From Ulva prolifera (lineage: Eukaryota > Chlorophyta > Ulvophyceae > Ulvales > Ulvaceae), in the NCBI GenBank assembly GCA_023078555.1, contig CM041196.1, forward strand, positions 4,340,001 through 4,404,000: a stretch of 64,000 bases of DNA, read 5' to 3'. A model generated the notes under the pieces. It did not search any database. It saw only the letters and a list, made by a program, of their open reading frames with translations, and was not told the origin of the DNA. The first letter of the stretch is position 1. Every line of letters begins with the position of its first letter. Position numbers and translations under genes: made by a program. Of the stretch, positions 1 through 64,000 are shown piece after piece.

Positions 1-1197
1 GGTTGTGCCGCAGCAGCCAGAAGGAGGATCGTATGCATGTCTGTCATGCAAGTCAACATAGCAAACATGGGAGCATGGGCTCGGAGGCGCCGATCATGTG
101 AAAGCATTGCGTCCAAGATCAGCTCTCTGCCTGGGCTTTCATGCTGGACTGCAGATGACGCCAGGATGTGTGAATCTACTGTTTCACCTGGCTGAAACCG
201 TAGCCACAGTGCAGTTTGTTATTATACTGTACCTACTTCATAGGCGTACTTGAACAATCCACATAAAGCCGGTTCTGCGTTTTGCTGAGAGAAGGTTGGA
301 ATGCACATTCCCAGCATACATGGTCATCGGAATGCTACCGATAACAGCAGTGTCCTTGGTACAACTATCCCAAGTTTACGTCAGGCAGCACCACCTGTCA
401 GAAGCAGAGAGTTCGGCAGTCGGGCCTCATGCAATCCGCAAGCACCTCAGAGCGCTCCAAAAAGCGCTGGGAACGTGTAGAGGCTCTTCGGAACGCCTCC
501 GAACTGCCACTGTATCTCTCGGTAGCGCAATTGACCGTCCGGACTGTCGACACAATATGGTACGGCCGTCCGAACTCTCGACATCATCAGGCGCTGCGAA
601 TTTAGTTGTGCACGACCGATTGAAGCGGGTGCACTAGCCACATGGTAATTTCTCGCGCTCGTCGATGACGCCCAACGCTGCACAGAGCAACACTGCGCCC
701 ATGTAGACGACGTGGACATATGTTGCAGGCACACCGAGCAGGTGAGACGCCAAGCCCCACACTTATACTTCTCGCGAGCCTGTTGCAGCAGCACTTTCCT
801 CGTTCCGGCATTGTGTCTCTGCTGCCGAAAGAAGAAGGAGAAGTCCGATGCAATGGCAGCTGTGGACCCCAAGAAGTGATACGCACAATCAGATTTGTGT
901 CGAAGAGACATCCTGAGCCCGTCTGCGCACTACCAGGGCGAGTCTTGCTGCAACAGAGCTGTTGAGACGACTCAGTTCCGTGACCTCCGGCGTGACCCTT
1001 GATTCCGGCGGGGAATGACCGACAATACACGGAAAGCCGAGAATGGCCTCCAGGCTGCCCGCGTGGTGTGCTGTCTACGCTTCAGGCTGCTGTGGCTGGG
1101 ATCATGGCCCTCAAACCTAGTGGATGCATGACGCCACAACGACACCGCAGTTGCAGCAAACAATCTCACCACGGCAACGGCTCGTCATTCTGTGCAG
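1..1197. other. Upstream region of FMO-A, no supported gene
   Basis: Several overlapping open frames exist on both strands but none shows a recognisable domain, and they conflict with one another. The region should contain the promoter and the first coding exon of the FMO, because the exon at 1198 has no in-frame ATG before an upstream stop at 1129-1131. I could not choose among candidate first exons. It is closely matched by 17509-18674. Confidence 0.5.
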
Positions 1198-3597
1198 GCT
1201 ATCGTTGGAGCCGGGGCTGCTGGTCTCGTGGCAGCGCGCGAGTTCAGAAGGGCAGGGCATGCGGTGCAAGTATTCGAGCAGCAGAGCGACATCGGTGGCG
1301 TGTGGGTGCCGGATGATGGCGAACTTGCCGGGCCTGGTCCAGAGGGAGTCAAGGTCCACACCAGCATGTACGATAGCTTGCGAGTGAACCTCCCAAGGGA
1401 GCTCATGAGCTTTTCGGACTTCCCGTTTGTGCCGGAGTTCATGCAAGTGCTCCCCCATAGCAGGTGCCCCTGAATAAACATGTTCAAATTGGCTGATCAA
1501 TGAGTTTGACGCTGTACCCGGCTGCAAGGCTCCCGGCAGCAGCAGGCAACATGCCATTTGTGAACAGTGCTGCATGAGATTGCACATGCAATCGGTCATT
1601 GCTATCTCTGTCTTCTTGATACATGCTCCTGTTGAACGTGTGGCCTTGCTGTTGCACCTACAAACACCAGTCTCAGCTCTGACCAGTCCCAGCGCCACCA
1701 TGGCCATTGGCAGCTATACACACTCCAGGTTGAACTGCTTGCCATGGGGGGTTTGTCATCGGGGCTTGTCATCTCGCGTGAGCATGCAAGGGCTGCGGTA
1801 TGATGCGGGCCTGGAGGACGCGATCTTGCCGGGCTGAGGGGTGGGCACGGTTGTAGTGTGATTGTGACTATGTTGCTGTTGTTTCGGATGACATTTTCCG
1901 TGGTGTCTGTCTGGTCCCGTCTACTCTTTTGTAGTAGTACCCAGGTGGAATTGCAGCCAGCTATAACCCAGGCTCTTGCACAGGGGCGGTCCGTGGACGC
2001 CAGACGGTTCCCCCACCACACGGAGGTGCGCCACTACCTCGAGGCGTTCGCGGACCGCTACGAGCTTCGGGACGCGGTGCATCTCAACACGCGGGTGACT
2101 CGCGTCGCGCCCACGCCACCGTCGGATGGTGGCGGCACGACATGGCAGGTCGACACGGTGTCTGCGAGCAGCGGGACTGCCGCACGGGGCGCGCCCGAGC
2201 TCGGTGCTGCGGAGACCCGGGAGTTTGATGCTGTGGTGATCTGCAACGGCCACTACACAGTTCCACGGATGCCGGACATCGAGGGGCTCGACAGCTTCCC
2301 GGGGAGGGTGGAGCACAGCCACATGTACAGGCGGCCAGAGGTGTACTCCGGGCAGCGGGTGTTGATTGTCGGCGCCTTTGCAACAGGTGCGGCACTCCAG
2401 CGCTTGACGGTGTGTCGCAATTGCATCAGACTGGGAAACAAACATTCTTTGTGTTGTGGGGACGAGGCTGCTCGGCAGCGCGCCAGGGCTGCTTGGTGAC
2501 GTTGCCTGTGCTGTCTGTTTGCTTATAAGGGGTGCTTCCCTTGCGTACGGGCTTATGGTTCATTCGACGTCGCTCCTTGCAGGTGAGGACCTAGCTTGGG
2601 ACATTGCACCCTTTGCCAAGTCTGTGACGATGAGCGCCACGAGCTGGATGCAGCCACACTACTCGGAGCAGAAGGAGCTCTTTGGAGTTGACAGCAACAT
2701 GCTCAGGCGCCCGTGGGTGACCAAAATGAACTCAGATGGCTCCGTTGAATTTGAAGGCGGTGCACGTGAGGCAGCGATCGATGCGGTTCTCATCTGTACA
2801 GGTCAGTTGCCGCACCTCAGCTCAGTTATATCCCTCCAGCTGCTGTTCTGCAGAACACATGTAGATGAGAGCGGCTGACGTCTACATGCATGTAGAGCAG
2901 CACCATCGCAATCACAGCAGAGACACCTTTATTGCCATAGATCAGCGTGGCATCCATTGCGGCTGTCGGTGTGCTGCAGGGTACCAGTACACCTTCCCAT
3001 TTCTTGAGGATGGGATCGTGGACGTTGTTGACTCGCATGTCCAGCCGCTGTTCCAGCACATCCTGCATCCCCGATACGGCGCGAGCCTCGCCTTCATCGG
3101 CCTGGGATACAAGAATGTGCCATTCCCGCAATGCGAAGTACAGGCCAAGTATGTTGCTGCGCTGCTCTCTGGACAGTCAGAGACCCCGTCACAAGAGGCC
3201 ATGGAGGATTGGGTCCAGCGGGAGAGCGGGTGCGACTCTCGAGCTCGGAGCACGGCCTGAGATAGGACATGTCACCACCAGCTGCATGCATTCCACCGGC
3301 CGTGGCCGTTTCTCAAGAGCAAAGAGCCTGCGCAGGTTGCAGAAGGAGAAGGGCATACCAGATCGTCACGTCCACTGCATGGCCTTGAGCCAGTTCCCAT
3401 ATAATGACGAACTGGCTGCCAAATGCGGTGGCAGCAAGACACCAGCATGGCGGCTATCACTGGTGATGCATACAATGGAGCTGTGGGGGAAGTACTCAGC
3501 TATACAGTACCGAGATGAGTGGGAGGACGAGGAAGCCCTGTCCAACACATATGCGGCCTTTGAAGCTATTCGCAAGGCACAACAGGTAGACAGATAG
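1198..3597 (+). CDS. Flavin-containing monooxygenase, copy A (N-terminal exon not resolved)
   Basis: Predicted FAD/NADPH-dependent monooxygenase that would oxygenate soft nucleophilic N or S atoms; the substrate cannot be told. Proposed exons are 1198-1446, 1984-2386, 2583-2801, 2980-3229 and 3336-3597; all joins keep frame and give about 460 residues plus a missing N-terminus. The FAD-binding motif AIVGAGAAGL opens exon 1. Exon 2 holds the FMO signature FPGRVEHSHMY, which matches FxGxxxHxxxY. The NADPH-binding stretch VLIVGAFATGEDLA is rebuilt across intron 2; its first Gly pair is looser than the usual GxGxxG. Intron 3 is spliced to restore LICTGYQYTFPFL, the CTGY motif of the family. The C-terminus ends in a charged helix-like segment. 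Family membership is firm. The first donor (GTGCTC after CAA) is weaker than in copy B. Confidence 0.88.
1765..1933 (+). mobile_element. LINE 3'-end fragment in intron 1 of FMO-A
   Basis: The + strand here reads a short tract equivalent to the end of the LINE reverse-transcriptase frame at 9523-9600 on the minus strand (GLRYDAGLEDAILP), followed by a GTTTCGGAT...CTCTTTTGTAG tail. Other copies in the window end in CTCTTTTGTAA, so this is a relative of the same 5'-truncated non-LTR family. It carries a small insertion in the frame. Left boundary is approximate. Confidence 0.65.
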
Positions 3598-4687
3598 GTA
3601 GACACAGATAGACGACAACAAACTATGGCGACGAAGTTACGTTGTCAAGACTTGATGAAAATATTAGTTGTGAATATATCAGCTAGAGTAACATATAATT
3701 GAGACTTTAAGTAAGTAATTGTTTGATACGGCAGCAAATATTGCATAGGTATAGCATGTGTTAGGTTCTGCACAAGGCTACCCCGAAATGGCCCTGCGGA
3801 TTCAGAAGCTTTTGCTGAATTGGAAGGAACCGCAGTGTCTCTACGCATGTTGCGAAACATCGCTCATTGGTTTCCCGCAGTGCTGTGCATCTTCCTGGCT
3901 GCATGATCAATCCGGGTCAAGTGCCAAGGACATGCAACTGTGTACAAGAGTTGGCGACGGCCGAAGCGTTTGTCATCTGGGGACAGAAGATCTCATAATA
4001 GGCAGGATTTATGGTCGTTCCTTTATGCTGGTTGATTGATTGGTTCCTGCGTCCCTGTGACGTGTCAGCGCCGGTGAATTTAGCATGTGTAAGGCTGTCA
4101 TGAAGCTCAACGGGCACACACTGTACCAGCGCCCTAGCCAGGCACACCTGAAGAAGAATTTGCCTTTCGCTGCTATCTCTGTGACATGTTACTGATGCCT
4201 AAATAGTCCCCAAACTGCATAGAACCCGGACACTGGCCGAAGCCTGGAAATCTTGCATAACGGTCTCAACACACTGAGATGCTCATAGGAGATGCCCATG
4301 TCGTCCTCATCACACTGAGGTTGTCTCCATGCAAGCGACGCTTCATCACTTCGTTCAGGTGCTAGCTCGGTGGCAGGTGGTAGTCGTGCCAATGGTAGTC
4401 GTAGCGGCCGCCCACCCGGGTGGTCTGCCCGTACATGTGCTGTAGTCCGGCTCATCGGCTGGTGAGTGTGTTGGTAGGCTGATGCTTGGGCACATCTGGT
4501 TGGTAGCAGTGTGTCGCTGTGTATGTGTGTGCTCTGCCATACAATGGCCCGGTCGCTTGTGATTCACACAGCAGCTTGTCAGCAGAACATCAAGAGGGAG
4601 AGGATGCACTGCATCACCTGTGAAAAGCTAGCCGGCCGTCACACATGTGGCTCCAGGTAGCCCTGCAATTGCCCCCATGTGTGAAGA
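3598..4687. other. FMO-A 3' flank, no supported gene
   Basis: The first ~200 bases are AT-rich and probably 3' UTR. The rest is conserved almost unchanged at 21587-22690 in copy B, which reflects recent duplication rather than selection. Only a short minus-strand tract near 4363-4440 looks protein-like, and it is listed separately. Confidence 0.4.
4363..4440 (-). other. Possible terminal exon of an unknown minus-strand gene
   Basis: Read on the minus strand, this gives a short Tyr/His-rich tail containing GGRYDYHWHDYHLPPS followed by a stop. In copy B the same tail is preserved with one conservative change (Val to Leu before GGRYDY). No upstream exon could be joined with confidence. It may be chance. 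Confidence 0.2.
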
Positions 4688-5150
4688 CACTACAAGAATG
4701 GTAGGCATGCGGCAGTGTACATGCCGGACACACGTTTGCCCCGCTGCCGCATTCGGGGACATTACACGCACATTGCAGGCACATTCCAGGGCTGGCTGGA
4801 ATGTGTTAGTGAAATGTATGCGGGATGTGTCACCGAAGTGTTCTCGCGGTGTACACCTGCAGCGCACCTCAATGCACGGAATGTACACGCCGCGACCGCG
4901 CTTGGACGCTCCGACGAACATCACATCATCTGCCGGCAGCATGTCCTCGTCGTGCACACCGTGCCTCCTTATCCACCACCGGTCGAGTGTCAATTGAACG
5001 CGCATCCACACTCCTTCGGCGTGTACATGCCGGATGCACAACTCCAACACATTTTGTGCCCCACGCCACGACTGTCGTGCGCATCTTCAGCACGTGCACA
5101 CGCCGTGAGTAATGTACACGATAGCTCTCGACATGTCCATTGCTCTTTAA

Positions 5151-5380
5151 ATACAAGGATGGTAGGCATGCAAGGATGTGCTCGCCGGACACATGTTTGG
5201 CCTGTGCACTCGTGTACATTTTGCGCGCTGTTCGCACACATCTCCGGAATTCGTGAAATGTGTTCGCGAAGTGCAGATGGACTGTGTCCACGAAGTGTGC
5301 TCGTCATGTACACTTCCAGCTCTCGGCAGCTCCTGATGATGTACATCCCACGAACGCGCTCCGACGCTCCACCGAAGCAG
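5151..5380 (+). repeat. Second copy of the CACTA 5' subterminal region
   Basis: From 5151 the sequence repeats, with divergence, the element's own start: TACAAGGATGGTAGGCATGC here against TACAAGAATGGTAGGCATGC at 4691. The later tracts (GTGAAATGT, GAAGTG, CGCTCCGACG) come in the same order up to the 684-bp tandem unit. This suggests an end duplication or a nested, partly deleted relative. Confidence 0.6.
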
Positions 5381-6748
5381 TAGGTGCACGAAAGTGTTCC
5401 TAGCCTAGAACGAACATTCAGATCCGGATGTATTGTGCATTGCAAGCGAATCGCGGCTCGCTGCGATTCAGCGTATAGCAAGAACAGACTCATGCACGTA
5501 CAAATCAGGGCAGCAATTCGCTGCAGCTGCGCGCCATTGCCAACGGTCAAATGAATCAGCAGAGGCAAAAACAGCCACCTCTCGCTGGCATGCGGTCAGC
5601 GAGCGCCAGGCAGTGAGCTGTTGCGTGCACATGGGTATTGGCGAGCTGATGCTATCTGGGCTTGGAAGCGGGTGAATTGGACAGCTTGGTGGTTATTGTG
5701 GTTGCGTATCAAGTTCAGTGCCGCGGCGTCGAGCGGTCACCGAGCCCGACATGTTCGGATGGCAGCACCAAGAAGCCAAGCCCGACGCAACAGATTGCTA
5801 CAGATGAGCGCCGTGTCGCGAGCTGGAAGGCTGCTGTTTTTGATAGGCTTCGATATGCTCGTCAAGCGTTCAGAAGATGTGCCTGTCGCGCGCTTGATGG
5901 AAACAGTGATTGCGAAAGCTTTGACACAGACGACCGCACGAGTAGCTGCTGTCAAGTCTTTGTAACCCTCCTGGTGATCGGTGGCGGCGGCCGGCAACGC
6001 TGTCTATGTTAAAAAGCGATTCTCCTGGGGGGCCTAGGCTTGGAACACTAACGAATTGGCACAGTAGGTGCACGAAAGTGTTCCTAGCCTAGAACGAACA
6101 TTCAGATCCGGATGTATTGTGCATTGCAAGCGAATCGCGGCTCGCTGCGATTCAGCGTATAGCAAGAACAGACTCATGCACGTACAAATCAGGGCAGCAA
6201 TTCGCTGCAGCTGCGCGCCATTGCCAACGGTCAAATGAATCAGCAGAGGCAAAAACAGCCACCTCTCGCTGGCATGCGGTCAGCGAGCGCCAGGCAGTGA
6301 GCTGTTGCGTGCACATGGGTATTGGCGAGCTGATGCTATCTGGGCTTGGAAGCGGGTGAATTGGACAGCTTGGTGGTTATTGTGGTTGCGTATCAAGTTC
6401 AGTGCCGCGGCGTCGAGCGGTCACCGAGCCCGACATGTTCGGATGGCAGCACCAAGAAGCCAAGCCCGACGCAACAGATTGCTACAGATGAGCGCCGTGT
6501 CGCGAGCTGGAAGGCTGCTGTTTTTGATAGGCTTCGATATGCTCGTCAAGCGTTCAGAAGATGTGCCTGTCGCGCGCTTGATGGAAACAGTGATTGCGAA
6601 AGCTTTGACACAGACGACCGCACGAGTAGCTGCTGTCAAGTCTTTGTAACCCTCCTGGTGATCGGTGGCGGCGGCCGGCAACGCTGTCTATGTTAAAAAG
6701 CGATTCTCCTGGGGGGCCTAGGCTTGGAACACTAACGAATTGGCACAG
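5381..6748. repeat. Two identical 684-bp tandem units inside the CACTA element
   Basis: Unit 1 spans 5381-6064 and unit 2 spans 6065-6748. Both begin TAGGTGCACGAAAG and end GAATTGGCACAG. I saw no base difference between them, and every short open frame in unit 1 recurs unchanged in unit 2. No recognisable protein is encoded. A very recent internal duplication or an assembly duplicate are the two explanations. Confidence 0.9.
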
Positions 6749-8835
6749 GAAGAGTGCAGTTCTGTGGCTCGTGTCCTTGTCGAGCACATGTTTGGCCCAC
6801 GCCGCGACCGCGCAAGCTGCTAGCAAATGTACACGACCAGTACATTTCAGCTGATGTGCACTTCTTGCAAATTTCAGTTTTAGTTCTCTCGTTTCGGGTT
6901 GCCTGGTACCTGTAGCCTGCTGTTGCACAATTTCGTCGAGCCGTTGCTGTTCGCTAGGACAGATTGCGATATCAACACATTCGTCAAGGATATTGCATCT
7001 ATCACATGTTTGTTTCCAAGATCTGCAAACAGCATGTACTTTAGGTGAAGCTGTCAGCGTGTCACCAATGGCGCGATAGGACGTTCACGTTCGCAGAAAC
7101 CAGACTCGATTTCGGCTGATCCTCCACGGCAATGTGCAGCTCTATATGTCTTTGATAGTGGAAGAGTACCATGATACCAGGTCTCTACAGCATTCGCTGC
7201 ATACCACTCTGCACAAGCAATACTAGTGCACAGCAGAGTCGAGGCGTCGTATGAAATAGCAACCCGATAACAGAAGCATGACACTCAACGAAGGTGAAAA
7301 TCGGTTTACATTGCTTCCTGCATACTACTGCTTGCTGAACGAGGTGCTCATTGCACGCCGTTGTGCTTTTGTCACGCCAGTGCTGGTTTGTTCGCGGAAG
7401 TGTGACCTACTGATTGTGCTCGTAAATATAGCGCATAGCATATGTCAAAGTAAGCTCAAAGCTTGAGCCATTGTTTCAACTCACGATAGTTGTTGATTTC
7501 ACGGTCAACTCGGACGACAAGTGCCAGCTGAACGTCGGTACACGTGAGAAAACCCGCTCAATGCACTGTTACTTCGATTGAATTGCTCTCATCTACAGTG
7601 ATTTCTCTTGCGGTTGGAATCGCATAATATCGAATGCTTGTGATCGTGCAGTGTCAATCTGCGACTTGAGGCTAGCGCTACTTGCCGTCGGCCAGTGCTG
7701 TGAAGGCACGATGCACATATGTTGTGCACTGGCAGCAGCTGACAGCAAGCAATACTTTGCTGTACTGTGACTGGGGATCGATGCACGATGTAGACATTGT
7801 ATCTGCAGCTGTACGCTCCGTATCGTCCGCAGTGAACACGTCCTCATGCTCAGCCCTGCTCAAGACAATCATAAAGCACAATAGGCCTGCTGAAACAGGC
7901 TTGTTTCAGCAGCGACGTATCTGGTATACGTTGGTCGTCGGTGTCGCTGTTGTCTTATCGTGCGGTGGTCAACAACTTTGATGCAGTGTTGGCACGCGCA
8001 GTGCAGCTGCCTGTGCAGCGTGCCAAACACTGTGCATAGCCTTTCCGCATGTTCAGCGGTAGCAAGTGCACATAATGTATAACTGTCTTGACTGCGCCAT
8101 GTTCCGCAGGGCCGGGTAATGTTGCAGTGTGCTGGAGATGACAATCGTCGGCAGCACACAGACATCAACATGTAAGTGTACATACGGAACCCGTCCCATG
8201 CTGTTTAAACTTATAGATAAATCAGCTACAGCGGTGACTTGCAATTGAGCATGACGAGTGCACCGACTGTACATCATCGAGTGGGAAACAGTACACGATG
8301 CCTCCACGCAGCGTGTACACTTCCGCAAGAAGAGTGCTTGGAATGTGTCAATGATGCCTGGTTTTTATGAAGGTGTACACGCCATGCGCGAGCTGTTCTC
8401 GACAAGCACATCTTTCCGGCCCACGTGCATACGCCAAAATGCACATCTCCTGTACTCGCGTGCACACTCCAACGTACATCGAGCACAGCTCACCCACTCG
8501 TCATGCCAAAGTGTACATCTGCAACATTGGAAGCGCGTCGACCATTCCTAGCACATGGCACATTCCAGCCCCACGAGGACGTAAAGTGTGCAACTCACAC
8601 ACACCGGAGCGGCATTCTCCGAACATTTCATCCACATCACGACACTGCTTTCACAGTGTTTAGCCGCTAATGTGTCGCCGAAATGCACATTATCACCTGT
8701 CTGGCATCCTTGTAGTGAGACTGCGAAAGCACAGTGCTGTCAACAGCCCTGTCAGCACCCAGTGTCAGCAGTCTACAGTCATACAGCAGATATCACATTG
8801 TGGAAATCCTGTGATATGGCCGCTATACCACTGGA

Positions 8836-9414
8836 TTGCCACACTCATTGGACCCCGGACAACTAACAGAGCAACGTCAGTGGGCACCAAATGCACCCAC
8901 CCATGACACGGGGCAGCAGCACACCTTCCAGCTTGGCAGTGGCAGGTGCCCTCTCCACGTGTACGACGGGCACCCCAAGTGCTCCGCACCTTACTTGAGG
9001 TTTGCCCAGAGATTGGTTTTTGAGAAGCCGCCGATGGGGTTGATGTCCGCGCTGCTGCACACTCTGTCCAGCCCCCCCCCAGAGCTCATCCATGGTGCAC
9101 ATCCCCCCAGGAGCTCATCCACATTTGCAGAGCGTCTGCGGGAACCACCACGAGCGGCCCCACAGCTGCGCAGACAGATGTGCTATCACCATCTGCAGGC
9201 GTGCCTGAGCAGTTTTCAGAGCCTGGTTTCAGCAGATACTGCAGAGCCAGGTGCCTCCATGTCTGGATGCAGACGGTCATTTCTGCCAACGAAGGTCACA
9301 TGTTCAGGTGCTGACAGATGTGAGCACAGAGGCACGGTCTCTATATGTTCTCTGATGGGCATCCAATCCTGCTCACATCAGAGGGAAGCATTTCCTGCTC
9401 TGGCTCAGTACTAG
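8836..9414 (+). CDS. Hypothetical open frame, 192 codons, copy A (doubtful)
   Basis: An uninterrupted frame with an identical twin at 22806-23384. It has no recognised domain, signal or membrane span and is rich in Ser, Pro and His. Its stop codon is supplied by the duplicated target site of the LINE insertion at 9415. Absence of differences between copies only reflects recent duplication. I judge it more likely non-coding than a gene. Confidence 0.2.
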   Translation: MPHSLDPGQLTEQRQWAPNAPTHDTGQQHTFQLGSGRCPLHVYDGHPKCSAPYLRFAQRLVFEKPPMGLMSALLHTLSSPPPELIHGAHPPRSSSTFAERLREPPRAAPQLRRQMCYHHLQACLSSFQSLVSADTAEPGASMSGCRRSFLPTKVTCSGADRCEHRGTVSICSLMGIQSCSHQREAFPALAQY

Positions 9415-9807
9415 CTTACAAAAGAGTGAACGGGAGAAAACAAATACCGAAACCGAATCTCATCTGCATCAACATCAACCTACACTCACACACACACGAA
9501 CACAACAACCGCACGCACAACTCAGTCCGGCAGGATCGCGTCCTCCAGGCCCGCATCATACCGCAACCCCTGCTCCCGAGAGATGACAAGCCCAGACTTC
9601 CGATACATATCCGCATTGCCACGCTGCAATGACACCGACAACACCCGCAGCGCCCACTGGACAAATGCGCCTTTGGAGATGCGCCCACTGGCAGCGGCCA
9701 CATCCCCCAACTGACCGACAAACCTCACGGCAGCCTTGCCCATGAAGCCACATGATTCGACTGCAAACGGAACAAACCGGAACGCGGCATGGTGAGGCAC
9801 GTCCCGC
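9415..9807 (-). mobile_element. 5'-truncated LINE, copy A, with reverse-transcriptase C-terminus
   Basis: Minus-strand insertion of 393 bp flanked by an 11-bp target duplication CTCAGTACTAG (9404-9414 and 9808-9818). It encodes about 95 residues of the C-terminal region typical of algal non-LTR reverse transcriptase polyproteins, including FRFVPFAVESCGFMG, FVQWALRVLSVSLQRGNA and YRKSG, then a stop near 9523. A short 3' UTR with CA repeats and the tail CTCTTTTGTAAG follows. The same insertion is present in copy B, so it predates the segmental duplication. No catalytic domain remains. Confidence 0.82.
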
Positions 9808-10163
9808 CTCAGTACTAGTGCTGTAGCCGTACTTCGCGAGCTTGTCAGCAGCATAGAGCCCGGAAGGTCATCGTGCAAATTGTAAGCAGCATGAAACCCA
9901 GCAGGATCTGACGGTGGCAAAGCCCGCCAATGGTTACGCGGTGAGAGGTGTGAGGGCCCTCAGGCGTGCCTCACACGGCAGTACGGCGAAGGTATCCTGT
10001 CGGAATCCCCGATCCTATCTACAATCACCTTGAGCCTCGCCGACACAAAAGTTGACTCTGATAGCTGATGGTCCACTCCATGGAAACCTGGCAGCGATCC
10101 AGGATTCCAACGCATCTCTGGCACTACGTGCGGTCCGCCAGTGACGGAACTCATCCGCTGAAG

Positions 10164-10225
10164 TGCAGTTGGTTCGGGTGAGATTCGGTTTCAGTGTTTG
10201 TTTTCTCCCGTTCACTCTTTTGTAA
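10164..10225 (+). mobile_element. 62-bp LINE 3' tail with 11-bp target duplication, copy A only
   Basis: The insert ends GTTTGTTTTCTCCCGTTCAC then TCTTTTGTAA, the 3' end of the LINE at 9415-9807. It is bracketed by ATCCGCTGAAG at 10153-10163 and 10226-10236. Copy B has one uninterrupted ATCCGCTGAAG near 24133-24143. This is a dead-on-arrival insertion that happened after the segmental duplication and shows that a source element was active then. Confidence 0.9.
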
Positions 10226-10236
10226 ATCCGCTGAAG

Positions 10237-11218
10237 TTGCCAGACATTAGAGCTACCGCAGTCTGCACAGGATAGCCGGCATGGCACAGACAAGAGCATG
10301 CAGCTGAACCGTCGGTGGCAGCTTCCAGGAGCAGCGGGGAGGCGCCGACATGGACGTTGGACATTATCGTTTCCAAACCTGTTCACCACCCGCACGAGAC
10401 AGACCGACAGCCCGTACCAAACGCTCACCGCTGCTACCCGCGCGCTGGCGCACCTCGCGCCATGGCTATCTGAACGTTGTTGCTGCACACTCTCGCCGAG
10501 ATGAACGGCCTGGGCTCAACGTGAGAGAGTTTCCGCTCGGAATACTGTCGATCTACACGTGTGCGCGAAGCCACAGCTTCGCCGCGCGATCGACACGAGG
10601 TGGACACGGATGCCAATTTGCTGTCGTTAGAAGCATTCACGCTGCGCATGGCGCCGCATGCTTGCTATCTCGTGCACCCGTTGCCGCGGCTGCAGAAAAT
10701 CTGTTCGAGGCGCGAACGTTGCCGCGGGCGCGTGTTGCAGCTGCGCAATCCTACACGCTGGTGCATGACTCAGTGGGGGAACGCCGTCGCGCAGACCGGC
10801 CAAGCACACAGGCATGCCAGCAAGCATGACTTATATAACATCTCTGGCTATTTCCATGCAGCCTCGCTTTGGCTCTGCGCATGTTGGAGATCGGTGTGAA
10901 GGTCTGTCGTGTCGACATGCGTCATGAATGTCGCACCGTGAAGTCGCGGTACAAGCGCTGAACACAGCAGCAGCTCACCAGTCGCTGCAGACCGAAATAT
11001 GATGGAAGTGTGATGTCACTGGCGACGTCTCGGCCACCGTGCTCACGTTTAGCTTTCGTTAAGGTCCTCGGCTGAGTGTTCAACACGCGCATCGTGTTCG
11101 TGCGCGCCTCGTAACTTGTAGCTTAGTGCACACAGCATTTCATCATAGATATATTTGGTTGCTGTCGCTTGTGTGTGCCGATCAGAGCCGTGCCGCAGCG
11201 CATACCGCAAGGGACAGC
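10237..11218. other. Upstream region of RLK-A, no supported gene
   Basis: Open frames here overlap on both strands and carry no recognisable domain. The region is shared with 24144-25109 of copy B. It should hold the RLK-A promoter and 5' UTR; no clear TATA element or other motif stands out. Confidence 0.4.
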
Positions 11219-14200
11219 ATGCGTCTGTTGGAGGGACGGTGTCGGCAGCCAGCGATGTTGCTACTGATCAACGTATATGTAATTTTGTTATTGTCATCTA
11301 TTGCAAGTGTGTCGGGCAATGCTTCGGCTACGCCGGAAGCAGTGGTGGTATCAAATCCGTCGCAATTCCAGAGGGCTGTGAGGCAGGGAGTGAACCATAT
11401 CGTCATCGCAGAGCATCTGGATATGACCAACACGCCAAGATTCTCGGAGACTACCATCATGGACGCGGGCATGATCGCTATCGTTCCTAATGATCAAAAC
11501 GAATACACGAAGAGCATCCGGGTAAGACGCTCCGCAACGCAGATGCAATGCTGTAATTTGTAATTCAACTCAACAGTATGCTTGCTGATAGCGATCCAAT
11601 CGATCTCGCCATGTTGGTCTTGCTTTTGGCATCGTGCAGCGTCCCTGCTCGCTCCCTGCGCGCAGCTGCGCCTTACCATGGGACGCTGCGGCTGCATTTG
11701 CCGGGAAAGCGTCGCCCGGCTGCAGAAATAATTGATTTGTATGTGTGGGATTACAGGGGAACTGCACGAGCTCTCCGTCCGACCTGAGTTTGGATCCTCC
11801 TCGGAATCCAGGCCAGTGTGTGATCACTGTTCGCGAGGACTTCATGGATGTGCTCCTCCAGAATTCTCAAGTATGGGTGTCCAACTTATATCTAACTCTC
11901 CCTGGCGTCGAGAAGAACCATACCACTCTCGTGGGCGTACATGGTGGTGACGTCTACCTGACTGACATGACCTTCGTCGCTGACGGAGACAAGGCCCGCG
12001 CGATCGACGTCAAAGAGAATCGCAGAGTTTTCGTCGCTCGTGCGTTTTTATGCTCTTACATCTGCGCCTCTTCATTGCCGCTGTCTCCACTTGTTGATGG
12101 TGCGATGATGTTTCCCGACATCAGCCACAAACACACGCCTCGCTTGCAGGCTCATACTTCTCTCAGTTCTCTAAAGACAAGGACGGCGTGATGCGCCTCG
12201 AGCCTGGCGCTCGCGCGACGCTCAGCGATGTCACGTTCCGGAAAAACACCGTTGCCACCGGCAAGCCTGACGCCGTGGCGTCCGGGCCCGTCATGGGCCT
12301 CTACGCCGGCCTCACCAGCGGCGCCTCCGCGGCGTGGTTCCACAACTGCAGCTTCGGCGAACATACGTCCGCCGTCGCGGGCGAGGTGTCCGTGGAGAAC
12401 AGCAACTGCCGCGTCTACTCCAACACGAAGCTGCCCACCGTCTGGGACCTCAACCTGCAGCGGGAGTTGAACGCGTGGCCGCTCGCGCCGGCTGATTCCG
12501 CCTCCTCAGAGAACGTCGATGTCTTCGCCGAGGTCGAGGCCGGCAACGACTTCCCGCGCCCCACGGACGAATTGTTCGTGCGCATCGTCACGGAGCAGGC
12601 GCAACGCACGCGCCTCCCCGCGCCGGATGTGCCGGCCCTCCCGGACGGCACCGAGTTCATCACCCGCGACCCCTACTCCGGCATCGAGGAGGACGACGGC
12701 TTCTGGACGGCACAGAACATCGGCTTGATTGTCGGCCTCGGTGGCGGCGCTCTGCTGCTTGCGATCGCGGCCCTGCTCGCCGCCTGGTGGTTCTGCTTCC
12801 GCAAAAACTCCGACATGGACAAGGTGTGCGCCCGCCACCTGTGGTCACCAACCGCCACTCCCCAGCTGCTATTTGAGAGGCCCATGCGTGAAATACAATC
12901 AGCCGCTGCCAGCCAGGATGTCCTGCCCTAGTCGCATTCTGCGATCACCGCCCAGAACACCCTGCTCCAACTGATATGCCGATACTGTGCTTATTCAGAC
13001 TCGATTCGTAGCACGGCCGGCCATAGTGATGCTCCTGTCTGTGAAGCTTGGTGATGGCAGTCGGCCTCGCCTGCGGCTCAGTGCTACTTGTCGTTGCTTT
13101 GCTGCTTGCAGCCTGGTGGTTCTGCTTCCGGAAGACGTCCGACAATACAAAGGCACTTCTACACCCAAGTCTGGTTGCGACCTTTCACCACCCCTCACAA
13201 TGATACATCAGCACTGCCTTCTCATTAACTGATGGCCGCTGCGCACTGGTTCCCCCCAACCCAAAGAGGCTCACGGCCGCCTCCGTGGTACAGCAGACAG
13301 ATGCCAAGAGTCTCGCACGAACCGGCTTCGACGCTGCGAAGGCCGTCCCGTCTATGCATGCCGACTGGCCTGTTCACAGTGTTGATCCGGTCAACTCTCT
13401 CCTGGCATCCACGCACTGGGTGACCGACGTCGACTTCATGCCAACAGAGGTTGATCTCAGCAACGGGCCACCAACGGCGTCCGCAGCGACAGGCAGCAAG
13501 CTGGACTACTTGCACACGCAACTGTCCAGCATCGGCGTAGAGGCCGTTGTGCTCCAGCGCTTCACCCTGCTTGGCCCTAACGACCGCCGCCAGGGCGGTG
13601 CGGCCCCTTGCTGCCACTGCTTGCTCTTGCTTTGCCGCGGCGGTTTTGCAGCTATCTTTCCTGTTGGGCGGTTACTGCCTGTCACCCCCATGAACGGCAG
13701 CGCATACACAGTCACCTGCAGCGGTGCTGTGCAGGCCAGGGCATCGTGGCGTTTGCGCGGGGCGTGCACGACGGCCTCGGCTACGCCCTCAAGTTTTTCG
13801 TCGACCGGCCCTCCTTCCTCGCGGAGCGCGCCATGTACCGCAGCGCCACCCTCGGCACCCTCCTGCCGCAGGTCCACGCCGAGTATGACCCTGAAGAGGA
13901 GCCGGCCGCGCTGGTAGACCGCACTGGCCGGCCGCTGCCACCATGCATCGTGATGGAGCGCGGGGAGGCCCTGCCGGACTGGTCCAAACGCGCGCGGCCG
14001 GACGTCTTCAACGCCGTCGCTGTGATCGCGCACGTCGCGACGCGGCTGCGCACCATGCATGACGGTGGCTACGTGCACCGTGACATCAAGCCGGAGAACC
14101 TGATGCTGCTGCCGCGGGCGAATCGGTGGACGGTGATCGACTTTGGCTGCGCGGCGCGCGCCGGGGAGGCAGCGCCGCTGTCGTACACGCTGGTGTATGC

Positions 14201-14779
14201 GCCGCCAGAGGTGGCGGCGGCGGTGGCGGCTGGGGCTCAGACGATTGTGGCGGACCCGGCAATGGACGCGTGGGCGCTGGGGGTGGTGGCGTTTGAGCTG
14301 CTGACAGGGCAGACTGCGTTCAACCTCATCACTGAAGGTCGCGAATCTGTGCGCCTCCGAGGCTGCACCATTGCTCCCTCGACTTGCTACTTCTGTGCTA
14401 GAGATGTAACTAAGCATCTGCACGACTGCTCACGGAAGTTGACCTTTATAGGAGCCGCCTGGCCATGCATTCGCATGTTCGGGCGCCAAGATGTGGCGAT
14501 CTGACCTGTCACAAGATGTTTCAATCATGCAATCAGGAACTGCAGCCACACACTGAAGGGTGTGTGCAGGTGCTGGGGAAGTTGCTGGGGCAGGAGGAGC
14601 TGCCGTGGGATGGGGACCTGACGGAGAAGAACCCTGCGGCGCGGCGGCGGCTGGGGCTGTTCCGGGAGCCGGTGCTGGCGCTGCTGCGGCGCGACCCCGC
14701 GGCCCGCGCCACGCTCGCTGACTTCTGCCGCACCACCAACACCGTCTTCTCCTCCCCCACCACCCTCGCGCCCACGTAG
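11219..14779 (+). CDS. Receptor-like protein kinase A (beta-helix-like ectodomain, one membrane span, active-type kinase)
   Basis: Predicted single-pass plasma-membrane receptor kinase of about 795 residues. Exons: 11219-11521, 11757-12039, 12150-12823, 13294-13597, 13735-14337 and 14559-14779; all phases agree. Residues 1-33 form a signal peptide with a hydrophobic core (MLLLINVYVILLLSSIASVS). The ectodomain to about residue 380 has short beta-strand/turn repeats (SQVWVSNLYL, GDVYLTDMTF, ARATLSDVTF) resembling a right-handed beta-helix (pectin-lyase-like) fold. A membrane span covers about 386-409, followed by basic FRKN. The kinase has a Gly-rich GGQG loop, ALKFF with the ATP-binding Lys, HRDIKPEN (Asp about 638), DFG (about 657-659) and APPE. 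The ligand is unknown. Exons 1-3 are almost identical to RLK-B whereas the cytoplasmic half is not. Tyr- versus Ser/Thr-specificity cannot be settled; HRDIKPEN favours Ser/Thr. Confidence 0.85.
13052..13147 (+). pseudogene. Relict second transmembrane exon in intron 3 of RLK-A
   Basis: The + strand reads VGLACGSVLLVVALLLAAWW then FCFRKTSDN, closely matching the real membrane exon end (IVGLGGGALLLAIAALLAAWW, FCFRKNSDMDK) at 12730-12823. The position of the real donor, AAG then GT, is AAAGGC here, so the canonical GT is lost, and the frame soon stops. It lies exactly where similarity between copies A and B ends. It looks like the leftover membrane exon of a resident RLK gene whose upstream exons were replaced. 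Confidence 0.75.
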
Positions 14780-15001
14780 CCACCACCTTTCCCCCTGCTG
14801 TCCCCTGCCCCATCCCCACACACGACAGGTTCGACTGATGCTAGCGCGGCTACTGCGCACAGTTGTGGCCAAAGCACCGGCTGTGTGCGGACGTGGGCAT
14901 GGCTGTGAATTCCAGCTGCGCATGTTTTTTGCCTATTTTGCTCTGGTTTAACTTTCTTGAGAAGGAAGCCATGTGCGCAGCAGCACCCATGCTGTGCATT
15001 T
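14780..15001. other. 3' flank of RLK-A
   Basis: Probable 3' UTR and spacer. It is C-rich and then T-rich, and nothing else is recognised. Confidence 0.4.
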
Positions 15002-17325
15002 GAGCTCGGTGTCCAGAACGCAGTCAGGTAACAGGGCCGAGCGCCAGGTTCTGCCCGAATCACATCAAGTTGAGTAAAATCTGACTGGCCATGTCTGGTA
15101 AAACCATGAGTCAAGAAACGTCGAGGCGCCACGAACCCGACGCACAGTCAGAATGGAGCGATTTCATTTTTGCAGCTCCACCTTTTATTTGCTGTTTCGA
15201 ATGATGATCAGGTTGTCAACATGCCTGCTCCAGCGTCCTGGAGTGATGTCTGTGTCGGCATGGACGAAGTCTATAAATGATATTTGATTGATTATCCAGA
15301 TTTACTACACCCGGAGTGTGGACTGTGTCAAGGTGAAACCTCCTGCTCCCCCTTGTGGCTTGCGTGTGTATCTCCCGGTGACCATGGCCGCTGCGTTGAT
15401 GGCGACGTGCGCATCATTCTGCCTACTTTTAGCTGCTAAACGTTGCGGCATCGCCAAGTGCAGTAGATCTAAACAGTGCATACCCGGGCCCGTGGGATGG
15501 GGTGACCAGCAACACCAGGCTCGCCTACCTGTGGGCTCTGCCGCCGCGGGGTCGCCCTCGGTCACTGCAGAAGCTGTTGCTGCCCTGCTGCCCCCCCACC
15601 TTCTCATTCCTGATGCTGGGCTAGGCAGTGCAGCCAGTGCAAATATACGCATGCATTGCTGACACCGGCGATTTCTGTGGAGAGCAGGCTGCATAGCCGG
15701 GGAAGCAGCAGCTGTGCATGTCTACAGTGAAGTCCTCCCAGTCGCATGTTTCTCTGCTGCAGCAGGGTCATGCACATATCTGTATAGACGCTGCTGGCGC
15801 TCTCCTGCCTGCTTCCGACACCTCTTTAAGCTTGGAGTGCTTCCAGGAAGCGGTCGGCTGTAGTGGATGTCTGCAGAGAGTGGTGACACTGGCCGTAGCT
15901 GTGTGTTAGGACCATACGCCGTTATGATACAAAGGAATAATGAACCCCCCCCCCCCCCCCCCCGCCACCTGCGATGCACTTTCGTGCCTCCGGCACACAT
16001 GCATGCACTCGGCCATGTCACGTCCACCGTGCAGCGCGCATGTGTTCCTTGTGTGAACGCCTCTGAGCTCGGTGTCCAGAGCACAGTCTGTTAACAGGGC
16101 CGGGCGCCGGAGTCTCCCCGAATAACATCAAGTTGAATAAGATCTGACTGGCCATGTCTGGTGACACCATGAGTCGAGGCACGATGGGTCACCACAAACC
16201 CGACACACAGCCAGGATGTAGCGATTTCATTTTTGCAGCTCCACCTTTCATTTGCTGTTTCGGCCGATGATGATCGAGTTTTCAACATGCCTGCTCCAGC
16301 GTCCTGGGGTGATGTCTGAGTTGGCATGGCGGAAGTCTGAGTTGGCATGGCGGAAGACCATCAAATGATATTTTGATTACCCAGAATCGGAGAGCAGACT
16401 GTGTCCTCCTGCTCCCGGGTGGCTTGCGTGTGTTGCAAGGATAAATGCGGCGAGGCGGGCAACACTGCGAAAGAAGCTTTTGACTTGCGTGTGAAGCTTC
16501 TGGTAACCATGGCCGCTGCGTCAGCGGTGATGGGGAGTTTTTCTGCCTACTTTTTCCCGTGAACGTTGCGGCATAGTCAAGCGAAGTAAAGCTCAACAGT
16601 GCATACTAGCAACACCAGGCTCGCCTTCCTGCGGGCTCTGCCGCCGCGGGGGCTGCCCTCAGTCACTGCAGAAGCTGTTGCTGCCCTGCTGCCCCCCACC
16701 TTCTCATTCCTGATGCCAGGCTAGGCAGTGCGGCCAGTGCATATATATGCATGCATTGCCGGCACCACTGATTGTTGTGGAGCAGTGTTGGGTCGTCGGG
16801 CTCGATCATATGTAACAATTCTGAATACTCAGTTCTAGTTTCTGGGTGGTAGCCCTGGAAATGCTGCAATTGCAGAGCGTCCCAACACTGCTGTGGAGAG
16901 CAGGCTGCATGGCCGAGGGGGGGGGGGGGGGGAGGCCCAGCCATGGAGGGCTTCATCAACATGTACGCCTGCGGCCGGGCGCAAGTGTGCATGCTGACAG
17001 TGAAGCCCCCCTGGCGCAATGTCTCTGCTGCATCAGGGTCATGCACATATCTGGATAGACACTGCTGGCGCCTTCCTGCCTGCTTCCGACACCTCTTTGA
17101 GCTTCGACTGCTTCCAGGAAGCGCTCAGCGGTAGTGGGCCTCTGCAGAGGGTGGCGACACTGGCCGCAGCTGGATGTTAGGACCATACGCACGCCATCAT
17201 GATACACAGAGGAACAGTCACCCTCCCCCCCCGCCACCTGCGATGCATTTTCATGCCTCCGGCGCACATGCATGCACTCGGCCATGTCATGTCCACTGTG
17301 CAGCGCACATGTGTTCCTTGTGTGA
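15002..17325. repeat. Diverged ~1.1-kb tandem direct repeat between the duplication copies
   Basis: Unit 1 (about 15002-16064) and unit 2 (about 16065-17325) both begin GAGCTCGGTGTCCAGA. They share in order an ATCTGACTGGCCATGTCTGG block, GCGATTTCATTTTTGCAGCT, GCCTGCTCCAGCGTCCTGG, GTCACTGCAGAAGCTGTTGC and CTTCTCATTCCTGATGC, then a long C or G homopolymer, then ATGCATGCACTCGGCCATGT. Differences and indels are frequent, so it is older than the segmental duplication. No frame is conserved between units, so it seems non-coding. Family unknown. Confidence 0.85.
15947..15963 (+). repeat. Poly-C tract
   Basis: A run of about 17 C interrupts unit 1 of the 1.1-kb repeat. A matching poly-G tract sits in unit 2 at about 16917-16932, apparently in opposite polarity. 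Length may be imprecise in assembly. Confidence 0.8.
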
Positions 17326-18674
17326 ACGCATGTGGCAGTTCACATCGTCAGGCGCGTGGCTTCATGGCCGATGGGGATCGTGCGTTGTCAGAAACCTGAA
17401 GCATCTCCGTGTCGCTTGTGTGTTGTGTGAGCACTCTGCAGGGTACTGCGGCACTTTACATGCTGCAGCTGCACAGGGGTGTGTGCGCGCACAGTGCCCG
17501 CATTTCCAGGTTGTGCCGCAGCAGCCAGAAGGAGGATCGTATGCATGTCTGTCATGCAAGTCAACATAGCAAACATGGGAGCATGGGCTCGGAGGCGCCG
17601 ATCATGTGAAAGCATTGCGTCCAAGAGCAGCTCTCTGCCTGGGCTTTCATGCTGGACTGCAGATGACGCCAGGATGTGTGAATCTACTGTTTCACCTGGC
17701 TGAAACCGTAGCCACAGTGCAGTTTGTTATTATACTGTACCTACTTCATAGGCCTACTTGAACAATCCACATAAAGCCGGTTCTGCGTTTTGCTGAGAGA
17801 AGGTTGGAATGCACATTCCCAGCAGACATGGTCATCAGAATGCTACCGATAACAGCAGTGTCCTTGGTACAAGAATCCCAAGTTTACGTCAGGCAGCACC
17901 ACATGTCAGAAGCAGAGAGTTCGGCAGTCGGGCCTCATGCAATCCGCAAGCACCTCAGAGCGCTCCAAAAAGCGCTGGGAACGTGTAGAGGCTCTTTGGA
18001 ACGCCTCCGAACTGCCACTGTATCACTTGGTAGCGCAATTGACCGTCCGAACTCTCGACATCATCAGGCGCTGCGACTTTAGTTGTGCACGACCGATTTA
18101 AGCGGGTGCACTAGCCACATGGTAATTTCTCGCGCTCGTCGATGACGCCCAACGCTGCACAGAGCAACACTGCGCCCATGTAGACGACGTGGACATATGT
18201 TGCAGGCACACCGAGCAGGTGAGACGCCAAGCCCCACACTTATACTTCTCGCGAGCCTGTTGCAGCAGCACTTTCCTCGTTCCGGCATTGTGTCTCTGCG
18301 GCGGAAAGCAGAAGGAGAAGTCCGATGCAATGGCAGCAGTGGAACCCACGAAGTGATACGCACAATCAGATTTGTGCCGAAGAGACATCCTGAGCCCGTC
18401 TGCGCACTACCAGGGCGAGTCTTGCTGCAACAGAGCTGTTGAGACGACTCAGTTCCGTGACCTCCGGCGTGACCCTTGATTCCGGCGGAGAATGACCGAC
18501 AATACACGGAAAGCCGAGAATGGCCTCCAGGCTGCCCGCGTGGTGTGCTGTCTACGCTTCAGGCTGCTGTGGCTGGGATCATGGGCCTCAAACCTAGTGG
18601 ATGCATGACGCCACAACGACACCGCAGTTGCAGCCAACAATCTCACCACGGCAACGGCTCGTCATTCTGTGCAG

Positions 18675-21586
18675 GCTATCGTTGGAGCCGGGGCTGCTGG
18701 TCTCGTGGCAGCGCGCGAGTTCAGAAGGGCAGGGCATGCGGTGCAAGTATTCGAGCAGCAGAGCGACATCGGTGGCGTGTGGGTGCCGGATGATGGCGAA
18801 CTCGCCGGGCCTGGTCCAGAGGGAGTCAAGGTCCACACCAGCATGTACGATAGCTTGCGAGTGAACCTCCCAAGGGAGCTCATGAGCTTTTCGGACTTCC
18901 CGTTTGTGCCGGAGTTCATGCAGGTACTTCCCCATGCAGGTGCCCCTGAATAAACATGTTCAAATGGCTGATCAATGAGTTTGACGCTGTACCCGGCTGC
19001 AAGGCCCCCGGCAGCAGCAGGCAACATGCCATTTGTGAACAGTGCTGCATGAGATTGCACATGCAATCGGTCATTGCTGTCTCTGTCTTCTTGATACATG
19101 CTCCTGTTGAACGTGTGGCCTTGCTGTTGCACCTGCCAACACCAGTCTCAGCTCTGACCAGTCCCAGCGCCACCATAGCTATACAAACTCCAGGTTGAAT
19201 CGCTTGCCATGGGGGGTTTGTCATCGGGGCTTGTCATCTCGCGTGAGCAAGGGCTGCGGTACGATGCGGGCCTGGAGGATGCGATCCTGCCGGGCAGAGG
19301 TGTGGACGCGGTCGTACTGTGATCGTGCGTGTGGTGCTGTTGGTTCGGATGAGATTCTTTAAATTTGTGATATTTGTACAGAAGACGTCTTCGCTCGTTC
19401 ACTCTGTGTCATACAGCTCCTAGCTATAGAATACGTATTCTGTTCCGTCATACAAATAATTCATGAAGCTGCGATACAATATGTGGTGTAGAAATGACGT
19501 GTAGATATACATTTCATGGTACTTCTGTAAAGTGTTAGGCTGTGCGGTGCACAATCACATATGTGTGTTTCAGGCCCGAGTTTAGCCCCGGAGTTGGCAG
19601 CCTAGCAACCTGGTTGTTTACAAAAGAGTCAACGGAAGAAGACAGATACCAAAACCGAAACGTAGCAGCCTTGTGATTTGGGTGCACGTGCGATATGTGT
19701 ATACCGCTATCGGGGCTGCTGACAGCCTGCTGTGCCCCTTTTCACGGGAGCCACAAGTTACAAAACTCCGACGGGCGCTTTCTCGCCCCGAGAGGAATAG
19801 TGTATTCGTGATTGTATGTGTGTGTTGACCCTGCTGGGCAGAGGTGTAGGTGCGGTTGTAGTGTGATTGTGAGTATGTTGCTGTTGTTTCGGATGACATT
19901 TTCCCGTGGTGTCTGTCTGCCCCCGTCTGCTCTTTTGTAGTAGTACCCAGGTGGAATTGCAGCCAGCTATAACCCAGGCTCTTGCATAGGGGCGGTCAGT
20001 GGACGCCAGGCGATTCCCCCACCACACGGAGGTGCGCCAGTACCTCGAGGCGTTCGCGGACCGCTACGGGCTTCGGGACGCGGTGCACCTCAACACGCGG
20101 GTGACTCGCGTCGCGCCCACGCCACCGTCGGATGGTGGCGGCACGATATGGCAGGTCGACACGGTGTCTGCGAGCAGAGGGACTGCAGCACAGGGCGCGC
20201 CCGAGCTCGGTGCTGCGGAGACCCGGGAGTATGATGCTGTGGTGATCTGCAACGGCCACTACACAGTTCCACGGATGCCGGACATCGAGGGGCTCGACAG
20301 CTTCCCGGGGAGGGTGGAGCACAGCCACATGTACAGGCGGCCAGAGGTGTACTCCGGGCAGCGGGTGTTGATTGTCGGCGCCTTTGCAACAGGTGCGGCA
20401 CTCCAGCGCTTGACGGTGTGTCGCAATTGCATCAGACTAGGGAATATCTGTAATGTTGGGATGACGCTGGTCGGCAGCGCGCCAGGGCTGCTTGGTGACG
20501 TCGCCTGTGCTGTCTGTTTGCTTGTAAGGGGTGCTTCCCTTGCGTACGGGCTTATGGTTCATTCGACGTCGCTCCTTGCAGGTGAGGACCTAGCTTGGGA
20601 CATTGCACCCTTTGCCAAGTCTGTGACGATGAGCGCCACGAGCTGGATGCAGCCACACTACTCGGAGCAGAAGGAGCTCTTTGGAGTTGACAGCAACATG
20701 CTCAGGCGCCCGTGGGTGACCAAAATGAACTCAGATGGCTCCGTTGAATTTGAAGGCGGTGGACGGGAGGCAGGGATCGATGCCGTTCTCATCTGCACAG
20801 GTCAGTTGCCGCACCCCAGTTCATATCCCTCCGGCGTCTGCTCTGTAGACGAGAGCGGCTGACGTCTACATGCATGTAGAGCAGCACCATCGCAATCACA
20901 GCAGAGACACCTTGATTGCCATAGATCAGCGTGGCATCCACTGCGGCGAGCTGTCGGTGTGCTGCAGGGTACCAGTACACCTTCCCATTTCTTGAAGATG
21001 GGATTGTGGACGTTGTCGACTCGCATGTCCAGCCGCTGTACCAGCACCTCCTGCATCCCCGATACGGCGCGAGCCTCGCCTTCATCGGCCTGGGATACAA
21101 GAATGTGCCATTCCCGCAATGCGAGGTACAGGCCAAGTATGTTGCTGCGCTGCTCTCTGGACAGTCAGAGACCCCGTCACAAGAGGCCATGGAGGATTGG
21201 GTCCAGCGGGAGAGCGGGTGCGACTCTCGAGCTCGGAGCACGGCCTGAGATAGGACATGTCACCAGCTGCATGCATGCATTCAACCGGCCGTGGCCGTTT
21301 CTCAAGAGCAAAGAGCCTGCGCAGGTTGCAGAAGGAGAAGGGCATACCAGATCGTCACGTCCACTGCATGGCCTTGAGCCAGTTCCCATATAATGACGAA
21401 CTGGCTGCCAAATGCGGTGGCAGCAAGACACCAGCATGGCGGCTATCACTGGTGATGCATACAATGGAGCTGTGGGGGAAGTACTCAGCTATACAGTACC
21501 GAGATGAGTGGGAGGACGAGGAAGCCCTGTCCAACACATATGCGGCCTTTGAAGCTATTCGCAAGGCACAACAGGTAGACAGATAG
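18675..21586 (+). CDS. Flavin-containing monooxygenase, copy B (N-terminal exon not resolved)
   Basis: Tandem paralogue of the FMO at 1198-3597 with the same exon pattern: 18675-18923, 19990-20392, 20582-20800, 20968-21217 and 21325-21586. All exon lengths equal copy A. FAD motif AIVGAGAAGL, FMO signature FPGRVEHSHMY, NADPH motif VGAFATGEDLA and LICTGYQYTF are all present, and no stop or frame break interrupts the exons. Differences from copy A are scattered and mostly mild (for example Glu to Gly in DRYxLRD, Phe to Tyr in TREYDAV). The first donor is GTACTT after CAG, stronger than in copy A; the acceptor is CATAG rather than CACAG. Intron 1 is about 1.07 kb because of retrotransposon debris. 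Both copies could be functional. Confidence 0.88.
19222..19936 (+). mobile_element. Nested LINE debris in intron 1 of FMO-B
   Basis: The tract GGGCTGCGGTACGATGCGGG to GCAGAGGTGTGG at 19250-19306 matches the LINE frame end seen at 1790-1840. It is then interrupted by about 0.5 kb before the LINE 3' UTR resumes near 19835 and ends CTCTTTTGTAG at about 19932. The inserted part includes a reversed LINE tail near 19618-19665 (ACAAAAGAGTCAACGGAAGA). In copy A the corresponding LINE fragment is continuous, so this insertion is specific to copy B. Boundaries are approximate. Confidence 0.6.
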
Positions 21587-22805
21587 GTAGACACAGATAG
21601 ACGACAACAAACTATGGCGACGGAGTTACGTTGTCAAGACTTGATGAAAATATTAGTTGTGAATATATCAGCTAGAGTAACATATAATTGAGACTTTAAG
21701 TAAGTAATTGTTTGATATGGCAGCAAATATTGCATAGGTATAGCATGTGTTAGGTTCTGCACAAGGCTACCCCGAAATGGCCCTGCGGGTTCAGAAGCTT
21801 TTGCTGAATTGGAAGGAACCGCAGTGTCTCTACGCATGTTGCGAAACATCGCTCATTGGTTTCCCGCAGTGCTGTGCATCTTCCTGGCTGCATGATCAAT
21901 CCGGGTCAAGTGCCAAGGACATGCAACTGTGTACAAGAGTTGGCGACGGCCGAAGCGTTTGTCATCTGGGGACAGAAGATCTCATAATAGGCAGGATTTA
22001 TGGTCGTTCCTTTATGCTGGTTGATTGCTTGGTTCCTGCGTCCCTGTGACGTGTCAGCGCCGGTGAATTTAGCATGTGTAAGGCTGTCATGAAGCTCAAG
22101 GGGCACACACTGTACCAGCGCCCTAGCCAGGCACACCTGAAGAAGAATTTGCCTTTCGCTGCTATCTCTGTGACATGTTACTGATGCCTAAATAGTCCCC
22201 AAACTGCATAGAACCCGGACACTGGCCGAAGCCTGGAAATCTTGCATAACGGTCTCAACACACTGAGATGCTCATAGGAGATGCCCATGTCGTCCTCATC
22301 ACACTGAGGTTGTCTCCATGCAAGCGACGCTTCATCACTTCGTTCAGGTGCTAGCTCGGTGGCAGGTGGTAGTCGTGCCAATGGTAGTCGTAGCGGCCGC
22401 CCAACCGGGTGGTCTGCCCGTACATGTGCTGTAGTCCGGCTCATCGGCTGGTGAGTGTGTTGGTAGGCTGATGCTTGGGCACATCTGGTTGGTAGCAGTG
22501 TGTCGCTGTGTATGTGTGTGCTCTGCCATACAATGGCCCGGTCGCTTGTGATTCACACAGCAGCTTGTCATCAGAACATCAAGAGGGAGAGGATGCACTG
22601 CATCACCTGTGAAAAGCTAGCCGGCCGTCACACATGTGGCTCCAGGTAGCCCTGCAATTGCCCCGGGCAATGGGGCCCCATGTGTGAAGACTGCGAAAGC
22701 ACAGTGCTGTCAACAGCCCTGTCAGCACCCAGTGTCAGCAGTCTACAGTCATACAGCAGATATCACATTGTGGAAATCCTGTGATGTGGCCGCTATACCA
22801 CTGGA
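21587..22805. other. FMO-B 3' flank with empty CACTA site
   Basis: This corresponds to 3598-4687 joined directly to 8718 onwards in copy A. The single AGA at 22688-22690 is the pre-insertion target of the CACTA element. A short CCCGGGCAATGGGG stretch just before it is absent from copy A. No gene is supported. Confidence 0.6.
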
Positions 22806-23384
22806 TTGCCACACTCATTGGACCCCGGACAACTAACAGAGCAACGTCAGTGGGCACCAAATGCACCCACCCATGACACGGGGCAGCAGCACACCTTCCA
22901 GCTTGGCAGTGGCAGGTGCCCTCTCCACGTGTACGACGGGCACCCCAAGTGCTCCGCACCTTACTTGAGGTTTGCCCAGAGATTGGTTTTTGAGAAGCCG
23001 CCGATGGGGTTGATGTCCGCGCTGCTGCACACTCTGTCCAGCCCCCCCCCAGAGCTCATCCATGGTGCACATCCCCCCAGGAGCTCATCCACATTTGCAG
23101 AGCGTCTGCGGGAACCACCACGAGCGGCCCCACAGCTGCGCAGACAGATGTGCTATCACCATCTGCAGGCGTGCCTGAGCAGTTTTCAGAGCCTGGTTTC
23201 AGCAGATACTGCAGAGCCAGGTGCCTCCATGTCTGGATGCAGACGGTCATTTCTGCCAACGAAGGTCACATGTTCAGGTGCTGACAGATGTGAGCACAGA
23301 GGCACGGTCTCTATATGTTCTCTGATGGGCATCCAATCCTGCTCACATCAGAGGGAAGCATTTCCTGCTCTGGCTCAGTACTAG
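22806..23384 (+). CDS. Hypothetical open frame, 192 codons, copy B (doubtful)
   Basis: Identical in translation to 8836-9414. It has no recognised domain and its stop comes from the LINE target duplication. Probably not a real gene; recorded because it is uninterrupted in both copies. Confidence 0.2.
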   Translation: MPHSLDPGQLTEQRQWAPNAPTHDTGQQHTFQLGSGRCPLHVYDGHPKCSAPYLRFAQRLVFEKPPMGLMSALLHTLSSPPPELIHGAHPPRSSSTFAERLREPPRAAPQLRRQMCYHHLQACLSSFQSLVSADTAEPGASMSGCRRSFLPTKVTCSGADRCEHRGTVSICSLMGIQSCSHQREAFPALAQY

Positions 23385-23788
23385 CTTACAAAAGAGTGAA
23401 CGGGAGAAAACAAATACCGAAACCGAATCTCATCGACATCAGATCTGCATCAACATCAACCTACACTCACACACACACGAACACAACAACCGCACGCACA
23501 ACTCAGTCCGGCAGGATCGCGTCCTCCAGGCCCGCATCATACCGCAACCCCTGCTCCCGAGAGATGACAAGCCCAGACTTCCGATACATATCCGCATTGC
23601 CACGCTGCAATGACACCGACAACACCCGCAGCGCCCACTGGACAAATGCGCCTTTGGAGATGCGCCCACTGGCAGCGGCCACATCCCCCAACTGACCGAC
23701 AAACCTCACGGCAGCCTTGCCCATGAAGCCACATGATTCGACTGCAAACGGAACAAACCGGAACGCGGCATGGTGAGGCACGTCCCGC
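23385..23788 (-). mobile_element. 5'-truncated LINE, copy B
   Basis: Same insertion as 9415-9807, with the 11-bp CTCAGTACTAG duplication at 23374-23384 and 23789-23799. It is 11 bp longer because of a small local duplication (ATCGACATCAGATC against ATC) in the 3' UTR. It carries the same reverse-transcriptase C-terminal residues. Confidence 0.82.
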
Positions 23789-23799
23789 CTCAGTACTAG

Positions 23800-25109
23800 T
23801 GCTGTAGCCGTACTTCGCGAGCTTGTCAGCAGCATAGAGCCCGGAAGGTCATCGTGCAAATTGTAAGCAGCATGAAACCCAGCAGGATCTGACGGTGGCA
23901 AAGCCCGCCAATGGTTACGCGGTGAGAGGTGTGAGGGCCCTCAGGCGTGCCTCACACGGCAGTACGGCGAAGGTATCCTGTCGGAATCCCCGATCCTATC
24001 TACAATCACCTTGAGCCTCGCCGACACAAAAGTTGACTCTGATAGCTGATGGTCCACTCCATGGAAACCTGGCAGCGATCCAGGATTCCAACGCATCTCT
24101 GGCACTACGTGCGGTCCGCCAGTGACGGAACTCATCCGCTGAAGTTGCCAGACATTAGAGCTACCGCAGTCTGCACAGGATAGCCGACATGGCACAGATG
24201 CAGCTGAACCGTCGGTGGGAGCTTGCAGGAGCAGCGGGGAGGCGCCGACATGGACGTTGGACATTATCGTTTACAAACCTGTTCCCCACCCGCACGAGAC
24301 AGACCGACAGCCCGTACAAAACGCTCACCGCTGCTACCCGCGCGCTGGCGCACCTCGCGCCATGGCTATCTGAACGCAGTTGCTGCACACAATCGCCGAG
24401 ATGAACGGCCTGGGCTCAACGTGAGAGAGTTTCTGCTCGGAATACTGTCGATCTACACGTGTGCGCGAAGCCACAGCTTCGCCGCGCGATCGACACGAGG
24501 TGGACACGGATGCCAATTTGCTGTCGTTAGAAGCATTCACGCTGCGCATGGTGCCGCATGCTTGCTATCTCGTGCACCCGTGGCCGCGGCTGCAGAAAAT
24601 CTGTTCGAGGCGCGAACGTTGCCGCGGGCGCGTGTTGCAGCTGCGCAATCCTGCATGACTCAGTGGGGGAACGCCGTCGCGCAGACCGGCCAAGCACACA
24701 GGCATGCCAGCAATCATGACTCGAATAACACCTCTGGTTATTTCCATGCAGCCTCGCTTTGGCTCTGCGCATGTTGGAGATCGGTGTGAAGGTCTGCCGT
24801 GCCGACATGCGTCATGCATGTCGTCACCGTGAAGTTGCGGTACAAGCGCTGAACACAGCAGCAGCTCACCAGTCGCTGCAGACCGAAATATGATGGAAGT
24901 GTGATGTCACTGGCGACGTCTCGGCCACCGCGCTCACGTTTAGCTTTCGTTAAGGTCCTCGGCTGAGTGTTCAACACGCGCATCGTGTTCGTGCGCGCCT
25001 GGTAACTTGTAGCTTAGTGCACACAGCAATTCATCATAGATTTATTTGGTTGCTGTCGCTTGTGTGTGCCGATCAGAGCCGTGCCGCAGCGCATACCGCA
25101 AGGGACAGC
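23800..25109. other. Upstream region of RLK-B, no supported gene
   Basis: Shared with copy A (9819-11218) apart from the LINE tail and small indels such as CACGCTGGTG in copy A only. It should include the RLK-B promoter. No motif can be singled out. Confidence 0.4.
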
Positions 25110-28100
25110 ATGCGTATGTTGGAGGGACGGTGTCGGCAGCCAGCGATGTTGCTGCTGATCAACGTATACGTAATTTTGTTATTGTCATCTATTGCAAGTG
25201 TGTCGGGCAATGCGTCGGCTACGCCGGAAGCCGTGGTGGTATCAAATCCGTCGCAATTCCAGAGGGCTGTGAGGCAGGGAGTGAACCATATCGTCATCGC
25301 AGAGCATCTGGATATGACCAACACGCCAAGATTCTCGGAGACTACCATCATGGACGCGGGCATGATCGCTATCGTTCCTAATGATCAAAACGAATACACG
25401 AAGAGCATCCGGGTAAGACGCTCCGCAACGCAGATGCAATGCTGTAATTTGTAATTGAATTCGACAGTGTGATTGCTGATAGCGATTGAATCGATCTCGC
25501 CATGTTGGTCTTGCTTTTGGCATCGTGCAGCGTCCCTGCTCGCTCCCTGCGCGCAGCTGCGCCTTACCATAGGACACTGCGGCTGCATTTGCCGGGAAAG
25601 CGTCGCCCGGCTGCAGAAATAATTGATTTGTATGTGTGGGATTACAGGGGAACTGCACGAGCTCTCCGTCCGACCTGAGTTTGGATCCTCCTCGGAATCC
25701 AGGCCAGTGTGTGATCACTGTTCGCGAGGACTTCATGGAGGTGCCCCTCCAGAATTCTCAAGTGTGGGTTTCCAACTTATATGTGACTCTCCCTGGCGTC
25801 GAGAAGAACCATACCACTCTCGTGGGCGTACATGGTGGTGACGTCTACCTGACTGACATGACCTTTGTCGCTGACGGAGACAAGGCCCGCGCAATCGACG
25901 TCAAAGAGAATCGCAGAGTTTTCGTCGCTCGTGCGTTTTTATGCTCTTACATCTGCGCCTCTGCATTGCCGCTGTCTCCACTTGTTGATGGCGCGATGAT
26001 GTTTCCCGACATCAGCCACAAACACACGCCTCGCTTGCAGGCTCATACTTCTCTCAGTTCTCCAAAGACAAGGACGGCGTGATGCGCCTCGAGCCTGGCG
26101 CTCGCGCGACGCTCAGCGATGTCACGTTCCGGAAAAACACCGTTGCCACCGGCAAGCCTGACGCCGTGGCGTCCGGGCCCGTCATGGGCCTCTACGCCGG
26201 CCTCACCAGCGGCGCCTCCGCGGCGTGGTTCCACAACTGCAGCTTCGGCGAACATACGTCCGCCGTCGCGGGCGAGGTGTCCGTGGAGAACAGCAACTGC
26301 CGCGTCTACTCCAACACGAAGCTGCCCACCGTCTGGGACCTCGACCTGCAGCGGGAGTTGAACGCGTGGCCGCTCGCGCCGGCTGATTCCGCCTCCTCGG
26401 AGAACGTCGATGTCTTCGCCGAGGTCGAGGCCGGCAACGACTTCCTGCGCCCCACGGACGAATTGTTCATGCGAATCGTCACGGAGCAGGCGCAACGCAC
26501 GCGCCTCCCCGCGCCAGACGTGCCGGCCCTCCCGGACGGCACCGAGTTTATCACCCGCGACCCCTACTCCGGCATCGAGGAGGACGACGGCTTCTGGACG
26601 GCACGGAACATCGGCTTGATTGTCGGCCTCGGCGGCGGCGCTCTGCTGCTCGCGATTGCGGCCCTGCTCGCCGCCTGGTGGTTCTGCTTCCGCAAAAACT
26701 CCGATGTGGACAAGGTATGCCCCCGGCACTTGTGGTCACGAGCCGCCACTCCCCAGCTGCCATTTGAGAGGCACCACACGTGAACTACAATCAGCCGCTG
26801 CCAGCCAGGATGTCCCGCCCTTGTCCCAGTCCGCGATTGTCTCCCAGAACACCCTGCTCCATTTGATACGCCGATCCTGTGCTAATTCAGACTCAATTTG
26901 TAGCGCGGTCTATCGTAATGATGCTTCTGTCTTTGGAGCTTGGTGATGGACGAGCGGCTGTTTGTGTCTGCATGCGTATCGGGCGGTCGGCCCCGCAGTC
27001 AGGCTTCCGTCATCGAAGCTTAATGCTGTGCGCTGTTGTCTGTTCCGCCTCCTCCTAATCCAGGAGCCCGATGGGTGGTGTGGAATACGTACACGCGAAA
27101 CACTCTCGTGCCCCGCCGCCGCCGCCGCCTGCACTGCCCGCCACGCGTACATGGATCTCCTGCATCCCTGTTGCTCGAGCTTTCCCCCGGACTCTCACGC
27201 CCTTCCTCCTCTGTGCAGCAGCAGACAGATGCCAAGAGCCTCGCGCGCACCGGCACCGAGGCCGAGAGCGCCGTGCCCGCGATGCACCACCCCAACTGGT
27301 CCGGCCCGCCCGGCGGGCTCGGCACGCCGTCACACACCGGCGGCAACTCCTCCCTGGACTCCGGCCTCCACCTCGTGCAGTACGGCCAACCCGGCGGCGC
27401 CGTTGCGACCCCATCCTCTCAGAGCTCCGCCCCGCACGGCCCCTACCACGGCGCACCCTACGGCGTCCCGGCAGGCGGCAACTACGGCGGGCCGAACTAC
27501 GTCGGCAGTTACGCGGGGTCGCAGTACGGCTCGCCGGCTCCACACGATGGCAGCCAGCCGGCAGCCAGCCAGGTCGGTGGCTACGGGGGCGCTGCGTACG
27601 GCGCCGCTTCGTACGCCGGCTCGGAGTACCGGCAGGAGGCCGCACGGCCGCGGGGGTATGGCATGCATGCGGACGGCGCGAGTGGCTCTGATGCTGGCAT
27701 GCACGCCGCGCCGCCGATGCATGGGTCGATCAACAACACGTCGGTGATGGGCTCGACGCAGCCAGGGGACGGGTACGCCGGCGTGCCACAGCCGGTGGCA
27801 GTCGGCAGCGGCAATGGGATGCCCGCGCCAAACGGCTCTGCAGGCGAGGAGTCCGACTCCATGCTTGGTGGGCCGCCGATGCTGCCGCCAGCCGGCGGGT
27901 CGCAGCCACGCCTCGACGCCGACGGCCGTGTGGTCTCGCCGCCGCCTCCGGCACCGGATGCGGCCGCAGGCGGTACGCCGCCACAGGCGGCGGCGCCTCC
28001 AGCGCCGTACGTTCACGCAGCGCCGGCCGCGCCGGAGGCGGCGAAGCTCGGCGTGCCGCACACGGCGAAGCTCGAGGGCGCCGCGCTGCCGCAGCCGGAG

Positions 28101-30393
28101 CGCGGCCCGGACCTGCTCGCGCTCGGCAACACGCAGGAGGCGGCGAAGGGGCCGTTCTCCGCGGCTGCAGCACGCGGCGGCGGCGTGTACGCGCCGGACG
28201 CGTCCGCAGGCGAGCCGCCGGCGGTGCGGGAGCCGCGGCCGCAGCACGACCGCCTCGCAACGCAGGTGTTTGACAAGACCGTGGCGCCGGACATGGACAT
28301 CGCGGACTTCACGCATGAGAAGGTCGTGGACATGCTGGAGGACGTGCACTCGGAAAAGGCCCTCTTCCGCGACAAGTACGCCGCTTACCCCGTCCCACCG
28401 ATGCGATTCCGTCCAAGGCCGGCGCGTCCAAGGCCCAGCACCTGCCCGCCGGCATGCATCTGTTATGCATGCTTCCCGCATGTCCGGGCTCCCCCGTTTC
28501 CGTCATCAGTCATTCAATGTTGACCTGGTGGATTGTGCACACTGCTGGCAGCCAGTTCGCCAGTTTACTCGTCATAACCGTTCGGGCGGTGGGCGGTTGG
28601 TCCAGCAAGGGATATCCTGGATACCAAAAGTGGCTTGGTGTTCAGGTACGAGCTCCTGGGCTCGGTGCATCAGCGCCTCAGCGGCACCGGCGTCGTGCAG
28701 TACGCGTCGGCAGTTGACTCCCACGCCACCGGCGACCGCGACGCAGCCATCAAGTTCTACATCAAGCGCGCCGCCTTCGACCGCGTCGCCAGTGCGTGCT
28801 TTCCGCTTCCTGTCTTCGCCTGCCTCCCAGCGTCACCTCTTGTCTTAGCATCATAACAGAGGAGCCTGCGCTACTGATATCCAGTTGTAAATGTTCTGTT
28901 GCGTCACCCGCCATATCACCGGGGCTCCATAAACCGATCGGCCTCCTGAACTCCTGAACTCCTCCTGAACTCCTGAACTCGACACTTTTTGAAGAGAAAG
29001 GGCAAACTGCTGATGGCTAGTGAAGCGGTTTTGCCGCCGATGCAAGGGGGCCTCGCTCCATAAACCAATCGTTTTCCCGCCAGATCCTGGACAGTCTGGC
29101 CCATTCCCATCTGGTTTCCCGCCAGGAACACAAATGGCAGTGGAGCCCTGCGTTGACATCACGCATCCTGTGGTGGCACAATGCATGTGCAGCGGACGTG
29201 GCGCCGTCGACACGCGTGTGGGTGAGAACGCCATTGCATGGCACTCACGCGGCATGCAGCAGCCTCATGCGGTGGCATCCTCTCGAGCTCCACCGGCCCC
29301 ATCGCGCGCCACGCATGCAGGCATGTACGCCAACCCCCAGGTGAAGCTCTCGATGTCGGCGATCCGCGAGGTCGTCGCGAACAACTCCGGCGAGGCGACG
29401 GCGCGCTGCGTGCTGCCGCCCGCGATCGTCATGAAGCGCGGCGAGCCCCTCGAGGAGTGGGCGCAGCGCCTGCGGCCGAACCTCCCGACCGCGCTCAACG
29501 CGCTCTGCGCCGTCGCCGAGCTCCTCAAGGACCTGCATGCATGCGGCTACATCTACTACGCAATGAAGCCCTCCAACGTCGCCTGGTTCGGGGACGAGAA
29601 GAAGTGGAAGTTGATCGACTTTGCCTGTGCGGCGCGCAAGGGTGCGAATCCCACCCCGCCGTGCGTCTGCTGCGCGTGCTGTGTCCTTCTGTTTGCCGCT
29701 GGCCGCATGCTACGCTGCGTTCAGAGAGCGAGAGCGCCGAAGTGTCTCTTTGTCGGCCACAGACAGCAGCTGGGGGGGGGGGTACCACATGGTTTTGCGC
29801 CTGCGGCGGTGAATGCTTGCACCCCAGCCGCAGTATGACGCGCTCATTCACGCGTACACCTGCTGCCGTGTCACATCTCCACCGGCGTGTCCGCTCCGTC
29901 AGAGCTGCGGACGCGCTGCACATGAATGCGTGAGCAGGCGCCTGCTCGTAGCGTGCCGCCCGGCCATCTACCCGACACGCCCCCGCTGACCGCGTGCTGT
30001 GCGTGCTGCGCAGGCATGCGCACCGGCCTGAGCTTCAGCCTGAACTACGCGGCTCCAGAGATCATCATCGCGCAGGAGAGCGGGCAGCGCACGCTCGAGG
30101 TCAGCGGCGCCGCGGACGTCTGGGCCCTCGGCGTCGTCGCGTACGAGCTCCTCTCGGGCACCCGCACTTTCTCCCCCGGCACCCCGACCGCGGAGATCCG
30201 CAACATGATCAGCGGCCGCCTGCCGCTGCCGTGGGAGGAGCAGGAGCCGAAGCAGCTGCGCACGCTGCGGCACAGCGTGCTGAGCTGCCTCTCGCGCAAC
30301 GCCGCCGACCGCCCGACCGCGGCGGAGGTGCACAGCGCGTGGAAGAACCTCCTCGACTTTGCGGCGGTCAAGCACACCGAGGTTGCCGCGTGA
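25110..30393 (+). CDS. Receptor-like protein kinase B (pseudokinase domain, long low-complexity linker)
   Basis: Predicted single-pass receptor of about 1,086 residues. Exons: 25110-25412, 25648-25930, 26041-26714, 27222-28375, 28646-28791, 29321-29641 and 30014-30393; all phases agree. Signal peptide, beta-helix-like ectodomain and membrane span (about 386-409) are nearly identical to RLK-A. Exon 4 encodes a 385-residue cytoplasmic linker rich in Gly, Tyr, Pro, Ala and Ser (for example YGGPNYVGSYAGSQYGS), then a helix and FRDKYELLG, the lead-in to the kinase. The kinase keeps the ATP-site Lys (AAIKFYIK, about 841), VWALGVVAYELLSGT and the C-lobe. However HRDxKPxN has become YYAMKPSN (YYA about 932-934) and DFG has become DFA (about 953-955). 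The catalytic Asp is therefore missing, so phosphotransfer is unlikely; a signalling scaffold or decoy is possible. Acceptor for exon 4 could also be 27219. Confidence 0.83.
28905..29125. repeat. Small repeats in intron 5 of RLK-B
   Basis: The intron contains repeated CTCCTGAA units (about 28945-28980) and two GCTCCATAAACC(G/A)ATCG blocks (28924 and 29055 regions). TTTTCCCGCCAG and TTTCCCGCCAG follow 50 bases apart. They hint at a degraded short element; family unknown. Confidence 0.4.
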
Positions 30394-31908
30394 GTGCCGG
30401 GGGTCTGGTTGGGTGCCGTGGGGTGCGGCGGGGAGGATGGCCGCGGGGTGCGCGTGCGGGGGTGGGGTCGCCCGCGGCCCCGCATGTATGGCATGGTGTA
30501 GATTTTTTTTTGGTACCGCAGACGCGGGAATCGGTGTCGCTCAGGTTGTGCCCCTATTTCCGCAGGCAGCGGCCTTGCATGCAGCGCGGCCCCTCTGTCT
30601 CTCTGGCAGCACCTCGCGGCCTCTCCGCATCTGTGTCATGCTGAAGCTGCAGTTGTGCCTGTGCCTGTCACGAGGAACCGGGGGACTGCAGACGCAGTGC
30701 ATGCGGGGCTGGAGTGTGTCGATGTGCAGAGGCTGATGCGAGGCAGCCAGCGCGTGGCTCGTTCAAATGGCCCCTCCAAGCGCCACGTGGCATATGCACG
30801 GGTGTGGTCGAGGCGGCGTGGGCAAGCAGCCGCACGCGCGCGGAGCTGCGGCGCCGATGTCACGCGTATGGCTGCGCTGGCCGAGCAGAGCGGTGTTCGG
30901 ATGGCACCGATGGAGGCCGAGGTTGTGAAGCGGCTGTACATGTGGGCTCTCTTTTTTCTTTCGTTTTAGCACGCCGAGTATGCCAGGCGGTGGAGGGTGG
31001 GTGCGGGCGGCTGCTGGTCTGAGCAGGCCGAGGGGAATGGCCTGCGACCCGCGCGCCGCGCCACCGCCGTTCCAGATCGTTGTGATCGGCTGGGTGCCGT
31101 ATGTGTTATGATCTGCCGCCGTGCATTTTGGCAGATGGCATAGGCAGATGCCTAGACTTTTGACGGGCACATGTGGGGGGGCTGCCCTGCGGGGCCCTGC
31201 GTTGCAGAGCTGCAAGGGCACTTTGCAGCCTGCACCTGTGCACAGGCCAAGGGGTCGCTGGTGGCGTTTGGGGCTTCTCGGGGGGCTGCATGGCTGTGTG
31301 TGGCAGCTGGGTGAAGTGCATGCATGAGTCATCCCCGGTGCTGCATGGCGCGGGCCCCCGCAATCGCTGAGGGCGGCTGTTCCTCGTGCTACATGAGATG
31401 TGTAATGAATTGCTGTGCTGCATGTCGTGGCCTATGCCAGATGTCCAGGTGTCAAGTACCTCGGGCCAGAGGAATGTATGTGCCACTCAGAGAGCGTCCT
31501 AACCAGCAGCTGCATCTCATGCGTGCAGCTAGATCCCACATTCATCATATCATGGAGATGCACCAGGCTGATAGTACACCGGCGGGGGCAACGTGATCAG
31601 TTCACCCTCGCACCATGCCTGTGTGCAGTTTAGCTGTGCTCAGGTGCCAGTGCTCTGCAGACGAGGCCTGGAGCGAGCCACGTGCGACCCATGCATGTGC
31701 CCAGTCGAGCGCACTGGCAACCTGGACGAACGATCGGCCACCAACGTACTGCCTGCAGCGCTGCAATCATTGCGCCCCACAGTACCTGCGTCGTGCCACT
31801 AGTTCTCAGCGTGCTTGTCGGACCTGCTTCGGTGTTGCTGCATGTGTTGGCCTTGAAACGCGCTCGTATCCGAGCGGCTGCTGGTGCACCTGACAGACCC
31901 ACTCTGCC
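30394..31908. other. Spacer between RLK-B and LepA
   Basis: RLK-B 3' UTR and LepA 5' region. Open frames are short, conflicting and without domains. Nothing further is seen. Confidence 0.4.
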
Positions 31909-34110
31909 ATGAGCTTGGCGAAGGTCTGTCCAAACAGCAGATGTAGGACTCTTGTGGCTCTGCCGGTAGGGAGGCGCGCCGAGCAGCTCCGCTCACCGCA
32001 TGTCAGAGTTAGCGCTGCCAGCACATCTGATCCGGCTGTATCAGATGTCACACTCGCGAACGATGAGCTAGGAAAGGTTTATGGAGAGCGTAAGAATGTG
32101 GAGAAGGTGTGACATGCGTCAGCGCCAGGTGCATCCAGGCAAGCTACTTCCGGCCTCACCTGAATGGTTTCTGCAGGTTGCGGTGGAAAACATCCGTAAC
32201 TTCAGTATCATTGCTCACATCGATCATGGCAAATCCACCATCGCGGACCAGGTGCGCCATGCCTCGCTCAATTAAATGCGACTCGTTTCTTCATCGCCCA
32301 GAGCTGTGCTGAAACATCGCAGAGACGCAGTCAGCACTAACCACCTGCATGCAGCTCCTCATCAAGACCGGGACAGTCGACGAGCGAAAGATGCAGAAGC
32401 AGTTCCTGGACGGCATGGACCTCGAGCGAGAACGTGGCATCACCATCAAGCTCAACACTGCACGAATGCGCTACACTCACAACGATACCACATACGCCCT
32501 CAACCTCATCGACACACCAGGTCATGTAGACTTCACGTACGCATCTCTACCCCTCTCCTTCCAGTGCCCCATCCCCATCTCGCCTGACCTTGCACACTCT
32601 GCAATGCCACTGCCCCACAGACAGCCCTCTCTCCGTAACTCCGGTCGTCCCGGCCCCAGGTATGCACCACGCCGTGGTGCACAAGCGCACACCCGTCGAG
32701 CCCTCCACACATGCAGATACGAGGTGTCACGCTCCCTCGCGGCGTGTGAGGGCGCCCTCCTGGTCGTCGACGCGAGCCAGGGCATCGAAGCGCAGACGCT
32801 CGCAAACGTCTGGCTCGCCGTCGAGAACGACCTCGAGATCATCCCCGTCATCAACAAGATCGACCTCCCCGCCGCCGACCCGGACCGCGTCGCCCGCGAG
32901 ATCGAGGACGTCCTGGGCATCGACGCCTCGAATGCCATCCTTTGCTCCGCGAAGACTGGCGTCGGCATTGATGACATCCTCGTCGCCGTTGCGGAGTGTG
33001 TCCCGCCGCCCGTAGACACCCGGGGCGCCCCCCCGCGCGCCCTCATCTTCGATTCCTTCTACGACCAGTACCTGGGCGTCGTGTGCCAGTTCCGCGTGAT
33101 GGATGGCACGCTGAGCAAGCGCGACACCCTGACGTTCATGAACACCGCGCGCTCGCACGACGTCACCGACATGTGGGTGCTCGCGCCGGACCGCGTAGAC
33201 GTGGACTCATTGCACGCGGGGGAGGTCGGGTGCGTCGCGGGCGCGATCAAGACGGTGCAGGACGCGCGCGTGGGGGACACGATCACCGTGCGCGGCGTGC
33301 GCGCGGCGACGCAGGCGCTGCCGGGCTACGCCGAGGCCAAGCCGCAGGTCTTCTGCGGGCTGTTCCCGGTGGACGCGGACGACTACCAGGGCCTGCGGGA
33401 GGCGCTCGAGAAGCTGCAGCTGAACGACTGCGCCCTGTCCTTCGAGCCGGAGGTGCGTACACCCCGCCTGCCCTGTGGGGCGTTCACCCGGCCCAGGCGG
33501 CCCATGTATATCCAGACACATCTGAGCGCTGTTCAGTTGTGGCCGCCGACCGCCGCACTACTGAGACCGCCGGTCTGAAGCTGGTGTGTCGTCCACACCT
33601 GCGTGGTGCCATTGTGTACCTGCAGTGGTGCGTCTGTTGTGGCTCTCCGGCAGCGTGGGGAGGTGCAGCGGCTGGGGCGGTCAGGCGATGAGACATGCCG
33701 TTGGGGCGCGCACGACCGGCGTGCGCGGGGCTGCAACGCAGCGTCGGACAGAGCCTCACGCCGCAGAGCCGGCAGGGCCCGTGGTTGCAGCGCTGGGCTC
33801 CTGTGGGAACGTCGGCACGCAGCGCCCAGCACGCAGCACGGCACAGCCCGGCGTCCCCCTCCCCCCCCCCTGTTGGTCAGTGTAATACATCGTGGACAAG
33901 TCGCTGCTTCCTCACCGCTTCCCCGCATCGAGGCACACCTGCGGGCCAGGTGTAGGGCTTGTGCGCCCTGTTCTACTCTCCGGCCGCCATCAAGCCCTGT
34001 AAAGCGGAGTTTCAACACCGGCTCCCCCGCATGCATGTGTACATCGTGTCCGGCGCACGGAAGCACGCAGCGTGACGGTGGGCGCCCGTGGCTGCAGGTG
34101 TCGAGCGCGA

Positions 34111-34142
<32 letters not shown>

Positions 34143-35603
34143 ATGCTGCACATGGACATCGTGCAGGAGCGGCTCGAGCGCGAGCACAACCTGTCGCTCA
34201 TCATGTCGGCGCCAACCGTCGTGTACCGCTGCACGACGACCAAGGGCGAGACGATCGAGGTGAGCAACCCCGCCGCGCTGCCCGACGCGAGCGTGCGCGA
34301 CAGCATCGCGGAGCCCTTCGTCAAGATGGAGATCATCACGCCCAGCGACTACAACGGCACGATCATGGACCTCTGCCAGGCCCGCCGCGGTGCGTGCTGC
34401 GTGCTGTGCTGCGTGCTGTGCTGCGTGCTGGGCGCCTGCTAGCCGGGGTGCTGTGTTCTGACACCGTGTGCATTTGCTGGGGTCTGGGGAGCCGCCGTCG
34501 CGTGCTGTGCATGCTGCGTGTGCCGTGGACCCAGGTGTGGCTTCAGCGGTGCGTTTCAGCGCTCCCATGGCGGAATCGCATTCCCTGCGCTCAAAAAGAC
34601 CAAAAACGATGTGTCAACAGACGAGGGTGCACCGAGGCGGATTGTGTGTGTGTGTGCGCTTGCAGGGGTGTACGTGAACATGCAGTTCCTGACGCCGGAG
34701 CGCACGACGCTGACGTATGAGATGCCGCTCGCGGAGGTCGTGACTGACTTCTTCGACGAGCTCAAGAGCCGCAGCAAGGGCTACGCGTCCATGGAGTACC
34801 AGCCACTGGAGTACCGCGTCGAGGACCTCGTGCGCCTCGACGTCAAGATCAACGGCGACCTCGCCGAGCCCCTCGCGACGATCTGCCACCGGTGCGTGGC
34901 CGCTGCGTGTGCTGTGCATGCTGTGCGCGCCGTGGTGCCGGGACCTGGCCTGGATGTGTGACGGCAGCTTGGAAGGCGTTGGAGCATTCCCGGGCTTACA
35001 TGTGTGAGATGGAGGGCAGGTGGGCGGCCGCGCAGAGCGCAGCCTGGGGCTGCCGAGGCGGCCGCATAGCAGCGTCAGCCTGTGTGCTGTGCTGGACTGA
35101 ATCGCAGCTCGCCGCCGTCAGTGTGTTATCAGCGCAGGCCGGGTCGGTGAAACAACAGAGTGCGCGCGTGTGCGGTGTATCAACCAGGGGGCCTGGACTC
35201 GGGACCGGGGGGGAGGGGCGCTGAGCGTCTCGGTTGATCGCTCTTGTCCACATGGCGGGTGCCCTCGCATGCACCATGCATGCATACTCGCAGAGGGGCG
35301 GTGTGGTGCAGGGACGCGGCGTATAAGGTCGGCTGCGGGCTGACAGCGAAGCTGAAGGAGCTCATCCCGCGGCAGCAGTTCAAGGTGCCGATCCAGGCGG
35401 CGATCGGCACGAAGGTCATCGCGAGCCAGTCGCTGCCGGCGATGCGCAAGGACGTGCTCGCGAAGTGCTACGGCGGCGACATCACGCGCAAGAAGAAGCT
35501 GCTCGCGAAGCAGGCGGAGGGCAAGAAGCGCATGAAGGCGATCGGCCGCGTCAACATCCCGCAGGAGGCCTTCATGGCCGTGCTCAAGGTCAACAAGGAC
35601 TAG
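31909..35603 (+). CDS. lepA: Plastid translation factor LepA / elongation factor 4, nuclear-encoded
   Basis: Ribosome-associated GTPase of the EF4/LepA family, which acts on stalled or mistranslocated organellar ribosomes. Exons: 31909-32106, 32177-32251, 32355-32536, 32717-33452, 34098-34389, 34666-34891 and 35312-35603, giving 666 residues in one frame. Residues 1 to about 45 are basic and Ser/Ala-rich ([20 protein letters not shown]...), like a plastid transit peptide. All G motifs are visible: AHIDHGKST (G1, about 79-87), RGITIK (G2), DTPGHVD (G3), NKID (G4) and SAKTG (G5). Domain II follows, then [20 protein letters not shown] and the LepA-specific C-terminal domain [20 protein letters not shown] to [14 protein letters not shown]. 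Plastid rather than mitochondrial location is inferred from the leader only. Confidence 0.95.
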
Positions 35604-36236
35604 GGCTGCCGCGGCGGCGTGGCTTGGTGCCGGGGGTGCTGAGCTTGCGTGGAGGTGGTCGCTGCACTGTGGGGTTGTGGCGGCTGGCTTGGGGGGGAGG
35701 CGCAAGTGCAGGCGAGGTGGGGCAGAGATTTTGGCCGGCCGATTGATGTGTGAGCTGGCGTGTGCTTGATCCAGTAACTTCCAATGTATGCGTTGTAACG
35801 GATGTGTGTCTCGAAAGTGGTGGATGAGCAATCGCTTGCTGAAACTTGTCGTAGCACCCTTCGACTTTGCAGGAGCAATAGGTGGATGCTCTTCATGATT
35901 TGATGCGCTGTGCAGCACAGCAGGGGCATCATGGAAGGTGCGTATCACCTAGTTGCGTCGTTCGCGAGTCGTTGCTTCGTGTGGCCTAGGGGCATCGGCT
36001 GAGTTCTGTAGCCGTTGGGGCTGGTTGGATTTCAGAGTGTGCGCAGGACAAGTGGCTGGATAAATCTGCCGCTGTTATTACATTTACGACAAGTCAGTGG
36101 GTGGAGTTTGTCCGAGCTTGGCTATGGTGTGTCATCGTCCTCGGTGATTTGAAACTTGAACAAGCGCATTGGGCGCTGCGACGTCCTCAACTGATGCGAC
36201 CCCCCTCCAGTCACCTCGACATCACATATTATCATC
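35604..36236. other. Spacer between LepA and the methyltransferase gene
   Basis: LepA 3' UTR (G-rich) and the upstream region of the next gene. No frame of interest. Confidence 0.4.
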
Positions 36237-39200
36237 ATGATGACTGAATCTGCCTCGGCGGATGCAAAACCACCGAAGGATGAGAGCGAGCGATCGCGAC
36301 CGGCAAGGGAAGACATTCCCGTTCAGGATGTGGTGCAGAGCTTCGATGACATGGGATCCCAAGTCGTATGGATCGGAGGGTACCCCAGGTCCTGACTCTG
36401 TCTCCCTTGGATCTGCTGGAGCGCAAAGGGATTGATCGCCTCTGAACCTGTCTCCTGGCTGCATCGCGCCTCGGCAGGGCTGCTCAGCCAAGAGCGTCGT
36501 CCTGTTCCACCTTCACATCACACGGCGTGTTCATCTTTTTTCTCATCTATCTCATTGCTAGACCTGTCGTCATGAGGTGTGTTGGCGCAGGGATGTAGCT
36601 GCTGCGGACATCGAGGCTGGCTTGTGGGGTCAGTTTCCAGAGGCCATGAGAATAGAGGTCCTGGGCTTCACAAGCCCAAAGGTCGCTGCAAAGTATCCTG
36701 AGGGATCCAAGGTGTGTGCCTGCGCTGATGTGCCCCAAGGCCACGCCTCGCCTTGTCACGCTAAAGCCAAAGACAAGGAAACAGATCCTCCACACAGGTG
36801 TCGACAACCTGCCTGCAAGCAGCACTGCCTTACATGAAGTCGCACCCATGCAGCACCGAGGATGCGCGCTACTAGCCTGTACAGGGGTCGGAGCTGCCCA
36901 ACAGGCAGCCGTTGCCTTGCACAAAGCCAGCTTCCGTGGAGAGCACACTCTGATCGCAGCACCCACGTCCAAGATCCCCCCGAATTGGGACGAGACGCTG
37001 TACGGTGCGTCCCCCTCTTCTGCAGCCTCTGCGCCTGATTCAATAGATCAGGAAGGCATGCATGCGCTTGCAGTCTCATTGCACACGTCTAGCGGAGAGG
37101 GGACGGCTGGCATGCACGGCACACCGCTGAAGACGTCTTCAAAACGGCTGCATGGTACTCAAGAGAGCCTTCTGAACCTGTGTGGCGCAGAACGGCCGCA
37201 GCGTGAAGCTGTGTGCAGCTCGTTCTTGCCCTGTTTTGCCAGGCACCTGCACACCCAGACTGCGCACCCCCATGCGTGTGTGATATTCACAGGGGCAGGG
37301 CTGTAGCCTTTAAGCAATTGGAGTGCACACCACATCCAAACGTCTGCCTTCATGCACTGCACTTCACAGTGTGCCTCTCGTGCAGCTGAACCAGCTGGAA
37401 TTCAAAATTTCAAACTGTTTCCAGTTGGTCTGATTAGGAAATAAGAAAGTTCTTCTGCTGCAGCCGCCCTTTAATCCCACATCAATGCCACCCACGCCAC
37501 GATGTGTTTCATGCCGGGCGAAAAGCACTCTTGAAGGATTCGCTGACATCACTCGACGCCCATGAGTGTAATCTGATAGTAGCCTTCACACATGCCGCGT
37601 GGCCATCTGGCCACACAGCTGGGATCACTGCTGCACGCTGACTCGAGGCCGAGAGGTTGTATGAACGAGCAGTGTCAGGGTGCCCCGCTGGGTGCCCCGC
37701 CCGCTGTGCATGCTGCGCCGCGTCGCAGGGGCATGCAGCTTGCAGCCGCCACAGCCCCTGCTGTGCCCGGACATGCATGCATGCATGCATACATCTGTTC
37801 GCATCAGGAAGTGCGGTTGGAAGCAGGGGCTGCTGGCAACCGTGCCATGGCCTCCAGATCTCTTGTTATCCTGACAAGGTGTTTATTTTGTCACAATGCA
37901 TGCACTTCCAGCGGGGAGGAGCAAAGCAGCGGGCAGGCCGATCTCTCCAGCCACAAACAGTATGCATGCATCTCACGGCCACACGGTGCTTGCGCCTGGG
38001 TTACGTACTTTTGGTGGCAATGCTGCGTAGACTTCCTCGGCGCTCTGCCATTCACGGGTCCGGGCTCTCGCGGTTCACCCTCATGCATGTGTGCTTCCCT
38101 CACGTCACGGGCGCGGTGCCTGCGTAGTGCCGGGGGAGGTGCTGGCGGAGCGCAAGCGCAAGGCCGCGGAGCGCGCGGAGCGCTCGCAGCACCGCAGCCG
38201 CCGCCGCCTGCGGCAGAGCACAGCACACCAGGCCAGCGTGCACGCCGCACTCGCGCGCCTGCCGCCGCCGGGCGGCGCTGCCATCGCCTCCGCGTTCCAG
38301 CCCATCAACGCCGCCACCGTGCGTCCCCCGCCCCGCATCTCCACGCTTGCATTCCCGCCTTCCATGCTGTGGAGCGCTGGAGCCTGTTCAATACGCTGCT
38401 GCTGTGAGCTGGCCCGGGCCATGGCCACCAGGGTCCAAGTAGTGGCCGATTATTGCAGGGGCGGGCCGCGGACGAGCTGGAGGCGTGGCTGAGGGGTGTG
38501 CCGTGGGCCGAGATGCCGGAGCAGTGCCGCCCGGACACCGACTTCAAAGACGCAGACTCGGAGCGGCAGCGCCTGCGCGCCCTCCGCAAGCTCGACCAGG
38601 CACGGCCCCCATGCTACCACCCCCATGCTGTTGCCGCCATGCTGCCGCTGTGACTCTCCCAGGTACCACTGAATCTTCTGCCTCGTGGGGCCCTGCATCT
38701 AGGATATGTGCTGCAATGCACCGGAAGCACGCTTTCCTCATGCTGCACGGCTCGCTGCAGGTGCGGTGCAGTGCAGGGCGGTGTGCTCTCATGGGGGGTC
38801 TCATGCGGGGCCAGTGTGTTTCGTTGTGCACGCGGCGCACCCCCGCCAGCATTCCACGCTCATGCCTTTCGGCAATCGATTGCGTCCCGCGTACGTCAAG
38901 GTTAGTCACCACAGGCTCATCATTACGTGACCTCGGCGAGGAACCGGATCGGATATCGTATGCTCAACTTCCAGATCACAGAAGGCTTGCAATTGCAGGT
39001 GGAGAGCTTTGCGTTGGTGTTGGCTCAGATTCTCCCCCTGGCCAGCCTCCCGCCCTCCGCACACCCTCCTGTGGACACCTGCGGCGATGCCGACGGCGCG
39101 GCGTGCCACATGCGCGGCGGGCGCGTCCCGGCGGCGCCGCCTACCCCCGACGGCACAACGACCTGCGCAGACCCTGCTGCCGCGCCGCGGCGGCTGCGGG

Positions 39201-41654
39201 TGGTGGACTTTGGCTGCGGCAGCGGCAACCTCGCGCTGCCGCTCGCGTTTGCGTTCCCGGCGCTCGGCGTGTGCGGGGTGGACATGAAGGCCGAGGCGAT
39301 CGAGCGGCTGCGGGGCCGCGCGGCCGCCTCCGGCCTCTCCGCCGTGTCGGCGCGGACATGCATGATCGAGGACTTCCAGTGCGCCTCTGTGTCTTTTGAG
39401 CCATGATACTTGTCTTCAATATGTCCTCTGTGTCACTGAAGTGGGGGGGTGAGAGGCGGTCGCAGCCCCGCCTCACGGCAGTTGCACTGCTCCAGAGTAG
39501 TAACGATCGCGATAGTTTCACTGCGAGGCGTGCCCACGCTACACTTGGGGGTCCGCATTTTGTGACTGAAAGCAGTAGGTTCTGGCAGTGCGGAGTGGAC
39601 GCCCGGGCCCCCCACTGCGGAGTGCATCAAGTTAAAGTGCATCACCTGATCGGTCCGGGGGGTGCACTGTACAAGCAAGCAGCACACAGCATTCGCCCAG
39701 CACCACACTATTCTTAGGTGGTTTACCCCTTTGGCATATGTATGCATGATTACATAGCCGTATCCATTTGGACATTGACAACTCCGAAATCCGGGAAATC
39801 CGGGATGTGGTCCCGTAAATTCAGAGTTGTCAATATCCTTCCAGGACTCGGCTCAGTAAACTTAAGGTTACTTTACTTTGCTCTTACGAGAGGGCTAGAG
39901 TGTGATGAGCTGACACTCGGGCATGCTTTCGCACCATCTGACTGCCGCATCGAGATCTCGGAATTCTAAACAGCAGGCATGCACGCATGCATGTGGCCGT
40001 GCTGCCGCAGCGCAGCACACAGCGTGCCGTCGCCTCCATCGACTCCGTCACCCTGCGTGATGGGGGGCCCGCCGTGGCTGCAGGGAGGCGTGTGACGTCG
40101 TGCTGGCGCTGCATGCATGCGGCAACGCGACGGACGCGGCGCTCCTGCACGCGCACCGCCACCGCGCCGCCTTCATCGTCAGCCCCTGCTGCGTCGGCAA
40201 ACTCAAGTTCTCCACCGGCCTCGCCGCCGGCGGCGCCCCCAGCGGCGTGTGCGAGGCGTGCGGGGCTCCGGACTCTGAGCCTGCCGCCCGCTGCCCAGAC
40301 GCCGCGGCGGCGCCTGGTGAAGAAGGTGCGAACACTCACGGATAGCTCGTGGGGCGCTGTGCGGCATGGAAGCTCGGCGTGCAATCATGCATGCATGATG
40401 GTGCACATGCATGATGGGGCACACCAGTATTGCTAAACTGCCAGCTTCTGCCCTCAGCACGTCTGTGCCTCGCTGTGCTGGTCTGTGCTGGTCTGTTTGA
40501 CCCTGTAGCCCGGTGTTGAAAGCACACACGCAGCCGGGGGTATGTACCACTTACACACCACATGCATGCCCTCGCTCGCTGGCAACATGCCAATGGTCTG
40601 ATTTCTCATGCACCCGCCCAGAATGGTTTCTGCGCCTGACTTGTGAGGCCTGGGCCCATAGAGGCCTTGGGGTGGCTACAGGGGTAGCCGAGCCAGATAT
40701 CGCGCAGCAGCCGGCCGATGCTGCGACCGAGAATCCAGCCGCGCCGGCGGATGCAGGCGGGGGTGAGGGGTGCGCGGGGGATCTAGAGCTGCGGCACCCG
40801 CGCAGTCGCTGGATGCGGCAGGCGCTGCGCAGCGCGGCCGACTTTGTCGCGCTCGCGCGTGCCGCGGACATCAGCCACGTGGAGCAGCACAGCGCGCCGG
40901 AGCTCGCCGTCGCTGCCAAGGCACGCCGCCTGCTGCTGCTGCTCTGTGTTCATGCATGCAGCCCATGAATGCATGCCACGCACGGCCGCGGCTGCTGGCT
41001 GTGCTGCGCCGGCGTCGTGCACAGCGGTGCTGGGCGCGGTGACGCATCAAGTCCATGAGTTGCCTTGTTTTGATGGTGCTCGGCACGTTGCACAAAACAA
41101 TTTACACCAGCTTGCCGACTTGATCGGGCCGGTCAATGAAGCACTGCTATGCACGTGCAGCTGCGCAGCATGTGTGCTTCGAAGCCGGTCGGAGCACACA
41201 TGCAGAACGTCTGCAGCGCTGTATGCACCTCGTTGAAGCCTGGGTGCTCAGGGAAGCTGCGTCGGTCGACACGGCCCTGCATTGCACGATTTGTGCCCAC
41301 AGCTGAGGACTTGCGCAGTACACCAACATAAACGCAGTCCACGCGGGCCGGCGACGTGCCTGGCAATGCTGTCAACATGAATGGCCGACAGCTGCATGCA
41401 TACGCGCACACCAGGTTGCTGCGGCATGTAGTGAAAGAGTGCCAGGGGTGTCACGGCCGGGGGGTGTCATGCGTGCAGCATGGGTGCAGGCGAACATCGA
41501 GATGGACCGCGCGATGGCGGCCGCGGAGGCGGGGTACTCCGTGGCCGTGGTAAAGCTGCGCACGCCGGGGCTGACGACCAAGGCCGACGTCATCGTCGGC
41601 GTCCCCCGCGAGCGCATCGGCGCACCGTTTCGCTGGCCCTGGCGGAATTCTTAA
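36237..41654 (+). CDS. GSTCD-like SAM-dependent methyltransferase
   Basis: Predicted class I SAM methyltransferase of the GSTCD/Methyltransf_32 type; substrate unknown. Proposed exons: 36237-36379, 36591-36711, 36905-37004, 38128-38318, 38459-38599, 38999-39378, 40084-40325, 40682-40920 and 41490-41654, about 573 residues with consistent phases. The N-terminal third (FPEAMRIEVLGFTSPKVAAK, then a Lys/Arg-rich helix) is not a recognised enzyme domain. Motif I is LRVVDFGCGSGNLALPLAF (about 298-316), followed by VCGVDMKAEAIERL. Then come DVVLALHACGNATDAAL and VSPCCVGKLKFS, diagnostic for this family, and ANIEMDRAMAAAEAGY near the C-terminus. Two introns appear to use GC donors (38600 and 40921). 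Exon 8 could instead start at 40757. The first three exons are joined by phase only and are less certain. Confidence 0.82.
37781..37797. repeat. (CATG/TGCA)n microsatellite in a methyltransferase intron
   Basis: Four consecutive CATG-type units of the palindromic TGCATGCA repeat. The same short palindrome recurs in many introns here, for example 58514-58526, 40976-40980 and 60778-60790. Confidence 0.7.
39717..39893 (+). repeat. Dispersed foldback repeat, copy 1 (in methyltransferase intron)
   Basis: It begins GGTGGTTTACCCCTTTGGCA and ends near TTACTTTACTTT. It matches the reverse strand of 49025-49123. Internally, AGCCGTATCCATTTGGACAT to TGACAACTCCGAA is the inverted copy of TTCAGAGTTGTCAATATCC downstream, so the unit can fold into a hairpin. 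It has no coding capacity. A short non-autonomous element is likely; family unknown. Confidence 0.7.
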
Positions 41655-42147
41655 GAACGCCGCGTCTTGACGTAGCGTCTTGACGCGGCGTTTGTGCCGT
41701 GCAGAAGGCATGCGTGGCCGCATTTAGTTCAACTGGATCAGTTGGTGTAGCCACCGCTTCTGAGCTCGGGCCGCAATGGCTTCACATCTTAAACGAACGT
41801 TCAAGATGTACGTGGTGCTGTCGGTATTGACGGCGGTGGTTGTTACACCCATAGCGCTTCGCTCCGCTGGCTGGGCCGTCGACGATTAGGCAGTGTGTAG
41901 TTATGAAAGATTTGGGTGAGGCTTCTTTATTGTGGGCATGCCCGAGGCGAGGGCGATGTTCGGTGCAGACGTGGCCACAGGGGTGATGACCTGCATTCGA
42001 AACACCTGTGCAGTGCTCACACAAACATCAGCATACTGGAAGCATCTGCATCCACTAGCGTTTAGAAATTAGGCCTGAGTTTTTGCCACAAGTTTGTGCG
42101 TTGTAGCCTCCTTCAGTTGCCAGCTATTTTAGAATAATTGTGCAACC
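41655..42147. other. Spacer between the methyltransferase and FKBP genes
   Basis: It contains short direct repeats just after the methyltransferase stop (CGTCTTGACG repeated near 41663-41687). The rest is 3' UTR and the FKBP 5' region. No gene is supported. Confidence 0.4.
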
Positions 42148-43628
42148 ATGTCTGCAACAGCGAGCCACAAATCTGGGTTCTCGTGCGCGCGCAGGCTTTC
42201 AAGCACACGCCGCGTTCACATTCATGCTTGTCGACCGGATAACTTATCTGAACAGGCTGCACCCGATCTAGCGCTGTCGCGTCGAGAAGCTGTAGGACAA
42301 GGCCTGGCAGTGTGCATCGGCCTAGCCTGCACGGAAGCTGTGTTTCCCGACGTCGCCGTTGCGGCAGATGGCAAAGACTTCGTTACATTACCATCGGGAT
42401 TAAAAGTACTGGATATCAGGTGCGATCAGGTCGGGGTCTACAACGCAGTACTGTGCACTGCTCTAGCGCCCCGCGATCGAACACATGCATCAACCTTGTC
42501 CATGCGCATGCAGTAAGCTTACAGGCATTGCATGTTAGCTGTGGAATGGATCGAGATGGCTAGCCAGGACGGGCCGCAACGTTCAGGCTTGACATGCAGG
42601 GACGGAACTGGGGCATCGCCTGGCACAGGTGACACGGTGCGCACCAACCACATCTCTGTCAACACATCTACTGGCAATAGCTCTACATTGTTATGGTTCC
42701 TGTTGATTGTTCGTCCTGACTGCCAGGCCTTGGCTCTCAGGGAGAACTGAGATGGCAAAGGCAGTTCAACCACACCCCAGTGGTCTGCAGGTGGAGGTGC
42801 ACTGGTCAGGATACACAGCAGGATACCAAGGCAAGCGCATAGACAACACGTCCGTGCGCGACGAGCCGTACCGCTTCCAAGTCGGATCTGGCCAGGTGTG
42901 CCTGCCTTGAGTGTGGCACCGTGCTACCTGTGTGCCACCCCATCACAAAGACACACACACCAACTTAGCAATGACATCCGCAACCTAACGTGTCATCTGG
43001 GTGGCTTGTGAACTTTACAACCGCTACGTGCCAGGCTTGAAGCCCTGTTGGGTCCATGCCTGTGGCCGTCTCCCATTCAATGGCCATATCGCCAAATGGG
43101 CAGCAGAGCACCCTGGGCGCCCCAGCCCTACACACGGCGCCCCTCACTCCCCTGCAGCCGTTCTGTCATTCCGAAATCCGCGCAGCACTATGTCGTGGCC
43201 TGAACGGAGCACATCACAGTGCAGCGCAGTCAGCATGGCCCCCCCCCCCCCCCCCCCCCCCCTCCACTGTTGTAATTTGTGATATGACCGCTATGCAACT
43301 AGTCATAACACACACACACACACACACGGCGCAGGCGATCGGCGCCTTTGACGAGGCCGTCCGCGGCATGCGCGTCGGCGGCATCCGCCGCGTGGAGGTG
43401 CTCGGCGCAGTGCCGGAGCTCGGGTACGCGCGCGACCGCCGCGAGCGCTTCACCGACGACCTCGTCTCCGCCGACCTCAAGCTCTACCGCTACCGCCGCG
43501 GCCCCCAGCCCGTGGAGCTCGGCGGCCAGCGCGCCCTCGACTTCGTACTCGACAACCCCACCCTCCGCGACTTCAACCGCAACCTCGTGTTTGACATCAA
43601 GCTCCTCGCCGTGCGCTCGCCGCAGTAG
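42148..43628 (+). CDS. Thylakoid-lumen FKBP-type peptidyl-prolyl isomerase
   Basis: Predicted lumenal immunophilin of 235 residues. Exons: 42148-42419, 42600-42636 (37 nt), 42791-42895 and 43335-43628. The leader is bipartite: a basic Ser/Arg transit peptide, then SRREAVGQGLAVCIGLACTE with a twin-arginine and an AVAA cleavage site near residue 75. That predicts Tat-dependent import into the thylakoid lumen. The FKBP fold is seen as LPSGLKVLDIRDGTGASPGT, TVEVHWSGY, FQVGSGQAIGAFDEAVRGMR and the final strand NLVFDIKLLAV. The usual FD of the active site and the PPELAYG motif are degenerate (PELGYA remains), so isomerase activity may be weak. It resembles the plant FKBP16/FKBP20 lumenal groups, but the subgroup is unsure. 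Intron 3 carries a poly-C run and a CA repeat. Confidence 0.9.
43239..43327 (+). repeat. Poly-C run and (CA)n microsatellite in FKBP intron 3
   Basis: About 24 consecutive C at 43239-43262 and a CA dinucleotide run at about 43309-43327, just upstream of the exon 4 acceptor at 43334. Confidence 0.85.
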
Positions 43629-46318
43629 CGCAGCACGTGCAGCACGCGCAGCACGCGCAGCGGTCTGGTGGCGGGATGATGGGGGACGGCTGCGCCTGGG
43701 GCGGGCGCCCTGGGGCATCGGTGGGCGGTGGGGGAGGTAGAAGGGTGTAGAGGGGCACCTGCTTGCTGGGGTGGTGGAGGATGGGTATCGAGGCATCGGT
43801 CGATGATGGCAACCAGCGCGGTGATGGGACGGCGTGGGCTGGGGTACCCCACGTGACCGATGGCTGCAAGGTGCTTCTGCTGCGCTGAAGCAAGGGCAGA
43901 AGGGCGTGCAGCTAGCGAGATCGCTCAGCCTGTGCCGTGTTGTGGTGTAGTGTCAGAGCTTGGACATGGCTCCAACAGACACGGCCAGTGGCTCTCCGGG
44001 ATACAGTCGCATTTCGAAGAATCTGTGCATCTCGGAGTGCGATCACGGCCAATCTGTGAGATGCGCTTCCACGCAGCTCCGTTGTGACGGCGCAGCTTGC
44101 TAGAGCAGCGTAATTTGCTGCCATTGTTGTCAGGTGGCGCAAGAGCGCCAAAGGCGGTGCACGGCACCTGCCGTGCACGCCGCAGCTGCACCTGCGGCGT
44201 GCTGCGACTGCAATCGGCCGGGTTAGTAAATAATACTGTCTGGTTTGAGTCGAATGCGCATGCTCGAATACATAGTCGTGCATGTGGAACGTCGCGATGA
44301 TGATTCATCTTTGACTGATTCTTGCCCGAGCACGTGTGGCTGCAGAGGCCGTGGCGCTCGCGATCGTGTGCGAGTGTCGAACAGAGCGGCTGACTGCATG
44401 CATCTGTAACTGCATGCAACATAACCACTGCTCGACAAGTGCACACATGATGGGAAGCGGAGGCTGGATTCCACCGACTTACTGGGCAGCAGGCATCTAT
44501 GGCGAATTTGCAGCGTTACTCGCTGGCTGTTGCTGTGCTCACCAGCCAGCCACGTATCCAGGCGAAGAAATATGTGGCGACACCACACTTATGCGCGAGC
44601 TGCAAGACCGGTCTGCGTTCCGTTCCACAGCAGTCTTCTATTCCCGCTAGCTAGACCAAATCTGTATGCTGTAAATGCGCACAGTTGAGATGCAGCACAG
44701 CAAGCTACTTGTATTGTTACAGGTTTATGCACTACACGTGACATTTTATTGATGCACAGACGGCGCTTCTGTACATCAATGGTCATGAACCTCAGGTGAT
44801 GCCATTCGCTGCAGCTGCCGCCAGGTTACCTCGTTATCTCGAGTCCTGGAGCTCTGCGCTGCTGTGTTCATGCTGTGTGCCAGCCAGCCTAGCACTGCCT
44901 GGTACTGTTACCTGAGCACGTTAGTTTAATAAGGCGAACGCCACAGGTTAACTACTTGTGTAAGCTTGACCTTTTCATCCAATCGCATCCACAGGCATAC
45001 CAAGGAACGCGATACGACCCCTAAGCAGAATTACGATGATGACATCAGTTCCAGTTGTTAACGATCCTGCTTAACCGACAGACTCGCATGAATAGATGTG
45101 CAGAGATGCTGGTGTCGGTGCCAATGTCATCCGTTCTGTGCCATGCCCAAGTGGCTCCAGGCCTGCTAGCACCGGCTTTGGGCGGGCTCGGGCTGGATCA
45201 ACATCTGGATGGGCACACGTCCTGCTGCGCTGGCAGTCACGTTCTGAACAGCATCAATTTGTCAACAATCCCTGCATGTACGGAACCTTGCTGCCCTACT
45301 CTACGGGCAGAGCTGCCCCGCATCACACTAGCACGCCCCGCTCCGTCCCACCCACACTTCAGCCACGGTCCAAGCACACACCCGGCCTATGACCGGCCGA
45401 GCGCCACCAAAAGCAACTTCAGCAAACAGCCCTGCGCCGCCCCACCAAAAACATCCACATTGGGGGCGGCGTATCACATTGAAAAGAAAGCAGTGGTCTA
45501 CATCGTAACAAGAGTGTTATCCAAAGGTCTTCAGCTCGCAGACAGCCCGAGCCAGCGCCCGGCTGCTGCTGCAGTGACGCAAGGCTGACTTCTGGTGCCT
45601 GCGCCCCGCAGAGTAGACGGCTGAGAGCCGAACGGAGGGCCCACACATCCTGACCCCGCGCCCGCGGGAGCTGCCCCCCTCCTCGTGTCTCTGCCGGCGA
45701 TCGCATGCGTGGTGTGGCGTGCTCATGAGCAGCGGCCGTTTGTCGAATGCAAGAGCAAGCACACCACAACTCCACACAACCCATTCTGCTGCTGCGGCAG
45801 CATTATTCAAACGATGATCATTTCACCCGATCACCGTCGCTCACCGCGTGCGCACGGATGCCAGGGCAGGGGACCCTGAACGCAACGCACCTCCAGACAC
45901 CCTGCCTGCCGGCAAAGCTCCCCCCCTGGACGCAGGGTTGCGGCAGAATCTCTCGCTGGGGTCGGGTGCCAGCGCGGTGGCAGCTATGTTGCCGCGGGGC
46001 GGGGCGGAGACCGGCAACCCCCTGAGAGGAAAAATGAGGCAACGGCCGCACTCGCGCAGTGGCAGAACAATCTATTTCTACGCAATCGGAGGCGCGGCTC
46101 GACAAGCCACCACCGCCCACGGCAGGGACCGCCGGAGCGCCACGTGTGGCCCCGGCCGACCCCTGCATACACCCTGACAACCCACTCCACGCATGCCTCA
46201 GCATGTGTCTCCTTCAGCGCCCCCCACACCGCTGGGCTGGACTGCACAAATCGGCACACACAGGAGCCCCCAGGACGAGTCCGGCGGCAGCCCGGCGGTT
46301 TCGGAAGGTGTGAGGAAG
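43629..46318. other. 2.7-kb spacer between convergent FKBP and RLK-C genes
   Basis: Open frames are found on both strands (longest 177 codons at 45055-45588, Pro/Ala/Ser/His-rich) but none has a recognisable domain or supporting splice context. Both flanking genes end here, so 3' UTRs account for part. I see nothing else I can support. Confidence 0.4.
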
Positions 46319-49300
46319 CTAGCTCATCGCCGACTGCTGCGACGCGGCGACCTCGCTGTCCATCTCCTGCGTGACCGTGCCCTTCGTTGCATGGTCAAAG
46401 AGGCTGTTCCAGCTCTGCAGCAGCTCGCTGCTGGTCGGGCGCTTGAGGGGGTCGCGCGAGAGGCAGCTCATCACGGTGCGCCGCAGCATGCGCAGCTCCG
46501 GGACGTTCTTCCGCCGGAAGTCCGCCGTCTCCCACGGCAGCGCCGCGCGGCCGACGATCTGGTCGCGCACGTCCTCTGAGTTGAGGGACCGCGGGAACAC
46601 GCGGCGGGCAGTGAGGAGCTCGTAGGAGATGATGCCGAGGGCCCACATGTCGGCTGCGGGGTCCGCGACCGTCGTCTTCTGGCCGCCCTCGACCGCGTAG
46701 ATGGACTCCGGCGGAGCGTAGAGCAGGCTGAAGGACAGCGGGCACGTCGTGCCTGCACACCAGCGTGCCTGTCACGGCACCATGCATGAGCCACACACTC
46801 GCTCCGCAGCAGAAACAGCCCTGGTACACCCGCTATCACCAGACTGAACTGCACAAGAGCTGCGGGCATTCAGGCAGTTCACTCGGGTGGTCGCATATGA
46901 AATTGACACGATCCCTTGATCCAAGAGCTGCTGGGCAAGGGGCGCGAGCCGCACCGATTTCGGCGGCGCAGCCAAAGTCGATGAGCGTCCAGGCGTGGTG
47001 CTTCGGCCGCCAGAGCACGTTGCCCGGCTTGAGGTCGCGGTGCGCGATGCCCGTCGTGTGCAGCTGCTGCAGGCGCGCGAGGATGTGGCACAGCACCGTC
47101 AGGATCGTCGGGAAGTCCGGCTCGATGCGCATCGCCCACTCGTCGAGGGACTCGCCCTTCTCCACAACGATGCAGGGGGGGAACACGTAGCCGGCGGCGT
47201 TGCAGATGGCGCCGTCGGCGTTGGGCACGATGTCCTTGACGGCCGGCATCATGCGGCGCAGGTCCTCGCGCGTGTACAGCGCCTCCTCGCGCTCAAACGC
47301 GACGCGGTTCAGGAAGAACTTGATCGCGAACTCGTCGTCGTCGTAGCGGCCGCGCGAAAACTGCACGATGCCCTGGCCGCCGATGCGTCGATGCACCTGC
47401 ACGCACGCCCGCGCCATGCTCCAGAACGTGCGGTCGAGGGGAATGCATCCCGGCGACGACTCCGTCTCAGCTGCGCATTGATGTCTCAGCTGCGCATTGA
47501 TGTCTCAGCTGCGCGTTGATGCGGTGGACCCAAAATCGGCCGATTCGTAACAGCTCAGTGGCTTCCGCAGCTGCCCCCTGATCATCTCGAATGCTACCAT
47601 TTAGGTGTTGTTCTGCGCCCGTGCGCACAGAGTCATCGCCGCGGATCCGGGTCGTTATGATGCATGCACACCATGGCTGTCCGCTGGCGCACAGCGGCGT
47701 GAACGGCGGTGGTCCTCGTGCAGGGAGATTGTTGATCTCTGGTACGCAGGCTACACACCGCCTTGCACCAGCTGCAACGTCTGAGGGAGCGGGGTGAGGA
47801 GGGGCGCGCACCTGGCCGTAGAGCTCAAAGCGGCCGAGGAAGAGGATGCGGTGGTCGTAGATCTCGTCGAGCGCCTCCTCGAGGCCCTCCCGGTCCATGA
47901 CCTGCCCCCGCGTCCCGCTCTGCCGCGTGCTCGAGCCGAGGCTGCCCATCGAGGGGTCCCCGCGCGCGTGCACGACCGCCGGCGACCCCCGTGCGCCGCC
48001 CATGCCGATATTCCCATGATGCGCGCTGCTGTACGCGCTGGGCGTCGTGTTCGTGAACAGCGTCGTGTCGTTGTCAATGAAGCGGTTCCCGGGCGCGCCC
48101 GCGCCGGAGGCTGAGTGGTAGAACGGCGGCGGGTCGCCGACGCGCTTGCTCGCGGGCCGCGGCAGACCGGGGCCGGCGCCGAGGAGGGCGTCGCCGCCGC
48201 TGCTGCCGGAGGGCATCGACATCATTGACGCCTGCTGCGGCGCCGGCTGCGAGTGCTGCGACGACGGCGGGATGCTGTAGCTGATGCCGAGGCCTGGCTT
48301 GGACGAGATCTGCACACCCCCTCGTGGCGCGTCACACGGCCATGTCACCCTTGCCCGGCACACCCTCAGGCACCAGAATCACCACAGTCCTCTGCGATGA
48401 GGCATTGGCTGTGTGTGGAAGGGCTGCAATCTGGTCTGCTGTAACCCAGGTACAACAATCTGTCATGTGGTCAGGTAGACATGCTTGATATATGGTTATG
48501 GCGTTCGCTGAGACCAGAGCTATCCAGCACCGACACGTAGCCGTCCGTCCAGAAGTGCATGCGCAACCTATGCAGCGGGAGCTGCGAATGGCCGGGAGAG
48601 ACACGCACCGCATTGCCTGCATACGCGTCCATAGCCGCCTTGTGCGCGCTGCTCTGCTCGCGTTTGCGCTTCCGATGGACGATGAAGACGGCGGCTGCAA
48701 TCGCGAGGAGGACGGCGAGAAGCCCCCCCACAATGCCCCCGATGGCCGCCGCCGACAGCCCGCCGTCGCCGCCGCCGTCCTCTGTCTCGTCCACCGGGAT
48801 CTGATCGATCTCCACCGGGGCGAGATTCGTCAGCCGGGCTTGCTCCTGCACGCATGCATGCATCCAGCGGTGACGTTCTGCGCTGCATCGCCACGCAGCG
48901 TGCTACGGTGGCCGCCTCCCTGCAGGCTGGGGCTGGCCCCCGCGGCAGCCACAGCGGTGCTGCGGCTTCTTGCCGAACAAGAGGCAACACGGCGCCCTAC
49001 AAAGGAATGCTGTGGCCGTGGCAGATGTAAAGTAAAGTAAATCTAAATTTACAGAGCCGTATCCTATTGGACATTGACAACTCCGAATTAACGGGACCAC
49101 ATATGCCGAAGGGGTAAACCACCTGGAAACCCCCCTCAGACGACCGTACGCAACTCACAGGGCCTCCTCCTGTGCTAAGCGAGGTGGTCACGTACGGCCG
49201 TTTCGATTCCCCAAAGCGCACGCAGAATCGAACCCACGACCTCCTGAAACGGAGGGGGTAGCTTTTAATCCGTCCTCAACCCATTGGACCCATTGGACAT

Positions 49301-51039
49301 GCTTATGGGAGCCCCAAGCCTTGCCATTTACTCAATGACTCGTTTTAATCGGGCTGAACTGGGATCGACACATCACCATCGGCGGGGGTGAGCCAGGAAC
49401 CGCTTTGCCTGCTACCCCACGCCATGTGGCTGTGCTGGCGCCGGACCGCAAGGGGTACAGACGTTGGGGCTGATGTGGGAGGAAGCTGCGCACGTCTGCG
49501 ATGTCTTGGAATGTGCTGAACTGTGCCACCAGGAAGCCACGCTTGTTCAGTTCCTCTGCGACGATGGGCTGGGGCACGATGAGGTTGCCCGTGGAGGCGT
49601 CAACGGACTTCTGGAAGGCCCGGTTGCTGTAGTGGCTGGCACGAGAGTCCGACTGCGAGAGTGGGTAGCCCTGCAGCACCACCACGACGGCTTGGTGCTG
49701 GGCAGAGCGCCAGACAGACACACGTCCCGGCAGCCGTTGCAGCGTTTGTGACAACATAGTGCAGGCACACACTGCATCGCCAAGTCCTTCGTGGGCACGC
49801 CGGCCACGTTGAGTACCTGCCGGGACGATGTCCAGGACAGGAAGGCACGCACCAGGTTGTCTTGATTGCTGGAGAATATGCACGACTGGAACCATGCGGC
49901 GGCCGGGATGTCGCCGGCGTTGCCGGACTGAAGGCCGACAGAGGAGCCGTGGTACTTCGCGGCGTTGGTGTTGAAGAGGCAGTCCTTGAAGCCGGCGCGG
50001 GAGCCCGCCTCGCACCGCACCGCCGCCGAGTCGTCCGCCTGGAACCCGACAAAGTGGGACGCTGCACCGCAGCCACAAGCTCATTCGAGAGCTCAGGCTC
50101 TGCTACCTCCCGATGAGTGTCACGCTGGATTCACGTGCTGTGCAGCAGATGTCAGGGTCCAGTGTGGGGGCCAGGGGAGCGCACTGCGGCTGTGGAGATG
50201 CTGCCCACGACCGACTTGCACCCCTCGGCAATTGTTTCGGTCTCCCCGGAGCACTGAGTTTGTCATCCAGACCGATCCAGTTTGAATGGAGATGAGCGGC
50301 AGGAGGGGATCTGAGGCTGCAGGGGCCTCCCGCTTCAACACTATGTACACGTCCGACAGCAGCAGTGTCGCTGCGTTTCGGATCTCAAGCAGCGGCGCTG
50401 CGACAGTGACGATGCACTGGCCGATTGCAGTCTGGGGTGGGTCGAGAGTAGTGCCGGCTGGGGAGGGGATTCCAGCACAGTCGCCCTGGATAGACAGCCC
50501 ACGTTGAGATACACTCCACTGCTATCATGTCATGGGTTCAGCAACACACGAACCTACCATACTAGGCTCAACCGCGCTGCATGATTCTAACACATTAACT
50601 GTTTCTCGGATCAGCCACTGACGCCACCCGAGCTCACGGACGCCAACGATCACAATGGCTAGAGGGGTCCTCCGTTGGCTACCATCGCTCAGCCAGGCTA
50701 TCGCATGCAAGAGGCCGTCAAGAGCAAAACTTTGACATCGCAGGAGTGAGGTCACGGTGCTACGTGACAACACCAGGCAACAGGGCGCACTCTGATGCTC
50801 TTGGTGGAGCTTTTGATGATCATGGTCGAGTTTGAAGACGAGATTGGGTCAGCTTCGAGCTCTGTCAGATCCATGTGGCTCTTTAGAATGATGTGACGTA
50901 CTCCGGCCTGTGCAGCTGCCTGGAAAGCCAGTTCTGTGCCCACATACTCGACATCCTTTTGCGCAAGAACCAAGTGCCGCGCGTTAGTCAGCAGCGCAAG
51001 CACGCCAGCAATAGCAAATTGACGCTTCCAGTGCACCAT
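46319..51039 (-). CDS. Receptor-like protein kinase C (beta-helix-like ectodomain, active-type kinase)
   Basis: Third member of the RLK family, on the minus strand, about 840 residues. Exons in coding order: 51039-50791, 50485 to about 50209, 50061-49853, 49670-49494, 48845-48609, 48309-47812, 47396-46955 and 46752-46319; phases agree. A signal peptide ends near VLA (residue 26). The first intron falls after TKSIR, exactly as in RLK-A and B (TKSIR). Exon 2 GDCAGIPSP...IGQCIVTVAA aligns with GNCTSSPSD...PGQCVITVRE of RLK-A. One membrane span lies at about 337-361, followed by HRKRKR. A Ser/Pro/Gly linker leads to YDHRILFLGRFELYG and the kinase: GGQG loop, AIKFF (Lys about 575), HRDLKPGN (Asp about 670), DFG (689-691), APPE and MWALGIISYELL. 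All catalytic residues are present. The exon 2 donor is ambiguous (50212 or 50209). Confidence 0.85.
49025..49123 (-). repeat. Dispersed repeat, copy 2 (in RLK-C intron)
   Basis: The minus strand reads GGTGGTTTACCCCTTCGGCA then TGGTCCCGTTAATTCGGAGT and ends TTTACTTTACTTT, matching 39717-39893. This copy lacks the internal inverted arm present in copy 1. It lies in the intron between RLK-C exons 4 and 5. Confidence 0.7.
49195..49300 (-). other. tRNA-like segment, possibly SINE-derived (weak)
   Basis: The minus strand contains GTGGGTTCGATTCTGCG, close to the B-box consensus of tRNA genes, preceded by a CCTCC-GTTTCA-GGAGG stem-loop. A regular cloverleaf does not form: the T-stem has a mismatch and the anticodon loop is too short. 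It may be a decayed tRNA-derived SINE or chance. Confidence 0.25.
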
Positions 51040-54000
51040 GTGCCCGAGTTTTTGGCACGCGCGACTTATGGCACGGTGCAGCCGAGGCAGCCCACGTTCA
51101 GCCTATGCACTTCGGTGCCCCAGGCCGCTGAATATGAACTGCATAAGTCTGAGCATGTTCACATCCAAGGAAAACGTGAGTCTGCTCGGGCATCACAGCG
51201 CAGACACATCTGCCCGTGAACGCGCTACATCCGCGCGCAGACGAAGAAGAGTTTGGCGAAAATGACACCAGCATGTAGATGATACATACATCAAACCATA
51301 CTGCAATAATGATCGCGAATATGTCTGCTCAAGTCGCTAAAATTTTCGGAGATAGAGCGATGCGCAGCGCATGACACATCGTGCGCATAGCGCCATCAAG
51401 AAACATCAAGGAGTACGCAAAAAATCGCAAAGTCTAAGCACTGGATGCGCTCTTAGCCTGATCTGTGAAGCAGCTGCTGCCAGTGAACACGACGCTCAGC
51501 TTCGCACCGGCCAGACGACACAGGGAACGGGAGCCGTGACGCGACAAAAGCTTAAGAAAGGCAAGCCTCTTCCATCAGCAGCAGCACAAAGTTCGTTTGG
51601 TGTCCAGGCAGGCATCCCGTGGCGCCATGCCATAGCGAGGGCGATATTCTCACAAAGCGACCCCAGCATACGCACCATCCGAGCTTGTCTTTGCGCCTGC
51701 CGGGACCCAGAGCAGGGAACCACACAGATCTTGAAGTTGTCTAGCTAGGATTGCGGATCAAAATTGAGCGTTCGGCCCAGAAAAGTCAGAACTGCGTCCC
51801 ATCGAATGGATCGGTCCCTGATGCGACGTACGAAGAAACAAAACTCTTCCGTGACATCGTCCGACGAAATGGCTGACCATTCGATGGAGTTGACAGCACA
51901 GCCACAGTTTTCTCGAGGCATGTCGCTCAAGGGCGGGCTCAACCATACGGTTGGTGTACATGCGATGAATGCCGGCACTTTGCCGTTGTATGCATGTATA
52001 TACCCACGCATGCATGCCCACCCATCCGAGGTACAGACGCGCGCGCATGCGCACTTCAACGAAAGTCCCCCCCTTGCACGCCATGGGAATAGTTGCGGAT
52101 CATCACGAAATATCCCGCCAGATTCAGCAGCATATATGGCTACATTATGGGGATTCGTGGCGAACGACCCGGGCCTGCGATGCCCCGCACGCCATGTGTA
52201 CGATACACATCATCGATGACTCAACCGTTTGCAAGCGCCCGCGCCCGCGCGCACACGCCGCTCGAGTCGCCATGCTTCGCGAACACCCAGCCGCGGCAAG
52301 CAAGACACTCTCTCGAACAAGAGGCTGTGCGCATACGCTGGACACCGGTGTACGCGTCGTCTTCGCCAAGCCAGGCACAAATTACCGGAATTGCACGCTG
52401 GATTTCACATTTCGATATCATATGCACCAACATGTGAAGTCGATGCAACGCATGCGCAGCGCTCCGTTCTATAAGGCCTTGGGGCCAGTGGGGAGTCCCC
52501 ACTGGGGACAGCTGGGCGAGACTGGGGCACGGGGTCATATCTCGAGATACAGGTGGCTGCAGCAAGTGGGCGCATCGCTCCCCATCGATGATGTATATCA
52601 TCAGGCGCCTTCGCAGCCGAGCCATGCGAACTACGTACACCGTCTCCCGGGCCCATGGAATCCTCCATAGGAGCACACTGCAGCCCATGTAGCTCTCAGC
52701 ACGATGAGCAGTCCAGTGCCAGCTGCAAGATTTGACAGACGACATGCCATGAAGCTGTGCACAGCGTCGCGTGATCACGCGGCCGGATCGTCACATGGCA
52801 TGCAACTCTGCTTGCGGCATAAGATTATCTCGATATCTCGTGGCTCGGGTCCAAATGTGGCGATGGTGGTCCATCCAGCATGTGTGCTGCAGCGGTCGTT
52901 GCGCGTCTGGCGCTCAACTGCGCTTTCGATGCATCAGGCTTGCCTGCCTTGCGATTCCTGTGCTGTAGGAAAGCTTTAGCGACTGAGCCACACTGCTTGA
53001 GAACTGATGACTGCGACAGGTGTTTGCTACTCCGGACAACCAGGTGGAGGCACCTGCGTTCGAATCACCAGTTACGTGGTACAAAGGATCTTACGCCAGC
53101 TTCTAGAGCGATAGCTGTGTCCAGTATCTGGGATCACACAGCGCATTGGCGCGTCAGCCTTCGTATCTGCCTAAGCTATGCCGTTCAAGTGCGCACATCG
53201 TTCTTACATGATTGATTTATGCCGTCCCAGCAATCAAGCCAACCTATTGAACACTTCCCGCTTCAAACATCAATGTGCCTGCAATTTGGTCCATATCGGT
53301 GTCTGGGAGTATCTGTCTGGATCTGAGTGTTGGCGAGGGGCACAACGTTATGTACATGGACGCAGCTTGTGGTGCGCGTCAGTGCAAATTGCCCAGGACA
53401 GGAAGATTGTGGGCATGTTGGGACACATAACATCATAGTAATGCAAGTGAGATACACGTTTAGAACAATTCACACAGCATGTTTCGCAGGCTCTCGAACA
53501 TGGACTTCGATCCACAGTATAGTGTGTTCGAACAACTGTGGCTATGCCATGCCAGCTATATTTACGAATCCTAGTGCTTGTCATCCAGGCACAGCTCGGT
53601 TATCTTGCGGTCGTGTTTCGCTTGCATGCGCGAGCGACTTCGCAATGGACGCGGGCACAGCGTTTATCTGGAGATCACTGGTTATTCAGTGCGATCTTTT
53701 GAGATAATTCTTGAACGTGATTTTGCTGACATGCAGGCAGATGTGTGTGTAATGAACATACACCATAGCTTCAAGGGAGCTGGCCAGTGGCTCGATGAAC
53801 AGGTACGACGCTCCCACGCCGCAGACCTGCTGAAGAGGCTGTCATTTCAAAACAACGTGGGAAAAACTCGCAGATTCGTCTTTCTCTGTGTGCCGGGGGT
53901 AGGTGCTATCACTCGCAGGTTGTGGCCACCGGTGCCGAGCAACTCCACACGTAGCACCATGACCAAGCTCGGAATGGACGCTGAGCCCAGCAGCCTTGAC

Positions 54001-54189
54001 AGCTCAACGTCGTGAGCATACGAATAGACAACATTAGCTGTCTCGCACCACAATGTGTCCTGTTTTGGAGTATTTGGCACCAGCACCGGCATCACTCCGC
54101 CATGATTGCAAGCGCATGTGTGGGCCAATTACCCGTCACATTTGCCCGTCTGCCGGATATACATCCAAACATAACAAGTAGGCCTCAAT
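51040..54189. other. 3.1-kb spacer between divergent RLK-C and the Ala-rich gene
   Basis: It should contain both promoters. Base composition is more AT-rich than the genes. Several open frames of 100-230 codons overlap on opposite strands and none shows a domain. A short stem, GGCCAGTGGGGAGTCCCCACTGG, near 52486 could fold. No gene is supported. Confidence 0.4.
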
Positions 54190-57100
54190 ATGCAGAAGGC
54201 CGCAGCTGTACGAGCCGCCGCTGCTGCAGCCGCAAGCAGCTCCGCAGCTGCAGCAGCACCAATCTCGAATGCGCCGGTGCCCCAGCAGACGGCCCGCAAA
54301 CGCCCAACCGCGCCCCTCAAGGCAGGCAGTTCTTCCAAGAAGCGCCCCCACGGCCAATCCCGCGAGGCTGCAGCGAGCTTCCTCTCCAGAGGCGCGAACG
54401 CGCCTGAAGCCACGACCACGACCACCAGCGTTCCGCCACCTCCACCCAGTCAGCCCACAAATGCCCCAGTTCCGCTTCCATCAGCCAAATCAAAACTGGC
54501 CAAGCTCGCATTGGAGCCCTCACACGTGCTGCCAGGCGCCCCCGCAGCGGTGGCAGCGCTGCCACCGCCGCCGGCCGGGCCGATTCCGCCCGTCGTGGAG
54601 GACGACCCAGCCAAACCGGCCGCAAAGGCAAAGAAGCGGATAAGGGTTAAGTATGCACCGGTGCCAAAGGTCACCGGCAGCACTGCTGCCGCGGTCACCC
54701 CGACCTGGCCTGCCAACGCCAGCCCCTCTTTATACCAGCACTTCCAAGAGCTTACGCGGCAAGCCGCCGGCGGTGACGGCGCCGCACGAGACCATTCGGC
54801 GGCGCAAGAGATGGCACAAGCTGTCGAGCCTGCACGCGCCACCACCTGCCAGGCTGAGGCTGAGAAGCAGCAGGAGCCCACAGGGGCTGCGCAGGAGGGC
54901 GGCGGCGGCGCGGGGCCGCCAGGTGGTGCTGCGCCGGCGTTGCCGGCGTCGGCGTGGACGCTCGCGCCCACACCCCCGGAGCCTGTGCCGCACTGCGCGA
55001 GCCACGGCGCGTCCACGGCGGACCCGTGCGCCCGCGTGTGGGTGCGGGTCCGGCCAACAGAAGAGTCGGTCCGGCCCCTGCGGCAGCGCGGTGAGAGACC
55101 GGCAGCACAGCCGGCACGGACGGCCCCTGCGGCCGGTGCCGGCGCTCCTGGGGGCGGCGGCTGCAGCGATGTGGGGGACGTGTCAGCATGCGCAGCCGCG
55201 GCGGCGCCCCGGGAACCACCGCCGACTGTGCTTGTGCGCTCGCTACCTCTCGGCAAAGCTCCGCCTGCGCCCCGTGACGACGGCCATTGGGCCCCTTGCT
55301 TGTCGTATGAGAGGGCAGTCCTGCTGGCTGACACCGCAAAGCTGCTGGACCAGCAGCTCCGCCCTGGCGAAAAATCGGATGACCCGAAGGCCGGCGGAGC
55401 GCCTGCCGCATACGATGATGCAGTGGGCCAGCCGCCGCCCACGGTGTGCGGTGTCAGCAAGGTTGCTCCTGCGCTCACTGGTGTGAGTGGTGAACCGGGG
55501 CAGCCTGCCCTTGCGGCTGCTGGCTCCGCCCCACCCGGTGCCGCCGTTGGCGCGTGTTCAATGGCACTGGGGGCGGCGTGCGCACCGGTGGCCACCAGCA
55601 GCGCCCCGGCTGCACCGCCTGCCGCAACCACTCCAGCGCCTACAGAGCTCGCTGCGGTCGCCGGCGGCAGCCCCAGTGCCAGTGCGGGGCTGGCGGAGCT
55701 GCCACCACATCAGCCCAAGGCCGATGCGCAGGCCACTTCAGTGGAGGCCAGCGCTCCCGCCGCCGTTGCGGACAGCACATGCATGGAGGCAGCTTCAGCA
55801 CCTGCACGCGCCAACGGCAAGACTGCATCGCCGAAGCGAAAGCGTGCTGCAATGGAAGGCGGCGCCGCTGAGGGGGTCGGGGGGGTGGACGGCCGAGGCT
55901 GTCCGGCTGCACAGCCCAGAAGGCCGGGCAGCGCAGAGGCCGCAAAGCGCAGCACAGCGTGCGATGCGGAGGTCAGGGCGGCAGTGGCCGACGCGCTGCA
56001 CGCCGCCGTTGCGGCCGCTGCAGCAGCGGCGGCTGTGGGTGACCGTAGCCGCCCCAGCGGCAGATGCGGCACCAGCGGCAGATGCGGCACCAGCGGCAGA
56101 TGCGGCACCAGCGGCCGTGACAGTGCCGGCGTATCAGCCGCAGCGGCAGCTTCTGCACCCGAGGGCGGCAATCTCCCAGCAGATGATTGTGCCCGGGCGG
56201 CTGAGAAGGTTTCGGAAGGTTTGGAGCTGGTGCGGCAGGCCGCAGGGGGAGCCACTCATGGCCCGTCCGGCAACGGGGCTCTGCCAGGGGACAAGGCCAG
56301 CACCGCGGCTGCAGCTCGTCAGTGCGGCGCTGATGTGGCAGGCGGCTCTCTGTCTGCTGCGGCGGCAGGCAGTGAGGAGGCGGGGAAACGCAGCAGCGCG
56401 CTGGCGGCAGCCTCTGAGCCTGCCGTTTGCTCGGGGACCGTTGCAACTACCGATGTGGTGTCTGCGGTCGAGGCGGAGGCGGGAGCATGCGAAGCGAAGG
56501 CTGCGGGCGCCGCCGCTGGGGCTCCGCCAATGGAGGATGCCACACAGCCTGTCAGTGCGTCGCCGGGGTTGCTGCCGGAAGGAGCTGACGGGGAAGGAGG
56601 TGTCATACATATGCCGCCCGGGCCCAGGCCGGGTGGTGACATGGAGGCCGTCCATGCTTCCGTAGCAGGCGCTGGTGTTCCGGCACAGCCGTTTGATGTC
56701 GTGCCGGTCCCGCAGGCTGATGTTGCGCCAGTCGGCGCCGCTGTGGAGGAGGGGGCTGCGGCATCAGGCGACGCGGCGGAGGTGGGGGATGACCCTGCCA
56801 GGACACCTGATGCTGCCTCGCCGGGGGCGGAGGCTATGGAGGCGCCTGCTGGTGACAATGAAGCCGGCGATACGGCTGATGGGAAGGCGGGCCGGTTTGC
56901 CACGTCGGCAGTCGAGGGGCCTGTGAACCTGGCAGAGCAACCTGTGGCTCAGCGCGCAAGTCAGGACGCAGCATGCGCCGGAGACGAAGTGATCCCAGGG
57001 CTGGCGCTAAGCAACGGGGTGTGCACAGATCCACATGGCGGCACGGCAGCTACTGCCTCAGATGCGTGTGAAGCAGATACCGTGAATGGGCGCTGGGATG

Positions 57101-59506
57101 TACGGCCTCGAAGCGGCGCGCAGGAGAGTGAAGTGGACGCGTCCGACCTGGCCTCACCGGGGGCAGCTGCGGAGGCCGCAGCCGGCGGCGATTCTGCCGC
57201 GAGCGCCGGTGTGGCCGACACGAAGGGGGAGCATGGCGACGGCACCCCTATAAAGCGGCGGAAGGTCAGTGGCGACCCAGGGCCGGGCTCGGGGGAGAAC
57301 ACAGAAGCCCCAACCCCCCACGCATCGGATCCTGCTAGCAACGCGGGCGAAGGCCACCCTGTGAAGGCTCAGCCTGATGGCGGCAGCACAAGTAGCCAAT
57401 TCAGGAGTTGTACTGTCCCCTGCGATGGCGTAGCAGCGGGCGTCAGTGCCCCGCAGCAAGCGCTGGCACATAAGGGAGAGAAGCCTCCTGCATGCGCTGC
57501 TGAAGGGTGTGTGGTAGGAGCAGCGGCGGGGGGCCAGGCAGTGTTGCTGAAGACTGAAGTGGTACCTGAGGGGGGGATCGATGGCGCGGAGGGGCAGGAT
57601 GAAGCCCGTGAGCTAGGTCCATGCGGAGTCACCGCAGGCGCCGGCGGCGCTGCACGGGGCGACCATGCTGGCAGCAAACAGGAAGGGCGAGAGACAGCTG
57701 CCGGTGTGTCGGCGCGCACCTCCGCCACGCCGACGGCCATGCAGGCCCCGGAGTGCATCGCCGGAGATCGTGAAGCTGCAGCAGCGGACGGCGTTGCGGC
57801 CGCTGCAGATGAAGCTGTGCGAGCGTCGCCTGGTGTGGAGCCTGGCGCGTGCGATGCCGTGGCAGCCTGTAGCAGCCATGCTGCATCAGATCCGGAGGGG
57901 CAAGCGAGGCCAGACGCCACGGCCTCGGCGGAGCGTGCAGATAGCGGCGAGCAGATGTGTGCAGAAGGTTCTGAAGCCGTGCGCTTGGGGGCTGGCGCTG
58001 CGGTGGAGATGACTGAAGCGGCCGCGAGCGGCGCGGAGGCGGCTGCGGGCGAGCCTGCCAGTGTCGCGGGCGCAGAGGTGATCCTGCGGGCGGCGGAGGA
58101 GCTGGACGCGGACAGTGGTGCGCTACTGTCACTGAGTTCTGCCACATGCGTCGTGCAAACATCCATTTGTTGTGGCGATAGCTATGCTGTCAGATGAGCG
58201 GCCGGCTCCAGGAGATGTGGCGAATCGTGCCGTTGTGTGTGTGTATGGGGGGGGGGGGGGGGGGGGGAGTGGAAGCACGTTCATGCGATTTGTGTTGGTG
58301 ATATCGCTGCTACATGTGTGGCCTTCACTATCAATAGAATTCTGGCGGGCGTTTGTGCGTGCATGCTGTCAGTCGCTGCCGTGTGGGAACTTCAGTAATT
58401 TCGCGAGTGTGCCCTGAAGCATGCGCCCATGCATGGCACGGCCGCTGCGGTGGCACAGAGAGGATGCCACAGCCATGGCAGCTTCAGTACGGCATGGACG
58501 CCGAGCCGAGTCCGCATGCATGCATGCCTGTGATGGAATGACAGCAGGAGCTCTGCTGCAGCGATGCCCCAGACGCGGGAGCACACCCCGGCCCCGCGCC
58601 GCGTGCGGCTGCCCGCCTTGCGCCGCACGCAGCGGCGCACGCTGCAGAGCTTCGGCATCTCGATCAAGGGCCGCGCCGCGCAGCCGTCGGCCGCGGTCGC
58701 GGCGCTGTTGCGGCAGCCGGTTGCCGCGGCGCCGATGGAGGTGCGGGTGGCGTGGGTGACGACGGGGGACGAGGGCGGTGGCGCGTCGGAGGGGGACGTG
58801 TGCGTCGCCGTGTGCGCCGACGCTGAGGTGGCCAAGGTGCGCTCGCAGCATCCAGTTGACCACCATCGCACCACTGGAGTCTTGCAGGGATTCATGTTTA
58901 CTTGCCGTGCTTCGGCATCATACAGTGCCTTCCGATCGCAGGCTGCGCGTTCCTTCGTGTCATGGCGGTGTGATCCCTGCAGGCAAGGCTGCGTTTGACA
59001 ACTATTCCAATGTAGAGAGGCAAACACGTATCATTCACCAGTCATCCATGTAGCAAGCTGCGCCGAGCTTGATTCGCTGTTCTGGACGCCATGGCGGTCG
59101 TCCGGGCACAGCGGTCAGCTGCACTCGGATTCGACTGATTGGTTGGCGCGCCCGCACGCGGCCGCTGAGCAAGTCCGTGCACAGCCGTGACGTGGCGGGC
59201 GTGCAGGAGTCATTGGTGCGCACGGCGACATGCTACGACCTGCGGCGGCTGCCGGAGAACGCGGCCCGCGGCGCGCCGCCACCGGAGTACACCTGGCGCG
59301 TGCGGCAGGCCACGCTGCCGGCAGGGTTCTGCGCGGCATGCGACACGCGGCGCGAGCGGTGGTACCTCCAGCCACTGCAGGCGTGCGTCGCACCCGCCGC
59401 GCTGCAGGCCGCGCCGTGTGCGTTCATGGAGTCGCCGTGGCTCTGGCTGCAGCAGCCTTACCACGCCGTGGACGCGGGGCAGGCCGCAGCGGTGATGCAG
59501 GCGTAG
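54190..59506 (+). CDS. Large Ala/Pro-rich protein with basic clusters, probably nuclear
   Basis: I do not recognise the family. A 3,928-nt first exon (54190-58117) is open throughout and joins in frame to 58562-58836 and 59207-59506, for about 1,500 residues. Both donors read GTGCGC. The N-terminus is Ala-rich. Basic clusters RKRPTAPLK, KKRPHGQ, KAKKRIRVKY, SPKRKRAAM and IKRRKV look like nuclear localisation signals. Most of the middle is low-complexity Ala/Gly/Pro/Glu, including three tandem GRCGTS repeats near 56060-56115. The C-terminal ~190 residues are more complex (RTLQSFGISIKGRAAQPSAA, MEVRVAWVTTGDE, EYTWRVRQATLPAGFCAACD, WYLQPLQACVAP, SPWLWLQQPYHAV) and may be the only folded domain, perhaps with a Cys-based site. 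An upstream exon cannot be excluded. A chromatin or transcription role is only a guess. Confidence 0.65.
56049..56116 (+). repeat. 15-nt in-frame tandem repeat in the Ala-rich gene
   Basis: GGCAGATGCGGCACCAGC recurs in register with a period of 18 nt, three times, encoding GRCGTS repeats before GRDSAGV. In-frame expansion is consistent with real coding sequence. Confidence 0.75.
58242..58267 (+). repeat. Poly-G tract in intron 1 of the Ala-rich gene
   Basis: A run of more than 18 G following TGTGTGTATG. Similar long G or C homopolymers lie at 15947, 16917 and 43239. Confidence 0.8.
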
Positions 59507-59982
59507 CGCGGCGGGACGGTGCATGCATGCGTCGGGGCTGCATGCACGACAGGGGTTGAGTCGAGGGTCCGGCGATCCTGCTCGGCACCCGTGTACCCCA
59601 GCCGGTAGCTGCCCCCGTTATCTTAGTTCATGCGGTGACAGGCGCTCTGTACTTGCGTTGCAAACGCACGACATCGAGCGCCGCCTTGTCTTGTAGCTCG
59701 GTTTGTTCATGTCGGGAACTGGTCATCGATTCTCTCTAAAACACAGATTGACTCGCTCGGCTGGAGGTTGGGGTGGGGTGAGAGTGACAGATGGGGTGGG
59801 GCATGACGTCTCCCAAGAACTAGGCTGCATGCGGAGGCCCAACGAAAGTGGCTGTGAGTGCGCGATGGCAGCGGCCAGGTAGTGTACATGTGGTGTGACG
59901 CAAGCAGTGGCTGCAGTCGACTGTGGTTCTAGGCATCTCTTTGCAATTTCAGAAAAGGCACACACTGACCGGGAACAAGACA

Positions 59983-60054
59983 CCATAGCCTGCCTGGTGG
60001 TGTTTCAGGCTGAAAACTCCATAGCCTGCCTGGTGGTGTTTCAGGCTGAAAACT
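59983..60054 (+). repeat. 36-bp perfect tandem duplication
   Basis: CCATAGCCTGCCTGGTGGTG followed by TTTCAGGCTGAAAACT occurs at 59983-60018 and again at 60019-60054 without change. It contains a CAGCCTGAAA-type inverted motif. Function unknown. Confidence 0.9.
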
Positions 60055-61904
60055 ATGGTTGTGTAAGGCGTGCTTGCCTGCATGACATGCGTCTGGCCAG
60101 AACAAGCTGGGCTTACAGTGGCACGGCATCGCCACAAACCACCGCTCGTATCTTTGACTCCACGGCTTTGCAACGAGAGGTGAGCGTGTTCACCGAATGG
60201 AAACAGGATTAGCAACGGCACACAGGGCACGCTTCACGAGCATGCTGCTGGAGAGCGCCCTTGTGGCCACACCATGCTCCTCCGTTGCTGCACAATCTAC
60301 CACACTGACCCAGAAGCAGGTGTTAATATCGTGTGTGCCGGCTCGTGTTTAGTGTACTTATTAGTGCCAAAGACATGCGAGCAACGCGGCTCTACAATAG
60401 GCTACATATTTTTTGTTGCGGGCAAGTCGGGTGCAGGAAGAAGCAAGTCGATCGGTGGTGGATAGAGTTGACAGCTAGCTCTGAGCTGATCGTTGCGCTT
60501 GACACAACAGTCATACAGTCAGCCAATGCTGCCAAGACCCCCACCATCCACTGGGCATGAAACAGTTGCGAGAGCTTTGTCGTCGGGGAATGCTGTGAAT
60601 TGCGGAGAAATTCCTCCTGCGCGCCGCTAGGGTGTCCACAAGCGTGTTCGCATCATGCATGCAAGTCTCAAGTGGTCACGCAGCACACACCAGCACACAA
60701 GGATATGAACGAACCAGTTGCGTTGCATGCAGAAATAGCTGCTAGCCACGTGCTGATACAAATTTGTTAACACTGCATACATGCATGCATGTGCTGCCGC
60801 AGCGGCAAGCATAGCGGCTGAGTTTCCTCGAGGGCGACAGGCGAGCGGGAGTCCTGAGCGGGTGTCCCCTGATACCTCCAGACCCCATGAGCCTATCAAC
60901 AGGCCCGCTAACTCTTTTGTACCAGTCTGCATATGCAGATGCATGAGCTAGCGCTGGGCCCTCTGAGACTTAAGTCTCAATTGGAACGGGCCATTGGCCC
61001 TGAGCGACTTGATGCACCGCGCGGCCGCGTGCTAGCATATGGTGGGCCACCGGCGCTGCACGCACATTTCAGACATGTCAGATGCCTCGCATAGCGCTGT
61101 GTTTGCCTGTGAGCGTTTACTCTTCCGTGAGCTGAGATGGCTGAGGCGATGGCGTGGCTACATGTAGGCGTTGCAATGAACTCCGCATGAACAAATTGTC
61201 AGGCCTGCGCCTGACGTAGTAGATGGAGGCGGCACTGCGTGCTATCCCCTCATGATGGCTATGCTTCTAACCCCTGCAGATCTGGAAAGCATTCAGGCTA
61301 TGCTTAGTGGCGTCCAACCCGGGCGCTCAGGGCGGCCCATGCATGCCAAGCAGTGCTGTAGCCGTCTATACAGCTAATGCATGCTTTACATGAGTAATGT
61401 TTGTTGCAGAGCATAGATGTGCACAGAAGAGACCTAGGAACACGTGTACATGTGCACAACTTGTAGCTGTCACATGACCTTGGGACGCACCAGTCGGAGT
61501 CGTTACACATGGGTATTTCAGAAAGATACTTCTCTACATAAATCACGTAGCTTCGCGAAGTTGTGGAGTTGACAGCCGCCTTGCGGCCAGTCAGTTGGAC
61601 TGCAGTGTCCATGGTGCATTCTGCTTCTGCCAGCATGAACAGGATACCGTCCATATATGCATCACGCATATAACAGACCAGCTGCAGTGCAGGTAGTACC
61701 GCATATCGAAGACGTATTGAATGGTTGTCACACGGTAAGGATGTACAAGAGCTCTAGACTTCACATGATGACACGAGATTGAATCACGTTTTCCCGAACG
61801 GCACAGTTGAGCTAGCATTCCTTGAGCACACTCGGAATCAGCACAAGAATGTCTTTCGGCCCAGCTCTCTGATCAACAGGAGCTCTGGTGTGGCATTATG
61901 AGCT

Positions 61905-62180
61905 AGCTCTGTTAGCTGCTATGATCACTAGTCATACAGTGCAGACTCCTGTCAATTGCCAGTCAAAGAACTTACAGAATAACTATGCCGTGTGTCTCAC
62001 CTGTGGCAATATATATGAGCTTTGTTAGCTGCTATGATCACCAGTCACACAGTACAGACTCCTGCACCACGTAGTACGCTCAGCACACTGCAGTCATGAT
62101 TTCTGCTATATATAGTCAGTAGACAGACACACACAAACATCAAAGCATCCTCACCTGTCAATTGCCAGTCGAAGATGACC
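61905..62180 (+). repeat. Local dispersed direct repeats
   Basis: TTAGCTGCTATGATCACTAG at about 61911 recurs as TTAGCTGCTATGATCACCAG at about 62026, each followed by TCA(T/C)ACAGT(G/A)CAGACTCCTG. CCTGTCAATTGCCAGTC recurs at about 61949 and 62154. The region looks built from partial copies of a ~110-bp unit. Confidence 0.65.
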
Positions 62181-63687
62181 TGGACTTGACAACCACGTCC
62201 TATATTCTGTGCACTGGACAGCCGACCTACGGTCCGCCCGCAGACTCACAGCCAAATGCATGTGATCTGCTGCACTCGCGCGTTATCGATATCACAGCTA
62301 CGACACGCTTGCACCAGGGAAGCTCTGCTTCCCACATCTGGGCTTAAAGTTCTCAAGTTCAACAGTGAACTGAAACCGATATTACCCATGCTTCGGGATA
62401 CAATTTGAAGCAATCCTTGCACATCAACACAGCAACCACCACTACAAGAACGACTTGACCCGAGACTCACACCCGAGGCGCGATTTGAGGGGGTGTATCT
62501 CGGGTGCGCGCAGCCGAATGAGTGTCACGCGGACAGAGTCTGTGGAAAGCTTTTTGCTTCGGAGATCGCGATGGAGTCTTCCAATATGTTCTGGAAAACG
62601 GTTTGCGTGCGCTGGTCTGTTCCTGGAGATGCATGTCGGGCTCTCTGGTCGGTTGTTTGTGCGTGCATGAGCTACAGGCAGACGGCTGGTTAGCGTATTT
62701 CACTGCTGTTGTCGTGTCAGATGACACCGAAGCGATACATTGGAACAATCGGTCGCGTAGGGGTAATTACGAGGCCATTCGACGTCCGCCTGTGTTGTAC
62801 TCCACGCTGCCGCATGCCAGATGTGCTAGGTCTGCATCTCGTATTGCTACGATCGGACGGGTACAGGCGGTCAAATATCAAGTAGAACGTATGTCAAATC
62901 GCTGGAGCGTGTCTTCGTCGCGATTGGTCCCGGTATCCGTGCCTGGCGTGCAGTGAGGACTTGCGATGCTGAGGTGCGAGCATTGTCCCCGGGTGTCTGC
63001 AGACCCGGTGCTGGGTAAGGTGAGTTACCAAAAGTATAACATATGCATTCGAGTGCTGCTCGCTGTGGTCGGTTGGCCTGTCTTCGTCGCCTGTTGTGAT
63101 ACCGTCGTCGGTTGACTTGGAGAGTAGGTGCGTATGCCAGGCTGTTCGAGCGCGCATACCGCATCTTGAACACGCTTCTTGAAGCTGTAGCTACATACTG
63201 CAATGCTGCATTCCTATGTGTGCAGTATCGCCCAGTCGACGGCGGTCTGGTCTTCTTCGTGCCGTACACTCTGCGTCGCTGTTCTCGCTGTGAGAGACCG
63301 CTTGGTCGCTGCCGACGCCTCCCCATGCCCGACTTGTCACGCCAATGTCAACATTGTATTGTCAGGGAACTTCGCTGACTCAATCGACTACTTTAGCGCT
63401 TGCGTTGCCCCGATCCCGTGTACCCGCGACTCGCTGTCTCGGCCGCGTCAAAGAGAAGTCCGGATGTAGTTGGGGTGTAGCGTGTACCGGGTGACATTCG
63501 GCAAGCCGCATGCAGCGCGAATACGCTTGTATATTGCATATCATGACACATACTTTACATTACAATGCTTTCACATGCTCCGATATCGCTAAGCTCGCGA
63601 TAATATGCTGCTGCGGCTGCGCGGGATGGGTGCCAGTCACCCATCACGCGCCCCGTCACTGCTTCCGAATCAGGCAGCTAATCACAC

Positions 63688-63996
63688 TCATGTAGCAAAT
63701 CGGCTGTTTGGTACTCGGCTTCTTCCCCTACTGGACATCTGAGGTGGGTTGCTTGGTGGGAGCGACTGCTGGTGGACTTGAAGCCTGTTCGCGACCTGGT
63801 TGAAATTCTCGTCGTCGCTGAGATCGTCTACTACTTTTTTTATCCTCTTCGTTGGCTTGTTCCCTTTCGCTGGAGTCTGCAAGCGGATTATCACTGTTTC
63901 CTGTCGGGCTGTGGCCACAGCCATGGGTGCGTTGTCGTGCTTTATGCACACATGGCCTCGCCCCACATGTAAACGCGTTTCTAATCCATACGGCAT
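63688..63996 (-). CDS. Hypothetical basic/acidic protein fragment at window edge
   Basis: An open frame of 102 codons reaching almost to the window end, so it may be partial. The middle (TPAKGNKPTKRIKKVVDDLS, DDENFNQVANRLQ) alternates basic and acidic clusters, and the tail is Ser/Pro/Arg-rich. A CAG-ACTCCAGCG junction could be an exon start. No family is recognised. Confidence 0.25.
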   Translation of the reverse strand: MPYGLETRLHVGRGHVCIKHDNAPMAVATARQETVIIRLQTPAKGNKPTKRIKKVVDDLSDDENFNQVANRLQVHQQSLPPSNPPQMSSRGRSRVPNSRFAT

Positions 63997-64000
63997 TCTA

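Follow-up and report, generated by a model that had tools for sequence, protein, structure and literature searches.

Land-plant receptor-like kinases (RLKs) form a large, tandemly duplicated family in which some members lack catalytic residues. Those of the RLK/Pelle type join a signal peptide, an ectodomain, one membrane span and a cytosolic kinase. A second point of comparison is provided by the pectin-lyase-like right-handed beta-helix proteins, such as polysaccharide lyases, inulin fructotransferase and phage tailspikes. Among chlorophyte algae, those in the relevant passage of PMC10868138 are tabulated at 1-4 RLKs each, and its Table 1 (citing Dievart et al. 2020) lists one RLK for Ulva mutabilis. 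A survey of 350 genomes defines an RLK by a membrane span plus a kinase, and gives named ectodomains for almost up to 70% of RLKs. Genes of the kind described here may therefore sit unnamed in the remainder of that survey.

The window, a stretch of 64,000 nucleotides from Ulva prolifera, contains three genes, RLK-A, RLK-B and RLK-C, that resemble land-plant RLK/Pelle genes in the order of their parts, in belonging to a large tandemly duplicated family, and in including a member without catalytic residues. We propose that they belong to a large Ulva receptor-kinase family in which a beta-solenoid head senses a ligand, the kinase signals, and heads are reshuffled among kinases, a reading to which we assign a probability of about 0.7. 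Among the papers listed in literature searches (titles and abstract openings), none describes this head-kinase combination; the Ulva mutabilis genome paper may mention a kinase expansion.

Gene structures were computed directly from the DNA (Table 1). All three genes, at the positions given in a preliminary description of this locus, are single open frames with GT-AG introns, and each runs from signal peptide through head, one membrane span and linker to kinase. The first intron is in phase 0 directly after TKSIR in all three, as that description had reported, and the second also coincides, in phase 1. At the RLK-C exon 3/4 junction (about 49853-49697) more than one in-frame splicing is possible, making this junction uncertain. 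Hydropathy (19-residue mean of at least 1.6) places hydrophobic stretches at residues 8-34 and 383-414 of both RLK-A and RLK-B, and at 8-26 and 329-361 of RLK-C, the N-terminal stretch of RLK-C being barely above threshold (1.65). Judged by hydropathy, all three have the predicted signal peptide, single span and cytosolic kinase of an RLK. When the three genes were masked, a scan of the window with a purpose-written profile aligner found no fourth member (no head or kinase alignment above 60).

Table 1. Features of the three receptor kinase genes and their surroundings, in window positions
Feature	Positions	Strand	Details
RLK-A, receptor kinase gene	11219-14779	+	6 exons, 795 aa; intact kinase motifs
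RLK-A exons	11219-11521, 11757-12039, 12150-12823, 13294-13597, 13735-14348, 14570-14779	+	
RLK-B, RLK-A-like head, long Ser/Gly/Pro linker, predicted pseudokinase	25110-30393	+	7 exons, 1087 aa
RLK-B exons	25110-25412, 25648-25930, 26041-26714, 27219-28375, 28646-28791, 29321-29641, 30014-30393	+	
RLK-C, receptor kinase gene	51039-46319	-	8 exons, 837 aa; intact kinase motifs
RLK-C exons	51039-50791, 50485-50209, 50061-49853, 49697-49530, 48845-48609, 48309-47812, 47396-46955, 46752-46319	-	
RLK-A head exon 2	11757-12038	+	AlphaFold2 pLDDT 87.5, strands only
RLK-A head exon 3, portion before membrane span	12152-12700	+	AlphaFold2 pLDDT 85.6, mainly strands, one longer helix near end
Duplicated segment, copy 1	8708-13057	+	carries RLK-A head
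Duplicated segment, copy 2	22678-26949	+	carries RLK-B head
Leftover membrane-span exon in RLK-A intron 3	13060-13143	+	about 3 bases past duplicated-segment end

The head is likely a beta-helix, probably a right-handed beta-solenoid. AlphaFold2 models of head exons 2 and 3, each predicted separately as a single-exon piece, are both confident and mainly beta (pTM 0.76 and 0.81), and two cysteines of exon 2 are unchanged in all 25 aligned rows. Of the 86 Foldseek matches to exon 2, 50 were listed, and those of highest probability were inulin fructotransferase 9j4i (0.63, TM 0.45) and phage 9NA tailspike 3riq (0.47), both right-handed beta-helix proteins; the top matches by E-value in the same list were of another fold, with low probability. 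No Foldseek match to either exon reached E <0.2, and none to exon 3 was credible. The beta-helix ectodomain suggested in the preliminary description is supported in kind, by two mainly-beta models and by a weak resemblance of exon 2 to right-handed beta-helices.

Sequence comparison of the head gave nothing above cut-off in Pfam, NCBIfam or PDB sequences, the last without a match at E up to 10. Of 15 heads, two matched Pfam Beta_helix below threshold, at E 0.068 for the better one. The likeness to pectin-lyase-like proteins lies in the mainly-beta exon models, the structural matches of exon 2 and these sub-threshold hits, whereas the Ulva head differs in having no significant sequence or structure match and in being joined to a membrane span and kinase. 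It also differs from land-plant RLKs: neither RLK-A, RLK-B and RLK-C nor the 15 heads matched Pfam LRR, lectin, LysM, malectin, WAK, DUF26 or another ectodomain at E <=1, in a search where HMMER's own filters discard the majority of matches with E beyond about 0.1. A rung-like motif occurs 34 times in 20 heads, where shuffled sequences average 14.6 (sd 3.8, largest 26), and 6 times in 17 kinases, where they average 4.3 (sd 2.0); the support is weak because the motif was picked after reading the sequences. The pherophorin domain PF12499 had no match in this Ulva genome, which shows little, as the control genomes also lacked one, and a head pattern matched 44 stretches of viral contigs, with no relatives among them.

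What such a head would bind bears on the strongest competing explanation, that it is an adhesive or protein-binding beta-solenoid, serving for example in cell-cell contact within the thallus, and not a glycan sensor. Ulva is multicellular, and one of the 15 heads has a sub-threshold match (E 0.042) to Pectate_lyase_5, which is described as an adhesive domain. No specific counter-evidence was put forward, and we regard this possibility as clearly short of even odds, though still a sizeable chance. Glycan or matrix sensing would remain our preferred role for the head.

The kinases are eukaryotic protein kinases, with PF00069 scores above the curated cut-off of 31.7 bits in RLK-A (67.3 bits, E 1.8e-18), RLK-B (58.5 bits, E 8.7e-16) and RLK-C (85.6 bits, E 4.8e-24). 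RLK-A (ALKFF with the beta-3 lysine, HRDIKPEN, DFG) and RLK-C (AIKFF, HRDLKPGN, DFG) retain all catalytic residues and are predicted to be active. In RLK-B the beta-3 lysine is kept (AIKFY), while HRD is replaced by YYAMKPSN and DFG by DFA; lacking the HRD aspartate and DFG, it is therefore a predicted pseudokinase. The signature PPCIV(M/V)E(R/K)GE, earlier ascribed to all three genes, is present in RLK-A and RLK-C only, RLK-B reading PPAIVMKRGE. YYxMKPS was considered as the mark of a large pseudokinase group and rejected: its 14 genome matches are three family genes (RLK-B, L007 and L010) and 11 copies of one repeated sequence, TACTACTGCATGAAACCGAG. A kinase pattern matched 24 stretches of viral contigs, 14 of which encode weakly similar kinases (31-48% identity).

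These kinases could be land-plant RLK/Pelle kinases with a diverged ectodomain, as the shared layout, running from signal peptide through ectodomain and single span to kinase, would suggest, along with PF07714 scores above cut-off in all three proteins (24, 37 and 32 bits for RLK-A, RLK-B and RLK-C). However, their PF00069 scores far exceed those for PF07714. The solved relatives of the RLK-C kinase, among the 60 of 1424 matches listed, include STE20-like kinases, titin, DAPK, BRAF, TTK and others, and none is a plant receptor kinase or IRAK by name. On these matches an RLK/Pelle origin seems unlikely.

The size of the receptor-kinase family is apparent across the genome, whose assignment to Ulva agrees with a plastocyanin exon identical to PDB 7pcy at 48 of 48 residues and with 34 chlorophyll-binding matches. 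Head exons occur at no fewer than 151 places in the 88.9-Mb Ulva prolifera genome, and kinase exons like those of RLK-C at 120 or more, the latter admitted by similarity to RLK-C at E <=1e-5, on which their status as one family rests. A family of three members, as first described, is ruled out by these numbers, with at least 79 kinase places having a related head exon upstream. Counted from the kinases, such a head lies upstream in 79 of the 120 places listed, against 1 of 120. This contrasts with the single RLK tabulated for a member of the same genus, Ulva mutabilis, in PMC10868138, although the RLK definition used in surveys may be narrower.

Linkage between heads and kinases was likewise counted directly. 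At 81 of the 151 head places listed, the 8 kb downstream contain a related kinase on the same strand (median 4352 bases); one on the opposite strand is found at 3 of 151, a 27-fold difference. Given this strand bias, that head, membrane span and kinase belong to a single gene is well supported, as the preliminary description had assumed. Among the ten best-scoring paralogue head models, seven carry a C-terminal span-like stretch (19-residue mean >=2.3), and hydropathy found no membrane span in the other three. The opposing explanation, that a secreted beta-helix protein and a neighbouring cytosolic kinase have been wrongly joined, draws on the 27 of 151 listed heads with an upstream kinase on the same strand (1 of 151 on the opposite strand), as tandem arrays predict, on L002, whose head and kinase are on opposite strands, and on the 70 of 151 listed heads where no kinase was found within 8 kb downstream, some of which may be kinase-less. 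Against it, the exons of RLK-A, RLK-B and RLK-C join without frame shift or stop, the span is in frame with the head, its exon splices to the linker in phase 0, and the downstream strand bias is strong. We consider wrongly joined neighbours very improbable, and single head-span-kinase genes the better explanation.

RLK-A and RLK-B further reveal how such genes are assembled. Their heads, 98% identical, lie in a duplicated segment whose copies share 95.7-99.0% of their DNA sequence, in blocks of 2.8 kb (95.7%) and 1.5 kb (99.0%). In either gene the segment stops within intron 3, which means that upstream flank, head and membrane span were copied and the kinase was not. Because the head was copied recently within this segment, RLK-A and RLK-B are not independent witnesses of it. 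Differences between the two heads (dN 0.0095, dS 0.065, dN/dS 0.15) suggest purifying selection after copying. Elsewhere in the window, at 5378-6748, is a 687-base tandem repeat with copies 100% identical. That one gene was assembled twice, as an assembly or haplotype artefact, might be read from the near-identical blocks and the identical tandem repeat, but it is the least probable of the alternatives, since the loci diverge past 13057/26949, their kinases are placed well apart in the kinase tree, and their coding differences are mostly silent.

Two distinct genes with a shared head are the better reading. Phylogenies of the two halves conflict. In the head tree RLK-A and RLK-B group together (support 99/98); in the kinase tree RLK-A groups with L001 (100/97) and RLK-B with L007 and L010 (99/98). 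Heads and kinases have therefore recombined among family members, a result computed directly from the sequences. The leftover membrane-span exon in RLK-A was considered as proof that the RLK-B head was copied onto RLK-A, and rejected, because the remnant is about equally like the span exons of L001 (75%) and RLK-B (76%), and L001 also shares 92% identity with the start of the RLK-B linker exon.

In the reading we propose, these proteins are sent to the cell surface, where the head, about 300-350 residues of stacked beta-strand rungs with the exon 2 cysteine pair, would lie outside, followed by one membrane crossing and, inside, a serine/threonine-type kinase on a variable Ser/Gly/Pro-rich linker. 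The head would recognise a ligand outside the cell, the most plausible candidates being polysaccharides of the wall or matrix and glycans of microbes. Ligand binding may bring receptors together, and the kinase would then relay the signal by phosphorylation, with members lacking catalytic residues, such as RLK-B, perhaps acting as co-receptors or decoys. Tandem duplication and recombination within introns would diversify the repertoire by placing one head on different kinases.

With at least 79 kinase places that have a head of one family upstream, this green seaweed would possess an extensive set of receptors beyond the streptophytes. Tentatively, and at a little under even odds, green seaweeds may have built up, independently of land plants, a repertoire of at least 100 receptor kinases whose beta-helix head recognises glycans of the wall or of microbes, gaining new receptors by head transfer, with pairs of the RLK-A/RLK-B type as built-in signalling and decoy or co-receptor partners. 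RLK-A and RLK-B represent a natural experiment, in which nearly the same head is carried by an intact and by a predicted dead kinase. Ulva development depends on bacterial signals, and this dependence offers an obvious possible role for such receptors.

The gene structures of RLK-A, RLK-B and RLK-C, the three receptor-kinase genes of the window, were established computationally by reading each locus and joining exons at GT-AG sites (see table). Intron 1 falls at the same codon in all three, after TKSIR, as the preliminary description had stated; it is in phase 0, and intron 2 is in phase 1 in each. The signal peptide and single membrane span described there were recovered by hydropathy, as an N-terminal hydrophobic stretch (weak in RLK-C) and one internal span per protein. 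Only kinase families exceed the Pfam cut-offs, with PF00069 ranking first (E 1.8e-18 in RLK-A, 8.7e-16 in RLK-B and 4.8e-24 in RLK-C). The exon 3/4 junction of RLK-C is uncertain: the adopted join goes without a small exon, and the automatic aligner gave a different in-frame solution.

Features of the receptor-kinase loci in window coordinates
Feature	Position	Strand	Description
RLK-A	11219-14779	+	6 exons, 795 aa, single ATG-to-stop frame
RLK-B	25110-30393	+	7 exons, 1087 aa, single ATG-to-stop frame
RLK-C	51039-46319	-	8 exons, 837 aa, single ATG-to-stop frame
Leftover membrane-span exon	13060-13143		within RLK-A intron 3

Other elements were observed around these genes. An RLK-C intron carries GGTCGTGGGTTCGATTC at 49225-49241 (-), its sole occurrence in the window; among 53 loci it was present in one, L006 (5972-5988, -). 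It presumably resembles a tRNA B box and could possibly belong to a SINE; ARAGORN found no tRNA in the window. Frames at 32313-34958 match an elongation-factor-type GTPase (PF00009, PF03144, PF00679), which we take to be BipA/LepA-like.

The family had been thought to have three members, a figure overturned by six-frame searches of the genome that contains the window (88,887,114 bases, 44 contigs). The head of RLK-A, the secreted outer part before the membrane span encoded by exons 1-3, gave 63 matching stretches. Two further head queries, the second a consensus written by hand, gave at least 149 and at least 150 matches (each with 150 of its 275 candidates scored), and the RLK-C kinase gave at least 145 at E <= 1e-5 (134 of 554 candidates scored). 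We took in 17/63, 149/149, 55/150 and 145/145 of these rows, respectively, the omitted head rows being judged by eye to fall at places already included. Merging at 2.5 kb left at least 151 head places and at least 120 kinase places, the latter defined by similarity alone; both counts tend low, but contig C23, which repeats part of C7, adds a few duplicates. Several C23 matches score the same as places on C7 at 0.62-0.64 Mb, and C23 is likely to be a duplicate left unplaced, or else a second haplotype.

Head and kinase are linked genome-wide by this computation. At 81 of the 151 head places, a kinase place follows in the same orientation no more than 8 kb downstream (median 4352 bases); at 27, one lies upstream in that orientation, as expected from tandem arrays. 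Opposite-strand kinase places lie downstream of three heads and upstream of one. Viewed from the kinases, 79 of 120 are preceded by a same-strand head, and one by a head on the opposite strand.

A spliced profile aligner, built for this analysis, was applied to 34 paralogue loci and gave 28 head models over the score thresholds (15 and 13 in two runs). The first intron is in phase 0 in 26, and a phase-1 intron comes next in 22; among the other six, the alignments of L030-L032 end before it, and L016, L023 and L025 differ. Two cysteines and the first glycine of exon 2 are invariant across 25 aligned rows. By hydropathy, seven of the ten best-scoring models of the first 15 carry a C-terminal membrane-span-like stretch, which is absent from L002, L008 and L010. 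L002 has its head on one strand and its kinase on the other. For L008, L012 and L014, the few kilobases of sequence retrieved downstream of the head exons showed no family kinase; these may be secreted or receptor-like proteins that lack a kinase, or the kinase may sit farther away.

Heads and kinases have also recombined, as computation establishes. Segments 8708-13057 and 22678-26949 of the window are copies, aligning in one block of 1469 columns at 98.98% identity and another of 2834 columns at 95.7%, with identity dropping off inside intron 3. The RLK-A and RLK-B heads differ at 28/1260 bases and 9/420 residues (dN 0.0095, dS 0.065), and are sisters in the head tree (21 rows; 99/98) with L001 next (99/95). 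The kinase tree (18 rows) instead groups RLK-A with L001 (100/97), and RLK-B with L007 and L010 (99/98). RLK-A and L001 are 95% identical in the kinase and 71% in the head. The start of the RLK-B linker exon (27210-27314) is 92% identical to L001, against 73% for RLK-A there (13229-13358). The RLK-A/RLK-B cluster is a mosaic, in which copying may have run either way. Upstream of the head segment lie more duplicated blocks (1-4675 and 17509-22664, 95.9-97.8% identical), with a flavin-monooxygenase-like piece in the copy at 19990-20859 (PF00743, E 1.9e-16). A 687-base tandem repeat at 5378-6748, 100% identical over its length, either arose very recently or is an artefact of assembly.

HRD is kept in 14 of 18 kinase models. 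Its aspartate is missing in four, the motif being replaced by YYAMKPSN in RLK-B and L010, YYNMKPSD in L007 and HRNLNPES in L017. The DFG position reads DFA in RLK-B and L020 and DFS in L007; L009, scoring too low for the 18-model set, has ICGALKPSN and DFS. By computation, RLK-B has lost catalytic residues. Among the best 60 of 1424 matches, the solved sequences nearest the RLK-C kinase are OSR1/SPAK, titin, DAPK, BRAF, TTK and others, and judged by sequence the family kinase does not look like RLK/Pelle.

The head had been described as beta-helix-like. Its Pfam matches were sub-threshold: Beta_helix in 2/15 heads (best E 0.068), Pectate_lyase_5 in 1/15 (E 0.042), and four further families of no evident bearing, with DUF2917 in 3/15 (best E 0.0065). 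NCBIfam gave two weak matches to the heads, both unrelated, and searching PDB sequences with the heads produced no match, even at an E-value limit of 10. Structure prediction with AlphaFold2 covered RLK-A only, as single-exon pieces. Exon 2 (94 aa, 25 rows) reached pLDDT 87.5 and pTM 0.76 (models 80.3 to 87.5), and exon 3 (183 aa, 15 rows) pLDDT 85.6 and pTM 0.81 (five models, 54.6 to 85.6). Both models are mainly strands, the sole helix of at least four residues lying near the exon 3 end. Long strands at 37-48 and 64-75 of exon 2 start 27 residues apart, a usual spacing for beta-helix rungs. Among the 50 of 86 Foldseek matches listed for exon 2, the highest probabilities belong to inulin fructotransferase (9j4i, 0.63; 9j4l, 0.60) and then 9NA tailspike (3riq, 0.47), all presumably right-handed beta-helices; the first four by E-value (from 0.2) are SV2 luminal/extracellular domains, at probability 0.08 or below. 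The beta-helix proposal drew support from the confident strand models and the exon 2 matches; exon 3 had no credible structural match in PDB or viral models. From the exon models and the structure and sequence matches, a beta-solenoid appears likely and a right-handed beta-helix plausible.

Elsewhere in the genome, 11 copies of the 20-base TACTACTGCATGAAACCGAG are spread over six contigs (C1:11981361 and ten more places), all outside the window; it is probably a repeat element. There are 34 chlorophyll-binding matches, and a plastocyanin first exon matches PDB 7pcy at 48/48 residues of its mature part and 1iuz less closely; we take these two to be the Enteromorpha (= Ulva) prolifera and Ulva pertusa proteins, respectively. 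Taxonomically, Ulva prolifera belongs to the Ulvophyceae.

In the accessible text of one review, a table gives Ulva mutabilis one RLK and the other chlorophytes shown one to about four (PMC10868138). A 350-genome survey, in the portion available, counts as an RLK any protein with one or two spans and a kinase, and names ectodomains for almost up to 70% of RLKs; its main text contains neither 'Ulva' nor 'pectin lyase' (PMC10834447). The available text of the Ulva compressa genome paper uses neither 'receptor kinase' nor 'receptor-like' (PMC9266709), and that of a green-algal extracellular matrix review neither 'kinase' nor 'receptor' (PMC10762512).

We infer that the head would bind a ligand outside the cell, whose nature could be guessed at from the fold class, and that phosphorylation inside would carry the signal. 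RLK-B may serve as a decoy or co-receptor for the ligand read by RLK-A.
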